The position numbers were made by a program, and so were the translations under genes. Of a stretch of DNA of 64,000 bases, positions 1-64,000 are shown in pieces. The DNA comes from Marinobacter psychrophilus (GTDB lineage Bacteria; Pseudomonadota; Gammaproteobacteria; Pseudomonadales; Oleiphilaceae): NCBI RefSeq assembly GCF_001043175.1, contig NZ_CP011494.1, positions 992,001 through 1,056,000 on the forward strand, written 5' to 3'. Below the pieces are notes generated by a model. The model saw only the letters and a program-made list of their open reading frames with translations, did not search any database and was not told the DNA's origin. Positions within the stretch are counted from its first letter, which is position 1, and every line of letters starts with the position of its first letter.

Positions 1-705
1 GCCCGCCACCTGGCAGACGCCGGCGTGAAAGATTTCCTGGTAGCCAACCGTACCCTGGAGCGGGCGCAAACGTTGGCGCAGGTCCACGGTGGTAAAGGCA
101 TATTGCTGTCCGACATCGCCGAACATTTGCACGAAGTGGACATTATTATTTCGTCCACCGCTAGCCCGCTGCCCGTTCTGGGCAAAGGCACCGTGGAGCG
201 GGCACTGAAAAAGCGCAAACACCAGCCCTTTTTCATGGTGGATATTGCTGTTCCGCGGGACATAGAACCGGAAGTGGCCGAGCTCGATGACGTGTATCTT
301 TACACCGTTGACGACCTGCGTCAGGTGATTGAAGAGAACATTCGCTCCCGCGAGGGCGCCGCCCGGGAAGCCGAAGACCTGATTAATCTGGGTGTGCAGG
401 AATTTCTGAACCAACTGCGCGCACTGGACGCTGTATTCACGCTGAAGCAGTTCCGCCAGCGAGCCGAAGATCTGCGCGATGTGGAAACTGAAAAAGCGCT
501 TCGCTCTTTGCGCAACGGCGCCGATCCGGAAACCGTGATGCGCAGCCTGGCTCGTGGTATTACCAACAAGTTGCTACACCAACCGTCAATTCAGGTACGC
601 AAGGCCACCACCGCCGGGCGCATCGAGGTCACTGAATGGTTGCGGGAATTGCACCAGCTTGATGCAGAAGAAACCGACCATAAGACCCCCGTTGGAAAAC
701 TATGA
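1..705 (+). CDS. hemA: Glutamyl-tRNA reductase, C-terminal part (5' end outside window)
   Basis: HemA reduces glutamyl-tRNA(Glu) to glutamate-1-semialdehyde, the first committed step of C5-pathway haem synthesis in the cytoplasm. The frame is open from base 1 and encodes 234 residues; E. coli HemA has 418, so the N-terminal catalytic domain, including the nucleophilic cysteine, lies upstream of the window. Visible are most of the NADPH-binding Rossmann domain ([29 protein letters not shown]) and the helical dimerisation domain. The gene overlaps prfA by 4 bases (stop TGA inside ATGA), and hemA-prfA-prmC is a common gammaproteobacterial order. The GTG at base 25 is not the real start, because homologous sequence continues upstream of it. 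Confidence 0.96.
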
Positions 706-1790
706 AGCCGTCTATTCAGTCTCGCCTTGAACAGCTTGTTGAACGTTTTGAAGAAGTCAGCGCCTTGCTCAGCGATGCCGGCGTGATTGCCAATCAGAAT
801 AAATTTCGCGAGTTGTCCCGCGAATACGCCGAAATAGAGCCGGTGGTGCAGTGTTTCCAAGCCTGGCAGCACTCCCTTGTGGACATCAACGAAGCGCGAG
901 AGCTGTGTAAAGACGGCGACGCTGACATGCGTGAAATGGCGGAAGAAGAGCTGCGCACCGCCCAGCAAGCCAGCGAAGAACTGGACGCAGAACTGCAGGG
1001 CCTGATGCTGCCAAAAGACCCGAACGACGGTAAAAACGTGTTTTTGGAAGTGCGCGCCGGCGCCGGCGGCGACGAAGCCGCCATATTTGCCGGTGACCTG
1101 TTCCGCATGTACAGCCGTTTTGCTGAACGGCGGCGCTGGCAGGTGGAAATTCTCAGCGCCAGCGACGGCGAACACGGCGGTTACAAAGAGGTGATTGCGC
1201 GGGTGACTGGCAGTGGCGTGTACGGCACGCTGAAGTTTGAATCTGGTGTGCATCGCGTACAAAGAGTACCGGAAACCGAATCCCAGGGCCGCATTCACAC
1301 CTCGGCCTGCACTGTGGCTGTTATGCCGGAAGCCGACGAAGCCGAGGCGGTAGAAATCAACAAGGGCGACTTACGGGTAGACACCTTTCGCGCCTCTGGT
1401 GCCGGCGGCCAGCACGTTAACAAGACCGACTCCGCCATTCGCATTACGCACTTGCCAAGTGGCTTGGTGGTGGAATGCCAGGAAGAGCGCTCGCAGCATA
1501 AAAACCGTGCCAAGGCCATGAGCCTGCTGGCTTCGCGCTTGCAGAATATTGAAACCGAGCGCGCCAATCAAAGCATGGCCGAAACCCGCAAAAGCCTGGT
1601 GGGCAGCGGCGACCGCTCCGAGCGCATTCGCACCTACAACTTCCCCCAGAGCCGGGTAACCGATCATCGCATCAACCTGACCCTGTACAAGCTAGATGAA
1701 GTGATTGCGGGCGATCTGGATTCGGTGATTAGGCCATTGCTGCAAGAACACCAGGCCGAGCTGTTGGCTGCGCTGGCCGATGACCGCTGA
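702..1790 (+). CDS. prfA: Peptide chain release factor 1
   Basis: RF1 ends translation at UAA and UAG by triggering peptidyl-tRNA hydrolysis on the ribosome. The 362-residue product is full length for the family. The universal GGQ motif is at about residues 235-237 ([17 protein letters not shown]), and the codon-recognition tripeptide is PET at 190-192, matching the PxT of RF1 rather than the SPF of RF2. The start overlaps the end of hemA by 4 bases, and the last 11 bases overlap prmC, so the three genes are probably translationally coupled. The next product, PrmC, methylates the glutamine of this GGQ motif. Two nearby genes end in TAG, an RF1 codon. Confidence 0.98.
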
Positions 1791-2724
1791 TTTTGCTGAC
1801 AACCTGGGCACCTTTGATCCAGTCACTTTACGCTGTGACGAATTGCTACGCGCAGCTGCGAGCCGTATCGGCAGTGATTCGCCCCAGCTAGACGCCGAGC
1901 TGTTACTGGCCCAGGTAACCGGATGGTCCCGAACCCGCTTCCGTGCTTTCCCCGAACAACACGTCAGTCTTGTGCAGGCGGCTGCTTTTGAGCAGCTTGT
2001 AGCCAAGCGCGCAGCGGGTGAACCCGTTGCTTACGTGCTGGGGCAGCAAGAGTTTTGGTCACTGCCGTTGCAGGTGAACGCTGCCACGTTGATTCCACGG
2101 CCCGATACCGAATGTGTGGTCGAGCAGGCGCTGACCCTGAATCTGCCAGCCCAGGCACGGGTTTTGGATTTGGGTACAGGTACCGGCGCCATTGCCTTGG
2201 CGCTGGCCTGCGAGCGGCCTGATTGGGACATAACCGCCAGTGACTTTGTAGATGCCGCCGTCGCCTTGGCGCAGAGCAACTCAGCGGCGCTGAATCTGCC
2301 AATTCAGGTGGTGAAAAGCCACTGGTTCGACCAGCTTGCGGCTGTCTGTTTTGATCAACGTTCTAACCGACGTGGCGATCAGCGTCGTGATTTACAGCGT
2401 GATTTAAGTGGTGATCAGGGCTTTGATTTGATCGTGTCTAACCCGCCTTATATTGCGAAAACTGATCATCATCTGATTGAAGGTGACGTTCGTTTCGAAC
2501 CGGCCTCTGCGCTGGTGTCGGGTGCCGATGGCCTGGATGATATCCGCCATATTGTGGCCGCTGCGCCACGTTGGCTGAACGCTGGCGGATGGTTGCTGTT
2601 AGAACACGGTTATGATCAGGCGCAGGCTGTGCGGGAGTTGCTAGACCAACAGGGCTTTGATCAGGTACATAGCCGAAAGGACTACGGCCGTAATGACCGA
2701 GTGACTCTTGGCCAAGTCAGGTAG
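1780..2724 (+). CDS. prmC: Release factor glutamine methyltransferase
   Basis: PrmC (HemK) uses S-adenosylmethionine to N5-methylate the GGQ glutamine of RF1 and RF2. The 314-residue product has the SAM-binding motif [12 protein letters not shown] at 129-140 and the catalytic NPPY at 221-224. It is longer than the roughly 277-residue E. coli enzyme, partly because of an Arg/Asp-rich insertion at about 190-213 just before NPPY, encoded by imperfectly repeated DNA. It starts inside the end of prfA (11-base overlap). Its TAG stop shares its last G with the first base of a palindromic repeat at 2724. Confidence 0.96.
2351..2418 (+). repeat. Imperfect internal repeat inside prmC
   Basis: Short units such as GATCAGCGTCGTGATTTA and CAGCGTGATTTAAGTGGTG repeat imperfectly here and encode an Asp/Arg-rich stretch ([20 protein letters not shown]) just before the catalytic NPPY motif. 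The unit length varies, so this looks like an old local duplication. I infer it is a loop insertion that does not disturb the fold. Confidence 0.5.
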
Positions 2725-2748
2725 GGGACGGATTTCAAATCCGTCCCC
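2724..2748. repeat. Dispersed palindrome copy 1
   Basis: A perfect inverted repeat: 12-base arm GGGGACGGATTT, central C, then the reverse complement. The first G is the last base of the prmC TAG stop codon. It is the GC variant of the family (GACGGATTT rather than GACAGATTT). Confidence 0.9.
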
Positions 2749-2772
2749 GCTTTCCGTGTCCGTTTTCTCCCA

Positions 2773-2807
2773 AGACCGGGGACAGACTTCAAATCTGTCC
2801 CCGGTCT
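2773..2807. repeat. Dispersed palindrome copy 2 (extended arms)
   Basis: The same core with arms extended to 17 bases by AGACC/GGTCT, one mismatched pair and a central C at 2790. It is 24 bases after copy 1, in the prmC-moeB spacer. Confidence 0.9.
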
Positions 2808-2826
2808 GCCTGGACATCCCACCCAT

Positions 2827-2851
2827 GAGGACAGATTTCAAATCTGCCCTC
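2827..2851. repeat. Dispersed palindrome copy 3
   Basis: Arms of 12 bases around a central C at 2839, one mismatch, outer bases GAGG/CCTC instead of GGGG/CCCC. It ends about 20 bases before the moeB start, so it would form a hairpin in the moeB leader. Confidence 0.85.
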
Positions 2852-2872
2852 GATCTGTCAACGGAGCCCTAC

Positions 2873-3622
2873 ATGCTAAGTGACGACGAGCTGTTACGTT
2901 ACAGTCGCCAGATTCTAATGCCGAACTTTGACATTGCCGGCCAGCAGGCGCTGAAATCCGCGCGCGTCTTAATAGTTGGCTCCGGCGGCCTTGGCTGCCC
3001 CGTGGCGCTTTACCTTGGCGCGGCCGGGGTGGGTCACCTGACGCTGGTAGACGACGATCATATCGAAGTGGCCAATTTGCAGCGCCAAATTGCTTTTGAA
3101 ACCGTCCAGCTCGGGGAATCCAAAGCCGAGCGCCTGGCCGATCGCATTCACGGTATAAACCCATTGATAACGGTAGACGTGATTCGCCAGCGGCTGGAGG
3201 GCGAAGATTTTGACGCCCCTGTGAAACAAGCAAGCCTTGTGTTGGATTGCTGTGACAACTTCAATACCCGCTTTGCCCTGAACCGAGCGTGCGTGAAAGC
3301 CGGCGTACCGCTGGTGTCTGGTGCGGCCATTCGTGGCGAAGGTCAGATCAGCGTGTACGACAGCCGTCAGCCACAGTCCCCTTGTTACCATTGCCTGTAT
3401 CCTGAACAAGGTAATGAGGACCTGACCTGCTCCGAAGCCGGTGTAATAGCCCCACTGGTTGGCATGATCGGCGCTGCGCAGGCGATGGAAGCAATAAAAG
3501 TCATCAGCGGTGTGGGTAAAACTCTGGTAGGCCGCCTGTTGATCGTTGACGCCTGGAGCATGGAATGGCGCGAAATGAAGCTGGCCAAAGATCCGGCTTG
3601 CCCGGTGTGCAATAACAATTAG
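2873..3622 (+). CDS. moeB: Molybdopterin-synthase adenylyltransferase (ThiF/MoeB family)
   Basis: MoeB adenylates the C-terminal glycine of MoaD before sulfur transfer in molybdopterin synthesis; ThiF does the same for ThiS in thiamine synthesis. The 249-residue product has the nucleotide-binding glycine-rich motif (IVGSGGLGCPVALYLGAAGVG), the DxDxIExxNLQRQ-type segment, and paired zinc CxxC motifs (CYHC and CPVC near the C-terminus). I chose ATG 2873 (MLSDDELLRYSRQ), where homology begins; an upstream in-frame ATG at 2708 would translate the three palindromic repeats. MoeB and ThiF are hard to separate by sequence alone. Position after prmC is common in Pseudomonas-like genomes. The TAG stop overlaps another palindrome by one base. 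Confidence 0.9.
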   Translation: MLSDDELLRYSRQILMPNFDIAGQQALKSARVLIVGSGGLGCPVALYLGAAGVGHLTLVDDDHIEVANLQRQIAFETVQLGESKAERLADRIHGINPLITVDVIRQRLEGEDFDAPVKQASLVLDCCDNFNTRFALNRACVKAGVPLVSGAAIRGEGQISVYDSRQPQSPCYHCLYPEQGNEDLTCSEAGVIAPLVGMIGAAQAMEAIKVISGVGKTLVGRLLIVDAWSMEWREMKLAKDPACPVCNNN

Positions 3623-3646
3623 GGGACAGACTTCAAGTCTGTCCCC
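3622..3646. repeat. Dispersed palindrome copy 4
   Basis: Perfect palindrome: 12-base arm GGGGACAGACTT, central C, reverse complement. Its first G is the last base of the moeB TAG stop. It lies between convergent moeB and phrB. Confidence 0.9.
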
Positions 3647-3663
3647 GGTTCTGCAGTCTACTG

Positions 3664-3692
3664 CCGGGGACGGATTTCAAATCCGTCCCCGG
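3664..3692. repeat. Dispersed palindrome copy 5
   Basis: Perfect palindrome with 14-base arms (CCGGGGACGGATTT, central C, reverse complement), 17 bases after copy 4. It ends 14 bases before the phrB stop. Neither copy 4 nor 5 is followed by a T-run, so a terminator role is not supported by sequence. Confidence 0.9.
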
Positions 3693-3706
3693 CTGCTCCC
3701 GGTCAT

Positions 3707-5173
3707 TCAGTCCCTCAGCGCCTGAAACCGCGCAATCGCCTCTTTCCGGCTTTCTTTCAAATCCACAATGGGCCTGGGGTAGCCCCCGGGAATCACCCCG
3801 CCTTTACCAGGGTTGTGAATCCGCTTGCTGTCCAGTTTCGCCAATTCTGGCACCCAGTGGCGGATAAATTCGCCGTCTGTGTCAAAGCGTTCGCCCTGGG
3901 TCATCGGGTTGAATACCCGGAAGTAGGGCGACGCATCGGTGCCGGTAGACGCGCTCCACTGCCAGCCGCCGTTGTTCGAAGCCAGGTAACCATCCGCCAG
4001 CTTTGACATGAAATAAGCCTCGCCCCGGCGCCAGTCAATAAACAAATTTTTGGTCAAAAACATCGCTGCCACCATCCGTAGCCGGTTGTGCATCCAGCCG
4101 GTGGCATTGAGCTGACGCATGGCGGCGTCTACCATCGGGATGCCTGTTCTACCATTTTTCCAGGCTTCAAAATGCTCGTCGGCGGTGTTCCAGTGCAAGG
4201 CCTCGGTTTCGGGCTTGAACGCCCGGTGCATGCTTACCCGCGGGTAGTGGTAAAGAATGTGTATGTAAAAGTCGCGCCAGGCCAGCTCGGTCACCCAGGT
4301 AAAAAAACCTTCCTCGTTGTTGTTGGCTTTGCCAAAAGAGCTGCCCATAGACTCCTTTAGTTGCCACGCTGCCTGCACACACTGGCGGCCAGAAAGCGCG
4401 CCGATAGCCAGGTAAGGCGACAACTTGCTGGTGCCCTCAATCGCGGGAAAGTCGCGATCTTGTTTGTAATCACCCGCTCGCTCTTGCAAAAAGTTCTGTA
4501 GAGCAGCGTGGCCAGCGTTCTCCCCTGTGGTCACTAACGCCGGTGGTGCCTCGCCAAAAAGCATATCCACTTCTTTTTTCAGGATCACGCTGTTGCTGTT
4601 TTTAACGTCGGCGCCGGCCAACGCTTCGCCCACTTTTTTTGGCACGGCAAACAGCGTGGGTTGCTGTTCTTCCTGCCAGCTGCGCCAGCGCCGGGAAAAT
4701 GGCGTGAACACCGAATAAGGCTGGCTTTGCTGGGTCAGTACTTCGCCTACCGGCACCGCGGCCTGGTCACGGTACTTGCTGACCTTAACGCCAAGCGTGT
4801 CGAACCGCGGCTTCAGGGCTTTGTCGCGGCGTCGTTCGCTTACACCGTATTCTTCGTTGAAGTGAACCTGGCTAATCTTGTGCTCGCGGCAAAATGCTTC
4901 CAGCGTACCCAGTGACTGCTCAAAGTCTGCGGCGCGCAAAAAACTCAGGGCAATGCCCAGTTTTGCCAGTTCCTGTGCCAGCGCATCGGCGTGGTCTAGC
5001 ATCAGGTGCACCTTGGCCGCCGACCAGTCGTGGCTGAGCCACTGCTCCGTAGTGACAATAAAGCAGGCTTTAACCGGCTCGTCAGATGATTGCACAGCGC
5101 TCTGGCAGGCGGCAGCCAGGGCCGGATTGTCGGCGGCTCTGAGGTCGTTACGGAACCAGACCAGCTGAGTCAT
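3707..5173 (-). CDS. phrB: Deoxyribodipyrimidine photo-lyase
   Basis: This cytoplasmic flavoenzyme splits UV-induced cyclobutane pyrimidine dimers using blue light, with FADH- and an antenna chromophore. The 488-residue product has the N-terminal antenna-binding domain (MTQLVWFRNDLRAADNPAL) and the FAD-binding C-terminal domain, with conserved segments around WRDFYIHILYHYPR, GWMHNRLRMV and NGGWQWSASTGTDASPYFR. Length is typical of class I CPD photolyases. It is convergent with moeB. The start codon is preceded by AGGAGACACC on the coding strand. No partner gene is adjacent. Confidence 0.96.
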   Translation of the reverse strand: MTQLVWFRNDLRAADNPALAAACQSAVQSSDEPVKACFIVTTEQWLSHDWSAAKVHLMLDHADALAQELAKLGIALSFLRAADFEQSLGTLEAFCREHKISQVHFNEEYGVSERRRDKALKPRFDTLGVKVSKYRDQAAVPVGEVLTQQSQPYSVFTPFSRRWRSWQEEQQPTLFAVPKKVGEALAGADVKNSNSVILKKEVDMLFGEAPPALVTTGENAGHAALQNFLQERAGDYKQDRDFPAIEGTSKLSPYLAIGALSGRQCVQAAWQLKESMGSSFGKANNNEEGFFTWVTELAWRDFYIHILYHYPRVSMHRAFKPETEALHWNTADEHFEAWKNGRTGIPMVDAAMRQLNATGWMHNRLRMVAAMFLTKNLFIDWRRGEAYFMSKLADGYLASNNGGWQWSASTGTDASPYFRVFNPMTQGERFDTDGEFIRHWVPELAKLDSKRIHNPGKGGVIPGGYPRPIVDLKESRKEAIARFQALRD

Positions 5174-5339
5174 GGTGTCTCCTGAGTGTTGGCTAAAAGG
5201 GTTGTTCAGAGCTAGCCGTACGGGTAATTACACTGCGCGTAGCGACTAAAACAACGGGTTTATCTATTCGCTGCTATTGTGGTATTGGATTATAGTGAGC
5301 GCAACATGGCGGCTCAAAAAACAGGAAGATAACCGGCGT

Positions 5340-6206
5340 ATGAAACAGCCCGCAGAGTGCTCTCTAAAGCATTCTCCACAGCATTCTGCAGCCGCTGATC
5401 AACGCTGGAAATCCAGCAGCGATGACGGCCTGTGGGCCAGCCCGTACACCCTGAAATCCGGTGAAACCCAGCACCACAGCTTGGGCCACTCGCAAATCTG
5501 GGTGACGTTGCTGGACATGGAATGGCAAATTCGTTCCCAGCAGGAAGAACAGCAGCAGGTGCCTAAAGACTGGAAACTGGTGACCGGCCACTCACTGCCA
5601 TCGTCAGACATTCCAGTGCAGCGGTTCATCCGTAACGGCGATGCCGAAATGGTGACCTATGTTCCTGCCATGGCGGACCGCCCAACGGTTATTAGGCCTT
5701 ACCAGCCGCTCACCATAGCGGCCGAAGGGCAGTGCATTATCTATGTCGGCACAGCCCTTTGGATGAACGTGTGCATCGGCCCCAAACAGCTGTTGGTGGC
5801 AAGCATACCGCTGTCGGAACCGTCGTTGACTTGGGTCGGTAGCAACACCATGGAAGGCGAACTGTGTTATTCCGCCCAAAGCTACGCCCGCCTGGCGTTA
5901 GAGGCGGTGCCCAAGCGCCCCTGGCGCGCTGTTACCCCGGTTAACATCCACAACCGGCGGCCGCAGCCTTTGTTAGTAGAGCGCTTCAATCTGCCTACCC
6001 AGCTGTTATCGATTCACCGCAATCACCTTGGCCAGCTGTGGACGCCGGGGGTGAATGTGGAAGTAGACACCGATGTGAACGCCGCCAGCATGCGGGTAGA
6101 CCCGTCGCCTCCGCCGGCTGCCGGCCCCTGCGAGCCCCTGGGCCCGGCCCGGGAGCAAGTCAGCCGCGGGCGCTTTGTGCGCACCCTGGACCGGATATTC
6201 GGTTGA
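5340..6206 (+). CDS. Conserved hypothetical protein, first gene of the mscS/rimK cluster
   Basis: I do not recognise this 288-residue protein with certainty. The start ATG 5340 (MKQPAECSLKHS) follows AGGAAGATAACC; an upstream in-frame start at 5277 has no better support. There is no signal peptide or clear membrane segment. The middle is beta-rich with segments such as PTVIRPYQPLTIAAEGQCI and LLVASIPLSEPSLTWVGS, and the C-terminus is Pro-rich (RVDPSPPPAAGPCEP). It is 119 bases upstream of mscS on the same strand. I recall DUF432-type proteins beside such clusters, but I cannot confirm that family here. Its role is probably tied to the channel or RimK genes that follow; that is inference. Confidence 0.6.
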   Translation: MKQPAECSLKHSPQHSAAADQRWKSSSDDGLWASPYTLKSGETQHHSLGHSQIWVTLLDMEWQIRSQQEEQQQVPKDWKLVTGHSLPSSDIPVQRFIRNGDAEMVTYVPAMADRPTVIRPYQPLTIAAEGQCIIYVGTALWMNVCIGPKQLLVASIPLSEPSLTWVGSNTMEGELCYSAQSYARLALEAVPKRPWRAVTPVNIHNRRPQPLLVERFNLPTQLLSIHRNHLGQLWTPGVNVEVDTDVNAASMRVDPSPPPAAGPCEPLGPAREQVSRGRFVRTLDRIFG

Positions 6207-6325
6207 CCTTTTATTTAGCTGATTTTCCATTTGATTGAACTTGGGTTTGCGTGGTCCTCTATCCGACTGATCTTCTGTTCGGGTGGCTTTTTATTTGATG
6301 GGTACAAGCCGGGAGTAAACGTACT

Positions 6326-7213
6326 GTGTTGGATCAACTAAAACACATGGCTGCCAGCGTCGTTGATGGCATTGCCTGGGGCCAATGGTTCAGTTCGCTG
6401 TTCCTGTTTGGCTTAGGCCTGTTATTGGCTACGTTTGCAGCCCGCAGTGTCAGCCGATTTATGGCCAAACGTGCTTCGCGCCATCACACGGTAATGCTAA
6501 AGCGCTTGGTGTTTTATGTCATTGTCGTGATTTTTGCGGTGGCCGCCCTGCGTGAAGCGGGGTTTTCGCTGGATGTGGTGCTGGGCGCAGCCGGTATTTT
6601 AACCGTAGCCATCGGTTTTGCCTCGCAAACATCGGCTTCCAACATGATCAGCGGATTGTTTTTGCTGGTGGAAAAACCGTTTGAAATTGGCGACGTAATC
6701 GAAGCCGACGCCACCATTGGCGAGGTGGTCAGTATTGACATGCTGAGTGTAAAACTGCGCACGCCAGACAACCTTTATGTTCGCATTCCCAATGAAACTC
6801 TGATCAAAACCAAGGTGGTTAATCGTTTCCGCTTTCCCATTCGCCGGCTCGACCTGACGGTTGGCATTGCTTACGCTGAAGACGTAGAACGGGTAGAAAA
6901 ACTGCTCTTGGCACTGGCAGAAAAGCACCCAACCTGCCTGAAAGAGCCGAACCCATTCGTGTTGGTGACCGGGTTTGGTCAGTCGTCGGTAGACGTGCAG
7001 TTTTCATTCTGGGTACCCAGGGAAAAACTGGAGGCCAGTCGCAGCAGTATGATGATTGCAGTTAAAAAAATGCTCGACCGGGAAAAAGTTGAAATTCCCT
7101 TTCCCCACACCAGCATATACGCAGGTAGCCATTCAGAACCTTTCCGTGTGCAGCTGATGGCACCGCAAAATTTGCCAGACAAGGAACAGCCAGATGTCCA
7201 AAAAGACAGCTGA
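6326..7213 (+). CDS. Small-conductance mechanosensitive channel, MscS family
   Basis: MscS channels open under membrane tension and release solutes on hypo-osmotic shock; they form inner-membrane heptamers. The 295-residue product has N-terminal hydrophobic helices at about 18-42 and 58-76, the Gly/Ala-rich pore helix (LGAAGILTVAIGFASQTSASNMISG), the beta domain (EIGDVIEADATIGEVVSIDMLSVKLRT) and an alpha/beta C-terminal domain. Length is near the 286 of E. coli MscS. The start is GTG 6326, preceded by GGGAG at 6311-6315. The end overlaps the next gene by 20 bases, which suggests translational coupling with rimB. Confidence 0.93.
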   Translation: MLDQLKHMAASVVDGIAWGQWFSSLFLFGLGLLLATFAARSVSRFMAKRASRHHTVMLKRLVFYVIVVIFAVAALREAGFSLDVVLGAAGILTVAIGFASQTSASNMISGLFLLVEKPFEIGDVIEADATIGEVVSIDMLSVKLRTPDNLYVRIPNETLIKTKVVNRFRFPIRRLDLTVGIAYAEDVERVEKLLLALAEKHPTCLKEPNPFVLVTGFGQSSVDVQFSFWVPREKLEASRSSMMIAVKKMLDREKVEIPFPHTSIYAGSHSEPFRVQLMAPQNLPDKEQPDVQKDS

Positions 7214-7718
7214 CGGCTTAACGCCCGTCAACGGTTCCACAATCGCTGGGGGCTCTACAACTGCTGACGATTTTTCAAAAGTGCGCCTGGGTTGGCGCGA
7301 ATGGGTGGCTCTGCCCGAGTTGGGCATTGGCCTGATTAAAGCCAAGGTGGACACCGGTGCGCGTACATCGTGCCTGCACACCTTTCGCACCGAGCCCTAC
7401 ACTGAAAATGGCGAGCGCCGGGTAAAGTTTTGGGTGCACCCGACACAGAATGACCTGCAAGAGGTGATTGAGTGCGACGCGCGGGTGCTGGATGAACGCA
7501 ACGTGTCCGACTCCGGCGGCCACAAAGAATTACGGCTGGTGGTTGAAACCAACTTAGTGGTGGGCGACCAAAGCTGGCCCATAGAAATGACACTGACCAA
7601 CCGGGACTCCATGCGTTTTCGCATGTTGATTGGCCGTACCGCTATGGCGGGCTGGGCCACCGTTTTCCCGGAAGCATCTTATTTGGCCGGGCAACCGGTA
7701 TTGAGGAACGAATCATGA
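7194..7718 (+). CDS. rimB: RimB-like 'ATP-dependent zinc protease' family protein (retropepsin-like)
   Basis: The 174-residue product belongs to the family annotated as ATP-dependent zinc protease and found beside rimK; the fold is retropepsin-like. The diagnostic motif [13 protein letters not shown] is at residues 51-63, with D53 in the DTG/DTGA position of aspartic proteases. The second conserved segment ([15 protein letters not shown], here [16 protein letters not shown]) and LIGRTAM near the C-terminus also fit. The first 30 residues are Ser/Thr-rich and probably disordered. It starts within mscS and its last four bases overlap rimK (ATGA). The family name reflects early annotation; neither ATP nor zinc dependence can be seen from sequence. 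Confidence 0.87.
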
Positions 7719-8620
7719 AAATTGCCGTGCTATCCCGTAACCGAAAATTGTATTCCACCCGCCGGCTGGTGGAGGAAGGAGTCAACCGCGGCCACGAGGT
7801 GCGTGTCATTGACTGCCTACACTGTTCCATGAACATTACCTCGGCAAATCCTGCGATTCATTATCACCAGCAAGTGCTGGAAGATTTTGACGTGGTTATT
7901 CCGCGTATCGGTGCGTCAGTCACCTTCTACGGCACAGCGGTATTGCGTCAGTTTGAAATGATGGGCACGTTTCCAGTCAACGAATCGGTCGCCATTACCC
8001 GCTCCCGCGACAAACTGCGCTCGCTGCAGTTGTTAGCCCGCAAAGGCGTTGGCATGCCCGTAACCGGTTTTGCCAACAAGCCCGATAGCGTTCCTGATCT
8101 GCTAAAAATGGTGGGTGGCGCCCCGGTGGTTATCAAATTGCTGCAAGGTACCCAAGGCATTGGCGTGGTGCTGGCGGAAACACGCACCGCTGCGGAAAGC
8201 GTTATTGAAGCGTTTATGGGTTTAAAAGCCGACATACTGGTGCAGGAATTTATCAAGGAAGCCGGCGGCGCCGACATTCGCTGTTTTGTCATAGGCGACA
8301 AAGTCATCGCCGCCATGAAACGCCAGGGTGCTGACGGTGAATTCCGTTCTAATTTACACCGCGGCGGCACTGCCTCGTTGATTCGCATTACGCCGGACGA
8401 GCGCCGCACCGCGATTACCGCGGCCAAGGCCATGGGCCTGAACGTGGCGGGTGTAGACCTGCTGCGCTCGTCCCGTGGGCCGTTGGTGATGGAAGTAAAC
8501 TCCTCGCCAGGGCTTGAGGGCATTGAAAATGCTACAGGTAAAAACGTCGCCGGTTTGATCATGAGCTGGATTGAAAAAAATCAGGCCCCCAGTCGCACAA
8601 AAACCCGGGGCAGAGGATAA
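7715..8620 (+). CDS. rimK: RimK-type alpha-L-glutamate ligase
   Basis: RimK is an ATP-grasp ligase that adds glutamate residues to the C-terminus of ribosomal protein S6 and can make poly-alpha-glutamate. The 301-residue product matches the E. coli length (300). Visible are the N-terminal domain start [18 protein letters not shown], the ATP-grasp substrate loop ([19 protein letters not shown]), a Gly-rich nucleotide loop ([12 protein letters not shown]) and metal-ligand segment [14 protein letters not shown]. The start overlaps rimB by four bases and the next gene begins 3 bases after the stop, so these genes form a tight unit. Presence of rimB-rimK fits the S6-modification system described in Pseudomonas. 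Confidence 0.93.
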
Positions 8621-8623
8621 CCG

Positions 8624-9691
8624 ATGGCACGAGCTCCCTTTGAAATTGCCGGCATTGAGGTTCAGCCGGGCACCCGCCAGACCATAGAAGTTCAGGTGGC
8701 TAAGCTGTACACCCACACGCCCTTGCACATTCCGGTGGAAATTGTGCATGGCCGCCGTGATGGCCCGGTACTGATGGTGTGTGGCGCCATTCACGGCGAT
8801 GAAATCAACGGCGTGGAAATTGTGCGCCGGGTACTCATCAACACTGCGCTGCGGAATTTGCGCGGCACTTTGGTTGCTGTGCCTATTGTCAATATCTTCG
8901 GCTTTGTGCAGCGCACCCGCTACCTGCCAGATCGACGTGACTTGAACCGCTGTTTTCCCGGCAGCGAAAGTGGCTCTTTGGGTGGGCGTATTGCGTACTT
9001 ATTGCGCACCCAGGTTATGGAACATGTTACCCACATTATTGACCTGCACACCGGTGCCATACATCGGTTTAACCTGCCGCAGATTCGTGCCGAGCTGAAA
9101 AGCCCTGAAACAGCCCGCATGGCCGAAGCGTTTGCTGCACCGATTATTATAAACGCCGGCCTGCGCGAGGGCAGTCTGCGCGCCTACGCCGATTCACAGA
9201 ACATTCCAGTGATTACCTATGAGGGCGGCGAAGCCTTGCGCTTCGACGAAGTTGTCATCGCCAGCGGTGTTAAAGGTGTGATGCGGGTAATGCGGGAGTT
9301 GAAAATGACACCGGCCAAAAAGAGTGTAAAGCCGCTTCGCAAACGCTCTGAGGTTGCAGCCAGTTCCCAGTGGGTAAGGGCCGATATAGACGGCATCATG
9401 CGCCCAGTGGCCAAACTGGGGCAAAAAATCAGAAAAGGCCAAAAGCTAGCGATGGTTGCTGACCCTTTCGGGGCCTCGGAAACCGCTATCATCTCCCCCT
9501 GTTCCGGCATTGTGATTTGCGTGAATAACCTGCCGCTGGTGAACGAAGGCGAGGCGATTTATCACATTGCCCGTTTCGACGAACTCGGCGAAGCAGAAAA
9601 AGCCATGGACTATTTCCGCGACAGCATGGAATCGGAAGTCAGCGAAGCGGTATTGCCGGTTCACCCCTGGGATGAACTGCAGAAACAATAA
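8624..9691 (+). CDS. Succinylglutamate desuccinylase/aspartoacylase family protein
   Basis: A zinc-dependent amidohydrolase of the M14-like AstE/AspA family. The 355-residue product has the zinc-binding HGDE at residues 57-60 (CGAIHGDEINGVEIV), the arginine/asparagine substrate segment RRDLNRCFPG, and the third zinc ligand histidine in IIDLHTGAIHR. The last ~110 residues form a beta-rich domain (KLGQKIRKGQKLAMVADPF) that resembles a biotinyl/lipoyl-like barrel, as in other bacterial members. The substrate is unknown. Location 3 bases after rimK suggests it acts on an acylated or glutamylated amino-acid product; that is inference from context only. It is the last gene of the cluster. Confidence 0.88.
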   Translation: MARAPFEIAGIEVQPGTRQTIEVQVAKLYTHTPLHIPVEIVHGRRDGPVLMVCGAIHGDEINGVEIVRRVLINTALRNLRGTLVAVPIVNIFGFVQRTRYLPDRRDLNRCFPGSESGSLGGRIAYLLRTQVMEHVTHIIDLHTGAIHRFNLPQIRAELKSPETARMAEAFAAPIIINAGLREGSLRAYADSQNIPVITYEGGEALRFDEVVIASGVKGVMRVMRELKMTPAKKSVKPLRKRSEVAASSQWVRADIDGIMRPVAKLGQKIRKGQKLAMVADPFGASETAIISPCSGIVICVNNLPLVNEGEAIYHIARFDELGEAEKAMDYFRDSMESEVSEAVLPVHPWDELQKQ

Positions 9692-9806
9692 TGCCCTCCA
9701 TTGCGGGTAGGTTGACTATGGTCGGATTAAGCAAGCCCGTGCCCACGAAGTGGGGATGAAAGTAAAAATCATACTTTTGACTGATAAGAACTAGAGAGAG
9801 CGTTGG

Positions 9807-9812
9807 TATAAT
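9807..9812 (+). promoter_or_regulatory. Candidate -10 box upstream of the DUF1302 gene
   Basis: A perfect TATAAT hexamer 57 bases before the start codon, in the 178-base spacer after the rimK cluster. The hexamer 17 bases upstream is poor, and the TTGACT at 9777 is 24 bases away, too far for a normal spacer. A regulator may therefore be needed. Confidence 0.4.
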
Positions 9813-9869
9813 CTGACAGTGAAAGTTCTATAACAGCAAGAACACAATAATAAAGGGAGTAGTCTTCCA

Positions 9870-11699
9870 ATGATAAAAAACCAACACGCACCGCGTACCT
9901 GGAAGAGATTGCCGCTGGCGATTGCCATCGCGGCCGGTTTTTCCGGTTATGCCTCAGCTTATTCTTTTGATTCTGAAAAACTGGGTGGCGTAGAAGCTCA
10001 GTTCAATACCACATTGTCTGCCGGGGCTACCTGGCGTACCGAGAACCGTGATAAGGGCCTGGTGGGCCTTGGTAACGGGGGCACGGCTTCCTCGACCAAC
10101 TACGACGACGGCAACCTGAATTTCGACAAGGGCGATACGGTTTCCAAGCTTGTTAAAGGCAACAGTGAACTCTTCCTCAGCTACGATGTGGACAGCAGCG
10201 TGCTCACCCGTGTGGGTGCGCTGGTTCGTGGCCGCTACTGGTACGATTTTGAATTAAAAGACGAGAACCGCCGGTTTAAGCCATTGAGCTCGGATGGCAG
10301 CGACAACGCCTCCGGCGGTGAAATTTTGGATGCCTATATTTTCACTGACTGGTACCTCGGAAATGTTCCCGTGAGCGCGCGCTACGGCAACCAGGTGGTT
10401 AGTTGGGGTGAGAGTACATTTATTCCCGGTGGCATTAATACCATTAACCCTATCGACGTGAACGCTTTTCGTGCGCCGGGCGCTGAGCTAAAAGATGCGC
10501 TGTTACCGGTAGAAATGTTCTACATTTCTGCGGGTATTACTGAAAACGTCACCATTGAAGGTTTTGTTCAAACCGATTGGGAAAAAGTCCGCACAGATGA
10601 TTGCGGTACTTTCTTCTCTACAGTGGATTTTGTGGCTGATGGTTGTGGGCCAGTTTATCTCGCTGGCCAGACTACTGAGGTGAACAGCGCAGCTTTAGGG
10701 GCTGTTTCACAACGAATAGGCGATCGTGAAGCCGACAGTAAAGATCAGTTCGGTGTGGCTTTGCGCTGGTATGTACCGGCTTTAAACGATTCTGAAATTG
10801 GTCTCTACTACATCAAGTATAATAGTCGTTTGCCTTACGTTAGCGGTATTGTGAGAACTGGGGGGGCAGTGACTACTCCAACCGTTTTTATTGAATATCC
10901 TGAAAATATTGACCTTTACGGCATCAGTATCAACACGACAATACCGGGTGGCTGGTCGCTGGGTGCCGAGTACAGCTTCCGCAAAGACTTGCCTGTCCAG
11001 TGGAACGCGTTTGAACTTCTCCTCGCAGGGAATGAGTCTGGAGTCAGCCTGCTGGAACAGAGAACACGCGAAAGATTGGATTTATCCAGCAGCGATTCTC
11101 TTGCGGGTTTGACTGCTCCAGGCTTTGATCGTTATGACGTGTCCCAGGCTCAGTTCACTCTGATAAAATTCTTTGACCAAGTCATGGGCGCCAGTCGTCT
11201 GTCGCTGATCAACGAAGTAGGGGCCACGTACGTTCATGATTTGCTAGGTAACGACAAGGCACGTTATGGCCGGTCTGGCGCTTTTGGCGTCGGACCAACT
11301 TTAGTCGATACAAATTCACCACTGGGTGTTGTGGATTTATGCGGCACGAATCCTTTAAGAGGCCCCTTAAACCTCAACACTGCCTACTGCGAAAACGAGG
11401 GCTTCACCACGGACTTCTCTTGGGGCTATCGCACCCGCCTGGTATGGGATTACCTGGACGCATTCTCTGGCGTAAACCTGTTCCCACGCTTGGCTTGGAG
11501 TCACGATGTGAAAGGCTACGCCCCGCAACCCGGTGGCGCGTTTAACGAAGGCAACAAGTCTATTGGTTTGGGCCTGGAAGCGGTATATCAGAACAAGATC
11601 AGTGCTGATGTCAGCTACACAAACTATTTCGGTGGCAAACCCTATAACGATTTCAGAGACCGCGATTTCATCAGCGCGAGCGTTTCCTACTCGTTCTAA
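9870..11699 (+). CDS. DUF1302 outer-membrane protein
   Basis: A 609-residue exported protein of the DUF1302 family. A signal peptide covers about residues 1-29 (hydrophobic LAIAIAAGFSGYASA, cut near ASA). The mature part is rich in alternating aromatic beta strands and ends in VSYSF, a C-terminal phenylalanine typical of outer-membrane barrels. Segments GNQVVSWGESTFIPGGINTINPIDVNA are characteristic of the family. AGGGAGTAG lies just before the ATG. The next gene, DUF1329, follows after 33 bases. Family knowledge: DUF1302/DUF1329 pairs are common in Pseudomonas and Marinobacter and often sit near hydrophobic-substrate pathways and RND exporters; no RND gene is present here. Confidence 0.9.
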   Translation: MIKNQHAPRTWKRLPLAIAIAAGFSGYASAYSFDSEKLGGVEAQFNTTLSAGATWRTENRDKGLVGLGNGGTASSTNYDDGNLNFDKGDTVSKLVKGNSELFLSYDVDSSVLTRVGALVRGRYWYDFELKDENRRFKPLSSDGSDNASGGEILDAYIFTDWYLGNVPVSARYGNQVVSWGESTFIPGGINTINPIDVNAFRAPGAELKDALLPVEMFYISAGITENVTIEGFVQTDWEKVRTDDCGTFFSTVDFVADGCGPVYLAGQTTEVNSAALGAVSQRIGDREADSKDQFGVALRWYVPALNDSEIGLYYIKYNSRLPYVSGIVRTGGAVTTPTVFIEYPENIDLYGISINTTIPGGWSLGAEYSFRKDLPVQWNAFELLLAGNESGVSLLEQRTRERLDLSSSDSLAGLTAPGFDRYDVSQAQFTLIKFFDQVMGASRLSLINEVGATYVHDLLGNDKARYGRSGAFGVGPTLVDTNSPLGVVDLCGTNPLRGPLNLNTAYCENEGFTTDFSWGYRTRLVWDYLDAFSGVNLFPRLAWSHDVKGYAPQPGGAFNEGNKSIGLGLEAVYQNKISADVSYTNYFGGKPYNDFRDRDFISASVSYSF

Positions 11700-11732
11700 T
11701 CCGTCTCTTATTCGTTTAGCGAGGTATTATTT

Positions 11733-13094
11733 ATGAAATTGAACAACAAAATACTGACCACCGGGATTCTTGCGGCATCGCTTTTCAGTATGAACGCATT
11801 TGCCGCGGTGTCAGAAAGCGAAGCCGCCAAATTGGGCGATTCGTTGACCATGATGGGTGCCGAGCAAGCTGGCAATGGCGGCGCTATTCCCGCCTTTGAG
11901 GGTGGCTTGACCACTCCGCCGGCTGGCTACATGAATGATGGCATTTACGTGAACCCGTTCCCGTCAGATACGCCAGAATTCACCATCAATCGCAGCAACG
12001 TCGATCAGTACCGCGCTAATTTGTCACCGGGTCAGGTGGCGATGATTGAAAAGTACGACAACTTCGTGATGCCGGTGTACCAAACTCGTCGCACCATGGC
12101 GTACCCGCAAGCCGTGCAGGAGCAAACCCGCGCGAATGCCACCACGGTGACCTTGAAAGAAGGCGGTTCTGGGCTGGAAAATTATCAGGCTGGCACGCCT
12201 TTCCCGATGCCACAAACTGGTCTGGAAGTTTACTGGAACCATATTACCCGTTACCGCGGCGGCTCGGTGCTGCGTAACATTGGTCAGGTAACACCCACAG
12301 AAAGCGGCGATTTCAGCGTAGTGCGGTTTCAGGAAGAGTTGACTTACCGTACTTTCCTGGAAGACGCCAATCAGAACCCCGATCCCAACGTGCTGTTTTA
12401 CTTTAAACAGGCCATTGTGGGCCCGGCTCGGCTGGCAGGTAACGTGCTGCTGGTACACGAAACCATCGACCAGATCGCCGAACCCCGCCGTGCGTGGATT
12501 TACAACGCTGGACAGCGTCGTGTTCGCCGTGCGCCTCAGGTCGCGTATGACGGCCCGGGCACCGCGGCCGACGGTATGCGTACCTCAGATAACCTGGATA
12601 TGATGAACGGCGCTCCAGACCGCTACAACTGGGAGCTGGTGGGCAAAAAAGAAATGTACATTCCGTACAATTCTTACAAGCTGCTCGATCGTGATGTCAA
12701 GTACACCGATATCGTGCGGCCTGGCCACATGAACCAAGAGCTGACCCGTTACGAACTGCACCGGGTATGGCATGTGCGCGCTACTTTGAAGGAAGGTGAA
12801 CGCCACATATATGCCAAGCGTGACATCTACTTTAACGAAGATTCCTGGCAGGCAGCGGTGATTGACCAGTACGACGGACGTGGCGAGTTGTGGAGGGTTT
12901 CAGAAGCCCACGCTGTTCAGTTCTACGATCGCGATGTGCCCTGGTACGCTGTGGAAGCCATCTACGATGTGCTTTCTGGCCGCTACCTGGTGCTGGGCCT
13001 GACTAACGAAGAAGCCAATCCGTACGAATTCGGCATTCAACGGCAGTCTCGTGACTACACTCCGGCCGCGCTGCGCAGGTCTGGTGTACGCTAA
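11733..13094 (+). CDS. DUF1329 family protein
   Basis: A 453-residue secreted protein of the DUF1329 family, with a signal peptide at about 1-24 (ILAASLFSMNAFAAVS). Conserved segments include GAEQAGNGGAIPAFEGG near the mature N-terminus and the YNAGQRRVRRAPQVAYD stretch, both typical of the family, which is related in fold to LolB/OMP-partner proteins. AGCGAGG precedes the ATG. It is cotranscribed with the DUF1302 gene and followed by a strong terminator, so the two genes form a bicistronic unit. I infer a periplasmic partner for the DUF1302 barrel; substrate unknown. Confidence 0.9.
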   Translation: MKLNNKILTTGILAASLFSMNAFAAVSESEAAKLGDSLTMMGAEQAGNGGAIPAFEGGLTTPPAGYMNDGIYVNPFPSDTPEFTINRSNVDQYRANLSPGQVAMIEKYDNFVMPVYQTRRTMAYPQAVQEQTRANATTVTLKEGGSGLENYQAGTPFPMPQTGLEVYWNHITRYRGGSVLRNIGQVTPTESGDFSVVRFQEELTYRTFLEDANQNPDPNVLFYFKQAIVGPARLAGNVLLVHETIDQIAEPRRAWIYNAGQRRVRRAPQVAYDGPGTAADGMRTSDNLDMMNGAPDRYNWELVGKKEMYIPYNSYKLLDRDVKYTDIVRPGHMNQELTRYELHRVWHVRATLKEGERHIYAKRDIYFNEDSWQAAVIDQYDGRGELWRVSEAHAVQFYDRDVPWYAVEAIYDVLSGRYLVLGLTNEEANPYEFGIQRQSRDYTPAALRRSGVR

Positions 13095-13163
13095 TCCTGA
13101 AGGCAGTAGATGGTAGAAAGCACCTTGTAGAAAGTACTTTTTAAATAGAAAGTACCGGAAATA

Positions 13164-13193
13164 AAAAGGCGGGCCTTGGTGCCCGCCTTTTTT
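13164..13193 (+). terminator. Rho-independent terminator after DUF1329
   Basis: An 11-bp stem (AAAAGGCGGGC with its complement), 6-base loop and a T-run. It closes the DUF1302-DUF1329 unit. Confidence 0.92.
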
Positions 13194-13243
13194 ATGTTAA
13201 TCTGCGCTGTACCTTAATCGCGGCCGCTAAGCCGACGATTATA

Positions 13244-16078
13244 ATGCCACTTTTGGAATTTTCCGGTCAGTGCAGGGCTTTTGTTCGCCACGCGCCGGTA
13301 TCGACGGGGCAGTGCGTGAAACAAGTTGAAAAGGGTAAAGCCGCAAACGACGAATTCCAGACCGCTAACAGCGCGCTTCAGCGCGGCGAGCGGGTACGTG
13401 AGCTTTTGCAGCAGCGGGTGAAACTACCATTTGATGAAAAACACCTGCAAGGTTTGTTGGTTCGGCCAGAGTTAAATCAGCTGTTGATGGGCAGTGTGGT
13501 GCCTGCCGGACTGTTAAACATTTACGGCCCTTGTGGCTATGGCAAATCGGCCGCTGCCACGCAGGCGTTGTTGGCGTCTGATTTTTCCTTCGCTCGTATC
13601 CGCTGGGTAACTCTGAGCGCCCAAGATAACGCTCCCGAGCGTTTTTTAATGCTCTTGGCGGTAGTGCTGAATCAGCCGGAACCTTTACACAGCGGCGCAT
13701 TTGCCGACGGCTTGCAGTGGTTGCTGGCAGCCACAGAGCGGCCCGATTCGGCCAGACTTCTGCCTCAAGTGCTGGTGCTGGACAATCTGGATGCAATCAG
13801 CAATCCGGCGGCCTTGGCACTATTGCAACAATTGGTGGATAACCTGCCAGCTCAACTGTGCTTGCTTGGCATATCCCGCGGCCCGCTGGCTATCAGCACC
13901 CATTCGCTGGAGCTGCAAAACCGGTTTAACAGCCTCGGCCCGGATAAACTAGAATTCAGTCGCAGTGAAGTGTTTGAATTTTTCGCCAGCGAATTGCAGC
14001 AACAGACATTGACTACCGTTTCGGTCGACAATCTTTACAGCCTCACTGAAGGCTGGCCAACGCCTCTAGCGCTGTACCGTGGTGAGTTGCGCAGTAGCCG
14101 CGAGCGTAAAGCCTTGCAAGACACCGCAAGTATTCAGCGATTTCTGGCGGATGCCGTTTTGGGCCATTACACAAACGCGCAGCTGTTGGCGCTGCGTGCA
14201 CTGGCCGAACTTGATGTGTTTTCTGACGATCTATTCGCATCGCTGGCGGATACCACGACCGAATTAGCCTTATCACCTTCACAAACAGCGCTCGCGCAGG
14301 CAACGCCTACACCAGTAACACTCTCTCAGTTGGTGCCCTCACAGGCGGTCGAACGCGGCTTGCCTGCAAAGCTTATGGCCGGGCGTGGCCGCTGGTACCG
14401 GCTGAATCCTCTGCTGCTGGACTGGTTGCAAACGCCGGTGTTGAACGGCGGTGCTCAGCGCATGCTGCGGGTGAGTGAGTGGTTCGCCCAGCGCCGTCAG
14501 TACTCAGAAGGCTTGAAATACGCTCTGATGTCTGCGGACGTGGGACAGATCCGGCGTATGGCAGCGGAAGGCTCCGAGGCTCTTCTTCTGGGGCAAGACA
14601 CCGCATCATTGCTACGCCTCAGGTGTAGCCTGCCGGCACCCGCACTGGCCGCCAATCCACGGCTGCGGTTGGTTTTTGGTTGGGTACATGCCATTGGCGG
14701 GCAATGTCGCCAGGCAACAGAGCTGATTGAACACTTGGGTAAGGTGGGAACACACGACATTCCGCTGGGGCGTATTCAGGCCCTACAGGCGTTTATTGCT
14801 CGCGGCCAGGGCCAGGTAGAACCGGCTCTGGTGCTGGCCGAAGCTGCTCTTGAAGATTCGGAGTTATCCATTCAGGGCCAACTGGTTACTCAGCTGGTGC
14901 GATCCAGCGCCTTGTGTGCCCTCGGCCGTTTCGCCGATGCTCGCCAGGCCAGCCGCGAAGCCGCACGCCTGGCACGACAGGCTGGCGATACCGGCTCCGA
15001 GGCCTTGGCGGTTTACGCCCATGCCCGCATCGAACTGAGTAAAGGCGAGCTTCGCCACACCGAACATCTGCTGCGCAGCAGTCTGGATACGGCCATGCAA
15101 GAGTTGGCGCGGCCGGCGCGGGTCGGGGAAATCCGGCTACAGCTGAATCTCGCGCTGGTGTTATGGCACCAGGGTAGATATCAGGATGTAGACCGGGTTT
15201 TGGCCGTGTGCACCCGGCAGGCCGAACAAACCCGAGATCTGGGCCTGTTAATGGCTATGTGTTTGCGGGTACTTATCTGCCGCAGCCAGAGCCATTTTGA
15301 CGAAGCCTTTGCCTGGATTGCCCGCGCAGAACGCACCATGCAGTCATGGCAGGTAGACGGTGAACTTTATGTGCCGGTATTGGAAGCATTAAAGGCATCG
15401 TGCTGGCTGGGCCAGCGCGAGACCGACAGGGCAGCCCAGGCGATGGCCAAAATAGTGCCTTATCGCCAAGCTGGCTATTCACCGGAACTCTTCCCCACCA
15501 TGCCGGGGCTGATGGACTGCCTGCAAGTGCGCATTGCCATGGCCCGCGGCGAGTATGGCGCGGCCAGAACCCAGTTGAGTGGCTTGCGTGCTGGCTACCG
15601 CGATTCCGTGCCCATGGGTGTAGACATGCACATGAGCCTGTTAGACGTTGCGCTGCTTGCCCGGGAAAAAAGTCCTGCCCAAGCCGTCAAGCGCCTGGTC
15701 AGTATTGTTGAGTTGGCGGCCAAAGAGCATTTCATCAGTCCGTTTACCGAGCTCAAACAAGAACTTGAGCCACTGTTACGGCAAACGTCTGATCAGCTTC
15801 CAACCGGTGTTTTCAGCGATGCTTTGGTAAAGCTGTTTGGTATCAAGGCAGCGACGAGTGCGACGAGGGTAATTGTGCCTCTTGCTGAGCCTATCAGTGA
15901 ACGGGAAAAAGGCGTGTTGGAATGCATTGCCCGTGGCCTGTCTAATCAGGAAGTTGCAGACAAACTGCACATTTCACTGCACACCGTTAAAACCCACGCG
16001 CGCCGAATAAACGCCAAGCTGGGTGTTAAATCCCGCACCCAAGCCATTGTCCGGGCCCGCGAACTGGGCGTGCTTTAG
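13244..16078 (+). CDS. MalT-like LuxR-family transcriptional regulator (large ATP-binding)
   Basis: A 944-residue LAL/MalT-type activator. It has a Walker A motif (GPCGYGKS, residues 95-102), a Walker B-like LVLDNLDAI, a winged-helix linker, a long TPR-like helical region at about 480-860, and a C-terminal LuxR helix-turn-helix (SEREKGVLECIARGLSNQEV, then HISLHTVKTHARRINAKLGV). The architecture matches MalT and AlkS, which bind ATP and an inducer and activate nearby operons. I infer it controls the DUF1302/DUF1329 unit just upstream. ATG 13244 has no clear Shine-Dalgarno; GTG 13316, preceded by GGGG, is an alternative start that removes 24 residues without homology. Confidence 0.88.
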   Translation: MPLLEFSGQCRAFVRHAPVSTGQCVKQVEKGKAANDEFQTANSALQRGERVRELLQQRVKLPFDEKHLQGLLVRPELNQLLMGSVVPAGLLNIYGPCGYGKSAAATQALLASDFSFARIRWVTLSAQDNAPERFLMLLAVVLNQPEPLHSGAFADGLQWLLAATERPDSARLLPQVLVLDNLDAISNPAALALLQQLVDNLPAQLCLLGISRGPLAISTHSLELQNRFNSLGPDKLEFSRSEVFEFFASELQQQTLTTVSVDNLYSLTEGWPTPLALYRGELRSSRERKALQDTASIQRFLADAVLGHYTNAQLLALRALAELDVFSDDLFASLADTTTELALSPSQTALAQATPTPVTLSQLVPSQAVERGLPAKLMAGRGRWYRLNPLLLDWLQTPVLNGGAQRMLRVSEWFAQRRQYSEGLKYALMSADVGQIRRMAAEGSEALLLGQDTASLLRLRCSLPAPALAANPRLRLVFGWVHAIGGQCRQATELIEHLGKVGTHDIPLGRIQALQAFIARGQGQVEPALVLAEAALEDSELSIQGQLVTQLVRSSALCALGRFADARQASREAARLARQAGDTGSEALAVYAHARIELSKGELRHTEHLLRSSLDTAMQELARPARVGEIRLQLNLALVLWHQGRYQDVDRVLAVCTRQAEQTRDLGLLMAMCLRVLICRSQSHFDEAFAWIARAERTMQSWQVDGELYVPVLEALKASCWLGQRETDRAAQAMAKIVPYRQAGYSPELFPTMPGLMDCLQVRIAMARGEYGAARTQLSGLRAGYRDSVPMGVDMHMSLLDVALLAREKSPAQAVKRLVSIVELAAKEHFISPFTELKQELEPLLRQTSDQLPTGVFSDALVKLFGIKAATSATRVIVPLAEPISEREKGVLECIARGLSNQEVADKLHISLHTVKTHARRINAKLGVKSRTQAIVRARELGVL

Positions 16079-16141
16079 CCAGCCATGCTTTGAGAAAACA
16101 GCTACTTGGAGATAACAACGGTTTCTAGCTAAAGACCGCCT

Positions 16142-17071
16142 TTAACGTGGCAGCAGCTCGTCAACAGAGCTGGCACTGGCCAATTGTTGTAGATGAGCCG
16201 GGTTTTGATCTTGCAAGATTTCGGCAAACGCCTGATCGTACACGGCCAGATCGTTATGGCTGATCATTTCCGTTATCTCGTCGATGTACTCGTCACCACG
16301 CTCGGAGTAAAGTTCTAACCCGGCAGCCAGCCCCTTGCCAGACAGCGGTTCCTGTTGTTTGCGATCGGTTAGGCGAATATCCCGCAATGTTTGATAGGCA
16401 GGGTGGCGGTTCAGGTTCTCTATATAGGCCCGTATCGAACGATATGGCGAAGAAAACTTGGCCACCTCGTGGCTGGCGCCCGATACCCGACTAAGCGGCA
16501 CCAGGCCGCAGCCAGCGGTAAAACACCATTGGCCGAACAGATTGTTACCTTCCACCGCAAAGCGCGACGTGCCCCAAGCGGACTCGTTAGCCGCCTGGGC
16601 CATAATCAGCGACGGCGGTATTACGTCCAGGCGTCTTTTTAACTTGGCAATCTGGGCCTTGCCCACTGGCGTGAGGTCGACCCGTAGGCGTTTGGCTTCG
16701 TTTTTCAGCCATTGTTTTTCTTTGCCGGAAAGCTGGGATTTTGCAGCCAAAGCGTCCAAGTACTCACGTTCCAGCAAAATGCGGCTGTTTGCCAGCACAA
16801 TGCGTGGGAACAGAAATTCAAAAAAAGCGGCTTTTTTTTCGTCAGTATCCGCGTAGCTAGAAAAATCGGGCAAGGGCGCATTGGCCCAGCCGGGTAGCGC
16901 CGGTAGCGTGGCAAACTGAAATTCCTCGCCGGCACTGTCACGGCTGCTGAGTGCGCTTGGCGAAGGTTTATAAAATGCTCCAAACAAAGCGCCGGCAAGC
17001 AGTAATAGAATAAACGCCAAAGCATGACGTTTTTGGGCAGCGGGGGAAGGTGCGCCTGTGTTGACTGACAT
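16142..17071 (-). CDS. Glucosaminidase-domain protein, Bax-like
   Basis: A 309-residue inner-membrane-anchored or exported protein with one hydrophobic helix at about 17-34 and a C-terminal mannosyl-glycoprotein endo-beta-N-acetylglucosaminidase-like domain (FlgJ/Bax group). The segment PPSLIMAQAANESAWGTSRFA, with its likely catalytic glutamate, and the following EGNNLFGQWCF are diagnostic. The later part (YRSIRAYIENLNRHPAYQTLR, LELYSERGDEYIDEI) is as in E. coli Bax. It probably cuts peptidoglycan glycan strands in the periplasm. It is convergent with the LuxR gene. Confidence 0.88.
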   Translation of the reverse strand: MSVNTGAPSPAAQKRHALAFILLLLAGALFGAFYKPSPSALSSRDSAGEEFQFATLPALPGWANAPLPDFSSYADTDEKKAAFFEFLFPRIVLANSRILLEREYLDALAAKSQLSGKEKQWLKNEAKRLRVDLTPVGKAQIAKLKRRLDVIPPSLIMAQAANESAWGTSRFAVEGNNLFGQWCFTAGCGLVPLSRVSGASHEVAKFSSPYRSIRAYIENLNRHPAYQTLRDIRLTDRKQQEPLSGKGLAAGLELYSERGDEYIDEITEMISHNDLAVYDQAFAEILQDQNPAHLQQLASASSVDELLPR

Positions 17072-17149
17072 ATCACCTCTAGGCTTGATAATAACCTTAT
17101 GGGTTACTGTGATTGAGTGATCAAAATAACAGCAGCTCAGACAATATAC

Positions 17150-17188
17150 AAAAATCCCCGAGCCGCAGTGCGCGGGCCGGGGATTTTT
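17150..17188 (-). terminator. Terminator between the yfaZ-like and bax-like genes
   Basis: A 10-bp stem (AAAAATCCCC with GGGGATTTTT) and a 19-base GC-rich loop. On the minus strand it ends in a T5 run, 22 bases after the yfaZ-like stop. Confidence 0.8.
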
Positions 17189-17209
17189 ACAGGCTCGGCA
17201 GAAAATTGA

Positions 17210-17770
17210 TCAGAAGTACAATTTCATACCGGCCATAACGCCTTCATCCAGGTTCAGATCGCTGCGACCATCCAAATCTGTGTTCAGGTAGCGGTAACCG
17301 GCAAACAGCTCTGCGTTACGAATCACACGGTAACTAACACGGGCTTCAAGGCTGGTCATGTCATCGGAATCGCCAAACGCCAGAATGCTGGGGGCATAGT
17401 GTAGGCCGCCAGTCACTGACAAACCCGGTATATCGGGAATGTTCACGGTTGCATAGCCGCCCAGCGCCAAAGCGCCGCCGTCGATCCGGTCTTCGTCCCA
17501 ACCGATCAGGCGCATACCAAGGCCTGCAGTGGTCGGCAGATTACCAAGGGCCGTGCGGCCTTGGGCGTGAAAATCGACGTTGCCGATGTGGCGGCTGCCT
17601 TCGTGGTAGGTATAACCGGCGCCCAGTTGCATGTCGTCGCGGCTGTCAAAGAAGTTCACCTGTGCTTTTACGGATTCTGCGGTCAAGCTTACATCAACGT
17701 CGCTGGCCAGCGCAGGCGCTGCGCCTATAGCAAGTGATAGGGCTATCAGGGGAATACGGGAGGCTTTCAT
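17210..17770 (-). CDS. YfaZ-family outer-membrane protein
   Basis: A 186-residue small beta barrel with a signal peptide (residues 1-22, cut after PALAS or ALA) and a C-terminal KLYF ending in phenylalanine, as required for BAM-dependent insertion. Alternating strands (GAGYTYHEGSRHIGNVDFHA, RVSYRVIRNAELFAGYRYLNT) match the YfaZ family. Function is unknown; such barrels are usually proposed to be small pores. It stands alone with its own terminator. The 214-base upstream spacer is AT-rich and shows no clear promoter to me. Confidence 0.85.
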   Translation of the reverse strand: MKASRIPLIALSLAIGAAPALASDVDVSLTAESVKAQVNFFDSRDDMQLGAGYTYHEGSRHIGNVDFHAQGRTALGNLPTTAGLGMRLIGWDEDRIDGGALALGGYATVNIPDIPGLSVTGGLHYAPSILAFGDSDDMTSLEARVSYRVIRNAELFAGYRYLNTDLDGRSDLNLDEGVMAGMKLYF

Positions 17771-17984
17771 AATGCTACCTTATTGGTAATGAACGGATCA
17801 TGAACGAGCGTGGAAGCTGCCGGCAATGGCGGAAGGTTCTGTAGGTAATGGTAAAGCGCGCGCCGGAAACCCACAACTTAAAAGCCCGTAACCGCTAGGT
17901 ATAAACGGTCAGCACAATCCGCATTTTTTTGCGGCTGATTTTAAGACGTCTAAACATAGACGAAAACGGGTATAAATCGAGCGC

Positions 17985-18173
17985 TCAGTGCTGGGTGTCG
18001 TCTGCCAACTGGTCCAGGTCTTCCGAGCTTACATTCTGTGCCGGTACTCGGTACTCCTCATTGGCCCATGCGCCCAGGTCAATCAACTTGCAGCGGTGCG
18101 AACAGAATGGGCGCTCTGGATTGGCATCGGTCCATTCCACGGCTTTATGGCAGGTGGGGCATTCAACGTTCAT
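17985..18173 (-). CDS. yacG: DNA gyrase inhibitor / zinc-binding protein YacG
   Basis: A 62-residue zinc protein with the four-cysteine pattern CPTC (residues 5-8) and CSHRC (23-27), followed by the conserved [16 protein letters not shown]. In E. coli YacG binds GyrB and inhibits gyrase. The location in a block with coaE and pilD is the standard gammaproteobacterial arrangement. The rest of the block (trmO and a surface protein) has been inserted between yacG and coaE here. The C-terminus is acidic ([14 protein letters not shown]). Confidence 0.92.
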
Positions 18174-18246
18174 GGCAACCTATAGAATCATGGGTGAGAG
18201 AAATCTATCTAATCCTTTATAAAATAAGAAACCGTGCGAAAGCAGT

Positions 18247-19014
18247 CTAACAAACTGTCAGCACTTCCACACGGCTGCCTGTTTCGTCGGTTACAAACCG
18301 GAAACGCACATTGACATCGTACAGATGCGCGCCGTAAATCCGTTCTTCTTCGCGGCCGCGACGAAACGAAGGCCGCGGATCGTAACTCACCACATCTTCA
18401 ATCAGCGCGGCGAAATTCGGATATTTTTGTAGGGAGCTCTTTGAAGAAGGCCCTGCACAAAGCTCGCCCAGTTGCTGTCGTGCCTCGGGCAAGAACACCA
18501 CCGGCAAGCGCTCCAGCGGTGCCTCCTCGGCCCAACCCAGATGCGCGTCGCTTATCGCGTCTGCAAATGGTAGATACGGTTTGATGTCCAGAATGGGCGT
18601 GCCTTCAATCAAATCGTGATCGCTGATTTGTAACACCAGCTTGCCTTGCTTACGCACCAGCCCGCGGTTACGCACTGCCGAAAGCCCCAGGCTGTTGGGG
18701 CGAAACGGCGAACGGCTGGCAAACACCCCAATCTTGCGGTTGCCTCCCAAACGGGGTGGCCGCACCACCGGCCGCCACTCGGCTCGCACTGCCTGATGAA
18801 ACTGAAACGTCAGCCATAAATGGCTGGCGCTCTCCAAACCGCGAAAAGCGTCCTCGCGGTCAAACGGCGGCTGAATCAATAAGTCGGCGTGGGCATGGCG
18901 GGTTAAGCCCGGCTGCCGCGGCACGCCGAACTTGTCGGCAAAGCAGGAGCGAGCGATGGCAATCGGAGTCAGAGTCAGTGCTTCAGTAGCATCTTTTTCG
19001 TTATGGCGAGGCAT
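18247..19014 (-). CDS. trmO: tRNA (N6-threonylcarbamoyladenosine(37)-N6)-methyltransferase TrmO
   Basis: TrmO (TsaA, YaeB) methylates t6A37 of threonine tRNAs using SAM. The 255-residue product carries the beta-barrel SAM-binding domain of the family, with characteristic segments PIAIARSCFADKFGVPRQPG, FASRSPFRPNSLGLSAV and DIKPYLPFADAI. The C-terminal domain (FRRGREEERIYGAHLYDVNVRF) is also as in E. coli YaeB (235 residues). The gene begins 5 bases before the downstream end of the next upstream gene, so coaE, the hypothetical surface protein and trmO may be cotranscribed. Confidence 0.93.
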   Translation of the reverse strand: MPRHNEKDATEALTLTPIAIARSCFADKFGVPRQPGLTRHAHADLLIQPPFDREDAFRGLESASHLWLTFQFHQAVRAEWRPVVRPPRLGGNRKIGVFASRSPFRPNSLGLSAVRNRGLVRKQGKLVLQISDHDLIEGTPILDIKPYLPFADAISDAHLGWAEEAPLERLPVVFLPEARQQLGELCAGPSSKSSLQKYPNFAALIEDVVSYDPRPSFRRGREEERIYGAHLYDVNVRFRFVTDETGSRVEVLTVC

Positions 19015-19019
19015 AAGGG

Positions 19020-20129
19020 TTAGTTGCGCCGAACAATGTTGCCAGAAAAATACATCTCCAGCCGTAAAATCAGCGAGCTATCGTCTTTAAACGAATTTTC
19101 TCGTGCAAACTGCAGTGCAGGAATAATCTCTCCGAACAACCAATCGCCGTACATACGATAACGCCAGGTAATGTCGGCAAAGGCTTCCGTGGTCCGCCAA
19201 CTGGGCTGGCTTTCACCCAGTACACCAATACGGGGCGTAAGCACCGCACGGTTATTCATCCGTTTGCTTACACTGAACACTTGGGCCGCTACAAACTCCC
19301 GGTCACTGTGCACCCACTCCAGCTCGGATGAGTTTATAAACTCCCAGCCCTTACCTAAATCGTGCCGCGCCTCAAACCAGCTGCGCGAACCCCAGCCGTT
19401 TTGATGGTAATAATAAAAACGCTGTTGAGCCAGCAAACCCCAGTCGCTAGATGGCCGCCAGTTCTTGCGCACTGTGGCGCGCCAGAAAGCATCGGGGGGT
19501 AAGTGCAGGCGCGCGCCAAAATCATTGGAGAAATTAATCGAGTTACCCACCTGGCCCAAAAACCGGAGGGCACCCGTGGTTCCGGTTGAAGAGCGTTCCG
19601 GTTCCGTAAGCTGACGGTCGCGCTGTCGCTCTGCGAGCGGAATCAGCTCTTCGCTTTCGCTTTCAATGACCAGTCTTAGCTTTTTGCGGGCGGTGGGTAT
19701 GTCCAACCGAAAGCGCGCCTCTGGCTCAAAATTCAGCACGGTACCGGCACGGGTTTCGGTGGCAAAGCTTAGGCGCAAATAACTTTCGTTCAACGGCAGG
19801 CTATGACTTTCGCCGGACAGGGTTCGGTCTGCCCACTGCCCCAGCTGTCCCATACGCTCCCCCTGGGTGCGCTCCTGCAACAGCACCCAGTTGCTGAAGT
19901 TCAGCCAATAAGAGTCTTCCGGCTCGGCCCAGTAGTCTTCTGGGGCGAAGTCGTAAAAGTTGCTGGGTAACGCCTGCGGGGCAAGGTGCTGGGGAATAGA
20001 TCGTTGGTGAAATTGTATTGAGGGTTCCAGCGCATAGGCTGAGGGCGCTGTAAGTACTAAAGCAACAGTAAAGAAACCAGCACCAAATACTTGGCACCGG
20101 TTAATGGCCAAATTCCACCAGCAGCGCAT
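19020..20129 (-). CDS. Conserved hypothetical exported protein, probable outer-membrane barrel
   Basis: About 369 residues from the chosen ATG 20129 (MRCWWNLAINRCQVFGAGFF); an earlier in-frame start (20183) and a TTG at 20111 are alternatives. A signal peptide runs to about residue 33 (FFTVALVLTAPSAYALEP). The mature part is rich in Trp/Tyr and Arg, with alternating strands (RFYYYHQNGWGSRSWFEARHD, ADITWRYRMYGDWLFGEI) and ends in MYFSGNIVRRN. I read it as an outer-membrane beta-barrel protein of unknown function that I know from Pseudomonas-like genomes without a name. It overlaps the 3' end of coaE by 29 bases. Confidence 0.7.
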   Translation of the reverse strand: MRCWWNLAINRCQVFGAGFFTVALVLTAPSAYALEPSIQFHQRSIPQHLAPQALPSNFYDFAPEDYWAEPEDSYWLNFSNWVLLQERTQGERMGQLGQWADRTLSGESHSLPLNESYLRLSFATETRAGTVLNFEPEARFRLDIPTARKKLRLVIESESEELIPLAERQRDRQLTEPERSSTGTTGALRFLGQVGNSINFSNDFGARLHLPPDAFWRATVRKNWRPSSDWGLLAQQRFYYYHQNGWGSRSWFEARHDLGKGWEFINSSELEWVHSDREFVAAQVFSVSKRMNNRAVLTPRIGVLGESQPSWRTTEAFADITWRYRMYGDWLFGEIIPALQFARENSFKDDSSLILRLEMYFSGNIVRRN

Positions 20130-20709
20130 TGTGGGCGTCTCGCACCTGTTGGCGCACGTTGTCTTTGGTGCCGCCGTTATCAATAATCAGGTCGGCCTTT
20201 TCAAGCCGCTGCTGGCGCGGAATCTGTGCGGCAATAATGCGTTCAACCTGGTCCCGCGGGTTGTTGTCCCGCGCCATGGTGCGCTGTATTTGAACGCTCT
20301 CTGGGCTGTCTATAACAATTACTCGCTCTGTCATGGTGTGCTGAACCGTTTCAAACAGCAGCGGCGACACGAGCAATACGTAGGGCAAGTTGTAGTCGTC
20401 GGGCTTTAACTGGCGTTCCAAATCCGCGTGGATGATGGGATGTATTAACGCTTCCAGCCACCGACGCTCGTCGGCGTTGTCAAACACCAGCTTACGCAAA
20501 GCTGCGCGATTCAGCGCGCCACCAGACATCAGAATGTCGTGACCAAAATGCTCGGCAATCAGCTCCAGCGCTCGGGTGCCGGGTTCTACCGCCTGGCGGG
20601 CGACATCGTCTGCGTCTATCCAATGCACGCCAAAGGCGCCAAAGAGGCTGGCAACCATCGATTTTCCCGATCCAATACCACCGGTCAGCCCCACAATTTT
20701 GGGTGCCAT
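20101..20709 (-). CDS. coaE: Dephospho-CoA kinase
   Basis: CoaE phosphorylates the 3'-hydroxyl of dephospho-CoA, the last step of CoA synthesis. The start at 20709 gives 202 residues and begins MAPKIVGLTGGIGSGKS with the Walker A P-loop at residues 9-16. Other family segments are DADDVARQAVEPG, the lid LLFETVQH and RTMARDNNPRDQVERI. AGGAG lies 11 bases upstream on the coding strand; the longer frame to 20790 adds an unrelated hydrophobic stretch. It follows pilD in the classical pilBCD-coaE arrangement. Confidence 0.95.
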   Translation of the reverse strand: MAPKIVGLTGGIGSGKSMVASLFGAFGVHWIDADDVARQAVEPGTRALELIAEHFGHDILMSGGALNRAALRKLVFDNADERRWLEALIHPIIHADLERQLKPDDYNLPYVLLVSPLLFETVQHTMTERVIVIDSPESVQIQRTMARDNNPRDQVERIIAAQIPRQQRLEKADLIIDNGGTKDNVRQQVRDAHNALLVEFGH

Positions 20710-20765
20710 ACGCGCGCATACTCCTTTTGTAACCAAGCCTATATAACCAGACTTATAAACCAAGC

Positions 20766-21641
20766 CTACACACCAAGAAAGCGGAACCACACACTCACAA
20801 TTTCATCACCAAACCATAAGCACAGCAAGCCTGCTGTGGCTAAATAAGGCCCAAATGGCATGGGTACCTCTCGGCCTTGCTGTTTAAACACTATCAAGGC
20901 TATACCAACGGCTGCGCCCACAACAGAGGATAACAGAATAACCGCCGGCAATAACGTCCAACCCAGCCAGGCGCCCAACGCTGCCAGCAGCTTGAAATCG
21001 CCGTAGCCCATGCCTTCCTTGCCGGTAGCCAGCTTGAACAGCCAGTAAACCGACCAGAGCGCTAGGTAACCGACTATCGCGCCCCAGAAAGCCTCTTTAA
21101 AAGGCACCAGCTGGCCAAAATAATTCACAATCAGCCCCAGCCAAAGCAGGGGTAGGGTGATAGAGTCTGGCAGCAGTTGAGTATCAAAATCAATCATCGT
21201 CAGCGCCACCAGCGCCCACACCAGCAATAATGCCCAAAGCGCCGCAGGCGTTGGTCCCAGCAGGTACACGGTAAGTACCGAGAACACCGCTGTCGCTAAC
21301 TCAATAATCGGGTAGCGCGCTGAAATCGGTTTGCTGCAATTGGCGCATTTGCCTTTCAGTACCAGGTAGCTGATAACCGGTACATTCTGCCAGGCGCGAA
21401 TACCGTGGCCGCAGTGGGGGCAGGTAGAAGCTGGCTTTGACAGGCTCAACACCTTCGCCGGTTCCCTCTTGGTCCCCGGCACTTCCAACAGCTCTTCACA
21501 CTGGCAGCGCCACTCCTGCTGCATCATCGCCGGCAGGCGAAAAATAACCACGTTCAGAAAACTGCCGATGCACAAAGAAACAAATGCAACCATGGTGTAC
21601 AGCAACCAGGGTGTATCCAGAAGAATGCTTAAATCAACCAT
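20766..21641 (-). CDS. pilD: Type 4 prepilin peptidase / N-methyltransferase
   Basis: PilD cuts the leader from type IV pilins and type II secretion pseudopilins in the inner membrane and methylates the new N-terminus. The 291-residue product has the paired CxxC motifs (residues 74-77 and 99-102) in the cytoplasmic methylase loop and the two aspartates of the peptidase site in IDFDTQLLPD and GYGDFKLLAALG. It has about eight hydrophobic helices. It starts 3 bases after pilC ends, forming an operon pilB-pilC-pilD on the minus strand. Confidence 0.96.
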   Translation of the reverse strand: MVDLSILLDTPWLLYTMVAFVSLCIGSFLNVVIFRLPAMMQQEWRCQCEELLEVPGTKREPAKVLSLSKPASTCPHCGHGIRAWQNVPVISYLVLKGKCANCSKPISARYPIIELATAVFSVLTVYLLGPTPAALWALLLVWALVALTMIDFDTQLLPDSITLPLLWLGLIVNYFGQLVPFKEAFWGAIVGYLALWSVYWLFKLATGKEGMGYGDFKLLAALGAWLGWTLLPAVILLSSVVGAAVGIALIVFKQQGREVPMPFGPYLATAGLLCLWFGDEIVSVWFRFLGV

Positions 21642-21644
21642 GAA

Positions 21645-22865
21645 TTACCCAACAACCTGGCCCATTTGGAAGATTGGCAGGTACATGGCGATAATCAAAC
21701 CACCCACCAGCACGCCCAATACCGACATAATCATTGGCTCCATCAGCGCAGTCAGGTTGTCTACCATGTCATCCACTACGGCTTCGTAGTGCTCGGCCAC
21801 TTTTTCCAGCATCTCGTCCAGATTACCAGATTCCTCGCCAATCGCCGTCAGCTGAACCGCCATCACCGGAAACACGTCCTGCGCCCGCATAGAGGCTTGA
21901 AGCTGGGTTCCGCCGGAAACGTCATTGCGAATGCGCATGATGGCATCGCGATAAACCGCGTTGCCGGTAGCTCCCGCAACGGATTCAAGAGCATCTACAA
22001 GGGGAACACCGGCTGCGAACGTTGTTGATAACACCCGGCCAAACTTCGCGACGGCGGATTTGTCCAGAATTTCACCCATAACCGGCACTTTCAGCACATA
22101 TTTGTCGACAACATCTGAAAACTTCTGTGACCGCCGTTTTGACTCTTTGAATAAAACGATGGTGCCGACAATGCCTAGTAGCACTACGAACCACCATGTC
22201 TGCATCCATTCTGACAGGCGTACCACCATCTGGGTAAACACTGGCAGCTCTGCACCAAAACCGTTAAAAAGCGATTCAAATTGCGGAACTACTTTTACCA
22301 GCAATATAGCCGTTACCACGATCGCAACCACCACAACGGCGATCGGGTAAGTCATCGCTTTCTTGACTTTTTTCTTCAGAATTTCTGTTTTTTCCATATA
22401 AGTGGCGATACGGTCGAGCATTTTCTCGAGCGCACCGGCCTTTTCGCCGGAATCCACCAGGTTGCAGTACAAGTCGTCAAATTGGCGAGGGTGTTTACGC
22501 AACGATCCGGCGAAGCTGTTACCAGAAGCAATGTCGTTCCGAACCGACATCACCAGTTCCTGTAGGCCTTTGTTTTCCAACCCATCGGCCACAATGTCAA
22601 AGCTTTGCACCAAGGGCACACCGGCTTTCATCATGGTGGCCAGTTGTCGGGTGAGCATGGCAATGTCAAAGGGGGTAATTTTTTTGCTGCCACCGAACAA
22701 CGGCTTGGCTTTCTTTTTCACCTTGTCTGGAACTATACCTTGTTTGCGTAACTGGGCCTTGGCCAAAGCCAAGCTTACGCCAGACAGCTCACCCTTGGCT
22801 TTGTTGCCGCGGCGATCTTTGCCTTCCCATACATAGGATTCCAGTTTATTCGCTTTTTGGGCCAT
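21645..22865 (-). CDS. pilC: Type IV pilus inner-membrane platform protein
   Basis: PilC is the inner-membrane platform linking the PilB/PilT motors to the growing pilus. The 406-residue product has the two T2SSF repeats (LTRQLATMMKAGVPLVQSF... and FGRVLSTTFAAGVPLVDALE) and three long hydrophobic helices, including VVVAIVVTAILLVKVVPQF and the C-terminal ILGVLVGGLIIAMYLPIF region (PMIMSVLGVLVGGLIIAMY). The N-terminal YVWEGKDRRGNKAKGEL is family-typical. It is 2 bases after pilB. Confidence 0.96.
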   Translation of the reverse strand: MAQKANKLESYVWEGKDRRGNKAKGELSGVSLALAKAQLRKQGIVPDKVKKKAKPLFGGSKKITPFDIAMLTRQLATMMKAGVPLVQSFDIVADGLENKGLQELVMSVRNDIASGNSFAGSLRKHPRQFDDLYCNLVDSGEKAGALEKMLDRIATYMEKTEILKKKVKKAMTYPIAVVVVAIVVTAILLVKVVPQFESLFNGFGAELPVFTQMVVRLSEWMQTWWFVVLLGIVGTIVLFKESKRRSQKFSDVVDKYVLKVPVMGEILDKSAVAKFGRVLSTTFAAGVPLVDALESVAGATGNAVYRDAIMRIRNDVSGGTQLQASMRAQDVFPVMAVQLTAIGEESGNLDEMLEKVAEHYEAVVDDMVDNLTALMEPMIMSVLGVLVGGLIIAMYLPIFQMGQVVG

Positions 22866-22867
22866 GC

Positions 22868-24583
22868 TTAATCCTTGGTCACGCGGTTGGCTTCTTCAAG
22901 GCTGGTCAAACCCTCAATCACCTTTAACAGGGCGGATTGGCGCAGGGTCCGAAAGCCTTCAGCCTGAGCTGCTTTTGCAATCTTGATAGAACTGGCTTCT
23001 TCCATAATCATGTTGGCCAGCTGCTCGGTCACTTTAACCACCTCGTAAATGCCGACGCGGCCTTTATACCCATTAGTGCATTTATCACAGCCCTTCGGGT
23101 GGTACAACGTGAACCCGGTTGCAATTTGTTCAGTTGAGAACCCTTCGGCTAAAAGGACGTCTTTCGGGATGCTTCCAGCCTGTTTGCAGCTGCAAAGTCG
23201 CCGGCCCAGGCGCTGGGCAATAATCAGGCTAACAGACGTGGCAATGTTAAACGCCGGCACGCCCATGTTCATCATGCGGGTTAAGGTTTCGGCGGCGCTG
23301 TTGGTGTGCAACGTGGACAACACAAGGTGACCGGTTTGTGCCGCTTTGATGGCAATGTTAGCGGTTTCCAGGTCTCGAATCTCGCCCACCATGATAACGT
23401 CAGGGTCTTGCCGCAAAAACGCTCTTAGCGCCTCGGCAAAGCCAAGCCCTACCTTGTTGTTCACGTTGACCTGATTTACGCCTTCCAGGTTAATTTCCGC
23501 CGGGTCTTCCGCCGTGGAAATATTGCGCTCGTCAGTGTTTAGAATATTCAAGCCAGTATACAACGATACGGTTTTACCGGAACCGGTGGGGCCCGTCACC
23601 AGAATCATACCTTGGGGCTGCGCCAAGGCGTCCATATACAGCTTCTTCTGATCTTCTTCATACCCAAGCGCATCAATGCCCAGCTTGGCTTGGCTGGGGT
23701 CCAGAATTCGCAGTACGATTTTCTCCCCCCACAGCGTGGGCAGTGTGTTCACCCGAAAGTCGATGGCCTTGGTTTTGGATAGCCTCATCTTTATGCGGCC
23801 GTCTTGTGGCAAACGTCGCTCGGAAATGTCCAACTGTGCCATGATCTTTATTCGCGCAGATATTTTCGGTGCCAGCTTTATAGAGGGTCGCGACATTTCT
23901 TTCAAAATGCCGTCGGTGCGAAAGCGTACGCGGTAAGTTTTCTCGTAGGGTTCAAAGTGAACGTCTGACGAGCCTCCGCGAATGGCATCCAGCAGCATCT
24001 TATTCACATACTTCACGATGGGCGCATCGTCTATCTCTGCAACAACAACAGCGCCGTCATCCTCGTTTCCATCCGCGCCTTCTGTTTCTATACCTTCAAG
24101 GTCTGTATCGGCCAAGTCGCCCATGGAGCTTTCACTGGACGCCATATACTTTTCGATAGCTGCGCGCAGTTTGGAGTCGTCCACCAGAATCGCATCGGTA
24201 CTTAAGCCGGTGTTGAACTTGATCTCGTCCAGAGCCTGAACGTTGGTGGGGTCGCTCACCGCAATAAACAGCCGGTTGCCACGCTTATACAGGGGCAGGG
24301 CGTTGTGCTTGCGCAGCAGTTTTTCATCCACCAGCTTGTCTGGCATCGCCTCTGGCAAAAACGCATCCAGGTCCAGCACTGAAATACCAAACTCCATAGC
24401 CGCCGAAAACGCCAACGCCGAGCTGTTTGCCAACTTGTGCTGTGTCAGGTAGGTGATCAGCGGAATGCGGTTCTGAGAAGCCTGAAAAAAGGCGTCTTTG
24501 GCCGTGGATTCATCCAGCAGGCCGTCGCTTACAAAGCGCCGTGCCAGACCCGTTAAGGTGATGTTGCTTGTGTTTGTTGTCAT
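22868..24583 (-). CDS. pilB: Type IV pilus extension ATPase
   Basis: PilB is the hexameric cytoplasmic ATPase that drives pilin addition. The 571-residue product has the N-terminal MshEN/GSPII_E_N domain, a Walker A (GPTGSGKT), Asp box (FRVNTLPTLWGEK then AEDPAEI), Walker B (RQDPDVIMVGEIRD), His box (AAQTGHLVLSTLHTN) and a zinc-binding tetracysteine (CSC...CDKC). It is first in pilB-pilC-pilD. The 575-base region upstream, before the pilin gene, holds no other recognised gene. Confidence 0.97.
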   Translation of the reverse strand: MTTNTSNITLTGLARRFVSDGLLDESTAKDAFFQASQNRIPLITYLTQHKLANSSALAFSAAMEFGISVLDLDAFLPEAMPDKLVDEKLLRKHNALPLYKRGNRLFIAVSDPTNVQALDEIKFNTGLSTDAILVDDSKLRAAIEKYMASSESSMGDLADTDLEGIETEGADGNEDDGAVVVAEIDDAPIVKYVNKMLLDAIRGGSSDVHFEPYEKTYRVRFRTDGILKEMSRPSIKLAPKISARIKIMAQLDISERRLPQDGRIKMRLSKTKAIDFRVNTLPTLWGEKIVLRILDPSQAKLGIDALGYEEDQKKLYMDALAQPQGMILVTGPTGSGKTVSLYTGLNILNTDERNISTAEDPAEINLEGVNQVNVNNKVGLGFAEALRAFLRQDPDVIMVGEIRDLETANIAIKAAQTGHLVLSTLHTNSAAETLTRMMNMGVPAFNIATSVSLIIAQRLGRRLCSCKQAGSIPKDVLLAEGFSTEQIATGFTLYHPKGCDKCTNGYKGRVGIYEVVKVTEQLANMIMEEASSIKIAKAAQAEGFRTLRQSALLKVIEGLTSLEEANRVTKD

Positions 24584-25158
24584 AGATTAGGGCGCTGCAG
24601 CCTGATGGTTGAGGTGCGAGTAATAGCGAGGCTTGAGTTTAGATGGGTGCGGGCGGTTTGGAAAGCATGGGATGGGTTAACTGTGCGTTGGCGGCTACCT
24701 TCGAGGCGACGATTTTGCTCGGCGAAGCTGCGTCGGGTGGACGAATATGTGTATAGCTTTGACGCTATGTTTCAGGCAATTGTTGCGTGCAGAAAGCGCC
24801 GCTAGAGGCGGTGACTCATGCATGACAAGCGCCCAGAAAAAAGCAAGTATCAGCAACCCTATTAATGTTGACCTTCGTGCAATGGTGCAATAAAGGATGC
24901 GGACACGCCAGCACGAACCAGCACAGCAGCCAACGAGGCAGTATATGCCATCAACATTAAGCCATTGGGATTGTTCCCAGCTTGTCTCACTGAAACCAGA
25001 GCTAATAACCGTCGCAGCCCGACACGACCAAGCCAGCTATCGAAATTCAGCCATACTCCGCCCCTCGCATTAAAACAGGCTAAGTTGGGCTTGGTTATGA
25101 CTGGCATCATGGCTGGTGATTCTGAGAAAGCGGGCGCATTGCGTTCTGGGCATAAGCA
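24584..25158. other. Gene-poor stretch between pilB and the pilin gene
   Basis: The 575 bases contain only two short unrecognised frames: a 66-codon + frame at 24605-24805 (Arg-rich) and an 82-codon - frame at 24862-25110 (hydrophobic middle). Neither has family features, and the first has no ribosome-binding site. I see no RNA gene or clear terminator. It may be decayed sequence or a regulatory gap before pilB. Confidence 0.35.
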
Positions 25159-25602
25159 TCAAAGGCTGCAGTTTTCCGGCAGGTAAGTGGACTGCCAGGA
25201 TCCGGAAACAGCCGTGTTGTCCACGACACACTGCCATGCCCCACGAGGAGAGCGCTCTAGCGTGATTACTACTCCTGACATAAGGGGATGAGCTGTGCCG
25301 CCCATGGTCACTCTCAAGTGACCCGTTAGGTCAGCATTCAAGATGGCAATATCAATTCCCACTGCGCCGGTCGTCAAGCCCGAGGGCACATAGCCCAAGT
25401 CCGAATTCGTGACAGACCCATTTCTCGACACTCTTTCTTCATACGCCGATTTGTAGCTCGACAGCTCTCCAACTGCCCGATGCACCTGGGATTTCGCGAC
25501 ATATCCCTGATACATCGGAATGGCAAGCGCTGAAAGGATCCCAATGATTGCAACGACAATCATTAATTCGATAAGTGTGAATCCGCACTGTTTTGACTTC
25601 AT
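25159..25602 (-). CDS. Type IV pilin (second pilin)
   Basis: A 147-residue class IVa pilin. The leader MKSKQCG precedes the cleavage site and the N-methylphenylalanine segment [20 protein letters not shown], with Glu5 of the mature protein present. The C-terminal pair of cysteines (WQCVVDNT and PENCSL) forms the D-region disulfide loop. It differs from the pilin at 27.5 kb outside the N-terminal helix. A sigma-54 promoter lies 50-65 bases upstream. It is the gene downstream of pglL on the same strand, so it may be a minor or alternative major subunit; a glycosylation target cannot be told from sequence. Confidence 0.93.
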   Translation of the reverse strand: MKSKQCGFTLIELMIVVAIIGILSALAIPMYQGYVAKSQVHRAVGELSSYKSAYEERVSRNGSVTNSDLGYVPSGLTTGAVGIDIAILNADLTGHLRVTMGGTAHPLMSGVVITLERSPRGAWQCVVDNTAVSGSWQSTYLPENCSL

Positions 25603-25649
25603 AAGCTAACCCTAATTGGTCTAAAAAGAGACGACTGATAACCAACATA

Positions 25650-25665
25650 TGCAAAGCATGGGCCA
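25650..25665 (-). promoter_or_regulatory. Sigma-54 promoter of the second pilin gene
   Basis: TGGCCCATGCTTTGCA on the minus strand matches TGGCAC-N5-TTGCA with one change in the -24 box. GG and GC are in the correct 12-base register. Transcription would begin about 35 bases before the start codon. It lies between the pglL stop and the pilin. Confidence 0.8.
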
Positions 25666-25670
25666 AAGTT

Positions 25671-27461
25671 CTAATTGATTTCTTGTTGTCTCTCGGCGGC
25701 AATACACTTGATGTAGTCTTCAGGCTTTACATCAGACTTAACGGATAGATAAGTAAGCTCGTCCAGGACAGTATTTACAGAATACGGATACAACCGGGTA
25801 ACCCTTTTGATTGCCTCACATGCGCGCTCCGACTCCCCGGATGCAGCGAGCAAGGTCGCTTTCCGGAGAAGAAAAAGTGGTTCGGGACGCCAATTGACCA
25901 CCGATTCTATAAAATTGAGCTCAGGGCCAACACCCAATGCCGGGGGGTCAAAACGTAAAATGAGCACGGACAAAGCGCCATTGCCAACAACAGCGCTTCG
26001 GCTGGCATCACGAAGAGCCGTCTGATCCATAAAATCAGGCTGCTTTTTGTACATAACTTGCGTCACCACCATCATGTCTTTGGCAACATAAGCACCAAAA
26101 GGCAAAAAGACGAAAAGAACGGAAAGGACAATGACGCGCCGAATCCAGTGGCTTGAGAAGTCAAAAGAGTGACGATTATCTAATAAGGTGAATGCAGCAA
26201 TGAATATTGCCAGAAATGGCATGTGCCAGAGCGAGAACTCCACTAGATTGTGAAGCATCAAAATGAGCAGAACGCATCCCAGGAAAACGTTTTCAAAAGA
26301 CGGTTGGACTTTGGTTATGAGCCACAGAAGGTAGCCGACGAAGCCTAGCAAAATCAGCACACCTGACAATCCCCATTCGACCATAAAATTTAAAAAAACA
26401 TTATGGGCGTTGAGCCAAATCGAGCCATTGCTGACGGTAAGGTCATTGAGTTTCAGCTCATTGCTGAAAACACCATATCGTCCCACCCCGTAGCCAAACC
26501 ATGGGTGTTCCATTGTCGTTATGCCGGAAAGGGCATTTTTCCACTCATCTAACCGACCGCTGGAGCCAATCAAGCTCCGATTCTCATACATTTCAGAAGC
26601 GTTGATTCGCTCAATGAAACCTATTTCTTTTAGAGAGTCAGCAATCAATGCGTCTATTTTGGGAGCAAGGAGAGAAACAATCACGAAAAGTGCGACTATT
26701 ATTAGTGCGGAGCGCGTTTTCTGCCCGTTTCGGCTGAGTTCGCGGTTGATCAACTTCAATTTGCCAAAACGAAATACGGCTGCTATCGAGGGCCACAGCG
26801 CAACAATGGCAGTGACGTACCAAGTCCGGCTGCCTGTGAGGCTTCCGACATAGAACGCTAAAACGACTAGGCCAATAAATCCCCGAGTGGATGAAAGCAA
26901 TCCTCTATTCCGTAGATAAAAAATGGCGCCAAGCGCCAAGGCCGTCAGAACAGCCATCAAATTGGGCTGACCCATTGGCCCGATCAACCTTGTTCCCTCG
27001 TCGGTTATTAAGGGGACAAAGTAACCAAGTATTCCGTAGTAACGCATCAATCCGAACAGAGCCGAAAAACAGAACACAGCAATCAGAAAAACCGCCAAGT
27101 ACCGGACGACCGTTTCTTTGGTCCAGGTTTCAGCTAAGGAAGCAACCGAAATTGCAACAGCACCCGCGAGACCGAAGGCCAGAAAATGCCAATAATATGA
27201 AAACAGCACGTTTGGCGACGTCATCAAGTAATTGAGCGCCAAACCTAAACAAAAAACAGGGACAAAAAAAATAAAGCCTGGAGCCGAAAGTTTGAACCTT
27301 CCTGCCCAAAAAATGTGACAAAGAATGAGTAATCCAGATGCAAATGTCAGAACATCACGAAACATGTCCTGATAGGGATAGAGTCCGACTGGAAACGCGA
27401 ACGCCAGAAGCACCAAAAATAGAGAAGTAAGTAGGACTAAGTTTCCCGAGCTCTCCGGCAT
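25671..27461 (-). CDS. pglL: PglL-type protein O-oligosaccharyltransferase / O-antigen ligase family
   Basis: A 596-residue polytopic membrane protein with about twelve hydrophobic helices and a large periplasmic loop at roughly 270-360 carrying the Wzy_C/PglL signature (SLIGSSGRLDEWKNAL, HPWFGYGVGRYGVF, NAHNVFLNFMVEWGL). PglL transfers lipid-linked glycan en bloc to serine or threonine of pilins. Position between two pilin genes strongly supports this over an LPS O-antigen ligase. The C-terminal ~120 residues are a soluble domain with helical repeats (LRFDPPALGVGPELNFIESV onward). It follows the pilA terminator by about 30 bases. Base composition looks lower in GC than its neighbours, which could reflect transfer. 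Confidence 0.87.
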   Translation of the reverse strand: MPESSGNLVLLTSLFLVLLAFAFPVGLYPYQDMFRDVLTFASGLLILCHIFWAGRFKLSAPGFIFFVPVFCLGLALNYLMTSPNVLFSYYWHFLAFGLAGAVAISVASLAETWTKETVVRYLAVFLIAVFCFSALFGLMRYYGILGYFVPLITDEGTRLIGPMGQPNLMAVLTALALGAIFYLRNRGLLSSTRGFIGLVVLAFYVGSLTGSRTWYVTAIVALWPSIAAVFRFGKLKLINRELSRNGQKTRSALIIVALFVIVSLLAPKIDALIADSLKEIGFIERINASEMYENRSLIGSSGRLDEWKNALSGITTMEHPWFGYGVGRYGVFSNELKLNDLTVSNGSIWLNAHNVFLNFMVEWGLSGVLILLGFVGYLLWLITKVQPSFENVFLGCVLLILMLHNLVEFSLWHMPFLAIFIAAFTLLDNRHSFDFSSHWIRRVIVLSVLFVFLPFGAYVAKDMMVVTQVMYKKQPDFMDQTALRDASRSAVVGNGALSVLILRFDPPALGVGPELNFIESVVNWRPEPLFLLRKATLLAASGESERACEAIKRVTRLYPYSVNTVLDELTYLSVKSDVKPEDYIKCIAAERQQEIN

Positions 27462-27490
27462 GCTTTGATACTCTATATTTCAAAAATAAA

Positions 27491-27515
27491 AAAGGAGGGG
27501 ACAGTCCCCTCCTTT
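27491..27515 (-). terminator. Terminator after pilA
   Basis: A 10-bp perfect stem (AAAGGAGGGG and complement), 5-base loop, followed on the minus strand by a T-rich run. It separates pilA from pglL, so pglL depends on readthrough or on its own promoter. Confidence 0.88.
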
Positions 27516-27535
27516 AAAATCTTAATATTCCAATG

Positions 27536-28000
27536 CTATAGGGATGGAGTGCCTTGCGTGCAACCAGCTGGGAGATAACTTGCGTCCCAAGAAGCGCCCT
27601 GGCCATCAATCAGACAGGACCATACGCCCGCTGTAGTACGTTCAATAGCGACTTTCGTCAATGCAATGCCAGCTGCAGCATCGTCTCCGATCGTGACGGT
27701 GATGTTACCTTGAGCGCCGACGAAGTCTACCGCAACAGTTAAGGCTTCTGTAGTCAAATTGGAACCTGTATAGCCCAAATCAGTCAAAGTGCCCGTTGTT
27801 ATGCCGCGAGACAGACGCTCCTCAACCGATGTTTTAAGAGCTGAAATCTCAGCAACAACCCGAGTGACCTGCGAACGAGCAATGTAATCCTGATACTGCG
27901 GAATCGCGATGGCCGCCAAAATTCCGATGATCGCAACAACGATCATCAATTCAATTAGGGTGAAGCCTGACTGTGCATGGTTCATCTTCATGTTTCTCAT
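27536..28000 (-). CDS. pilA: Type IV major pilin PilA
   Basis: A 154-residue pilin starting at ATG 28000 ([12 protein letters not shown]), placed by GAGG 7 bases upstream; the frame is open to 28066 but has no homology there. The 12-residue leader ends in the obligate glycine before [20 protein letters not shown], with Glu5. The C-terminal Cys pair (WSCLIDG and PAGCTQ) defines the D-region. It has its own sigma-54 promoter and terminator, as expected for the highly expressed major subunit. It shares the N-terminal helix and the general fold of the pilin at 25.2 kb, and also its C-terminal layout (W-x-C...W-x-S-YLP-x-C). Confidence 0.94.
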
Positions 28001-28095
28001 AAATGACCTCAATCTGTATGTGACGTTGTGTAAGAATTCCGGCCCGGTATTCTTAAGAGTTTTCACCCCGAACCGTTGGAGCCCGAATCATATTT

Positions 28096-28111
28096 AGCAT
28101 AACCCGTGCCA
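28096..28111 (-). promoter_or_regulatory. Sigma-54 promoter of pilA
   Basis: TGGCACGGGTTATGCT on the minus strand: a perfect -24 box (TGGCACG), N4 and a -12 box ATGCT with one change from TTGCW; GG and GC are 12 apart. Transcription would begin near 28085, 85 bases before the start codon. PilR-RpoN control of pilA is well known in Pseudomonas. The region further upstream, 28112-28200, is AT-rich, as expected for activator sites. Confidence 0.85.
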
Positions 28112-28307
28112 ATTGGATAATTCACAATAAAAATGTTTTAAAACATATGTTTGCTAATTTAAAACCAATTCAGATAAACCCTAGTTATTGCCGTGACATG
28201 ACGTTAACGGTCGCCGACTGACACTTTTGGTCACTCTTCTCTCAACGTTTAGTGACAACCCGTTACCGAAAATGCGTGTTCCAGACCAAGGTTGCCACAA
28301 AATCTGA

Positions 28308-28323
28308 TCATGGACAGGCACAA
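28308..28323 (+). repeat. TGGACAGGCACA motif copy
   Basis: TCATGGACAGGCACAA, identical over these 16 bases to the copy at 42595. It is followed by CGAATATCCGGCACAACGAACAT, which repeats part of itself. Confidence 0.7.
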
Positions 28324-28371
28324 CGAATATCCGGCACAACGAACATCCCTAATGATCACATGCTTACAAAG

Positions 28372-28401
28372 AAGGCCCACGGATTCGTCCTTGGGCCTTT
28401 T
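28372..28401 (+). terminator. Orphan terminator-like hairpin
   Basis: An 8-bp stem (AAGGCCCA with TGGGCCTT), 12-base loop and TTTT. No gene ends just upstream on the + strand, so it may end a small RNA or be the remnant of a lost gene. Confidence 0.55.
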
Positions 28402-28497
28402 GCTGTCCTGCGTATAAGGGGGCATTATGGTCAGCCGGTGCAACGACCTCGATTTGTCATGATCAGTGATCTTTCTTTATCCGTATTGCCAATCTAA

Positions 28498-28513
28498 TCA
28501 TGGACTGGCACAG
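28498..28513 (+). repeat. TGGACAGGCACA motif copy (one base changed)
   Basis: TCATGGACTGGCACAG, one A-to-T change against the other copies; located just before the pseudogene at 28571. Confidence 0.6.
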
Positions 28514-28570
28514 CGCAATACGCGCAGTTTACTCATCGGAGTGGCGTAGTCAGTACAAGGGGGATCGAGC

Positions 28571-28941
28571 ATGAAATACATCTTCGAGATTCATGTCAAA
28601 GAAGGCTATACAGCCGAAGATTACGCGGAGGCGTGGCTGCGGGCGAGTTGATTCAGCGAGCGCCGGGCGCATGTGGAACGGAGTTGCACCGTATGATCGG
28701 AGATCCGGACAGGCTCATCGCTATTGCGCATTGGGAAAACAAGGCCAGCCAGGATGCGATGGAATTACAGCACAATCCTGACGTGGCTGAGATTGTCCGC
28801 ACTGCTGCGGCTTGTTGTGAAATCCGGCCCATGGGTGAGTTTGAAGACCCGGAACGGGTGGTTAACTGTCACCGCCACAGTAATCCTCGAACCCGAATAG
28901 AATGCCGCGTTGGAAGCCTTTGCGGATATCGGATACGCTAA
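28571..28941 (+). pseudogene. Frameshifted antibiotic-biosynthesis-monooxygenase-like gene
   Basis: ATG 28571, preceded by GGGGGATCGAGC, opens a frame MKYIFEIHVKEGYTAEDYAEAW that stops after 26 codons at 28651. The continuation lies in another frame from about 28640: GELIQRAPGACGTELHRMIG, DRLIAIAHWENKASQDAMEL, EIRPMGEFEDPERV. Together they resemble a small ABM/dimeric alpha-beta barrel protein of about 100 residues. The second frame runs on to 28941, past the likely original end near 28865 where the transposase relic begins. I infer a small deletion near 28648. A sequencing error cannot be excluded. Confidence 0.6.
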
Positions 28942-28966
28942 CTTGCTGTGCTCGTGGTTTTGGCAT
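28862..28966 (-). pseudogene. 5' relic of a REP-associated (RAYT, Y1_Tnp) transposase
   Basis: On the minus strand ATG 28966, preceded by AGGAAGTCC, encodes MPKPRAQQVSVSD and then a stretch (RKGFQRGILFGFEDYCGG) that recalls the RCVRRAFLCGxDxxSGxSF of IS200/IS605-like REP-associated transposases. The usual TPYYHxxSR part is missing. The frame stops at 28862 after about 34 residues, so the catalytic HUH and tyrosine motifs are absent. N-terminal MPKPR and the VSVSDT opening are what I recognise from intact members; identification is from memory. Confidence 0.6.
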
Positions 28967-29500
28967 AATGGACTTCCTGTCATTTTGGTTTCTACCGTTG
29001 GCATGTTTGTACGATGCTGTATAAATAACTGTACATCTAGTTTTGATCTTGGACAGCCACACAGGCCCCAAACCGGCGCATTAGGAGGCTTTATCAACTT
29101 CAGTACGCTGTATTCTTTTGCCGCTGACGCGATACTTATCACGCATGTATTGTTCGTGGCTTTTGTCGTTTTCGGGTTGATGCTGGTTTATGCAGGTTTT
29201 TTTCTGAAGTGGCAGTGGGTGAGAAATGTGTGGTTCCGTAGCGTGCACCTGGTTGCAATCGGCGTTGTTGTTTTGCAGTCCTGGTTTGGTTTCATTTGCC
29301 CGCTTACAACCTGGGAAATGGGTCTGCGGGCGAGGGCAGGTCAAGCTGTTTACGATGGTTCTTTCATAGCCCATTGGCTGCATCAGTTTTTATATTTCCA
29401 AGCGCCGCCGTGGGTCTTTATTGCTTGCTATACCGCTTTTGGTGGGCTGGTGTTGCTCAGCTGGTTTCTGGTTCGGCCAAACCCTGCCTCTCGAAATTGA
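28910..29500 (+). CDS. DUF2784 membrane protein (start uncertain)
   Basis: The DUF2784 homology begins around base 29108 (LYSFAADAILITHVLFVAFVV) and runs to the end: four hydrophobic helices with the conserved FRSVHLVAIGVVVLQSWFGF and CPLTTWEMGLR. The frame is open from an ATG at 28910, but the first ~65 residues overlap the transposase relic and have no homology. A perfect AGGAGG at 29083-29088 points to a start near 29093-29108, where only ATC, ACG or CTG codons exist in frame. The original ATG may have been lost. The protein would be an inner-membrane protein of about 130 residues, function unknown. Confidence 0.7.
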   Translation: MEAFADIGYANLLCSWFWHNGLPVILVSTVGMFVRCCINNCTSSFDLGQPHRPQTGALGGFINFSTLYSFAADAILITHVLFVAFVVFGLMLVYAGFFLKWQWVRNVWFRSVHLVAIGVVVLQSWFGFICPLTTWEMGLRARAGQAVYDGSFIAHWLHQFLYFQAPPWVFIACYTAFGGLVLLSWFLVRPNPASRN

Positions 29501-29609
29501 TATTCGTAGACAGGCACTCTCCACATGCTCTCCACACGCTCTTCACAGAGGGGTTATAGAAATCGACCTAGTTATAAACGTTTTGCTAGAAAGCGCTGGA
29601 TTCGAAGGG

Positions 29610-30197
29610 TCATTTCGAAGGAGATACGCGTGCCAATACCCTGGGATTTTCTGACAGCGGCAGCGAAATGATGACGCCCTCGTTTGACGACGGGGACACC
29701 GTCGCCAATGCGGTAATGTTCACTTGGTGCGACACCATAATTATCGGCTTTCCTGGCGCCATCGCATTCACTTGTTCAATAGTCTGCCGGGTTTGCAGGC
29801 TGCGATCACCACGCCCTTGAAAGAACGAGTTTAACGACGGCCACTCGGTTACTGGGCCCATGCCCATCCCATTCGCCGTATCCATGCACCGGCACCATTG
29901 GCTGCTAAACACCCGGGCTTCATTGATACCTCGTGCCGCCAGAAAAGGCTGCCACGCCCGCGCCTGACTGCGACCCTCTGCGTTCAGATTGCGTTGGGTG
30001 CTGCAGTCCTCCAGTTGAAAAGACTCCGGATCGCCAAAACCAGGCGCTAATGCATGACGGACCACCAACAGCGCCTTGCCTTCCTTCAATGCCTGCCAGG
30101 CAACATTTTCGTCGAGAGTAGCGTTAGTAGCCGCTGTTGGCCCGGACGTCAGCGTTAGCACCGCTGTTATAAGTAGGCAGCGTATAATTCGCTTCAT
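29610..30197 (-). CDS. Histidine phosphatase family protein, exported
   Basis: A 195-residue protein starting at ATG 30197 (MKRIIRCLLITAVLTLTSGP), set by GGTGGAG 8 bases upstream; the frame extends 14 codons further without support. A signal peptide ends near TAATNA. The catalytic motif RHA (LLVVRHALAPGFGD) replaces the usual RHG, the second arginine is in ARVFSSQWCRCMDTA, and the second histidine in IIMVSHQVNITAL. The family includes phosphohistidine phosphatases and acid phosphatases; the substrate is unknown. It is likely periplasmic. Confidence 0.83.
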   Translation of the reverse strand: MKRIIRCLLITAVLTLTSGPTAATNATLDENVAWQALKEGKALLVVRHALAPGFGDPESFQLEDCSTQRNLNAEGRSQARAWQPFLAARGINEARVFSSQWCRCMDTANGMGMGPVTEWPSLNSFFQGRGDRSLQTRQTIEQVNAMAPGKPIIMVSHQVNITALATVSPSSNEGVIISLPLSENPRVLARVSPSK

Positions 30198-30261
30198 GAG
30201 GTTTCTCCACCTTACAGCAATCATGGCCTGAACAGGCACCGCTCAGGATCGTTACTTCAGA

Positions 30262-30307
30262 TTATGGACAGGCACAGCAATCTGCACAACTGTTAGGACA
30301 AGCGCAG
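30262..30307 (+). repeat. Two tandem TGGACAGGCACAG-like motifs
   Basis: TTATGGACAGGCACAG at 30262 and the degenerate GTTAGGACAAGCGCAG at 30292, both followed by CAATCT. They lie in the 263-base spacer between the phosphatase gene and psiE, together with a third degenerate copy (TGGACAGAAACAG) near 30381. Confidence 0.6.
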
Positions 30308-30460
30308 CAATCTCTCGGCATAGCAGTCTTTCAGGGCCGCATTGATCAATAGTTGCGCAATATACGTATGGTTTGGACGTGGACAGAAACAGCTCTGCAC
30401 AGCTTAGTTCGCCGATATCTTTAATGTGCGCTGAAGTCACCTGATGCTGAAACCATAATT

Positions 30461-30916
30461 ATGAGCACTAAAAGAAATACAGATTGCAGTCAAAACTCAG
30501 AAGCGCAGTCAACGGCCAGCGGGAGTGACGACGTATCCGGTGCCGATTCCGGCAAAAAGACTTTCGCTCTTGCTACTTTTAAGGTGATCGAGAACCTGTT
30601 GCTGATCATCGTTGTGTTGATGACGCTGGGCGGTGTGGCCTTCGAGCTTCTTGCGATTTACAGCGTTCAGAAAATCAGTCTTGCGGACATCCTGCTGATT
30701 TTTCTTTACCTAGAGGTGATCGGCATGGTGGCTGTGTTTTACTCAGATCGGCGCTCTGCCTTTGTCTACCCAATTTTTATTGCGATTACGGCACTCGCCC
30801 GACTCATTATCTTGCAAGGCAAAGATATGGCACCTGAGAATATTTTGTACGAGGCGATTGCAATCCTAATCTTGGCTTTGTCCGCGATTGTTATCATCCG
30901 TTTGAACCGAATTTGA
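30461..30916 (+). CDS. PsiE-family membrane protein
   Basis: A 151-residue inner-membrane protein with four hydrophobic helices (about 46-70, 76-92, 100-115, 128-147) and the PsiE-family pattern: a first helix with IENLLLIIVVLMTLGGVAFE, LADILLIFLYLEVIGMV and a charged YSDRR turn. E. coli PsiE is a phosphate-starvation gene of unknown function. The first 35 residues are hydrophilic and Ser-rich. ATG 30461 has no strong ribosome-binding site. Confidence 0.82.
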   Translation: MSTKRNTDCSQNSEAQSTASGSDDVSGADSGKKTFALATFKVIENLLLIIVVLMTLGGVAFELLAIYSVQKISLADILLIFLYLEVIGMVAVFYSDRRSAFVYPIFIAITALARLIILQGKDMAPENILYEAIAILILALSAIVIIRLNRI

Positions 30917-30992
30917 AGAAATAATAACAATCTGAACACGCACAGAGCCAAGTTTGATTTAACTGCTGCCATAACAGTACAGAATTTTTTAC

Positions 30993-31012
30993 GGCAGGGC
31001 AGGGCAGGGCAG
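30993..31012 (+). repeat. GGCAG tandem repeat, 4 copies
   Basis: Four exact GGCAG units in a row. It lies in the intergenic region after the psiE-like gene; no function seen. Confidence 0.8.
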
Positions 31013-31058
31013 GTAGCAGTCACAGGTCATTCAGATTCATTAAAGACCATCAAAATGC

Positions 31059-31265
31059 CTATTTCTCGCTTGTGTCGTCGTCTTCCACCTCGTCCGGATG
31101 CTCCAGCTTATAACGCTCCCAGTCTTCCCAGTCATGGGGCGTTCCGGCATGGGGTTTTTTCAGGTGCTTGGCATGCTCCTTCGCGTTGTGTTGCAGGCTG
31201 TGGTCTCCCTTGTCTTCCTCGTCGTAGCCGTGCTTCTTTAAAAAATCCGTGGCGCTGATTGGCAT
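31059..31265 (-). CDS. Small hydrophilic hypothetical protein
   Basis: A 68-residue protein with many charged residues and a His-rich middle (GDHSLQHNAKEHAKHLKKPH), ending in an acidic tail (HPDEVEDDDTSEK). GGAGG lies 9 bases upstream of ATG 31265 on the coding strand, which supports translation. I do not know the family; similar short acidic proteins occur in Marinobacter. No domain can be assigned. Confidence 0.65.
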   Translation of the reverse strand: MPISATDFLKKHGYDEEDKGDHSLQHNAKEHAKHLKKPHAGTPHDWEDWERYKLEHPDEVEDDDTSEK

Positions 31266-31402
31266 CTTGAAATACCTCCGGGGTCATTTATGCGTTGCAC
31301 AATATTACGCTGGCTTTTTAACGGCGGATTTGCAAGCGGTTTTGTAGATAGGCTGCACAACCCCGCTTTAGAGAAGGTTCACACAACGAAACCAACCCGA
31401 TC

Positions 31403-32146
31403 TCACCAAAGGTCTTTTTTGATGCTGGCCCAAAGCTGACGATAAGCACCGGCCGCCGTGCTTTTGGCATCCAGTTTTTCCAGAGGCTGGCCTTCTTCGC
31501 CCATACGCTCAACCACGCTTGCATAGGGTATGGCGACATCCAGACAGTTGGCTGTCAATTCCGGGCCACGCTTAACCAACTCCTGGTGCAGCTTCTTGCG
31601 GCGATCGACCATAGAGAAAAACGGGCGCAGCTTTTTCACACCCAGTTTTTTGCTCTTGGCAAAATCGTGCAGCTGGTTCCAGCTGTTCATAGACAGCCAG
31701 GTAGGCACCAGTGGCACGTAAACCTGGTCTGCCACCTCTAGCACCTGTTCGGTTAATCGTGACAGCGTAGGCGGGCAGTCCAGAATTACCAGGCTGGTTT
31801 CTTCGGAAAGTGGCGCGAGCAGCTTCTTGAGTTGGTTGCCATCGGTTTCCTGATCAAGCTTGATGTCGAAGTTGCGGAAACTCGAGTGTGCCGGGATAAA
31901 ATCGAGGCGGGGGTAAACATCACTGTGGATGAACGTGGCGATGGGCGATTTGCCCTCAAGCAGCTTAGAGAGTTTGTTGCCTTTGAGCGGCTCTGCACCG
32001 GAAAGATAGAAGCTGGAAGCGCCCTGAGGGTCGAGATCCCACAATAGTGTTTGACAGTTGTCCTTGCTTGCAAGGTATGCAACGTTCACTGCTGCCGCCG
32101 TTTTGCCAACTCCGCCCTTGGGGCTATAGAACGCAATAATCCTCAT
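31403..32146 (-). CDS. ParA-family ATPase (orphan)
   Basis: A 247-residue deviant-Walker ATPase with KGGVGKTAAAVN (signature lysine, residues 10-16 for the P-loop), DLDPQGASSFYL (Walker A', residues ~37-48) and LVILDCPPTLS (Walker B). ParA proteins partition DNA or position protein complexes on the nucleoid. No parB gene or obvious parS array is near, so it is not a plasmid-type parABS locus. The family has many orphan members whose cargo differs. The strand is opposite to the next gene, with a 248-base divergent promoter region. Confidence 0.87.
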   Translation of the reverse strand: MRIIAFYSPKGGVGKTAAAVNVAYLASKDNCQTLLWDLDPQGASSFYLSGAEPLKGNKLSKLLEGKSPIATFIHSDVYPRLDFIPAHSSFRNFDIKLDQETDGNQLKKLLAPLSEETSLVILDCPPTLSRLTEQVLEVADQVYVPLVPTWLSMNSWNQLHDFAKSKKLGVKKLRPFFSMVDRRKKLHQELVKRGPELTANCLDVAIPYASVVERMGEEGQPLEKLDAKSTAAGAYRQLWASIKKDLW

Positions 32147-32394
32147 TGCTGCCCTGTTCCTGTATTGATTTCAGTGAATTAAGACTTACAGGATAGCAGG
32201 CGCTTGGTTCTGTCTGATGACATTTTTGTGACACAGCCTGATCACGTACCGACACAGATCAGCTTGGTACGCAGAAAAAACCGGATCTTGAACGGGCATA
32301 AATCGGTCATAAACGGGTGAACCACAAAATTAAAACGATCGTATGAATATACACGAATGTGTCAGACCAAAGAATCCGATTTAGGAGAGTGCTC

Positions 32395-34170
32395 ATGAAA
32401 TACCAAGCCCCCGCAAATGATCTTCGTTTTTTGTTGTTTGATGTACTGGGCGTAGACCGGCTTCATGAGCTGGAAAAATACGCCGATGCCACACCGGATC
32501 TGATTTCCGCTGTTATTGATGAAGCTGGAAAAGTGGCGGCTGAAGTGATTCAGCCGACCAATCAAGTCGGTGACCGCGAAGGCTGCCATTACGACCCCGA
32601 AACCCACGCTGTGACAACGCCTGACGCGTTTAAACCGGCTTATAAAAAGTTTGTGGAAGGTGGCTGGACTGCACTGGATGCGCCGGTGGAGTTTGGTGGG
32701 CAGGGGTTACCCCATACGCTTAAGTTTGTGGTGGACGAAATGGTCTGCTCCACCAACCTGTCTTTGGGCATGTACCCGGGGCTGACCCATGGTGCTATCA
32801 GCGCACTTTACGCCCACGGTTCCGATGAGCTCAAACAAACCTACCTGGAAAAGCTGGTGTCTGGCGAGTGGACGGGCACCATGTGCCTGACCGAACCCCA
32901 GTGTGGTACCGATTTGGGTCTGATTCGCACCCGTGCCACGCCCAACTCAGATGGCAGCTACGCCATTGAGGGCACCAAAATCTGGATTACCGGCGGTGAA
33001 CACGATCTGACCGACAACATTGTGCATCTGGTACTGGCAAAGCTGCCTGGCGCGCCAGACACCACAAAAGGCATTTCGCTGTTTGTGGTTCCCAAGGTTC
33101 TGCCTGAGTCTGGTGAGCGCAATCCGGCGTTCTGTGGTGGCCTGGAACACAAGATGGGCATTAAAGGCTCCGCAACCTGCGTTATGAATTTTGAGGGTGC
33201 CAAAGGCTGGCTGGTGGGTGAGCCCAACGACGGCATGCGTTCGATGTTTACGATGATGAACGAAGCACGCCTGATGGTGGGCATGCAGGGCCTTGGACTG
33301 GCAGAGATGGCCTATCAGGAAAGCCTCGGATTTGCCCGCGAACGTCTGCAGGGCCGTTCTATGAGCGGCGCGAAGAACCCGGATGGCCCGGCCGACCCGA
33401 TTATTGTGCACCCGGACGTTCGCCGCATGCTGATGCGTCAGAAAGTTCTGAACGAAGGCATGCGCGCCATGGCGCTGTTTGCCGGCCACCAGCTTGATCT
33501 CTCGGTTGCCCATCCGGACGAGGCGGTACGTGAATCTGCCGATGATCTGGTGCAACTGCTCACTCCGGTGGTGAAAGCATTTTTGACTGACGAAGGCTCC
33601 AACAATACGAACATCGGCCTGCAAGTTCTGGGCGGTTCTGGCTTTACTACCGACTGGCCGCTGGAACAACTGGTTCGTGATGGTCGTATTGCGCGCATTT
33701 ATGAAGGTACAAATGGCATACAGGCGCTGGATTTAGTGGGCCGAAAACTGAGTCTGAAAGGTGGGCGGCTTGTGCGCACCTTGTTTGGTGTACTTATCAG
33801 CTACCTGAAGGACAACCCGGAAGCACCCCATCGCGATGAGCTGAAAGGCGCTGTAAGCTCGCTGGAAAAAGCCACTCTTTGGCTGGCAACCAACGCGCCA
33901 AAGGATCCAGAGCAGGCAGGTGCTGCGGCCACGCCGTTTCTGCGCCTGATGGCTCTGACGGTTATTGGCTACATGTGGTCACGCATGGCCAACGTTGCCA
34001 GCCAGCAGATTGCAGCCGGGGAGGGCAACAAGCCGCTGCTGGAAAGCAAGCTGGTGTCTGCCCGCTTCTACTTTGAAAAGCTGTTGCCGGAAATTCACTG
34101 GTTGCTAAGCGATATTGAAAGTGGCAAGGGCAGCCTGATGGATATGGGAGACGATCACTGGGCGGCATAA
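32395..34170 (+). CDS. Acyl-CoA dehydrogenase (DmdC-like, with C-terminal extension)
   Basis: A 591-residue FAD enzyme that oxidises acyl-CoA to enoyl-CoA. Start ATG 32395 (MKYQAPANDLRFLLFDVLG) follows GGAGAG; the frame's earlier codon at 32359 is not homologous. The N-terminal MxYxAPxxDxRFxLxxVxG opening, the central FAD-binding LTEPQCGTDLGLIRTRA and WITGGEHDLTDN, and QVLGGSGFTTDWPLEQLVRDGRIARIYEGTNGIQALDLVGRKL are typical. The extra C-terminal ~120 residues are the acyl-CoA dehydrogenase C-terminal domain also seen in DmdC. The substrate may be a medium or short acyl-CoA or methylmercaptopropionyl-CoA; not decidable here. A relic of a related gene lies at 38.6 kb. Confidence 0.93.
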   Translation: MKYQAPANDLRFLLFDVLGVDRLHELEKYADATPDLISAVIDEAGKVAAEVIQPTNQVGDREGCHYDPETHAVTTPDAFKPAYKKFVEGGWTALDAPVEFGGQGLPHTLKFVVDEMVCSTNLSLGMYPGLTHGAISALYAHGSDELKQTYLEKLVSGEWTGTMCLTEPQCGTDLGLIRTRATPNSDGSYAIEGTKIWITGGEHDLTDNIVHLVLAKLPGAPDTTKGISLFVVPKVLPESGERNPAFCGGLEHKMGIKGSATCVMNFEGAKGWLVGEPNDGMRSMFTMMNEARLMVGMQGLGLAEMAYQESLGFARERLQGRSMSGAKNPDGPADPIIVHPDVRRMLMRQKVLNEGMRAMALFAGHQLDLSVAHPDEAVRESADDLVQLLTPVVKAFLTDEGSNNTNIGLQVLGGSGFTTDWPLEQLVRDGRIARIYEGTNGIQALDLVGRKLSLKGGRLVRTLFGVLISYLKDNPEAPHRDELKGAVSSLEKATLWLATNAPKDPEQAGAAATPFLRLMALTVIGYMWSRMANVASQQIAAGEGNKPLLESKLVSARFYFEKLLPEIHWLLSDIESGKGSLMDMGDDHWAA

Positions 34171-34196
34171 GCCTTTAAATCCCGACGTTTTGAATC

Positions 34197-34224
34197 AAGC
34201 CACGCATCGCGTGGCTTTTTTTTG
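34197..34224 (+). terminator. Terminator after the acyl-CoA dehydrogenase gene
   Basis: A 9-bp stem (AAGCCACGC and complement), 3-base loop and eight T's: a strong intrinsic terminator 27 bases after the stop. Confidence 0.93.
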
Positions 34225-34476
34225 GTTTGGGCTTAGTCTGCTGGGTTGAGAATTGGCGCCGGAGCAATCCACCAAAACACAAAGGCGACTATATGATCAC
34301 TGACTTCAGATTTGGTGATTGGCAGGCATGTCCATTCTGCAAATGAATTTCTCGCACAGCTGTCAAGCCGCTAGACTCTGATGGCATTATTGGGGTATTT
34401 CTAAGCGTTGATTTTGGACGACAAGTAAGTCAGAAAATAAAACCCTTTGTAATGCCTCCCCGGCATTGGAGAAGCC
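34225..34476 (+). other. Leader region upstream of the BASS transporter
   Basis: About 250 bases after the terminator. It is AT-rich near 34380-34450 and probably carries the promoter of the transporter gene; I see no second gene and no clear -35/-10 pair. GGAGAAGCC lies just before the start codon at 34477. Confidence 0.4.
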
Positions 34477-35388
34477 ATGAGTGCGGAGCAGCTGGTCCAT
34501 CTTGTTAACGTTCAGATCGTACCGATTTCGTTGTTTCTGATCATGCTCGGAATGGGATTATCTCTGGTTCCTGACGATTTCAGGCGGGTGCTGGCTTACC
34601 CCAAGGCTGTCGCCATTGGCCTCAGCTGCCAATTGGTATTGTTACCCCTGATTGGTTTTGGTCTCGCGAATCTGGTGCCCTTAGCGCCTGAACTTGCGGT
34701 TGGTGTGATGTTGCTGGTGGTTTGCCCGGGCGGCACTACCTCAAATCTTTACGCGCACATTGCCAAGGGTGATGTGGCACTGTCGGTTACCCTGACGGCC
34801 GTGGCGAGTGTCGTAACGGTGTTCTCCATTCCGTTTATCGTCAATGGTTCGTTGCTCCACTTTATGGGAGAAAGTGAGGCAATAAAGCTACCGATAGGCC
34901 GTACCATGGTCAGTCTGGTGTTATTGACCATTATCCCGATCTCTATTGGCATGACCGTCCGGCGTTTTAAGCCGGTGCTTGCCATCGCCGTTGAGCAAAG
35001 GGTCAAGTATTTTGCGGTGATTTTCCTGGCCTTGCTGATCGCCTTCCTGGTCTACCAACAACGGGAGACCTTCGCTGACTCAATCATCAGTGCCGGACCG
35101 GTAGCGTTGCTGCTAAACGTTTCGACCATGCTTATTGGCTTTTACGGCGCCCGGTTGTTCGCACTTAATCGTCAGCAAAGCATTTCGATCACGTTGGAGA
35201 CTGGTCTCCAGAACAGTGGCCTGTCGATGGTTTTGGCGCTGGGTATGCTGAACAATTACGCGATGTCGCTGGTGCCAGCGATTTACACTGGGGTGATGTT
35301 TATTACCGCTGGCGTGTTGGTCTACTATCTGAACCGCTCAAAACCCAGTGCAGTTGGCGTAGTAGGTGGTGATGGCGGGCCAGCCTGA
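34477..35388 (+). CDS. Bile acid:sodium symporter (BASS) family transporter
   Basis: A 303-residue inner-membrane protein with nine to ten hydrophobic helices. The pattern [19 protein letters not shown] near the N-terminus and [26 protein letters not shown] are the family hallmark; [15 protein letters not shown] holds the crossover region. Family members carry organic anions (pantoate, pyruvate-like acids, bile acids) with sodium. The substrate here is unknown. The gene is monocistronic, with GGAGAAGCC before ATG. Confidence 0.92.
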
Positions 35389-35505
35389 AAAAATGCCTAT
35401 CACCCTAACCTCCTGTGCCAGCACGTTGGGCGAAGTAGCTTAGGGCAATGAGAGAGGCAGGGAGAAACTGCACCAAGTGTCCTCCCTGACAACCGACACG
35501 GCTGA

Positions 35506-36306
35506 TTACTGGGCAAATATATCCTGATAGAACGCCATCGTGCCTTCCCATGCTCGATTGGCGGCTTCTTCATTATAAGCCATGGGCAACCCGAACTTTT
35601 CACTGGTGGCATCAGCCGCTTTGGAGGTGAAGGAGTGCTTGACGCCGGGGAACACAGTCAGGCTAAGGTCTGCACCGGCTTTGGTCATTTCACTGACAAA
35701 GCCGGTGACCTGCTCCACTGGAACAAACGGATCAGCGCCACCGGTGTAGGCCAAAATCCTAGCCGTAACTGCGCCCTGTTCGGGCTGGATGTCGCTACCC
35801 AGTGATCCGTGCAGGCTGACGACGCCGTCAAGATCGAGGCCGAGCCGCGCCATGTTGAGCACGACAGCACCACCAAAACAATAGCCCTGGGCCGCAATCC
35901 GGGATTCGTCGACCGTTTCATGGTCCTGCAGAATGCTCATGGCCTCGCGGAAGCGGGCTTCGAGTGCCTGTTTGTCGCCCATGGTGGCCTGCATGAGTTT
36001 CTTGGCGTCGTCAGGATGTTCGGCCAGCTTACCGGTGCCGTACATGTCCAATGCAAACGCAGTGTAGCCCTCTTTAGCCAGCCTTTCGGCCTGGCTGCGG
36101 ACAAATTCGTTGTGGCCCCACCACTCGTGAACGACCAGTATTCCAGGGCGCTCGCCCTCAACATCGTCGTCATACACCATGTAGCCGGTGAACGAATCAC
36201 CATCGACGGTATACTCCACCGTTTCAGACACTATCTCGGCAAAGGCTGCAGTAGTGAAAACGAGAGAGGTCGCCGCGGTAAGCGCGAGTCGTTGCATCAT
36301 GTTCAT
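35506..36306 (-). CDS. Dienelactone hydrolase family protein, exported
   Basis: A 266-residue alpha/beta hydrolase with a signal peptide (residues 1-23, cut after AFA). The nucleophile is Cys in the elbow GYCFGGAVV, the acid Asp in GGADPFVP and the base His in PGVKHSFTS. Other family segments are ILVVHEWWGHNEFV and ALDMYGTG. A periplasmic location is inferred. Dienelactone hydrolases open lactone rings in aromatic degradation, but many members have other esterase roles. It has no partner gene nearby. Confidence 0.9.
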   Translation of the reverse strand: MNMMQRLALTAATSLVFTTAAFAEIVSETVEYTVDGDSFTGYMVYDDDVEGERPGILVVHEWWGHNEFVRSQAERLAKEGYTAFALDMYGTGKLAEHPDDAKKLMQATMGDKQALEARFREAMSILQDHETVDESRIAAQGYCFGGAVVLNMARLGLDLDGVVSLHGSLGSDIQPEQGAVTARILAYTGGADPFVPVEQVTGFVSEMTKAGADLSLTVFPGVKHSFTSKAADATSEKFGLPMAYNEEAANRAWEGTMAFYQDIFAQ

Positions 36307-36464
36307 TGGCTGGATCCTTTGACTTTGATTATTGTAAGGTTTGATTGTTCACTATTCATGAGCGGCCGCTCCGTGCCATATTGTTGCTACTGCCTGTTGC
36401 CTGATCTGGTGCTATGAGGTTAGTTACAGACACTTATACGATACTACGATAAATCGGAGGCTCC

Positions 36465-37037
36465 ATGAAGCTGCTTGGCTCGACCACATCCCCTTATGTC
36501 CGACGCACCCGGCTGTTGCTGGCGGACCGTCCTTATGATTTTTTGAACCTGGATATCTACGGCGAGGGGCGAGACGAGTTGCGTAAAAATAACCCGGCGC
36601 TCAAAATTCCGATGCTGAATGATGGCGGCCAAAAAATATACGATTCCCGGGTTATCGCTCGCTATCTTGGGGCTAAGCTGGGCATTGCTGCCCCGAGCTG
36701 GGATCAGGAAAACCAGCTAACGTTGATTGATGCGGCCAACGATTCCTGTGTCACGATGCTGTTGTCGAAACGATCCGGCCTCGACATCGAGCAGGATGCG
36801 ATGTTTTACAACATCCAGCGCGAACGTATCATGACGACCTTGCGTACGTTGTCAGCCATGGTGGATGCGGGCGAATTCACAAACTGGCATTATCCGTCAA
36901 TCTGTCTGTTCAGCCTGATCGACTGGCTGGATTTCCGGGCTCTTGTCGACTTTGAGGGCAATGAGAGTTTGTTGTCATTTCGCGACCATAATTTGCAACA
37001 ACCTATGGTCGCGGAAACGGACCCCCGCAAAGCCTGA
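36465..37037 (+). CDS. Glutathione S-transferase family protein
   Basis: A 190-residue protein with the GST N-terminal thioredoxin-like domain (MKLLGSTTSPYVRRTRLLLAD, PALKIPMLNDGGQKIYDSRV, the SNAIL/DSRVIARYL motif) and a helical C-terminal domain. The start follows CGGAGGCTCC. Length is at the short end for GSTs (about 200-220). Likely cytoplasmic; activity and substrate are unknown. Confidence 0.88.
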   Translation: MKLLGSTTSPYVRRTRLLLADRPYDFLNLDIYGEGRDELRKNNPALKIPMLNDGGQKIYDSRVIARYLGAKLGIAAPSWDQENQLTLIDAANDSCVTMLLSKRSGLDIEQDAMFYNIQRERIMTTLRTLSAMVDAGEFTNWHYPSICLFSLIDWLDFRALVDFEGNESLLSFRDHNLQQPMVAETDPRKA

Positions 37038-37096
37038 CTTCTTTGTATCCACAGTAAACATCAATCCACCAAACCCCAAAGGCTACCAAAATCTGA

Positions 37097-38467
37097 TCAA
37101 TCGAGTGCACCAGCCTGAGGTAGCCTGCTAATTTCTCGCTTGGTATAAAAGTGCGCGATCACCGAGCTGATCACCACCACAATCACGATTGTGTAGAACA
37201 TTGACACCATGGGATAGTCCCAAAGCACAATCAGCACATAGTTAATGATCGCAGGTATCACCAGTTGCCTTGCAATGCCGAGGTACATCGGGAGCATAGG
37301 CTTACGCATTGCCTGCAGCACCGCTACACTTTGGAATAAAACCACATACGCATAGAACGCCAAAGCATCGATCCTGAGATAGGTCACGCCGGTGTTCTTA
37401 ATAGCATCGGTGTCGGTAAAAAAGCTCATCATAAGCGGAGACAAAAAGTACATAATAGGTATTGAAAACAGCGCCATAGCGAGGCCAATTACCAAACTTT
37501 TTTGATAGGTCTCGGCCACTCGCGCGCTGTTGCCGGCACCTAGGTTCTGACCGGCAATAGCCATAACCGCACTGTTTAAACCCAGTGCAGGCAATAGCAG
37601 AAGTTGTTCGAGTCTTAAGCCTACTGTGTAACCAGCCACGTGATGACTGCCAAACTGCCCTATAAGAGCTACGGTAATAAAGCCACCCAGAACAATGGTG
37701 AGTGTATTGAAGCTAGCGGGTAGAACTTGTTTGAGCAAAGCTTGCCAACGTGACCAGTCGAACGCTGGCCTTATGCGTATGTCGAGCCGTTTGGCAAGCA
37801 CTCGTAACAAGTAAAATGCAGTCGCTATTTTAATAATAACGGTCGCTAATGCTATGCCCGTCACGCCAAGACCAAGGCCGAACGTGAAAAGTGGGTTTAA
37901 TGCAAAGTTCGCAAAAAAGCCAATGGCCAGTGCGTTGCGGTTGGACTTAGTATCACCCAGAGCCATTAAAGCCCCAGCGGCGCCAAAAGAGAGCATGAAG
38001 CCGATAGAACCTGCCAAGGTTACCCACAAATACTCCATGGCTAATGGTTCAACATGCGGCTCTGCTCCCAGCAATACGACCAAGGATCGCGCGGTGAAAG
38101 CGCCGAGTAAAAAGGACAAAACACTGAATCCAATTGCCATTCCAGTGACGTTGTTGATCCAATACTTGACCGGACTGGTGCCACCTTTTACGGCGTCTTT
38201 TACCGCACCCCGCCCAACCTCCGGGGCAATCATGGCTGACGCACCCGCCTGTATTCCAAGACCAATGGAGAGCAACAAGAAAAACACGCTGCCAGCAATC
38301 GATAAGCCCGCAAGCGCATCATCACCGAGGTAGCCCGCGAACCAAATGTCTGTGAGGTTGTACAAGGTGTTGAACACCATACCCATTGATGCCGGAATGG
38401 ATAGTCTTATCATGTGGGCTAAAACTGAACCACTCGTCAAGGAGGGTGGAGACTGGGTGCTTTTCAA
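37097..38467 (-). CDS. MATE-family multidrug efflux transporter
   Basis: A 456-residue inner-membrane protein with twelve hydrophobic helices in two homologous halves. The N-terminal half has MIRLSIPASMGMVFNTLYNLTDIWFAGYLGDDALAG; the second half is similarly arranged (QVLPASFNTLTIVLGGFITVALIGQFGSHHVAG). The MATE family exports drugs or metabolites with Na+ or H+. It is alone; convergent with the GST gene. Confidence 0.93.
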   Translation of the reverse strand: MKSTQSPPSLTSGSVLAHMIRLSIPASMGMVFNTLYNLTDIWFAGYLGDDALAGLSIAGSVFFLLLSIGLGIQAGASAMIAPEVGRGAVKDAVKGGTSPVKYWINNVTGMAIGFSVLSFLLGAFTARSLVVLLGAEPHVEPLAMEYLWVTLAGSIGFMLSFGAAGALMALGDTKSNRNALAIGFFANFALNPLFTFGLGLGVTGIALATVIIKIATAFYLLRVLAKRLDIRIRPAFDWSRWQALLKQVLPASFNTLTIVLGGFITVALIGQFGSHHVAGYTVGLRLEQLLLLPALGLNSAVMAIAGQNLGAGNSARVAETYQKSLVIGLAMALFSIPIMYFLSPLMMSFFTDTDAIKNTGVTYLRIDALAFYAYVVLFQSVAVLQAMRKPMLPMYLGIARQLVIPAIINYVLIVLWDYPMVSMFYTIVIVVVISSVIAHFYTKREISRLPQAGALD

Positions 38468-38634
38468 GGCGAACTCTGAATAATAAATGTGAACGAAGCT
38501 GATAAGTTTTGCAGCGTATTTTTAACCGTGATCTTCACTTTCATATTGGGCCTGTCGCTATTGGGAATGCTAAATACCTCGGTCGCCATTTCTGGAATAA
38601 TACATGAAAACCTGATTTTCGTGCCACCGTGCCT
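38468..38634. other. Intergenic region upstream of the acyl-CoA dehydrogenase relic
   Basis: About 170 bases between divergent MATE and chemoreceptor genes; no recognised gene. A GTGCCACCGTGCCTTCGGGCAC stretch forms an imperfect hairpin at about 38621-38642. Confidence 0.35.
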
Positions 38635-38749
38635 TCGGGCACTTACCCGAGGTTGACCCACGGTGTGATCAGCACCTTACACGGCCACGGTTCCGATAAG
38701 TCAAAAAATCTATCTGAAAAAACAAGTGTCTGGCGAGAGGACAGCACAA
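38635..38749 (+). pseudogene. Decayed fragment of an acyl-CoA dehydrogenase gene
   Basis: The 115 bases align with 32763-32881 of the acyl-CoA dehydrogenase gene. Over the first 21 aligned codons (GGC-ACT-TAC-CCG through GAT-AAG) I count 49 of 63 identical bases. The translation TYPRLTHGVISTLHGHGSDK parallels MYPGLTHGAISALYAHGSDE. After that the relic lacks two bases relative to the gene and the frame is lost, but SGE-coding GTGTCTGGCGAG is still exact. It is a remnant, not a gene, and its frame happens to join the chemoreceptor frame. Confidence 0.85.
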
Positions 38750-38766
38750 TCAATTCCTCAAATTCC

Positions 38767-38793
38767 TCAAATTATTTTCGCTCCGGCCGTTAC
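38767..38793 (+). promoter_or_regulatory. Candidate sigma-28 promoter of the HBM chemoreceptor
   Basis: TCAAATTA-N11-GCCGTTAC compared with the FliA consensus TAAAGTTT-N11-GCCGATAA: 5 of 8 and 6 of 8 matches with the exact spacer. It lies 61 bases before the likely start codon. Confidence 0.5.
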
Positions 38794-38853
38794 TCTAATT
38801 CATATACGATGCATGGCAATAACCTGTCATCTTACCTACGCAGGAACCCGAGA

Positions 38854-40713
38854 ATGCCTTTCTCAAACATGTTTTCTAACTGGTCGATTGGCGGCAAGTT
38901 AGCCGCGGGTATTACCCTTCTGATTCTGCTGTCGGTGGTCATTGGGGCCATTGGGCTTTTCACCCTGCACAACTATGGCGAGCGTTCGCTCGTAGTGGCG
39001 GATGTGGGCAGTGTCGAGTCGGCTCTGTTGGAAGCCCGTACCGCTGAAAAAAATTACCTGTTGCGAAAACAAGACCAATACCTTGAGCGGGTTACCACAC
39101 TGACCAACGCGGCGTCCCTGCAAATGGAAGATCTTAAACCCCGCCTTGTCGCACAGGCAGATATTGATAGGCTCAACGCGATGCAAGCGGGTATTCAGCA
39201 ATATCAGAAAAATCTGGGTGCCCTTGCCAATACCATTAATCAACGCAGTGAGGCGATTCAGACATTAGAGAAGAGTTCACGCTTGGTTGAAAGTCGTCTC
39301 AGCACCGAAAAGTTATTGTTTGAGGCGGAAAACATGGTTAAGCAAATGCGCCGACAAGAGCGCAGATTCCTGGTGGAAAACAACGCTGACGCGGCCGACC
39401 GATTCATTAAGATGGGTTCGATGGCACTTGAATTGGTCAGGAACAGCTACGCCGCCGTGAACATCAAAGAAGAAGTAGAACGGCTATTCCAAGATTACAT
39501 CGAGGCGTTCGACGTCGCTCTTGCCTCCACTCGGACCGCCCAGGAACTAGAGAACAGCATGGTCAAGGGTGCAAGCGCAACCATCAGCGATGCCGTCATC
39601 CTGCAAGAGTTGCAGCTTGAGCTCATGGTCTCCGAACGGCAGCAAGCAGTCACGTTGATCGTCGTCGCAATGTTCAGCGTGCTGGTGCTTGGCGCATTTT
39701 CGGGTTGGCTGCTCACCCGCAGTATTACCCGGCCAATCCGTGAAGCCGTCAGCCTGGCGACCCGGGTTGCTTCTGGTGATCTGAGTGCTGATATTCGCAG
39801 TGATCGCGGTGATGAATTCGGGCAATTGTTGTCAGCGCTGGGCGCCATGGTGGTTAACTTGCGGGATCTGGTGCGCAGTATCAACACCAATTCTGGCCTG
39901 ATCACCACTTCTGCCAACCAGCTCTCGGTGGTGACCGAGCGTACCAGTTCGGGCATTGCCCAGCAGCGTGACCAGACCGACCAAGTTGCCACCGCCATGA
40001 ATGAAATGGTGGCTACGGCAAACGATGTCGCCACCAATGCCGGCGCTGCCTTCACTGCGGCCAATCTAGCTAATCAGAAAGCCGCAGCGGGTGAGGCAGC
40101 GGTTAATGAAACCCTGAGCCATGTGACAGAACTGAACGACAAAGTGCTGGAAGTGACCCAGCGTCTGCAAGGCCTTCAGGCCGATACCCAGAACATTGTG
40201 TCGGTACTTGATGTGATTAAATCCGTCGCCGATCAAACCAACTTGCTGGCACTAAACGCAGCTATTGAAGCAGCCAGGGCTGGTGAACAGGGCCGTGGTT
40301 TTGCGGTGGTGGCAGATGAAGTTCGATCACTGGCAAAACGTACCCAAACCTCGGCCACCGAAATTGAAGGGTTGGTTAACAGTTTGGTTAACAGTGCGGA
40401 GAGATCGGTTGTGACCATGAGGCAAGGCTCTGAACTTGCGCAACGGACTTTGGAGAAAGCTCAATCTACCGGTGAGCAAATTATGGAAATTACTCGGGCT
40501 GTGGAGGATATCAGCCGATTGAACAGCCAGATTGCTACCGCTGCCGAACAACAAACCGCCGTTGCCGAGGACATCAACCAGAACGTTACGCTGATTCGGG
40601 ATGTCAGTGAACAATCCGCCAACGACTCAACGGAAGTTGCTGCTGCAAGCCACGAGCTGGCGAAATTTGGTGAGGGCCTGCAAACCCAGGTTGCACGGTT
40701 CAGGATGGATTAA
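38854..40713 (+). CDS. Methyl-accepting chemotaxis protein, HBM-type sensor
   Basis: A 619-residue chemoreceptor from ATG 38854 (MPFSNMFSNWSIGGKLAAGI), chosen because AGGAA precedes it and homology begins there; the open frame extends to 38629 through the dehydrogenase relic. TM1 is at about 14-37 and TM2 at 266-287. Between them is a ~228-residue all-helical periplasmic domain with EARTAEKNYLL and MRRQERRFLVENN, matching helical bimodular (HBM) sensors, which bind organic acids in Pseudomonas McpS. HAMP follows, then the signalling hairpin ([20 protein letters not shown]). No methylation enzyme genes are nearby. Confidence 0.94.
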   Translation: MPFSNMFSNWSIGGKLAAGITLLILLSVVIGAIGLFTLHNYGERSLVVADVGSVESALLEARTAEKNYLLRKQDQYLERVTTLTNAASLQMEDLKPRLVAQADIDRLNAMQAGIQQYQKNLGALANTINQRSEAIQTLEKSSRLVESRLSTEKLLFEAENMVKQMRRQERRFLVENNADAADRFIKMGSMALELVRNSYAAVNIKEEVERLFQDYIEAFDVALASTRTAQELENSMVKGASATISDAVILQELQLELMVSERQQAVTLIVVAMFSVLVLGAFSGWLLTRSITRPIREAVSLATRVASGDLSADIRSDRGDEFGQLLSALGAMVVNLRDLVRSINTNSGLITTSANQLSVVTERTSSGIAQQRDQTDQVATAMNEMVATANDVATNAGAAFTAANLANQKAAAGEAAVNETLSHVTELNDKVLEVTQRLQGLQADTQNIVSVLDVIKSVADQTNLLALNAAIEAARAGEQGRGFAVVADEVRSLAKRTQTSATEIEGLVNSLVNSAERSVVTMRQGSELAQRTLEKAQSTGEQIMEITRAVEDISRLNSQIATAAEQQTAVAEDINQNVTLIRDVSEQSANDSTEVAAASHELAKFGEGLQTQVARFRMD

Positions 40714-40861
40714 TGAATAAGTAAGCACAGTTAATTTTCGGACTGAGGCTTCACAGCTGGTCCTACCAGTTATTCACCGTTGATTCTTGACACCCATGTT
40801 GCTGACGCCTTAACTCAGATTTCGGAGATTGGTTAAAAACCACACAGCGGAAGCACTTACA

Positions 40862-42121
40862 ATGATAAAAAAACCATTAGTGATCCTTACGACCTTGCTT
40901 GTCGCCACACAGATTCAGGCGCAGGGAACAACCGACGAGACCCTGAAGACACTGGGGCAATTTAAGGTCACTGGCGATTCCCAGTTCACCACCATTGACC
41001 AGAATAGCAGCAGCGCAGACGCTATCCGCAACTTGTTGAAAAATGTTTCAGTACCCAAAGGCTTTGAAATCACCCTTTATGCTCTGGTGCCTGACGCCCG
41101 TCATATGGCGGTGGGTCCTCAGGGGGTGGCGACGTTTGTGGGTACGCGTAAAACAGAAGTATGGGTGGTCACTGATCGGGACAAAGATCGGGTGGCAGAC
41201 GATGTGAAAAATTTTGCGCCATCCGTATCGAAGAAAGTACCCAACGGGCCCTGCTTCTCCCCTCAAGGTGTCTTGTACATTGCGGAGCAAAACCGCGTTC
41301 TGGCCTACCCCGCAGCAGAGTTTTTCTATGAAGGCACAGATGTCGTTGCTGCCGAGCTGATTGCCGGTGGCCAGTTGATTCCGGAGGAATACGTTAGCTA
41401 CAACCATACCGCGCGCGTTTGTGATGTGGGGCCGGACGGAAAGGTCTATATCTCTTTAGGGCAGCCCCACAATGTGCCGCCCCAAAATCTGTGGGATGAC
41501 TATCAGACCCATGGCATTGGCGGCATTATTCGCATAAACCAGGATGGCACAGGCCGGGAAGTTTACACTCTGGGTGTCCGTAACTCTGTAGGCCAGGACT
41601 TCAACCCTGCAACCGGCGATCTCTGGTTTACCGACAATCAGGTAGACGGTATGGGAGATGATATACCACCGGGCGAAATCAATCGGCAGACCCAGCAGAG
41701 TCAGAATTTTGGCTTTCCCTACTACGGTGGTGGCGATGTTCGCACGGCTGAATACAAGGGCGATGAGCTACCAGCCGATGTGGTTTACCCGGTTAGCCAG
41801 ACCATTGCGCACGCAGCAGACCTTGGGATGATGTTCTACACCGGCAATATGTTCCCGAAAGAGTATCAGGGTGGTATTTTCTCGGCCCAGCATGGGTCCT
41901 GGAACCGCACCGAAGCGGTCGGTGCACGAGTGATGTTCACCCCGGTAGACGCTGAGGGCAACATGACCGGTGAGCCCCGTCCCTTCGCTGAAGGCTGGCT
42001 CACGGATAATGGCGAGTATCTGGGGCGCCCGGTGGATGTTGCACAGCTGAAAGACGGCTCTTTGCTGGTGTCAGATGACCTGGCAGGCGCTATCTATCGG
42101 ATTGCCTACACCGGCGAGTAG
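40862..42121 (+). CDS. PQQ-dependent sorbosone dehydrogenase-like protein
   Basis: A 419-residue exported protein, start ATG 40862 (MIKKPLVILTTLLVATQIQA, signal peptide, cut after QA), with GGAAG upstream. It is a beta-propeller of the L-sorbosone/glucose dehydrogenase family: LPDARHMAVGPQG-like MAVGPQGVATFVGTR, YNHTARVCDVGPDGKVYISLGQPHN, GVRNSVGQDFNPATGDLWFTDN and QHGSWNRTEAVGARV. These soluble periplasmic enzymes use PQQ and pass electrons to cytochrome c. The next gene is a small cytochrome c, which fits as electron acceptor. Confidence 0.88.
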   Translation: MIKKPLVILTTLLVATQIQAQGTTDETLKTLGQFKVTGDSQFTTIDQNSSSADAIRNLLKNVSVPKGFEITLYALVPDARHMAVGPQGVATFVGTRKTEVWVVTDRDKDRVADDVKNFAPSVSKKVPNGPCFSPQGVLYIAEQNRVLAYPAAEFFYEGTDVVAAELIAGGQLIPEEYVSYNHTARVCDVGPDGKVYISLGQPHNVPPQNLWDDYQTHGIGGIIRINQDGTGREVYTLGVRNSVGQDFNPATGDLWFTDNQVDGMGDDIPPGEINRQTQQSQNFGFPYYGGGDVRTAEYKGDELPADVVYPVSQTIAHAADLGMMFYTGNMFPKEYQGGIFSAQHGSWNRTEAVGARVMFTPVDAEGNMTGEPRPFAEGWLTDNGEYLGRPVDVAQLKDGSLLVSDDLAGAIYRIAYTGE

Positions 42122-42156
42122 CAGCGGCCGGTTAAGTTAGCCCGGTTCGTATCGAT

Positions 42157-42180
42157 GCCAGGGGCGGTAATGCCCCTGGC
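42157..42180 (+). terminator. Hairpin between the dehydrogenase and cytochrome c genes
   Basis: A 9-bp perfect stem (GCCAGGGGC and complement) with a 6-base loop and no T-run. It could stabilise the upstream mRNA or weakly terminate rather than stop transcription fully. Confidence 0.55.
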
Positions 42181-42202
42181 CCATTCCCAGGACTGATACC
42201 TT

Positions 42203-42538
42203 ATGCGCTATTTGGCACCGCTGTTCACTCTCGCTTTGACGGTCATTATGGTTCTCGCCACTTCCCCCAGCCATGCGGGTGACCCCGCTAAAGGCAAGGT
42301 TTTGGCAAAACAATGTCAGACCTGCCACGGCATCGATGGTATTGCCAAAATTCCCATTGCACCCAATATTGCCGGCGAAAGTCAGATATACCTTGAACTC
42401 CAGCTCAAGCACTTTCGTGACGGTCAGCGGGAGCATGAGATGATGACCGTGGTTGCCAGGGATCTTACAAACACCGAAATCGAGGATCTGGCCACCTGGT
42501 ATGCATCCATTCAGGTAACGGCGACACTACCGGAATAG
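42203..42538 (+). CDS. Small monohaem cytochrome c
   Basis: A 111-residue class I cytochrome c with signal peptide (cut after SHA, about residue 25) and haem site CQTCH (CQTCHGIDGIAKIP). The sixth ligand is probably the methionine in HEMMTVVARDLTN. It would accept electrons in the periplasm, most likely from the adjacent PQQ-type dehydrogenase. The intervening hairpin and short spacing suggest one transcript. Confidence 0.9.
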   Translation: MRYLAPLFTLALTVIMVLATSPSHAGDPAKGKVLAKQCQTCHGIDGIAKIPIAPNIAGESQIYLELQLKHFRDGQREHEMMTVVARDLTNTEIEDLATWYASIQVTATLPE

Positions 42539-42594
42539 AGCGCTGCAACGGGGCTGTGATATTCAAAGCTCGGTCAGACAAACATTATTCATTT

Positions 42595-42610
42595 TCATGG
42601 ACAGGCACAA
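42595..42610 (+). repeat. TGGACAGGCACA motif copy next to a palindrome
   Basis: TCATGGACAGGCACAA, the same 16 bases as at 28308; it ends 11 bases before palindrome copy 6. Confidence 0.7.
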
Positions 42611-42621
42611 TCAATTCAACC

Positions 42622-42652
42622 AGGGACAGATTTGAATTTCAAATCTGTCCCT
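42622..42652. repeat. Dispersed palindrome copy 6 (15-base arms)
   Basis: Perfect 15-base arms (AGGGACAGATTTGAA and complement) around a single T. It contains the TGA stop codon of the minus-strand gene at 42639-43691. Confidence 0.9.
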
Positions 42653-43691
42653 TATCGTTAGACTCCGGCTCAAGAATTTTGCGTGCTGCTGCGGATTTAT
42701 AGAAAGCTGACAGCCGCCGCCGCACCAGGGCCTCAATATACCCCTCTTCCTGAAGCACGCCCATCACCGGAATGGCCCAGGCGTCCACTTCTGCCATGAT
42801 GACTTCACGGGTAACGCCCAGATCGTCAAGCAGATCGGTCAGTGGTTGGTCACCGTATTTTACAAACAAGTGCGCAACTACGGCTCGGGCGCAGCCGTCA
42901 AAATAGTCAGTTTTCCGGAACTGCAGCCAGAACTCATAGCCCAGCGCCACAAACTCCTTTAGCTGAATAGCGCCCAGTCCTCCTTGGAGCTCGGCAAGTG
43001 TTTTATCTTCCACTTTTTCCCAGGCGGCCATAACCGTTTTGCGTACTTCATCGTCTGATATCGCGCCCTGCAAAAACTTCTCGCTGCGGCTGATAAGCCC
43101 GGGCAAGCTCTCTGCAAGCCACGCTTTCAAGCGGCGCTCAAATGTTTCATCAAGCCCTGGCACAGCTTTGTTCGCCATGCGCTTGCCAAATTTCACCATC
43201 GAACCAATACCGGGCACCGACTTGGTAATCAGGTTGTCTTCATACAGATAATTAACCACACCGTGGTACACCATGTTTGAAATCAGTTCCTGATAAATCG
43301 GGTGTGCAATGATGTCACTGATTATCTGTTTACGTTGGTGCCTTAACTCTAGCGCTGCGTCGAGAAAGCCGGTCACTTGGTCTTGGGTGACAATGTGCCC
43401 CAATGCGGCTGTTTCCTGAATCGGTGCGTTTAGAACCTCGGTTGCCATTTCAGCCGCCAGCTCCAGAACGCCTGCGTTCAGCTCCATATTCACAACAACG
43501 CGCTGAAGGGTTTCTGCCACCTGGTTTTCCGAAGCGATACGATTCAGTGTGACATTGCCCGCGTGATCAAGAAGCTCACTAACCTCCTGTCGCAAAAACT
43601 TGCGAAGCTTTGCGCCCTTCAGTGAGGCAACCTCATGCTTCACGTGCAATTCAAGCAGTTGGCTGGCTGTATCGTTGTTGTGGGTGGGCAT
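42639..43691 (-). CDS. Conserved hypothetical protein (350 aa)
   Basis: A 350-residue, helix-rich soluble protein without signal peptide or motif I recognise. The N-terminal half is charged and helical (KHEVASLKGAKLRKFLRQEV), followed by a hydrophobic stretch (IYQELISNMVYHGVVNYLYED) and a GTP-free middle. Its last residues (NDKGQI) are translated from the palindromic repeat, which also provides the TGA stop, so the original C-terminus has been replaced. Another repeat copy lies about 42 bases upstream of the start. Function unknown; I see no partner nearby. Confidence 0.6.
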   Translation of the reverse strand: MPTHNNDTASQLLELHVKHEVASLKGAKLRKFLRQEVSELLDHAGNVTLNRIASENQVAETLQRVVVNMELNAGVLELAAEMATEVLNAPIQETAALGHIVTQDQVTGFLDAALELRHQRKQIISDIIAHPIYQELISNMVYHGVVNYLYEDNLITKSVPGIGSMVKFGKRMANKAVPGLDETFERRLKAWLAESLPGLISRSEKFLQGAISDDEVRKTVMAAWEKVEDKTLAELQGGLGAIQLKEFVALGYEFWLQFRKTDYFDGCARAVVAHLFVKYGDQPLTDLLDDLGVTREVIMAEVDAWAIPVMGVLQEEGYIEALVRRRLSAFYKSAAARKILEPESNDKGQI

Positions 43692-43732
43692 GGTGTTGGC
43701 GGCCTTATTGATGCGATTGAAAAGTGTAAACC

Positions 43733-43757
43733 AGGAACAGATTTCAAATTTGTCCCT
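43733..43757. repeat. Dispersed palindrome copy 7 (degenerate)
   Basis: Arms AGGAACAGATTT and AAATTTGTCCCT around a central C at 43745, with two mismatched pairs. It lies upstream of the hypothetical gene. Confidence 0.8.
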
Positions 43758-43818
43758 TATTTAAACCATGGTAGATCACGTAAAGGCAAGGACCTACTTA
43801 TCGGAAGCTTAAACCGTA

Positions 43819-43842
43819 AAAAGCCAGCAATAGCTGGCTTTT
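43819..43842 (-). terminator. Terminator after carboxynorspermidine dehydrogenase gene
   Basis: A 10-bp stem (AAAAGCCAGC and complement) with a 4-base loop; the coding (minus) strand ends in T5. It closes the two-gene polyamine unit. Confidence 0.82.
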
Positions 43843-43861
43843 GTCTTTTTCAAAAAATAAT

Positions 43862-45103
43862 TCAGGAAAAGGTTAGCTGTCTTTCACCTTTTTCATCACG
43901 AATACAGGTGGGCAAACCCATTTGGTTAAGCAGGTTCAGAAAAGGTCGAGGTGGCAATTCTTCCACATTGGCCATGGTGCCTATATCCCAAGTGCCATCA
44001 GCAATCAAAAGGGCGGCAGCCACTGGTGGAACACCTGCTGTATAGGAAATGCCCTGACTGCCCACTTCTTCGTACGCGTCTTTGTGGTCGGCCACATTGA
44101 AAATAAAAATTTCCTTGTCCTTGCCATCTTTTTGACCTTTGATCAGGTCACCAATACACGTCTTGCCCGTGTAATTCGGCGCCAGGGATGAAGGGTCAGG
44201 CAAAATTGCTTTCACCAACTTCAAGGGAACCACCTCAAGGCCTTCTGCTGTTTTCACGGGTTGCTCGGAAAGTAAACCCAGACTATTGAGCACCGTAAAC
44301 ACCGTGATGTAGTGCTCGCCAAAACCCATCCAGAAACGAATGTTGGGCACATCCAGGTTCTTGGACAGTGAATGAATTTCATCATGTCCGGTGAGGTAGC
44401 TGGTATGTTCACCCACCACAGGCAGATTATCTGTGCGCTTATTCTCGAACATCTTGTTTTTGGTCCACCGGCGATTCTGCCAGGACCAAACTCGCCCGGT
44501 AAATTCACGGAAGTTGATTTCGGGATCAAAATTGGTGGCAAAATAACGGTCATGATTCCCGGCATTGATGTCGATAATGTCGATGGAATCAACCGTGTCA
44601 AAATATTCATCAACCGCCAGCCTGGCGAAGGCATTAACGACACCCGGGTCAAAGCCCACACCTAGAATGGCCGTGGTCTTGGCCTTTGCAAATTCGTCCT
44701 TGCGCGTCCACTCATAGTTACCGTACCAGGGTGGCTCTTCGCAAATCTTATCCGGCTCTTCATGAATGGCGGTGTCCAGATAAGCGACACCGGTATTGAT
44801 GCAGGCGGTCATCACCGACATATTGATAAAAGCCGAGCCAACATTGATGACAATCTGGGCTTCCGTTTTATAGATCAATTCTTCAGTGGCAGGAATATCC
44901 AGGGCATCCAGTGCAAAGGTTTGAATTTTGCCCGGCACCTTCATGCTGCCCTTTTCTTCCACGGTTTTAACAATGGCATCACACTTGGATTGGGTACGTG
45001 AAGCCAAAGTGATTTGGCCCAGAACGTCATTATTCTGAGCGCATTTATGGGCGACCACCTGAGCAACGCCCCCACCTCCGATAATCAAGACATTTTTTTT
45101 CAT
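43862..45103 (-). CDS. Carboxynorspermidine/carboxyspermidine dehydrogenase (saccharopine dehydrogenase family)
   Basis: A 413-residue NADPH-dependent enzyme that condenses putrescine (or diaminopropane) with aspartate semialdehyde to carboxyspermidine (carboxynorspermidine). It begins MKKNVLIIGGGGVAQVVAHKCAQN with the Rossmann motif; other segments are NVGSAFINMSVMTACINTGVAYLDTA, GFDPGVVNAFA and SYTAGVPPVAAALLIADG. Start ATG 45103 is preceded by GGAG; TTG 45121 is possible. It is on the same strand as the decarboxylase, 83 bases downstream, so the two form the alternative spermidine pathway of many bacteria lacking SpeD/SpeE-type synthesis. Confidence 0.9.
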   Translation of the reverse strand: MKKNVLIIGGGGVAQVVAHKCAQNNDVLGQITLASRTQSKCDAIVKTVEEKGSMKVPGKIQTFALDALDIPATEELIYKTEAQIVINVGSAFINMSVMTACINTGVAYLDTAIHEEPDKICEEPPWYGNYEWTRKDEFAKAKTTAILGVGFDPGVVNAFARLAVDEYFDTVDSIDIIDINAGNHDRYFATNFDPEINFREFTGRVWSWQNRRWTKNKMFENKRTDNLPVVGEHTSYLTGHDEIHSLSKNLDVPNIRFWMGFGEHYITVFTVLNSLGLLSEQPVKTAEGLEVVPLKLVKAILPDPSSLAPNYTGKTCIGDLIKGQKDGKDKEIFIFNVADHKDAYEEVGSQGISYTAGVPPVAAALLIADGTWDIGTMANVEELPPRPFLNLLNQMGLPTCIRDEKGERQLTFS

Positions 45104-45185
45104 TTCCAGACATAACTCCAATTATAAACCGTGGTTGATTTGCTAAAAGCAAGACGTTGTCAGGTCATGCCGCCTACGGCAAGCC

Positions 45186-46283
45186 TTACGACAATGCCTG
45201 CACAAAATCGTCATAGTCGAATGACTTGACGAGTTCAATACGTCCATCCAGTTGTCTAACCGCAATAGACGGCATCCTTACGCCGTTAAACCAACTTTTT
45301 TTGACCATCGTATAGCCCGCCGCATCCTGAAAAGAGAGGCGGTCACCGATCTGCAAAGGCTTTTCAAACTGAAATTCGCCAAAAATATCACCAGCTAAGC
45401 AAGACGTTCCACAAACCTGGTACGCGTAATTCCCTCGGTTGGGCTTGAGTTTTGCGCTTTCCCGGTAGATCAATAGATCCGGCATATGGGCTTCAATAGA
45501 CGAATCGACAATCGCCAGATTTTTATTGTTGTTGAGCAGATCAAGAACGGTCACTTCCAGGCTGGTAGAATGGGTGATGGCAGCCTCGCCGGGCTCCAGA
45601 TAAACCTGCACTGCATAACACTCAGCAAAGGCCTTCAGTCTTTGGCAGAAGCGCTCCAGAGGGTAGTCTTCTCCGGTAAAGTGAATGCCACCACCCAGAC
45701 TGACCCAGCTGACTTTTTCCAGCAGGTGCCCAAAACGTGTTTCGATTACCTGCAGAAGTTCATCAAAGCGCTCGAAGGAGGCATTTTCACAGTTGTTGTG
45801 AAACATGAAGCCTGAGACCTGATCCAGAACGTCCGCGATTTTTTCCGGGTCGTGCTCACCCAAACGGCTGTGCGGGCGGGCCGGATCGGCAAGGGTGAAA
45901 TTCGAGGAGCTGACACCGGGGTTAACTCTGAGCCCCCGGGTTTGGTGTGCAGATACCTCAGAGAAGCGCTGTAACTGGCTGATGGAGTTAAAGATGATTT
46001 TATCGCTGTGAGCCAGAACTTCTTCAATCTCATCATCCGCGTAGGCGACACTGTAGGCGTGTGTTTCCCCTGAAAATTTCTGCTTACCCAGTTTGACTTC
46101 ATTGAGAGAAGAAGACGTCGTGCCATCCATGTAGGCTTGCATCAAGTCAAAGACACCCCAGGTGGCAAAGCACTTGAGCGCCAGCAAGGATTTGGCACCA
46201 GACTCTTCCCGCACCCTGGCAATGATCTCCAGGTTACGCAGAAGTTTGCTTTTATCGATCAGATAATAGGGCGTTTTGAGCAT
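45186..46283 (-). CDS. nspC: Carboxynorspermidine/carboxyspermidine decarboxylase
   Basis: A 365-residue PLP enzyme of alanine-racemase fold that decarboxylates carboxyspermidine or carboxynorspermidine to the triamine. The PLP lysine lies in SLLALKCFATWGVFDL, with the conserved SSSLNEVKLG after it; the catalytic cysteine region is QVCGTSCLAGDIFGEF. Segments WVSLGGGIHFTGEDYPLE are typical. It is the first gene of the unit (dehydrogenase follows on the minus strand). The gene name follows the Vibrio system; the product could be spermidine or norspermidine. Confidence 0.93.
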   Translation of the reverse strand: MLKTPYYLIDKSKLLRNLEIIARVREESGAKSLLALKCFATWGVFDLMQAYMDGTTSSSLNEVKLGKQKFSGETHAYSVAYADDEIEEVLAHSDKIIFNSISQLQRFSEVSAHQTRGLRVNPGVSSSNFTLADPARPHSRLGEHDPEKIADVLDQVSGFMFHNNCENASFERFDELLQVIETRFGHLLEKVSWVSLGGGIHFTGEDYPLERFCQRLKAFAECYAVQVYLEPGEAAITHSTSLEVTVLDLLNNNKNLAIVDSSIEAHMPDLLIYRESAKLKPNRGNYAYQVCGTSCLAGDIFGEFQFEKPLQIGDRLSFQDAAGYTMVKKSWFNGVRMPSIAVRQLDGRIELVKSFDYDDFVQALS

Positions 46284-46383
46284 TGTCTTTCCTCAAAAAT
46301 ACGCAACTATATACGATAAACACTCTTGGACATTACTTTTGACATCTGTCTCAACCAACACCCTGTATTCAAGGACTTTTATT

Positions 46384-46563
46384 TTGGAAACACTACTGAT
46401 CATACTAGCGGTGCTGTTTGTGGCGCTGATTGTTATTCTGCCGCTGGTTGAGAAATATGCGCCGAAAGGTGAATCTCGTGATTACGGCAACATCACGCGG
46501 TTCATTTTTCCGCTGATGGCCGTGTTGATTTTGGCGCAAATGATTCGGCATTTCTTTTTCTGA
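46384..46563 (+). CDS. Small conserved membrane protein
   Basis: A 59-residue protein from TTG 46384 (METLLIILAVLFVALIVILP) with AAGGA 8 bases upstream; the longer frame from ATG 46276 reads through the divergent nspC promoter. Two hydrophobic helices (2-21 and 40-56) surround a charged centre (EKYAPKGESRDYGNIT). No family known to me. It is alone and divergent from nspC. Confidence 0.6.
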   Translation: METLLIILAVLFVALIVILPLVEKYAPKGESRDYGNITRFIFPLMAVLILAQMIRHFFF

Positions 46564-46684
46564 GCCGGAGGGGGTGGAAGATCATTAGCGTTTTGAATAG
46601 GGATAGGTACTGCGTAGTTTGAAGTAGACATACGCACGGCGTTGTTTCACGGCTAGGGTGCTTGTACGGCAGGATGCGATTGAT

Positions 46685-47698
46685 TTAGCCTTCCATATTC
46701 GCTTTATATTCCCCGGTGCTAGCAGCGCCGTTGAGCCTGGCCCGTTTGAACATGGCGGTCTGGGCAGCGGGTGTGTTGCCCGGTTCTCCGGCCCAAGCTT
46801 TCTGTGCCGGCTCTTGCAGGGCGCGTCCATAAGAAAAGCTCAGGCTCCAGGGTTGCTGGCCAAGGCTGTTCATCGCGTTCAGGTTGATAGTAGCTTCTTC
46901 GGGAGTCTGTCCGCCGGAGAGGAAGTTGATACCCGGAACGGCCGCCGGAACAACTTTGCGTAATACCCGCAAAGTAGCTTCTGCTACTGCTGCCGGAGAT
47001 GCCTTCGCACACGCTTTGCCTGGCGTTACCATGCTGGGCTTTAGAATTATGGTTTCCAGTTGCACGCGGTGGCGGCGCAGGGCGTTGAAAACCTCCGCAA
47101 TCACGGCTTCGTTCACTTCTGCAGACCGTTCAATGGTGTGGTTGCCATCAATCAGAACCTCTGGCTCTACAATGGGCACCATACCTTTGGACTGGCATAG
47201 TGCGGCATACCGGGCCAGCATTTCAGCATTGGCTTCCACCGCCTGGCGTGAGGGCAGTGTGTCGGAGACGTTGTACACCGCCCGCCACTTGGCAAAACGG
47301 GCGCCCTGGTTCTTGTAGATTTCCAGCCGGTCATCCAGGCCGTCGAGGCCGTAGGTTATTTCATCGCCCGGAGCGTTGATCAGGGGCTTTTTCCCCGTAT
47401 CTACCTTGATGCCCGGCACAATTCCTTGGCTTTCCAGCAGCTTGGCGATTGGTACATTATCCAGGCTGTTCTGACTCAGGGTCTCCTCAAAAAGAATCAC
47501 ACCGCTGACAAATTCTCCAAGCCCGGGTGTGGAAAAGATCAGGCTGCGGTACTCCCGGCGTTTATCTTCTGTGGATTCAACACCCACCGCATCGAAGCGT
47601 TTCGCGATAGTCGGGAGGCTTTCGTCTGCAGCAAGAACCCCCTTGCCTGGCTGAACAAGAGCCTGAATCGTCGAAAGTAATTCGGCGTAAATATTCAT
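46685..47698 (-). CDS. Class I fructose-bisphosphate aldolase
   Basis: A 337-residue eukaryote-like class I aldolase, cleaving fructose-1,6-bisphosphate to DHAP and glyceraldehyde-3-phosphate by a Schiff base. The catalytic lysine lies in LETIILKPSMVTPGKAC; other signatures are GKGVLAADESLPTIAKRF, EPEVLIDGNHTIE and NFLSGGQTPEEATINLNAMN. Start ATG 47698 (MNIYAELLSTIQ) fits homology; the open frame goes to 47770. Class I enzymes need no metal. Bacterial class I aldolases are unusual but common in this lineage. Confidence 0.94.
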   Translation of the reverse strand: MNIYAELLSTIQALVQPGKGVLAADESLPTIAKRFDAVGVESTEDKRREYRSLIFSTPGLGEFVSGVILFEETLSQNSLDNVPIAKLLESQGIVPGIKVDTGKKPLINAPGDEITYGLDGLDDRLEIYKNQGARFAKWRAVYNVSDTLPSRQAVEANAEMLARYAALCQSKGMVPIVEPEVLIDGNHTIERSAEVNEAVIAEVFNALRRHRVQLETIILKPSMVTPGKACAKASPAAVAEATLRVLRKVVPAAVPGINFLSGGQTPEEATINLNAMNSLGQQPWSLSFSYGRALQEPAQKAWAGEPGNTPAAQTAMFKRARLNGAASTGEYKANMEG

Positions 47699-47808
47699 GT
47701 CAGCACCTATGCCGTATTGAATGTTGTCATCTTTTTCGGCTCTTTCTGCTCTGCAGTATAGTCTACTCATTAGCCATGGGCGCTGAAGTGCCGTTCACAT
47801 CCAAGGTA

Positions 47809-47833
47809 GGGGACAGATTTCAAATCTGTCCCC
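47809..47833. repeat. Dispersed palindrome copy 8
   Basis: A perfect palindrome, arm GGGGACAGATTT, central C at 47821, preceded by TA as in copies 1, 4 and 9. It is followed by CGG and, 24 bases on, by an inverted TGGACAGGCACA motif. Confidence 0.9.
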
Positions 47834-47856
47834 GGTTCCCAGCATTATGCTCAAGA

Positions 47857-47870
47857 TGTGCCTGTCCATC
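47857..47870 (-). repeat. TGGACAGGCACA motif, inverted, next to palindrome copy 8
   Basis: On the + strand TGTGCCTGTCCATC, the reverse complement of GATGGACAGGCACA. It is followed by ACTCC, as is the related stretch beside copy 9. Confidence 0.7.
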
Positions 47871-47997
47871 ACTCCCTCCCGTATTTACTCCTGCTTTTTC
47901 TTTTGACAGTCTCTGCATTGTCATATCTCCCGCTGACACTGTGTTCCAGACACCATCTTTTTTTTCGATGATTAAGAGCAACAAGGAGAGGCATAAC

Positions 47998-50034
47998 ATG
48001 GCGAAGCACAACGTTGATTCCAAGTATCTGGACCCCGATTATGAGCCGGTTGTAAATCATTCGGGTAACAAAGTATTCGATGATGTGCTTAATGCGCGCG
48101 TGCAGCGCCGTACCTTGATGAAAGGCGGCGTGGGTGCGGCGTTGGCCAGCATCATGGGTTTCGGCCTTGCGGGCTGCGGCAGCGATAGTAGTAGCGTCAT
48201 TGCTAGTGCTAGTGCAGGTTCAGACCCTGATGGCGATAACGTTAGTAAAACGGCCCTTGGCTTTGACGCGGTCGCCGTATCCACCGCCAATAATGTTGTT
48301 GTGCCTGCGGGCTACTCGGCAAAAGCTTTCCTGCCATGGGGAACCCCAATTACCGGGTCTTATCCGGAGTTCAGGGCTGACGCGTCTAACTCTGGCGCCG
48401 AGCAGGAACAGCAAGTGGGCATGCACCACGATGGCATGCACTTTTTCCCGATTGATTTCAAAGCGGGCGGTAACCGCTCTGATGAGGGGCTGCTGGTAAT
48501 GAACCATGAATACATCAACCAGAAAGCCCTGCACCCTGAAGGTCCCACCTATAACCAAAGTGGCATGCGCCCGGCCGATGAAGTGCGTAAGGAAATAGCC
48601 GCGCACGGCGTGTCGGTGGTGCATATAAAGCAAGACAGCGCGGGCACTTGGGACATCGTGTTTGAAAGCCCTTTCAATCGTCGGGTGACGGGCAATACAG
48701 AAATGGATATCCGCGGGCCGGTTCGTGGTTACCAGAAGCTGTCAACCCGCTTCAGTCCGAATGGCACCCAGACACGGGGCACGCTGAACAACTGCTCGAT
48801 GGGCCCTACGCCCTGGGGAACCTACCTTGCGGCAGAGGAAAACTGGCACGGCTACTTTGCCAACGGCTCGCAAACGCAGCCACGGGAACAGACCCGTCAC
48901 GGTGTTGGTAACGCTACCCGCTACGACTGGGAACAGGCAGACAGTGGCGAGGATCAGTACATTCGGTTCAACATCACCCCCGCGGCCGAAAGCGCTAAAG
49001 ACGACTATCGGAACGAAGCAAACACCTTCGGTTATATGGTCGAAATTGATCCGTTTACGCCGGAAAGCAAACCTCAGAAACGCACAGCTTTGGGTCGATT
49101 CGGGCACGAGGGCGTCATTTTTGCGCCGGTTGAAGAAGGTAAACCCGTTGTCTGTTACTCCGGCGACGACTCCCGCTTTGAGTATATTTACAAGTTTGTT
49201 TCCTCGCGGCCTTATTATGCGGCAACTGCCAGCGGCTATCTGCTGGATGAAGGCACCTTGTATGTCGCACGTTTTAATGAAGATGGCTCGGGCGACTGGC
49301 TCGCGCTGTCGCTTGATAACCTGGATTTTGTGGCCCGCGTGCAGGCTGCACAAGGTTCATCGGTGGGCGCTGTTCTTTTCGAGGGTTTTGAAAACCAGGC
49401 GGATGTTCTTTTGAATACGCGTTTGGCCGCCGATATTGCCGGAGCTACGCCGATGGATCGCCCGGAATGGGGCGCGGTTGACCCGAACACGGGCGAAGTT
49501 TATTTCACCCTGACTAACAACTCACAACGCACGGAAGAACAGGTGAATGCGGCCAACCCCAATGCAGAAAATCGCACGGGCCACATTATTCGCTGGAGCG
49601 AAGCCAATAAAGACTTTGCTGCAGCTGAATTCCAATGGGATATCTTTTTGTTTGCCGGGGAGCAGGGCACAGAGACGATCGTAGATGGAAAAGTTGTTGT
49701 GTCGCTGACGGATGACAATATCTTCAACAGCCCGGACGGCCTGTGGTTCGACTACAATGGCCGCCTCTGGATTCAGACCGATGGCTCTGACGCTGCACCC
49801 TACCAGAACAACATGATGCTAGCGGCCAGCCCCGCAACCCGGGACATCAGGCGCTTTTTTGTGGGACCTCAGGGTTGTGAGGTAACCGGCGTTGTGACCA
49901 CGCCGGACGTTAAATCCATGTTTGTGAACATTCAGCATCCGGCTCGCGATTGGCCCTTTGGCACCGAGGGCGATCATCCGCGGGATGCAACCGTCATCAT
50001 TACCCGCGACGACAACGGCGTGATCGGCGCCTGA
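47998..50034 (+). CDS. PhoX-like (DUF839) alkaline phosphatase family protein, Tat-exported
   Basis: A 678-residue protein from ATG 47998, with AGGAG 11 bases upstream. The N-terminus carries a twin-arginine signal (VQRRTLMKGGVGAALASIMGF) followed by a lipobox-like LAGC at about residues 57-60, so it may be a Tat-exported lipoprotein. The rest is the DUF839/PhoX domain: GNTEMDIRGPVRG-like segment, NCSMGPTPWGTYLAAEENWHGYF, FGHEGVIFAPVEEGKPVVCYSGDDSRFEYIYKFVS and NSPDGLWFDYNGRLWIQTDG. PhoX enzymes are calcium/iron-dependent phosphatases. Its size and Tat export agree. It is flanked by palindrome copies 8 and 9. Confidence 0.9.
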   Translation: MAKHNVDSKYLDPDYEPVVNHSGNKVFDDVLNARVQRRTLMKGGVGAALASIMGFGLAGCGSDSSSVIASASAGSDPDGDNVSKTALGFDAVAVSTANNVVVPAGYSAKAFLPWGTPITGSYPEFRADASNSGAEQEQQVGMHHDGMHFFPIDFKAGGNRSDEGLLVMNHEYINQKALHPEGPTYNQSGMRPADEVRKEIAAHGVSVVHIKQDSAGTWDIVFESPFNRRVTGNTEMDIRGPVRGYQKLSTRFSPNGTQTRGTLNNCSMGPTPWGTYLAAEENWHGYFANGSQTQPREQTRHGVGNATRYDWEQADSGEDQYIRFNITPAAESAKDDYRNEANTFGYMVEIDPFTPESKPQKRTALGRFGHEGVIFAPVEEGKPVVCYSGDDSRFEYIYKFVSSRPYYAATASGYLLDEGTLYVARFNEDGSGDWLALSLDNLDFVARVQAAQGSSVGAVLFEGFENQADVLLNTRLAADIAGATPMDRPEWGAVDPNTGEVYFTLTNNSQRTEEQVNAANPNAENRTGHIIRWSEANKDFAAAEFQWDIFLFAGEQGTETIVDGKVVVSLTDDNIFNSPDGLWFDYNGRLWIQTDGSDAAPYQNNMMLAASPATRDIRRFFVGPQGCEVTGVVTTPDVKSMFVNIQHPARDWPFGTEGDHPRDATVIITRDDNGVIGA

Positions 50035-50080
50035 GCGCGCGGCCCGACATGGAGAAGCATAAGACAGCGTAAACAAGATA

Positions 50081-50105
50081 GGCGACAGATTTCAAATCTG
50101 TCGCC
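50081..50105. repeat. Dispersed palindrome copy 9
   Basis: A perfect palindrome, arm GGCGACAGATTT (third base pair changed on both sides, a compensatory change), central C at 50093. It is followed by a degenerate copy of the stretch that follows copy 8. Confidence 0.9.
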
Positions 50106-50121
50106 GGTGTTATGCCCAGAG

Positions 50122-50133
50122 TGTGCTTGCCCT
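50122..50133 (-). repeat. Degenerate TGGACAGGCACA motif next to palindrome copy 9
   Basis: TGTGCTTGCCCT on the + strand, followed by TACTCC; compare TGTGCCTGTCCATCACTCC beside copy 8. The preceding TATGCCCAGAG also matches TATGCTCAAGA, so the two palindromes share about 40 bases of flank. Confidence 0.6.
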
Positions 50134-50283
50134 TACTCCGTTGGTGTTTCATGGCCACCGTTATACGATTATGTAACCTCGCCGTTAGCGCTTTGTTGGT
50201 GTGTTAACTTCCGAGGATGGATTTCGGTCGGATGGACCGGGCGATGGTCCTGAAACGCAATTCCACCTGAAGGAGGCATAGCG

Positions 50284-51663
50284 ATGTCAGATTCAAACCA
50301 GACAATCAATCCGGCAACGGAAGAAGTGATCGAAACCTATTCTTTGATATCCCGGGAAGAAGCAGAAGGCATTGTCGATCAGTGCCACGAGGCTTTTTCG
50401 GGCTGGCGGCAAACACGGTTTTTGGATCGCGCGAATGTGCTGCGAAAAACCGCTGAACTGATTCGCGAGCGCAAGAATGAGTACGCCGCGCTGATGACCC
50501 GTGAAATGGGTAAAACCCTGGCGCAGGGCAAGCAGGAATGCGATTTGTGTGCGGCCATTTGCGAGTACACCGCAGATCAGGGCGCGCAGGTATTGGCTGA
50601 CGAACCCCGCAACATTGACGGTGGCCGCGGCTTGGTGACCTATCAGCCCCAGGGCGTCATTTACGGCATTCAGCCGTGGAATTTCCCGCTGTATCAGGTT
50701 ATCCGTTACAGCGCCGCCAACCTGATGGCTGGTAATACCGTACTGTTGAAGCACGCAGCCAACGTGTGGGGTATGGCCGTTGAGGTTGAGCAGCTGTATC
50801 GCGATGCCGGCTTGCCCCAAAACGCCTTTCGTACGCTGCTGATCAGCCATGACGTTTCAGATGCGGTGATCGAACACAAGCGTGTTCGCGGCGTTACGCT
50901 AACGGGCAGCCCGGGTGCGGGCCGCATTGTTGCCGAAAAAGCGGGCAAAGCATTGAAGAAATCAGTGATGGAGTTGGGCAGTAACGATGCCTATTTGGTG
51001 CTGGCCGACGCCGACATTGAAAAGGCTGTGAAGTTTTCTGTGCAGGGCCGGGTGTACAACGCCGGTCAAACCTGTGTTGCCGCCAAACGTTTTATTATTG
51101 ACGATGCGGTTTACGACCAGTTCCGTGATGCCTACGTTGCCGCGATGAAAAACGTGACATTTGGTGACCCGACTGACCCGCAAACCGATATCGGCCCCAT
51201 GGCCCGAAAGGATCTGCGGGATGGACTGCACGATCAGGTGCGCAAGTCGATTGACGCCGGCGCCACCTGCTTGCTGGGCGGCGAGATTCCAGAGGGTAAG
51301 GGTTGCTATTACCCGCCGACGGTTCTGGAAAATGTCACCCCAGGCCAGCCCGCTTACGACGCCGAGCTGTTCGGCCCCGTGGCCGCGCTGATTCGGGTAA
51401 AAGATAAAGCCGAAGCGATCGCGGTTGCCAATGATTCTGTGTATGGCTTAGGTGGTGGTATTTTTTCTGCAGATGAAGCAGAAGCGATCCGCATTGCCCG
51501 TGACGAACTGGACACCGGTATGGTGAACATTAATGGCTACAACCTGGCGCTGCCAAACATGCCCTTTGGCGGGGTGAAAGAAAGCGGCTATGGCCGTGAG
51601 CATGGTGGTTTTGGCATGCTCGAGTTCGTGAATGTGAAAGGCGTTATGATCAGCGATGGTTGA
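50284..51663 (+). CDS. NAD(P)-dependent aldehyde dehydrogenase (succinate-semialdehyde type)
   Basis: A 459-residue ALDH. The catalytic cysteine lies in NAGQTCVAAKRF, the general-base glutamate in KKSVMELGSNDAYLV, the cofactor glycine motif in TGSPGAGRIVAEKAG and the oxyanion asparagine in GIQPWNFPLYQ. The ELGS rather than ELGG and the C-terminal MPFGGVKESGYGREHGGFGMLEF are typical of succinate-semialdehyde dehydrogenases (GabD/Sad type). AGGAGG precedes the ATG. Monocistronic, followed by palindrome copy 10 which can act as terminator. Confidence 0.93.
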   Translation: MSDSNQTINPATEEVIETYSLISREEAEGIVDQCHEAFSGWRQTRFLDRANVLRKTAELIRERKNEYAALMTREMGKTLAQGKQECDLCAAICEYTADQGAQVLADEPRNIDGGRGLVTYQPQGVIYGIQPWNFPLYQVIRYSAANLMAGNTVLLKHAANVWGMAVEVEQLYRDAGLPQNAFRTLLISHDVSDAVIEHKRVRGVTLTGSPGAGRIVAEKAGKALKKSVMELGSNDAYLVLADADIEKAVKFSVQGRVYNAGQTCVAAKRFIIDDAVYDQFRDAYVAAMKNVTFGDPTDPQTDIGPMARKDLRDGLHDQVRKSIDAGATCLLGGEIPEGKGCYYPPTVLENVTPGQPAYDAELFGPVAALIRVKDKAEAIAVANDSVYGLGGGIFSADEAEAIRIARDELDTGMVNINGYNLALPNMPFGGVKESGYGREHGGFGMLEFVNVKGVMISDG

Positions 51664-51685
51664 TGGAATTGAATCGCTGTGAGCC

Positions 51686-51731
51686 TTAGCAAAAAAAGGG
51701 GGGGTAGATTTTAAATCTGTCCCCCTTTTTT
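51686..51731 (+). terminator. Palindrome copy 10 forming a terminator after the aldehyde dehydrogenase gene
   Basis: A/T-flanked version of the dispersed palindrome: AAAAAAGGGGG, imperfect GGTAGATTT, then TTAAATCTGTCCCCC and TTTTTT. Outer A/T arms add a T-run, so this copy can act as an intrinsic terminator 23 bases after the stop, unlike the other copies. Confidence 0.8.
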
Positions 51732-51985
51732 GCTCTCTCTGCATCTGAAGCCTCCCACTGTGTGACCTTGGTCACAGCAGGGCATGGCTCAATTAGCGTT
51801 GTTAGCACTTAAGTTGTACGTTGCGCTGAGCTACAGTTAAAGTGTAAAAGATTTCGACTTTTTAATATTTCAAAGTTTGGCTTAGCAGAAAAGTCGCCTG
51901 CGGATGGCTGCATGTTGCCAGCAGCGCAAAAGGCATAATTATGCTGGAAGTGGGAGGACAACAAGCTGTTGGGCTTGATTTCCCC
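51732..51985. other. Intergenic region before the frameshifted chemoreceptor
   Basis: About 250 bases without a gene; AT-rich at 51840-51900. It includes the ATAATTATGCTGG stretch but no hairpin or repeat that I can support. The sigma-28 promoter follows. Confidence 0.4.
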
Positions 51986-52012
51986 TAAAGTTTTTCAGAA
52001 ATTCTACGATAA
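51986..52012 (+). promoter_or_regulatory. Sigma-28 (FliA) promoter of the CHASE3-type chemoreceptor
   Basis: TAAAGTTT, N11, TACGATAA: the -35 matches the FliA consensus fully and the -10 in 6 of 8 positions, with the exact spacing. It is 64 bases upstream of the start codon and fits flagellar/chemotaxis control. Confidence 0.8.
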
Positions 52013-52076
52013 GCGTATAGGTTTTCAATAAATTCAATTGCTAGGCGATCTGCGTCTATTTAGTCTGGGGAAAATC

Positions 52077-53754
52077 ATGGAAAACATGAGATTGCGCACC
52101 AAATTATTCTTGGTAAACGGGCTAATCTTATTGTTTTTAATTGTTATATCGACAATCGCTTATGTGGGCATTAAGTCTTTGCTCTATAACTTTAACTCGG
52201 TAGACCACACTTATAAGGTGTTGGCCAAAGCTTCCTCGATTGAATCAGCGGCTGTTGATATGCAAACGGGTATGCGAGGGTTTTTGTTGACGGGACAAGA
52301 ACCGTTTCTCGATCCTTACAAATTAGGTGAAAAACAGATAAATGCACTAATTGATGAGCTGTCAGTGACGGTTGAAAAAGACCCTCAGCAAGTACTGTTG
52401 TTGTCTGAAATCAGAGAGGCCGTTGCAACATGGAAGCGAGAAATTGGTGAACCGAACATTGCTCTGCGTCGGCAGGTGGGCGTTATAAGAACTCTCTATG
52501 ACATTGCGAACGTCGTAGGGCAGGCGAAAGGCAAGGAGCATTTTGATAAATTTCGAAAACAAGTTGCTACATTTAAAGAAAGAGAAGAGTCGCTCATGGT
52601 GACACGAATGAACTCTTTGAATTCCGATTCGGCTTTTGTGATTAATATAACGGTGTTTGGCACACTGATTGCGATTATTTTCGGTTTTGCTTTGGCTGCA
52701 TTTTTTTGCGAAAAGTATCATGCGCCAACTAGGCGGGGAGCCGGCATATATCGAAAAAATCGCAACGAATGTTGCGGGAGGTGATCTGCAAGCCAACGCT
52801 GAGGCAATGTCGCGAAAGAATTCAATTGGGATTTTTGCGACCTTACAGAATATGGCTGAAAACCTACAGGAAAAAGCCGAAGTACTAGAGCGCATTGCGC
52901 AAGGCGATTTAACCGTTGAGGTTTCCTTAGCGTCAGAGCGTGATGTGTTAGGCCGTTCGATGCAGAAAATGGTGGCTAACCTAAATGAGTTTTTTGGGAA
53001 GGTTCAGGAAGCGGGCAATGCGATTTCTGCGGGCAGTGGTCAGTTATCGGGGGCCAGTAAAAAAGTTGCTGAGGGTGCAAATAAACAAGCGACGAATTTA
53101 GAGAGTATTTCATCGTCGTTATTTGAACTAACGTCTCAAACCAATGAAAATGCCGATAGCGCTTTGCAAGCTCAGAAGTTAACAGCCGATGCTCAGCAAG
53201 CAGCGCAAGCAGGCAGTAAAGAAATGTCGCGTATGATGGTTGCGATGGAAGAAATTAACAGTTCAAGCAAAAATGTTGAGTCTTTCATTAAAACAATTGA
53301 CGAAATTGCATCCCAAACAAATTTGTTGGCTTTAAACGCCGCGATTGAAGCGGCCCGGGCAGGAGAGCAAGGGCGTGGTTTTGCGGTGGTTGCTGACGAA
53401 GTAAGAAATTTGGCTAGACGAAGTGCGAATACGGCCCAAGAGACATCCGCATTGATTGAGAAATCGACTGAAAAAGCTAAAAACGGTATCGATATTGCGA
53501 GCAAAACAACGGAGTCATTAAAAAATATATTCGCTAACGTGAATGAAGCATCCAACCTTGTGGCCCAAATAGCGCACGCCTGCAGCGAACAAGCGAAAGC
53601 TGCCGAATACATTACCGAGAGCGTTACGGGGATCGAGACGATTACTCAAGCGAGTAACCATACCGCAAAAGAAACGGCCAATACGGCGTTAAAACTGAAC
53701 GAGCAGGCGGAGTTGCTGGACACGATTCTGAAAAAGTTTCAAATTAAAGGGTGA
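52077..53754 (+). pseudogene. Methyl-accepting chemotaxis protein, interrupted by a frameshift
   Basis: Start ATG 52077 (MENMRLRTKLFLVNGLILLF), with GGGG upstream. The first frame encodes TM1 (about 10-32), a CHASE3-type helical sensor (KASSIESAAVDMQTGMRGFL) and TM2, and stops at 52784 after an unrelated tail. The second frame, from about 52705, continues [24 protein letters not shown]-like segments and the signalling hairpin ([20 protein letters not shown]) to 53754. A homopolymer of seven T's at 52701-52707 is the break point. Joined, it would be an intact receptor of about 558 residues. It may be a true pseudogene, a phase-variable or slippage gene, or a base-call error. Confidence 0.85.
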
Positions 53755-53930
53755 ACGGCGTTGTGTGGGCTGCCGGCCTTAAAAAGCGCCCGACTTGGGC
53801 CGTTCTAGGTTGAGCCTCAAAGGTGGGACGCTTTATGATTTCGAATCGGGAGTAGGTAGTCAAATTTTAATCGATTATTTCAATCGCCGCTGATCTGGCG
53901 AAATCGAAAGTGTCGTATATACTCTTATAG

Positions 53931-53955
53931 ACAACAATAACAACGACAACAACAG
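53931..53955 (+). repeat. AAC-rich low-complexity tract
   Basis: ACAACAATAACAACGACAACAACA, imperfect AAC triplets just before the ribosome-binding site of the Yip1 gene. It may act as a translation enhancer-like leader; no other function seen. Confidence 0.5.
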
Positions 53956-53964
53956 GTGGTGCTC

Positions 53965-54573
53965 ATGCTTCTTTCACACGCTTTTGGATTATTCACGAAA
54001 CCGGACGCAGAATGGGCTGCCATTCGCAACGAGCACGAAACACCCCGCCGGCTGTATGTTGCCTACGTCTTGATTCTGGCGGCGATAGCCCCGATTTGTG
54101 CTTACATTTCAACAGCTATTTTTGGTTGGAAAGTGGGCAGCGAAAGGATTGTTAAGCTGACCGAAATCAGTGCGGCCCAACTCAGCGTGCTAACGTACAT
54201 TGCTATGCTGGTGGGCGTTTTTGCGCTGGGTTATGCCGTGAACTGGATGGCTAAAACCTACGGGGCTAAAGAAGAGATAACGCCGTCTAACGGCATTGCA
54301 CTGGCGGCTTATTCCTGCACACCGATGTTTCTGGCAGGCTTCGCTCTGCTGTACCCGGTGCCCTGGTTCAATGCGATGGTATTTTTGGCGGCTGCCTGTT
54401 ACGGCGCCTGGCTGATGTATGACGGGCTTCCCATCGTGATGGGCATTGATCAAGACAGAGCCGTATTTTACGGCGGCGCACTGTTAACTGTGGCGCTTGT
54501 TATTCTGGTCGCCACCCGTGTGGGTTCGGTTATTGTCTGGAATTTTGTGGCGTCCCCTGTTTTCGTCGGGTAA
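53965..54573 (+). CDS. Yip1-family inner-membrane protein
   Basis: A 202-residue protein from ATG 53965 (MLLSHAFGLFTKPDAEWAAI), with AGGTGG upstream. It has five hydrophobic helices (about 31-53, 69-90, 107-127, 133-152, 169-195). The N-terminal cytosolic segment with the FTKPDAEW pattern is the Yip1-family hallmark in proteobacteria. Function is unknown. It is followed by the SLC13 gene after 118 bases containing a hairpin at 54611-54641 with no T-run. Confidence 0.82.
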   Translation: MLLSHAFGLFTKPDAEWAAIRNEHETPRRLYVAYVLILAAIAPICAYISTAIFGWKVGSERIVKLTEISAAQLSVLTYIAMLVGVFALGYAVNWMAKTYGAKEEITPSNGIALAAYSCTPMFLAGFALLYPVPWFNAMVFLAAACYGAWLMYDGLPIVMGIDQDRAVFYGGALLTVALVILVATRVGSVIVWNFVASPVFVG

Positions 54574-54690
54574 CACGATTCGCCAGTAAGGGTTTTTACG
54601 ATGATCGCAGTGAGCCTCGAAGCTGGAAGTTTCGGGGCTCAGTGCGTTAAAGTTAAAAGAGGTTTTAAACATCACTAAAGGAGCTTTGTG

Positions 54691-56160
54691 ATGCCCTCTT
54701 CTACGTCCGATTTCCGCCTTCTGCCCGCGCTGATTGCAATCGCCATCGGATTCTCTATCTGGTTTATTCCCACGCCGGAAGGCGTTTCTGCTCAAGGCTG
54801 GCTGATGTTGGCTATTTTTGTGGCCACTATTGCCGCGATTATTAGCAAGGCTATGCCCATCGGTGCCATTTCAATTGTCGCGATTACCGTAGTTGCCGTA
54901 AGCGGCGTTACCAGCGATAACCCTGGCACCGCCATTCGTGATGCACTGGGCAGTTTTGATAACTCGTTGATTTGGCTGATAGCCGTGGCCATTATGATTT
55001 CTCGCGGGCTTATAAAAACTGGACTGGGTGAGCGGATTGGCTATTATTTCATTTCCATTTTCGGCAAACGCACGATTGGCATCGGCTACGGCCTGGCAAT
55101 TTCCGAGCTGGTGATTGCACCGGTTACGCCCAGCAATACCGCACGCGGCGGTGCGATTATTCACCCGATTATGTTGTCTATCGCCAAGAGTTTTGAGTGC
55201 ACGCCAGACAACGGCAATACCAACAAAATTGGTAAGTACCTGGCCCTTGTGAACTATCATGCCAACCCCATTACCTCGGCGATGTTCATTACCGCGACGG
55301 CGCCCAACCCGCTGACGGTCAAGCTGATTGCCGACGCTACCGGGTCGGCCATTACTTTAAGCTGGACAACCTGGGCCCTGGCAATGTTGCTGCCGGGCCT
55401 GGTCGCCATCGCGCTGATGCCGCTGGTGATTTATCTGATGTATCCACCAGAGATCAAAGCCACTCCCCACGCGGTTGATTTTGCCCGTGAACGCCTGAAA
55501 AAACTGGGCAAATTGAGCCGCGATGAGGGCATTATGCTGGGCGTATTTGTCGTACTGTTGCTGTTGTGGGCCGATGTGCCGGCGTGGATTTTTGGGGACA
55601 CGTTCAAACTGAACTCGACCACCACCGCTTTTGTCGGCTTGTCGATTCTTTTGGTCACCGGTGTACTGAACTGGAAAGACGTACTCGGCGAGAAAAGCGC
55701 CTGGGATACGCTGGTTTGGTTTGGCGCGCTGGTGATGATGGCGACCCAGCTTAACGAGTTGGGGGTGATTGAATGGTTTTCTGGCGCGATTCAGGATGGC
55801 ATTGTTAGTACTGGCCTTTCTTGGCCGGCCTCCACCGCGATATTGGTGCTGGTGTTTCTGTATTCCCACTATTTCTTTGCCAGCACCACAGCGCACATTA
55901 CGGCGATGATGGGTGCCTTTTTGGTGGTTGGTCTTAGCTTGGGCGCGCCACCCATGGCGTTTGTGCTGATGATGGCGGCGACGTCGTCCATCATGATGAC
56001 GTTGACTCACTATGCCACCGGTACTTCCCCGGTTATCTTCGGTTCCGGTTATGTAGAGTTGGGTGAATGGTGGAAGGCCGGGTTTGTGATGAGCGTGGTT
56101 AACCTGGCCGTTTGGGTTGTGGTTGGCGGTGTGTGGTGGAAAATTTTGGGGTATTGGTAA
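54691..56160 (+). CDS. SLC13/DASS-family anion transporter
   Basis: A 489-residue inner-membrane protein from ATG 54691 (AGGAG 7 bases before it; GTG 54688 adds one codon) with about twelve hydrophobic helices. Segments SNTARGGAIIHPIMLSIA and SHYFFASTTAHITAMMGAFLVV with two SNT/TT-type motifs fit the divalent-anion:Na+ symporters that carry dicarboxylates, citrate or sulfate. The N-terminal MSKAMPIGAISIVAITVVAVSGV region (IISKAMPIGAISIVAITVVAV) is also typical. It is likely to import C4-dicarboxylates; substrate not certain. Confidence 0.9.
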   Translation: MPSSTSDFRLLPALIAIAIGFSIWFIPTPEGVSAQGWLMLAIFVATIAAIISKAMPIGAISIVAITVVAVSGVTSDNPGTAIRDALGSFDNSLIWLIAVAIMISRGLIKTGLGERIGYYFISIFGKRTIGIGYGLAISELVIAPVTPSNTARGGAIIHPIMLSIAKSFECTPDNGNTNKIGKYLALVNYHANPITSAMFITATAPNPLTVKLIADATGSAITLSWTTWALAMLLPGLVAIALMPLVIYLMYPPEIKATPHAVDFARERLKKLGKLSRDEGIMLGVFVVLLLLWADVPAWIFGDTFKLNSTTTAFVGLSILLVTGVLNWKDVLGEKSAWDTLVWFGALVMMATQLNELGVIEWFSGAIQDGIVSTGLSWPASTAILVLVFLYSHYFFASTTAHITAMMGAFLVVGLSLGAPPMAFVLMMAATSSIMMTLTHYATGTSPVIFGSGYVELGEWWKAGFVMSVVNLAVWVVVGGVWWKILGYW

Positions 56161-56295
56161 AGAAAAAGCGCATCACGTTGAACCTTGGCAGCCGCTTGGC
56201 GATACAACATGGCTGATTGGCAACAATGGTGGCGCTGGGTAGTGTGTAGGCTGCTGACTTGGAATTTATCAAAAAGAAGGGAGATACCCGCAGTT

Positions 56296-57045
56296 ATGAC
56301 TTCGTTATGGACGACCGTTATTTTAGCAACGCTGGCTGGAGCCGCCATTCCAATCGGCGCAGTTCTGGCAAAGTTTGAGCATATTGGGCCAAGCTGGCTG
56401 GAAAGCGAATTCCGCCACGCGGTGATTGCCTTTGGTGGCGGTGCATTGCTGTCTGCGGTAGCGCTGGTGCTGGTGCCAGAAAGTGTTGACCTGCTAAGTG
56501 GCTGGTGGGTCGCGTTGGCCATGATTGTAGGCGGGCTGGGATTTGGTTTGCTGGATGTGGTGCTGGCGAAGGCTCAGGGCTCGGTGTCGCAGTTGATCGC
56601 GATGCTGGCGGATTTCATACCTGAAGCGCTGGCGCTGGGAGCTATGTTTGCGGTGGGCGGCCAGGGTGGCATGCTGCTGGCGCTGTTGATTGCGGTGCAA
56701 AATTTCCCAGAAGGTTTTAATGCCTACCGTGAAATGACCGCGGCGGATGATCCAGCCACCATTCACCGTGGCCGCAAAGCTCAAGATATGAAAGGTAAAA
56801 AAGTGCTGTTGATATTCTGCTGTCTGGTGCCTTTGGGGCCGGCGGCAGCTGTTGTCGGGCACGTCTGGCTGGCGCAATACGATGAGGTTCTGGACTTTAT
56901 TATGCTGTTTGCATCTGGCGGTATTTTGTATCTGGTGTTTCAGGACATTGCTCCGCAGGCAAAGCTAGAAAAACACTGGTTGCCGCCTATGGGCGCAGTT
57001 CTAGGGTTTTTGTTCGGGGTGTTGGGCCAATTGGCGGTAGGTTGA
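56296..57045 (+). CDS. ZIP-family metal transporter
   Basis: A 249-residue inner-membrane protein from ATG 56296 (MTSLWTTVILATLAGAAIPI), with GGGAG 13 bases upstream; the frame is open from 56185. It has about eight hydrophobic helices and the ZIP-like helix-4/5 segments (ADFIPEALALGAMFAVG, VQNFPEGFNAYREMTA). ZIP proteins import zinc, iron or manganese. The usual HNxPEG is QNFPEG, so one ligand differs, and some members of this subgroup may export or carry other ions. It ends at a bidirectional terminator. Confidence 0.82.
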   Translation: MTSLWTTVILATLAGAAIPIGAVLAKFEHIGPSWLESEFRHAVIAFGGGALLSAVALVLVPESVDLLSGWWVALAMIVGGLGFGLLDVVLAKAQGSVSQLIAMLADFIPEALALGAMFAVGGQGGMLLALLIAVQNFPEGFNAYREMTAADDPATIHRGRKAQDMKGKKVLLIFCCLVPLGPAAAVVGHVWLAQYDEVLDFIMLFASGGILYLVFQDIAPQAKLEKHWLPPMGAVLGFLFGVLGQLAVG

Positions 57046-57084
57046 AAAAAGCCCGGTCAGCAAACAAACTGACCAGGCTTTTTT
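57045..57084. terminator. Bidirectional terminator between the zip-like and phoH genes
   Basis: Arms AAAAAAGCCCGGTCAG and CTGACCAGGCTTTTTT with one mismatch around an 8-base loop; T-runs on both strands. It serves two convergent genes. Confidence 0.92.
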
Positions 57085-57126
57085 AATCAGGTTTTAACCA
57101 CTTGGCAGGCGCGATATCTTCATAGC

Positions 57127-58512
57127 TTACAGGTTGGCTTCCGCAAATTCCGCCAATGCCGAACGGGGCACGCCTTGTAGGTGTATGTGGCCACCGTGGC
57201 GAAACGTTTTGAAGCGTTCGGTCATGTAGGTCAGGCCGGAGCTCAGAGCGCTCAGGTAAGGGGTGTCAATCTGCGCCAGATTACCCAGGCAGATCACCTT
57301 GGAGCCGTTACCGGCGCGGGTGATGATGGTTTTAATCTGGTGCGGGGTCAGGTTCTGGGATTCGTCAATAATGATTAGGCTGTGCTGAAAGCTGCGGCCC
57401 CGAATGTAGTTCAAGGATTTAAAGTGCAGGGGGACTTTGCTGAGAATGTAATCCACGCTGGCGGTCATGTTTTCGTCGTCTTCGTGCAGCGCCTCCAGAT
57501 TGTCCACAATGGCGCCGAGCCAGGGTTCCATTTTTTCCGCTTCGGTGCCGGGCAAAAAGCCGATGTCTTCGTCTAACCCCTGGGTACTGCGGGTAGCAAT
57601 AATACGTTTGTAGAGTTTGCTGGCCACGGTCAGCTCAATGCAGGCCGCCAGCGCAAGAATGGTTTTTCCAGAGCCTGCGGCGCCGGTCAGGTTCACCAAG
57701 TGAATGTCTGGGTCTAGCAGCAGGTTCAGGGCAATGGCTTGATAGATATCGCGGGGAAGCAAACCCCAGACTTCTTCGTTCATCAGGTCGTGCTGGTGCA
57801 GGTCGCGAATGACCAGATAGTCGTCGCCCAGTTCGCACACTTTGCCCACAAAACCCTGTTGGTCCAGCACAAATTCGTTGATGTTCAGCCGCGCCAGTTC
57901 GCCTTCGCGCTTGAATCTGTGCTCGGTGACGCCATCCCGCTGCTTGGTTTCGACTTTGCTTATGGTGTCCCAGAACGAACCGGGGAACTCGGTATAGCCC
58001 CGGGGCAGCAGGCCGATGTCGTCTACTAGCTGGTCGTTGTGGTAAGCCTGGGCTTCTACGCCAAAGCCGCGGGCTTTCAACCGCATGTTGATGTCGTTGC
58101 TAACCAGAATGATGTCGTGGTCGGTGTGGTGTTTCTGCAGGGCGGCCAGGCTGTTGATAATTTTGTTATCGTTCAAGTGCTCGGGCAAGGCGTGGCCGCT
58201 TACCGATTCCGAACTCATCAGGATCGACAGAGTTCCCATGGGCTCAGCTTTTTCGCCCCGTGCTATAGGTACACCGCTTTCAATCTGCTTCGGGCTGGCG
58301 TCGCCTAACAGCCGGTCGATGGTGCGAATGGCTTGGCGACAATCGGCCGCTACCGTCTGCTTGCCGGATTTCAGGCTGTCGAGCTCTTCCAGCACGGTCA
58401 TCGGAATGATGACCTGGTGCTCGTCAAAATTTAGCAGGGCGTTGGGGTCGTGAATCAGAACATTGGTGTCTAGTACGTACATCTTGAGGCGGTCTTGCGA
58501 TGCTGCGGGCAT
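57127..58512 (-). CDS. PhoH-family protein with N-terminal PIN domain
   Basis: A 461-residue protein: an N-terminal PIN nuclease-like domain (YVLDTNVLIHDPNALLNFDEH; acidic residues in DTN and the later DCRQAI and VSNDINMRLKARG) joined to a PhoH ATPase domain with Walker A (LTGAAGSGKTILALA) and Walker B (HSLIIIDESQNL). This PIN-PhoH fusion, YlaK-like, is suggested to be a helicase-linked RNA nuclease. It is usually solitary. Start ATG 58512 has GAGG 11 bases upstream; ATG 58482, at the first conserved residue, is the alternative. Confidence 0.92.
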   Translation of the reverse strand: MPAASQDRLKMYVLDTNVLIHDPNALLNFDEHQVIIPMTVLEELDSLKSGKQTVAADCRQAIRTIDRLLGDASPKQIESGVPIARGEKAEPMGTLSILMSSESVSGHALPEHLNDNKIINSLAALQKHHTDHDIILVSNDINMRLKARGFGVEAQAYHNDQLVDDIGLLPRGYTEFPGSFWDTISKVETKQRDGVTEHRFKREGELARLNINEFVLDQQGFVGKVCELGDDYLVIRDLHQHDLMNEEVWGLLPRDIYQAIALNLLLDPDIHLVNLTGAAGSGKTILALAACIELTVASKLYKRIIATRSTQGLDEDIGFLPGTEAEKMEPWLGAIVDNLEALHEDDENMTASVDYILSKVPLHFKSLNYIRGRSFQHSLIIIDESQNLTPHQIKTIITRAGNGSKVICLGNLAQIDTPYLSALSSGLTYMTERFKTFRHGGHIHLQGVPRSALAEFAEANL

Positions 58513-58567
58513 AAGGGGCAGTACCTCTAAAACGGGCGAATCGGAGGGCGGATACGGGCTGGCCGGT

Positions 58568-59059
58568 TCAGTCTTGCTTCGCGCAGCGCTGGGTCATATC
58601 GCGGTCGGCAATGATCTTGAGTAGATCATACGTGGTTATGATTCCGGTGATTTTTCCATCAAGGGTGACAAATATACGGTGCACATGCTCGGCCATCATG
58701 GTTTTGGCAATTTTGCGCACCGGTGTGTCTTCGTCAACAGATAGCAGAATAGGGGTCATTATGTCTCTGACCTCCACCGGCAGTTTGCCCATACCCTCGT
58801 AAATGACCATGCGCAAGCGACGGGCCTCGCGGGCTTCGTCTTCCGTCAACTGGGCCTCGGTTTCCGGGCGGCTGGCGTTCCAGCGGAATTCGATAATATC
58901 TTTCAGGGTAACAATGCCGATGATGTCGCCGCTATCGTCGGTGACCGGGCTACCAGCGATTTCGTTATCGGTCAGAAAGCGTGCCAGCCTGTCCATAGTC
59001 CAGGACTGGGGCACCGCTTTGATACTCGGGGTCATTATCTCGCGTGCAAGCAACGGCAT
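58568..59059 (-). CDS. CBS-domain protein (two CBS repeats)
   Basis: A 163-residue protein consisting of two CBS domains (EIMTPSIKAVPQSWTMDRLA and the second DIMTPILLSVDEDTPVRKI) with the charged linker ETEAQLTEDEAREARRLRM between. CBS pairs bind adenosyl ligands such as AMP, ATP or SAM and regulate partner proteins. Partner not known. It is adjacent to phoH on the same strand; phoH starts 55 bases downstream. Confidence 0.9.
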   Translation of the reverse strand: MPLLAREIMTPSIKAVPQSWTMDRLARFLTDNEIAGSPVTDDSGDIIGIVTLKDIIEFRWNASRPETEAQLTEDEAREARRLRMVIYEGMGKLPVEVRDIMTPILLSVDEDTPVRKIAKTMMAEHVHRIFVTLDGKITGIITTYDLLKIIADRDMTQRCAKQD

Positions 59060-59117
59060 GATTCAGGCAGCCTATGTTTAAAAGAAGGTAAAAGCTTAGC
59101 CCGAACCCTTGCCGGCG

Positions 59118-59369
59118 TCACTTCTCGGGCAGCGTTACGTTCAGTTCAAGCACCGAACAAGTGTCGGTGCGGTCTATCTCTACTTGTACCATGTCATCGC
59201 TGATGTCCACATACTTGCGGATAACCGCCAGCAGTTCTTGCTGCAGCGCTGGCAGGTAATCCGGTTGTTTGCGGTGGCCCCGCTCGTGGGCCACAATGAT
59301 TTGCAGTCGCTCCTTGGCAACACTGGCGGTATTGTTTTTTTTGCTCCTGAAATAGTCCAGAAAACTCAT
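59118..59369 (-). CDS. minE: Cell division topological specificity factor
   Basis: MinE drives MinCD oscillation by activating the MinD ATPase and confining the inhibitor to the poles. The 83-residue product has the N-terminal membrane/MinD-binding segment ([30 protein letters not shown]) and the topological-specificity C-terminal domain. Length is as in E. coli (88). It starts 3 bases after minD and closes the minC-minD-minE order on the minus strand. Confidence 0.96.
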
Positions 59370-59372
59370 TTG

Positions 59373-60185
59373 CTAGTCTCCCTTGAACATCCGTGAAAAG
59401 AAGCCCTTCTTCTGGGCTGTCATAAAACGGTGTTCCCGTTCTTCTCCTAGCAGGCGCGCCACGGCATCATCATAAGCCTGGCCAGCGTCGCTTTCGGTCT
59501 CTAAAATAACCGGAAGGCCTTGGTTAGAGGAATTCAGCACTATTTGGCTTTCGGGAATAACACCCATCAGCGGTATCGCCAGAATTTCTTCTATGTCGGC
59601 CACCGACAGCATCTCGCCACGCTCTACCCGTACTGGGTTGTAACGGGTCACCAGCAGGTGTTCTTTTACCGGATCCTGGCCCTTTTCGGCGCGGCGCGAC
59701 TTGCTTTGTAGAATGCCCAGAATGCGGTCAGAGTCGCGCACGGAAGACACTTCCGGGTTGGTGACTACAATAGCTTCATCAGCAAAGTAAAGAGCCATCT
59801 GGGCACCGTGCTCAATACCGGCTGGCGAGTCACAAATGATGTAATCAAAGGTTTGTGCCAGCTCGTTGATGACCCTTTCTACGCCTTCTTTGGTCAGCGC
59901 TTCTTTTTCCCGGGTTTGCGAGGCCGGCAGGATGAACAGGGTGTTTACCCGCTTGTCGCGGATCAGTGCCTGGCTCAGTGAAGCTTCGCCCTGAATAACG
60001 TTAACGAAGTCGTACACCACCCGACGCTCGCAGTTCATGATCAGGTCCAGATTACGCAGGCCAACGTCAAAATCTATGACCACGGTTTTGTGGCCACGTT
60101 TGGCTATGCCGGTGCTGATTGAAGCGCTGGTGGTGGTTTTGCCAACGCCGCCTTTTCCTGAGGTTACTACAATAATTCTAGCCAA
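59373..60185 (-). CDS. minD: Septum-site determining ATPase MinD
   Basis: MinD is a deviant-Walker ATPase that dimerises on the membrane and recruits MinC. The 270-residue product starts MARIIVVTSGKGGVGKTTTSA, with the signature lysine, and has the switch segments (DFDVGLRNLDLIMNCERRVVYD, DYIICDSPAGIEHGA). The C-terminal amphipathic membrane-targeting helix is KKGFFSRMFKGD. It lies 76 bases after minC. Confidence 0.97.
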   Translation of the reverse strand: MARIIVVTSGKGGVGKTTTSASISTGIAKRGHKTVVIDFDVGLRNLDLIMNCERRVVYDFVNVIQGEASLSQALIRDKRVNTLFILPASQTREKEALTKEGVERVINELAQTFDYIICDSPAGIEHGAQMALYFADEAIVVTNPEVSSVRDSDRILGILQSKSRRAEKGQDPVKEHLLVTRYNPVRVERGEMLSVADIEEILAIPLMGVIPESQIVLNSSNQGLPVILETESDAGQAYDDAVARLLGEEREHRFMTAQKKGFFSRMFKGD

Positions 60186-60261
60186 AATTTAGTTCTCGCA
60201 TTGCGATGTCGTGGTTGTCGAGGCCTAGTAAACCGGTTACTGCTGGCAAATTTAAGCTTGA

Positions 60262-61020
60262 TCAGGCCTTTTCCAGTGGCGTTACCACCATCAGATCGTC
60301 CTTGAGCTGAAGTTGCACGGCGCTTTTCCAGCCGCTGCCCTGCAAGTCTTCAGATATCTTATAATGTCCGGCGATAGACACAAGCTCTGCTTCTAATAAT
60401 TGACAAAAAATACGCGCATTTTTGTCGCCGTTTACACCCGCTAGTGCGCGACCGCGCAGCGGGCCATAGACATGAATACTGCCCGCTGCCATCACTTCAG
60501 CACCGGGCTGCACCGGCGCCAGAATCACTAGGTCACCCTCTGCCGCACAAACCTGCTGACCTGAACGTACTGGCTGGCTGATGATTCTGGCGGGCACCGC
60601 CACCGCTGGCGCAGGTATTGGTTTCGCAATGGGTTCGGGGGTAGGCGCCCCGGTGGCGGACTCGCTGGCGTGATCTTTATCGCGCGCGTTGGTGCCGGGT
60701 ATTAATGCTAGCGACGCACCGCGGGCCATGCGGCGGTGGTCTTCACTTCCACCACGCACGCCCACGACATGAATATTGTGGCGCCGGCAGGTGCCAATAA
60801 TGCTGAAAAAATCCAGATCACTGTCCATGCCTTCGTACTTTTCAAGACTTATAATCAGCGGAACGTCTTTGAAAAAGCCGGGTGCTTGGCTGATTTTTTC
60901 CCGCAGCGCGGCTTCAAACTCTTTGCTCTCGAAATAATAAAGTTCCAGAGCGGTCATCGACACACTGGCGCTTTTCAGCTGAAAGCCCTGTTTAGCGCCG
61001 GTGGTTGGGGTGTCGGTCAT
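60262..61020 (-). CDS. minC: Septum-site determining protein MinC
   Basis: MinC blocks FtsZ polymer assembly. The 252-residue product starts at ATG 61020 (MTDTPTTGAKQGFQLKSASV), with AGGATC 9 bases upstream; the frame to 61065 lacks support. N-terminal FtsZ-binding domain (SVSMTALELYYFESKEF) and the C-terminal beta-helix with IHVYGPLRGRALAGVNGDKNARIFC are evident. The linker is Pro/Ala-rich (PIAKPIPAPAVAVPARI). The start overlaps the stop of the upstream DUF1244 gene by one base (TAATG), so the two are coupled. Confidence 0.95.
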   Translation of the reverse strand: MTDTPTTGAKQGFQLKSASVSMTALELYYFESKEFEAALREKISQAPGFFKDVPLIISLEKYEGMDSDLDFFSIIGTCRRHNIHVVGVRGGSEDHRRMARGASLALIPGTNARDKDHASESATGAPTPEPIAKPIPAPAVAVPARIISQPVRSGQQVCAAEGDLVILAPVQPGAEVMAAGSIHVYGPLRGRALAGVNGDKNARIFCQLLEAELVSIAGHYKISEDLQGSGWKSAVQLQLKDDLMVVTPLEKA

Positions 61021-61298
61021 TAATGGTGATCCTGCTTTGGGCCGCTTTGGTAGCGTTGTTTCCACTCATCGTAAGGCATGCCGTAAATTGCTTCGCGCGC
61101 TTGGGGGTTGGTCATTTCTACACCCTGCTCCTGTGCTGCGGCAAGATACCATTTTGACAGACAGTTGCGACAAAAATCGGCCAGGTTCATCAGATCTATA
61201 TTTTGCACCTCGGTATGTTCACGCAAGTGACTAATAAGGCGACGAAAAGCAGCCGCCTCCAATTCGGTGCGCTGGGCGTCTGAAATGGGTTGGATCAT
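61020..61298 (-). CDS. DUF1244 family protein
   Basis: A 92-residue protein of unknown function (DUF1244) from ATG 61298 (MIQPISDAQRTELEAAAFRR). The conserved SHLREHTEVQNIDLMNLADFCRNCLSKWY with its cysteine pair is diagnostic, followed by MPYDEWKQRYQ. It lies first in the min operon and its stop shares a base with the minC start, so it is cotranscribed with minCDE. The longer frame to 61436 has no homology in its N-terminal part and reaches the LexA box. The link to cell division is inferred from position only. Confidence 0.88.
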   Translation of the reverse strand: MIQPISDAQRTELEAAAFRRLISHLREHTEVQNIDLMNLADFCRNCLSKWYLAAAQEQGVEMTNPQAREAIYGMPYDEWKQRYQSGPKQDHH

Positions 61299-61417
61299 GA
61301 TATAGATGGCCTTTTGCGATGTTAAAAAGATGGATAGAAATTCATGCAATACGGCTTTATAAGTGGCTTGCCGTGGACAGTCCTGACATTCTGAGCAACT
61401 GGAGGTAAGATACAAGG

Positions 61418-61433
61418 CTGTATGCATATACAG
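61418..61433. promoter_or_regulatory. LexA box in the divergent dinB/DUF1244-min region
   Basis: CTGTATGCATATACAG: CTG-N10-CAG with the SOS consensus core and full dyad. It lies 24 bases before dinB, and 120 bases before the DUF1244-minCDE genes on the other strand. dinB is a classical SOS gene. Confidence 0.9.
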
Positions 61434-61456
61434 CACGTGTGGTTAAGTGGGGTTTT

Positions 61457-62521
61457 ATGTCTCAACGCAAGATAATTCACGTAGATTGCGATTGTTTCTA
61501 TGCCGCTGTAGAAATGCGTGATGACCCTTCCTTGAGGAATGTACCTCTGGCGGTGGGCGGACAGGGTGGACGCGGCGTAGTAACCACTTGCAACTACCAG
61601 GCCCGTGCTTACGGCGTGCGTTCGGCCATGCCGGGCGGCGAGGCTAGACGCCTGTGTCCGGACCTGGTGACCGTGCCGGTGGATATGCCGCGTTATCGGG
61701 CGGTGTCGCAGCAGGTGATGGCCATATTGCGCGAGGTGACCGATTTGGTAGAGCCGCTGTCGCTGGATGAAGCTTTTTTGGATGTGTCTGACGTTACTGA
61801 ACACCAGGGCAGCGCCACGCTGATTGCCCGCCACTTGCGCGCGCGGGTAAGGCAGCAAACCGGCATTGTTATTTCTGCTGGGGTGGCGCCCAACAAATTT
61901 TTGGCCAAAATTGCCAGCGATTGGGAAAAACCCGACGGCTTGTTCGTGATTCGGCCGCAAGACATTGCCGGGTTTGTGGCCAAACTGCCGGTGCAAAAGT
62001 TGTTTGGTGTGGGCCAGGTAACAGCGGGCAAGCTCCACTCCATGGGAGCCCAAACCTGTGGCGACCTTCAGCAGTTAGGCGCGGAAATTCTGATAGAGCG
62101 TTTTGGCAAACAGGGTTACCGCCTGCACGAAATGGCCCACGGTCGCGACGAACGCCCGGTGGTGGTGTCGCGCACCGCTAAGTCCCTGAGCGTTGAGCGG
62201 ACTTTTGCGCAGGATCTGCCAGACAAAGCCGCTTGTGACGCAGTGTTGGTGAATCTTCTAGATGACTTACACGCGCGCCTTGCCCGCAAGGCGGAACAAA
62301 AGCCCTTACACAAACTGTTTGTAAAAATCCGTTACAGCGATTTTTCTACGCACACTTTGGAACGGGTGCGTGAATCTGCGGCGCTGCCCGTTATAGCAGA
62401 CTACCAACTATTGTTGAATGAACTGATGACCGACACTCGGCGGCCGGTGCGGTTGCTAGGAATGGGCGTAAGGTTTCGGAATGATGAGGCACCGATCACA
62501 CAACTGCGGTTGTTTGACTGA
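61457..62521 (+). CDS. dinB: DNA polymerase IV
   Basis: Y-family translesion polymerase. The 354-residue product starts at ATG 61457 ([20 protein letters not shown]), the first conserved residue; the open frame reaches 61439. Catalytic aspartates are in [12 protein letters not shown] and [11 protein letters not shown], with the thumb segment [14 protein letters not shown]. The C-terminal little-finger domain ends ITQLRLFD, close to a clamp-binding motif QLRLF. A LexA box sits just upstream, so induction by DNA damage is expected. Confidence 0.96.
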
Positions 62522-62580
62522 CCGGGTAATAAACGATGCGATAATGTGCGTTGAAACACAGCGCTGAGGCTGAAGTGTAT

Positions 62581-62609
62581 TAGACTTAGTTTTATTCAGT
62601 TTGTATAAT
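62581..62609 (+). promoter_or_regulatory. Candidate sigma-70 promoter of the small exported protein gene
   Basis: TAGACT, 17 bases, TATAAT: a -35 with 4 of 6 matches and a perfect -10, 30 bases before the start codon at 62639. Confidence 0.55.
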
Positions 62610-62638
62610 TTTTCGTTAGCTAACAATTGTTGCCCATT

Positions 62639-62989
62639 ATGATTCTTCGACTATTTTTCACATTGCTCATTATCAATATTGTCATCTTTGCGGCCGGTGC
62701 AGATGCGTCTGAGCAAACAGACAGCAGTGATCGTGGCACGGTGAAAGAAGCTGTCACTATGGCCGATGTAAAACAGCTGCAAGATGTCATGGCGGGGCGG
62801 AGTTACGCCACTATTGACCAAACGGAAGGCAGTACCGATATTCTGGCCGAAGTGGGCTCACGTCTGCTGACCCTGTCGTTGGCAAGCCGCGACACTCCCC
62901 GCCGCTATGCCTACGAAACGATGAGGGCAGACCACGGCTTTTCCCTGATTGACGAAGGCGCCTGCCTGAATCTGAAGTGGACCTTTTGA
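62639..62989 (+). CDS. Small exported hypothetical protein
   Basis: A 116-residue protein from ATG 62639 (MILRLFFTLLIINIVIFAAG) with a signal peptide cut near DAS. The mature part is mixed (QTDSSDRGTVKEAVTMADVK, ILAEVGSRLLTLSLASRDTP). No family known to me. It lies between dinB and the acetyl-CoA hydrolase gene; no operon partner is evident. Confidence 0.6.
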   Translation: MILRLFFTLLIINIVIFAAGADASEQTDSSDRGTVKEAVTMADVKQLQDVMAGRSYATIDQTEGSTDILAEVGSRLLTLSLASRDTPRRYAYETMRADHGFSLIDEGACLNLKWTF

Positions 62990-63106
62990 AACCGCTGAAT
63001 TAGCCTGGTGGGACACCCGATTACTGATCTGACGCATTGTTTGGCCGTGCTGCCCATGTGATGATTCTGCTAACAGAATTCATTATGGGCTAACGGGAAA
63101 CGGAAA

Positions 63107-64000
63107 ATGGCTGAAGATTGCACGATGCGAATGGACGACGCAGACGCCTGTGTCGAAGACGTAATCCGCCGTGTTGGCAACACTATTATTCTTGGTTTGC
63201 CTCTGGGTTTGGGCAAGCCCCTGCGCTTTGTAAATGCCCTCTATCAGCGCGCCAAGCGCGACCCCCAAATCGAACTGCACATTTTCACGGCCTTGTCGCT
63301 GGTGAAACCCAGTGGCCGTTCGGCCTTGGAAAAGCGCTTCCTCGAACCTTTTTCAGAGCGTTTATACGGCGCGATCCCAGACCTGGAATACGCTCTGGAT
63401 GTGCGGGCCAACAAATTGCCGCCGAATGTGAAAGTGTCGGAGTTCTTTTTCAAGGCCGGCAGTTTTATGCACAATTCGTCGCAGCAGCGCCACTATATCA
63501 GCCTGAACTACACTCATGCGGTGCGCGATTTAATGGCGATGGGTATCAACGTGGTGGCTCAAATGGTGGCGCCAGGTGATCAAAACGGTGAGCCGGGTCA
63601 GGTGAGCCTGAGCTGCAATCCGGACCTGACTCTGGACATCATCCCGCTTTTGCGCGCGCGCCAGCGCGAAGAGGGTGTGCCCACCGTATTAGTGGGTGAA
63701 CTGAACCGGCATTTGCCGTGGTTAGGCCGTGATGCCCAGATGGCCGAAGCCGATATAGACTTGGTGTTGGTGCAACCGCAAAGCGATTACCCGATGTTTC
63801 CGGCGCCACAAATGGCCATCAGCCCGCCGGACCATTTGATTGGTTTCTATGCCAGCACATTGGTAAAAGACGGTGGTACGTTGCAGGTGGGTATCGGTTC
63901 CCTAGGGGCTGCACTTATCAACAGCACTATTTTACGCCACCGCCATAACGACGCTTGGAAGCACTTATATCAGCACCTGAATATCGCCACCCGTTATCCT
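63107..64000 (+). CDS. Acetyl-CoA hydrolase/transferase family protein, N-terminal part
   Basis: ATG 63107 (MAEDCTMRMDDADACVEDVI) opens a frame that is still open at the window end, giving 298 residues. The segments YLSLNYTHAV-like ISLNYTHAVRDLMAMG, SLSCNPDLTLDI and the glycine-rich LQVGIGSLGAALINS fit the CoA-transferase/acetyl-CoA hydrolase family (Pfam AcetylCoA_hydro). These enzymes move or hydrolyse CoA thioesters such as acetyl- or succinyl-CoA; the catalytic glutamate lies further downstream, outside the window. GGAAA precedes the start. Confidence 0.87.
   Translation, partial: MAEDCTMRMDDADACVEDVIRRVGNTIILGLPLGLGKPLRFVNALYQRAKRDPQIELHIFTALSLVKPSGRSALEKRFLEPFSERLYGAIPDLEYALDVRANKLPPNVKVSEFFFKAGSFMHNSSQQRHYISLNYTHAVRDLMAMGINVVAQMVAPGDQNGEPGQVSLSCNPDLTLDIIPLLRARQREEGVPTVLVGELNRHLPWLGRDAQMAEADIDLVLVQPQSDYPMFPAPQMAISPPDHLIGFYASTLVKDGGTLQVGIGSLGAALINSTILRHRHNDAWKHLYQHLNIATRYP

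Follow-up and report, generated by a model that had tools for sequence, protein, structure and literature searches.

The dispersed palindromes of Marinobacter psychrophilus are probably body-less, non-autonomous REPIN-like repeats that consist of fused TIRYT ends, are spread by a TIRYT and are maintained by template-switching. With their 12-bp arm, GGGGACAGATTT, they carry the terminal repeat found in one clade of TIRYT-type Y1 (HUH) transposases. The window, i.e. the whole stretch analysed, comprises 64,000 nt of contig NZ_CP011494.1 (992,001-1,056,000). The genome, one 4.0-Mb contig, is termed G000, its closest relative G004. Movement by the enzyme and template-switching as the cause of pairing are both inferred. 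A transposition event was not seen.

An earlier note on the window had described ten palindromes around one central base, and the described palindrome is present at 10/10 places (Table 1). Two of the starts given there, 2773 and 3664, take in outer bases; the 25-bp cores begin at 2778 and 3666. The R1 profile recovers all ten with best-strand E values of 4e-17 to 1.5e-9. Its input were 18 copies including eight from the window, which match by construction; the two window copies outside the model reach E 4e-11 (42622) and 1.5e-9 (51697). One extra, weak match lies at 27490-27516. Besides the two copies with two mismatched pairs (Table 1), two others carry one each. As chance controls, the core pattern GRCRGAYTTNAARTCYGYC was found 53 times in the G000 genome and the reversed pattern not once, and 20 mononucleotide-shuffled windows gave 4 matches in total at the threshold that yields 9 in the real window.

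Table 1. Palindrome copies in the window (window coordinates).
Feature	Position	Strand	Remarks
palindrome copy	2724..2748	.	first base is last base of TAG stop of PrmC-like gene (1780-2724)
palindrome copy	2778..2802	.	in G004 apparently right end alone left
palindrome copy	2827..2851	.	upstream of ThiF/MoeB-like gene, ATG at 2873
palindrome copy	3622..3646	.	first base is last base of TAG stop of ThiF/MoeB-like gene
palindrome copy	3666..3690	.	dimer with 3622 copy, 44 bp apart
palindrome copy	42622..42652	.	longer: 15-bp arms ending GAA, central T
palindrome copy	43733..43757	.	2 mismatched pairs; intact in G004
consensus copy	47809..47833	.	between aldolase and PhoX genes
palindrome copy	50081..50105	.	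paired change GGCGAC/GTCGCC; G004 ortholog GGGGAC/GTCCCC, flanks near-identical
palindrome copy	51700..51724 (51697 in the earlier note)	.	2 mismatched pairs; A-run and T-run flanks; after aldehyde dehydrogenase gene

One half of the refuting condition in the earlier note was a genome with these ten copies only. G000 contains at least 88 copies at ~65 sites, mostly intergenic. Scores cover 150 of 1184 candidates, with position 1043693 (51697 of the window) added by hand. Of 96 matches with ≥ 17/24 arm letters, one even palindrome is a double entry and at least one match, 703650, is due to chance; 88 were kept at ≥ 19. Copy numbers are lower bounds. They occupy 44 sites singly, 19 as doubles and 2 as triples, and 21 neighbour gaps measure 37-57 bp, the short spacing typical of REPINs. 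Judged by the centre base, 12/21 pairs are parallel and 9/21 opposite. The centre base itself seems to flip, hence the relative orientation of paired units cannot be judged. The placement noted earlier, between or at the ends of genes, is true of most copies but not of all: 10/87 lie inside ORFs of ≥ 150 aa (82.5% of 10,400 random points at the same loci).

The consensus is a perfect palindrome with no bulge, and 12/12 pairs form in 38/88 copies of G000 and in 128/156 of the G004 copies examined. Positions 13-23 pair no better than re-paired flanks, thus the symmetric part is 12+1+12. In eight copies the palindrome nevertheless extends ≥ 4 bp into unique flank, compared with 1.7 expected (0/2000 shuffles).

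The arm GGGGACAG conforms to the TIRYT terminal-repeat pattern GGGGWSAS. Its association with Y1 genes was counted at 43 of 52 loci, leaving out L181 and L204 (contig edge), L207, L210, L186, L189 and L199 (truncated genes) as well as L187 and L194 (repeats of L117 and L016). At an identity cut of 46%, chosen after the flanks had been seen, the arm stands inward-facing at ≤ 160 bp with ≤ 1 mismatch in 8/10 loci above and 1/33 below (p 2.7e-6), and on both flanks with ≤ 2 mismatches in 6/10 and 0/33. With L181, L204, L207 and L210 included, 9/14 close loci have the arm (≤ 1 mismatch). Relatives in other families show GGGGACAGATTTATTT before the gene and AAATAAATCTGTCCCC (≤ 1 mismatch) after it (L180, L182, L206); variant ends occur at L202, L203 and L205.

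A gene within full palindrome arrays was found at one locus only, L118 of G004. This intact 219-aa Y1 gene has three palindromes at its stop end, where the stop codon itself falls within a palindrome, and five upstream. The protein carries the motifs NHVH and YVELNP with a PF01797 match of 51 bits, which agrees with subclass 2.1 by motif, while its 70.7 bits against NF047646 are under the model cut-off of 80. Beyond the Pfam Y1 match the protein continues for about 95 residues, where a helix-turn-helix-like C-terminal extension would be expected of this subclass; a further Pfam domain was not detected there at E 1e-3. The remaining clade members, outside full arrays, are flanked by inverted repeats of the ordinary kind or by direct repeats. 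At the place orthologous to L118, G000 shows a single palindrome and lacks the gene, the anchors being 81 bp apart versus 1068 bp. The earlier note had proposed to look for an intact RAYT gene. In G000 no gene of the clade was found intact: there are just two truncated relatives (69-73% identity), located at 3123189 and 3124822, and the sole intact Y1 gene of this genome (L016) shares 35% identity and bears a different end, GGGGTCWGACCCC.

Several features recall known systems. TIRYTs/TIRtrons are described, in the accessible part of the source, as a Y1 gene with terminal inverted repeats GGGGWSAS that are also dispersed as singles, dimers or groups; some are self-complementary, e.g. the family of Stenotrophomonas maltophilia K279a ORF 1152 (PMC3733652). 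As far as that description goes, the Marinobacter repeats share the Y1 gene, fitting ends, dispersed copies and self-complementarity. They differ in that both arms correspond to the 12-bp end around a one-base centre, the ORF 1152 repeat being compared by description only, and in the contrast of two sister species of which one kept the gene and in the other it was not found. TnpAY1 subclass 2.1 (RAYT group 1; motifs NHVH and YIELNP), to which most TIRYTs belong, is the largest subclass of class 2, and the available text reports no REP-like sequences near its genes (Quentin et al. 2018, PMC6006769). In contrast to what is reported there, a gene with subclass 2.1 motifs here lies in palindrome arrays. 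A large Y1 transposase class lacking known REP partners thereby gains a candidate DNA partner.

Among G000 and 36 other genomes of the genus, a profile search found bulk copies in G000 and G004 alone, so that the search of other Marinobacter genomes proposed earlier gave one relative with the family and 35/36 with no bulk copies. The strict pattern is present in 1/293 genomes of the order and 9/369 of the class, G000 included in each. Around the rare palindromes of the other class genomes no Y1 homolog was found (14 stretches, 8 genomes). One pattern scan of contigs labelled viral (IMG/VR) gave 13 palindrome stretches on 11 contigs, with no Y1 homolog at E 1e-4. G687 has a Y1 gene with the end repeat yet no strict palindrome; G141 (one contig) and G243 have the palindrome and no Y1 homolog at E 1e-15. 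A literature search with the exact arm strings returned only papers unrelated by title.

The paired arm changes noticed earlier in the window proved to be a property of the family. Counted from the centre, arm positions 3, 6, 9, 10, 11 and 12 show more pairing than re-paired arms do, with 0 or 1 of 2000 shuffles reaching the observed count at each; at positions 1, 5, 7 and 8 pairing is no more frequent than in re-paired arms. Copies aligned between G000 and G004 show 24 both-side changes, 22 of them complementary versus 4.2 expected. In flank-verified subsets, all of 6 (1.5 expected) and 11 of 12 (2.7 expected) are complementary. At orthologous sites the centre base is often replaced by its complement. 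Paired arm changes together with a complemented centre base are what template-switching during replication predicts. For switching between inverted repeats, the accessible part of one source describes homogenised arms, inverted spacers and new hairpins (PMC8604942); the cases given there concern yeast coding genes and RNA hairpins, those here a dispersed repeat family. Inverted copying of flank is pointed to solely by the minority of copies that extend into unique flank. The family lets selection and arm-to-arm copying be distinguished as ways of keeping a hairpin perfect.

The palindrome population of G000 appears to be decaying, and an intact cognate gene was not found there. At 44 shared loci 26/65 copies are perfect in G000 and 75/89 in G004 (p 1.7e-8), where some of the aligned array copies may not be true orthologs. 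One gene shows 28-35 unique changes on the G000 lineage versus 13-22, i.e. 1.3 to 2.7x with four outgroups (L139 and L140 excluded as misregistered), hence part of the decay is explained by an excess of changes on this lineage. Two G004 palindromes have no counterpart in G000. The cluster of 20 palindromes at L123 of G004 could not be matched at E 1e-20 to positions 1284001-1324000 of G000, its guessed orthologous region. Such a pair of sister species, one with the gene intact and one not, makes upkeep and decay of a repeat population measurable.

Based on this analysis the following course is likely. A TIRYT with subclass 2.1 motifs would have had its two ends, the inverted repeats GGGGACAGATTT, fused head-to-head with one base between them, a route from the end of a mobile element to a self-standing symmetric hairpin. 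The single-stranded palindrome would fold to a hairpin that the transposase recognises and copies or moves, as proposed for REPINs and RAYTs, and copies would land mostly between genes as singles, dimers or arrays 37-57 bp apart. Template-switching between the arms during replication may keep them near-perfect, pair the arm changes and flip the centre base, and may occasionally copy flanking DNA in inverted form. In G000, where only fragments of a related transposase lineage were found, the repeats would decay; in G004 the gene is still intact and the majority of copies perfect. A wider reading, which we put forward tentatively, is that subclass 2.1 transposases might repeatedly spawn REPIN-like populations by fusion of their two ends into a symmetric hairpin with a one-base spacer, GGGGACAGATTT-N-AAATCTGTCCCC here and GGGGTC-W-GACCCC in other Marinobacter. 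Such repeats would insert with target loss, stay perfect through template-switching or renewal as long as the transposase persists, and decay after its loss.

Parts of the data also fit a spread mainly by slippage, template-switching and recombination, with the G004 Y1 gene inserted into an existing array. The number of copies per site differs (65 in G000 and 89 in G004 at the 44 loci). Flanks are inverted at 64890, 2225708 and 3203290, and one broken gene of G004 has palindromes in place of target DNA, with no clean insertion. IS200/IS605 elements are not known to replace target DNA in this way. We regard this reading as unlikely, for it leaves the ~65 dispersed sites, the clade-specific identity of the arm and a second family that tracks Y1 genes unexplained.

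A function as transcription terminator or other RNA hairpin, with pairing under selection and no mobility, appears slightly less probable still. The mostly intergenic placement, the paired arm changes and the RNA fold of the consensus (-17 to -19 kcal/mol) are compatible with it, and window copy 51697 resembles a bidirectional terminator. However, only 15/88 copies have a TTTT on one strand or the other at ≤ 8 nt from the stem, so the U-run of an intrinsic terminator is mostly missing, and an Rfam scan of the window yielded no family reaching the gathering score. Up to eight copies per site, copies within broken genes, the identity of the arm with a transposase end and the lack of bulk copies in nearly all genomes of the genus likewise argue against terminators.

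The other half of the refuting condition, ordinary terminators at the same sites in related species, was checked at one place. For the MoeB-like gene, 28 re-oriented loci out of 60 other genomes with a match were compared. The palindrome is found beside it in 0/28 (160 bp before, 150 bp after), but another hairpin with arms of ≥ 10 bp stands just past the stop in 14/28 relatives versus 8/280 random pieces. The 3' end of this gene is thus a place for hairpins, possibly terminators, in the genus. Hence pairing at such places may be under selection, and the mobile reading as a whole is held slightly less firmly.

The suggestion of a REP/RAYT-type element was right in that REP-like mobility and a cognate Y1 transposase are supported, and wrong as to the family. 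In the accessible part of PMC8049555 REPINs appear as non-autonomous palindromes with short-spaced dimers, few transposase genes per genome and decaying remnants, all of which is seen here as well. Unlike those, the present repeats lack the GTAG tag, each unit is symmetric alone, and the transposase motifs belong to another subclass. A classical GTAG family mobilised by a RAYT of group 2 or 3 is very improbable: copy number, dimer spacing and intergenic sites would suit it, and a further G004 gene (L120) has the motifs DHLH and YVVANP of the group 2/3 kind, but GT[AG]G is found at the hairpin foot of 8/88 copies (1/88 at a control place further out), the L120 stretch contains no arm within 2 mismatches, and the arrays surround the gene with subclass 2.1 motifs instead. 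Hairpin foot and gene context together largely refute this candidate. The continuous stem, noted earlier as unlike the bulged REP hairpin, does set the repeats apart from group 2; group 3 REPs, according to the part of PMC8266576 available, are perfect palindromes, hence the unbulged stem is no argument against group 3.

Operator sites of a DNA-binding regulator can practically be dismissed, as the 25-bp odd-length symmetric palindrome is mostly intergenic but also found at 3' ends of genes, in arrays, in broken genes and on viral-labelled contigs, with bulk copies common to one close relative only.

Fused TIRYT ends may not be limited to one clade. A second TIRYT clade of the genus is accompanied by 1-nt-centred palindromes GGGGTCWGACCCC with up to 61 copies; this family reaches ≥ 10 copies in 11/24 genomes with any Y1 match and in 0/17 without.

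All ten palindromes of the window were recovered as the earlier note had described them, both by reading of the window and by the covariance profile R1. The typical unit consists of two mirror-image 12-bp arms around a single centre base, with short outer tails. In the whole genome of M. psychrophilus (3,998,597 bases) the strict core pattern occurs at 53 sites, with 0 in the reversed control. R1, for which 150 of 1184 candidates were scored, yields at least 159 matches on the two strands together, and reading of the sequence stretches gives at least 88 unique copies with ≥19 of 24 arm letters. There are 44 sites with one copy, 19 with two and 2 with three, and the spacing between neighbours is 37-57 bp in 21 cases. 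Ten of 87 lie within an ORF of ≥150 aa, compared to 82.5% of random points. In the PrmC-like and MoeB-like genes the final base of the TAG stop is the first base of a window palindrome. The distribution along the chromosome is uneven, 0.97-1.10 Mb and 2.19-2.72 Mb holding about half or more of the copies. A weak R1 match on both strands at 27490-27516 of the window (19.7 bits) is perhaps a decayed copy.

Three Y1 (HUH) transposase matches are present in M. psychrophilus, one intact 220-aa frame (L016) flanked by GGGGTCWGACCCC and two truncated pieces. The genome of the sister species (G004) has 22, including a gene embedded in the palindromes (L118, see table), whose stop codon lies inside the nearest of the three flanking copies. 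At the orthologous place M. psychrophilus shows a single palindrome and the gene is absent. Homologs are common, with 5148 proteins at E 1e-3, and are found in 77 of 293 genomes of the order at 1e-30. The flanks of 43 out of 52 homolog loci (nine left out) were searched for the arm GGGGACAGATTT, inward-facing, with ≤1 mismatch and within ≤160 bp. It was found at 8/10 loci with ≥46% identity versus 1/33 below, and many more distant loci have different ends, e.g. GGGGACAGACCACG or GGGGTCAGA. Hence this clade of transposases has GGGGACAGATTT as its end sequence. A related Y1 lineage (L117, L017, L018) lies among repeats like AAAACCGGGACAGATTTATTTT, which have the same direction and are not inverted. 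A further G004 gene, in the stretch L120 (4385800-4390000), carries DHLH and YVVANP, motifs of classical RAYTs.

Transposase gene with flanking palindromes, and loci with the ~65-nt core 3' of the MoeB-like gene
Feature	Locus	Position	Remark
Y1 gene, 219 aa	L118	G004 1724825-1725484	three palindromes on one side, five upstream
~65-nt core	L138, L142, L144, L145, L149, L150, L152		3' of MoeB-like gene
~65-nt core (further loci)	L153, L155, L157, L159, L160, L163		3' of MoeB-like gene

TIRYT genes, i.e. Y1 genes with terminal inverted repeats (TIRs), were described by Di Nocera et al., some with ends fitting GGGGWSAS, as were TIR families occurring as dimers and groups, including a self-complementary one in S. 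maltophilia (PMC3733652). Most TIRYTs fall into subclass 2.1 according to Quentin et al., who describe no REP-like sequences close to genes of this subclass (PMC6006769). The present family is a variant on this known theme, a TIRYT accompanied by symmetric palindromes scattered over the genome. The likeness to a REP/RAYT-type element proposed in the earlier note holds in kind, but the family is not a GTAG REP, since this foot is present in 8/88 copies only. The most frequent foot tetranucleotides are AACC (15/176) and GATA (13/176). In E. coli REPs GTAG and the bulge are both required for activity, and group 3 REPs are termed perfect palindromes (PMC8266576). Judged by titles and abstract openings, the papers found on repetitive extragenic palindromic sequences in Marinobacter do not deal with these palindromes.

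R1 was further applied (E 1e-4) to 58 genomes, namely M. psychrophilus, 36 of the same genus and 21 that belong to the order but to other families, with tighter filters than above and 115 candidates scored per genome. Palindromes in bulk were found in M. psychrophilus and G004 only; ten genomes gave 1-2 weak matches and the other 46 gave no match. Of the relatives sampled, G004 is the closest (MoeB-like protein 97% identical, next 81%). The strict pattern was seen in 1 of 293 order genomes, M. psychrophilus itself being counted, and in 9 of 369 class genomes (36 sites in M. psychrophilus, 1-3 in each of the eight others). Among these eight, transposase homologs are found in G420, G325 and G265 (48-50% identity), G369 (42%), and G144 and G364 (36%); G141 and G243 have none at E 1e-15. 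The end repeat stands beside the gene in G420 and G265 (L180, L182) and was not seen beside that of G325 (L181), which lies at a contig edge. A matching G004 stretch was available for 44 of the 65 M. psychrophilus loci, and G004 likewise carries palindromes at 43 of them; most paired sites therefore predate the split. Conversely, at the place of one G004 pair of palindromes, 76 bp apart, M. psychrophilus has 26 bp of other sequence. Exact palindromes also occur in 13 stretches (L263-L275) on 11 IMG/VR contigs labelled viral, one of 54 kb with at least 12 copies; apparent phage genes, by sequence reading, adjoin them in L263, L264 and L272, and no Y1 homolog was found in these stretches. The palindrome translates in frame to GTDFKSVP or GQISNLS. 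Open frames overlapping copies contain such peptides (L118, L263, L264, L272), which probably leads to spurious gene calls.

Locus L123 (G004 141000-160000) has twenty palindromes in ~14 kb, besides repeated fragments and broken copies of a UDP-sugar-dehydrogenase-like gene, and looks like a rearrangement hot spot. The gene, named by its sequence, is intact nearby. In the broken copy aligned through, palindromes with tails stand in place of three gene segments of ~28, ~25 and ~245 bp. No duplication of the target is apparent at these three places of a single gene copy, too few to generalise. The 245-bp loss could be a later deletion between palindromes.

At the 44 shared loci 26/65 palindromes are perfect in M. 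psychrophilus and 75/89 in G004 (p 1.7e-8); of 50 aligned copies 24 are worse in M. psychrophilus, 4 in G004 and 22 tie. This fits the loss of the transposase in M. psychrophilus. However, in the one gene tested M. psychrophilus has 1.3 to 2.7 times the unique changes of G004, so part of the gap reflects branch length.

Within M. psychrophilus co-variation between the arms is seen at positions 3, 6 and 9-12, but not at 1, 5, 7 and 8 nor in the flanks, a pattern that subfamilies alone could produce. Between the genomes, the 600 position pairs of the 50 aligned palindromes show 53 one-side changes and 24 both-side changes (versus 4.2 expected), 22 of the latter complementary. The clearest is window 50081, GGCGAC/GTCGCC versus GGGGAC/GTCCCC in G004 with near-identical flanks. 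In subsets with matching flanks the excess of both-side changes stays (6 versus 1.5 expected in 17 copies, 12 versus 2.7 in 31). The centre base differs in 27/50 copies, 11 of these C to G, and C/G makes up 48/466 flank differences; in the strictest subsets, with small numbers, it makes up 3/5 centre differences (17 copies) and 2/4 (10 single-copy sites). At 64890, 2225708 and 3203290 of M. psychrophilus one flank mirrors the opposite one, with something else there in G004. Such centre flips and extension into unique flank would not be expected from pairing selection by itself, but replacement by other copies may be involved; template switching is described as yielding both homogenised arms and inverted spacers (PMC8604942). 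At position 24, counted from the centre, the two sides pair in 39/88 copies versus 23 expected (0/2000 shuffles), neighbouring positions not, and in 21/48 single copies versus 13 (13/1000 shuffles); many positions were tested in this way.

A comparable second family is formed by GGGGTCWGACCCC, the palindrome at the ends of the L016-type gene. Of 41 genus genomes, 22 contain it, with a maximum of 61 copies (reversed control: 2 matches in total); among the matches listed, many are paired at a distance of ~40 bp, with A and T as centres. M. psychrophilus has three copies, all at L016. At least 10 copies are found in 11/24 genomes with any Y1 match versus 0/17 without (p 0.0009), and at least 5 in 12/24 versus 1/17, whereby the Y1 count is not limited to this clade and the species compared are related.

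The MoeB-like gene has three palindromes before and two after it in M. psychrophilus, two and two in G004, and none up to 160 bp upstream or 150 bp downstream of it in the 28 relatives examined at the locus. In 14/28 relatives an inverted repeat (arm length ≥10 bp) directly follows the gene, compared to 8/280 random pieces of the same loci. Its 3' end therefore attracts, or needs, a hairpin, and the palindromes may now serve as such; the identity of the arm as transposase end is not touched by this. L137 has a simple 15-bp hairpin, while most share a ~65-nt conserved core on species-specific stems (see table). This core (CCAAAACACGC...TGGCTCCGC...GGTTTTGG) forms the apex of long perfect stems with arms up to 30 bp, as if another genus repeat had entered the tips of resident hairpins.
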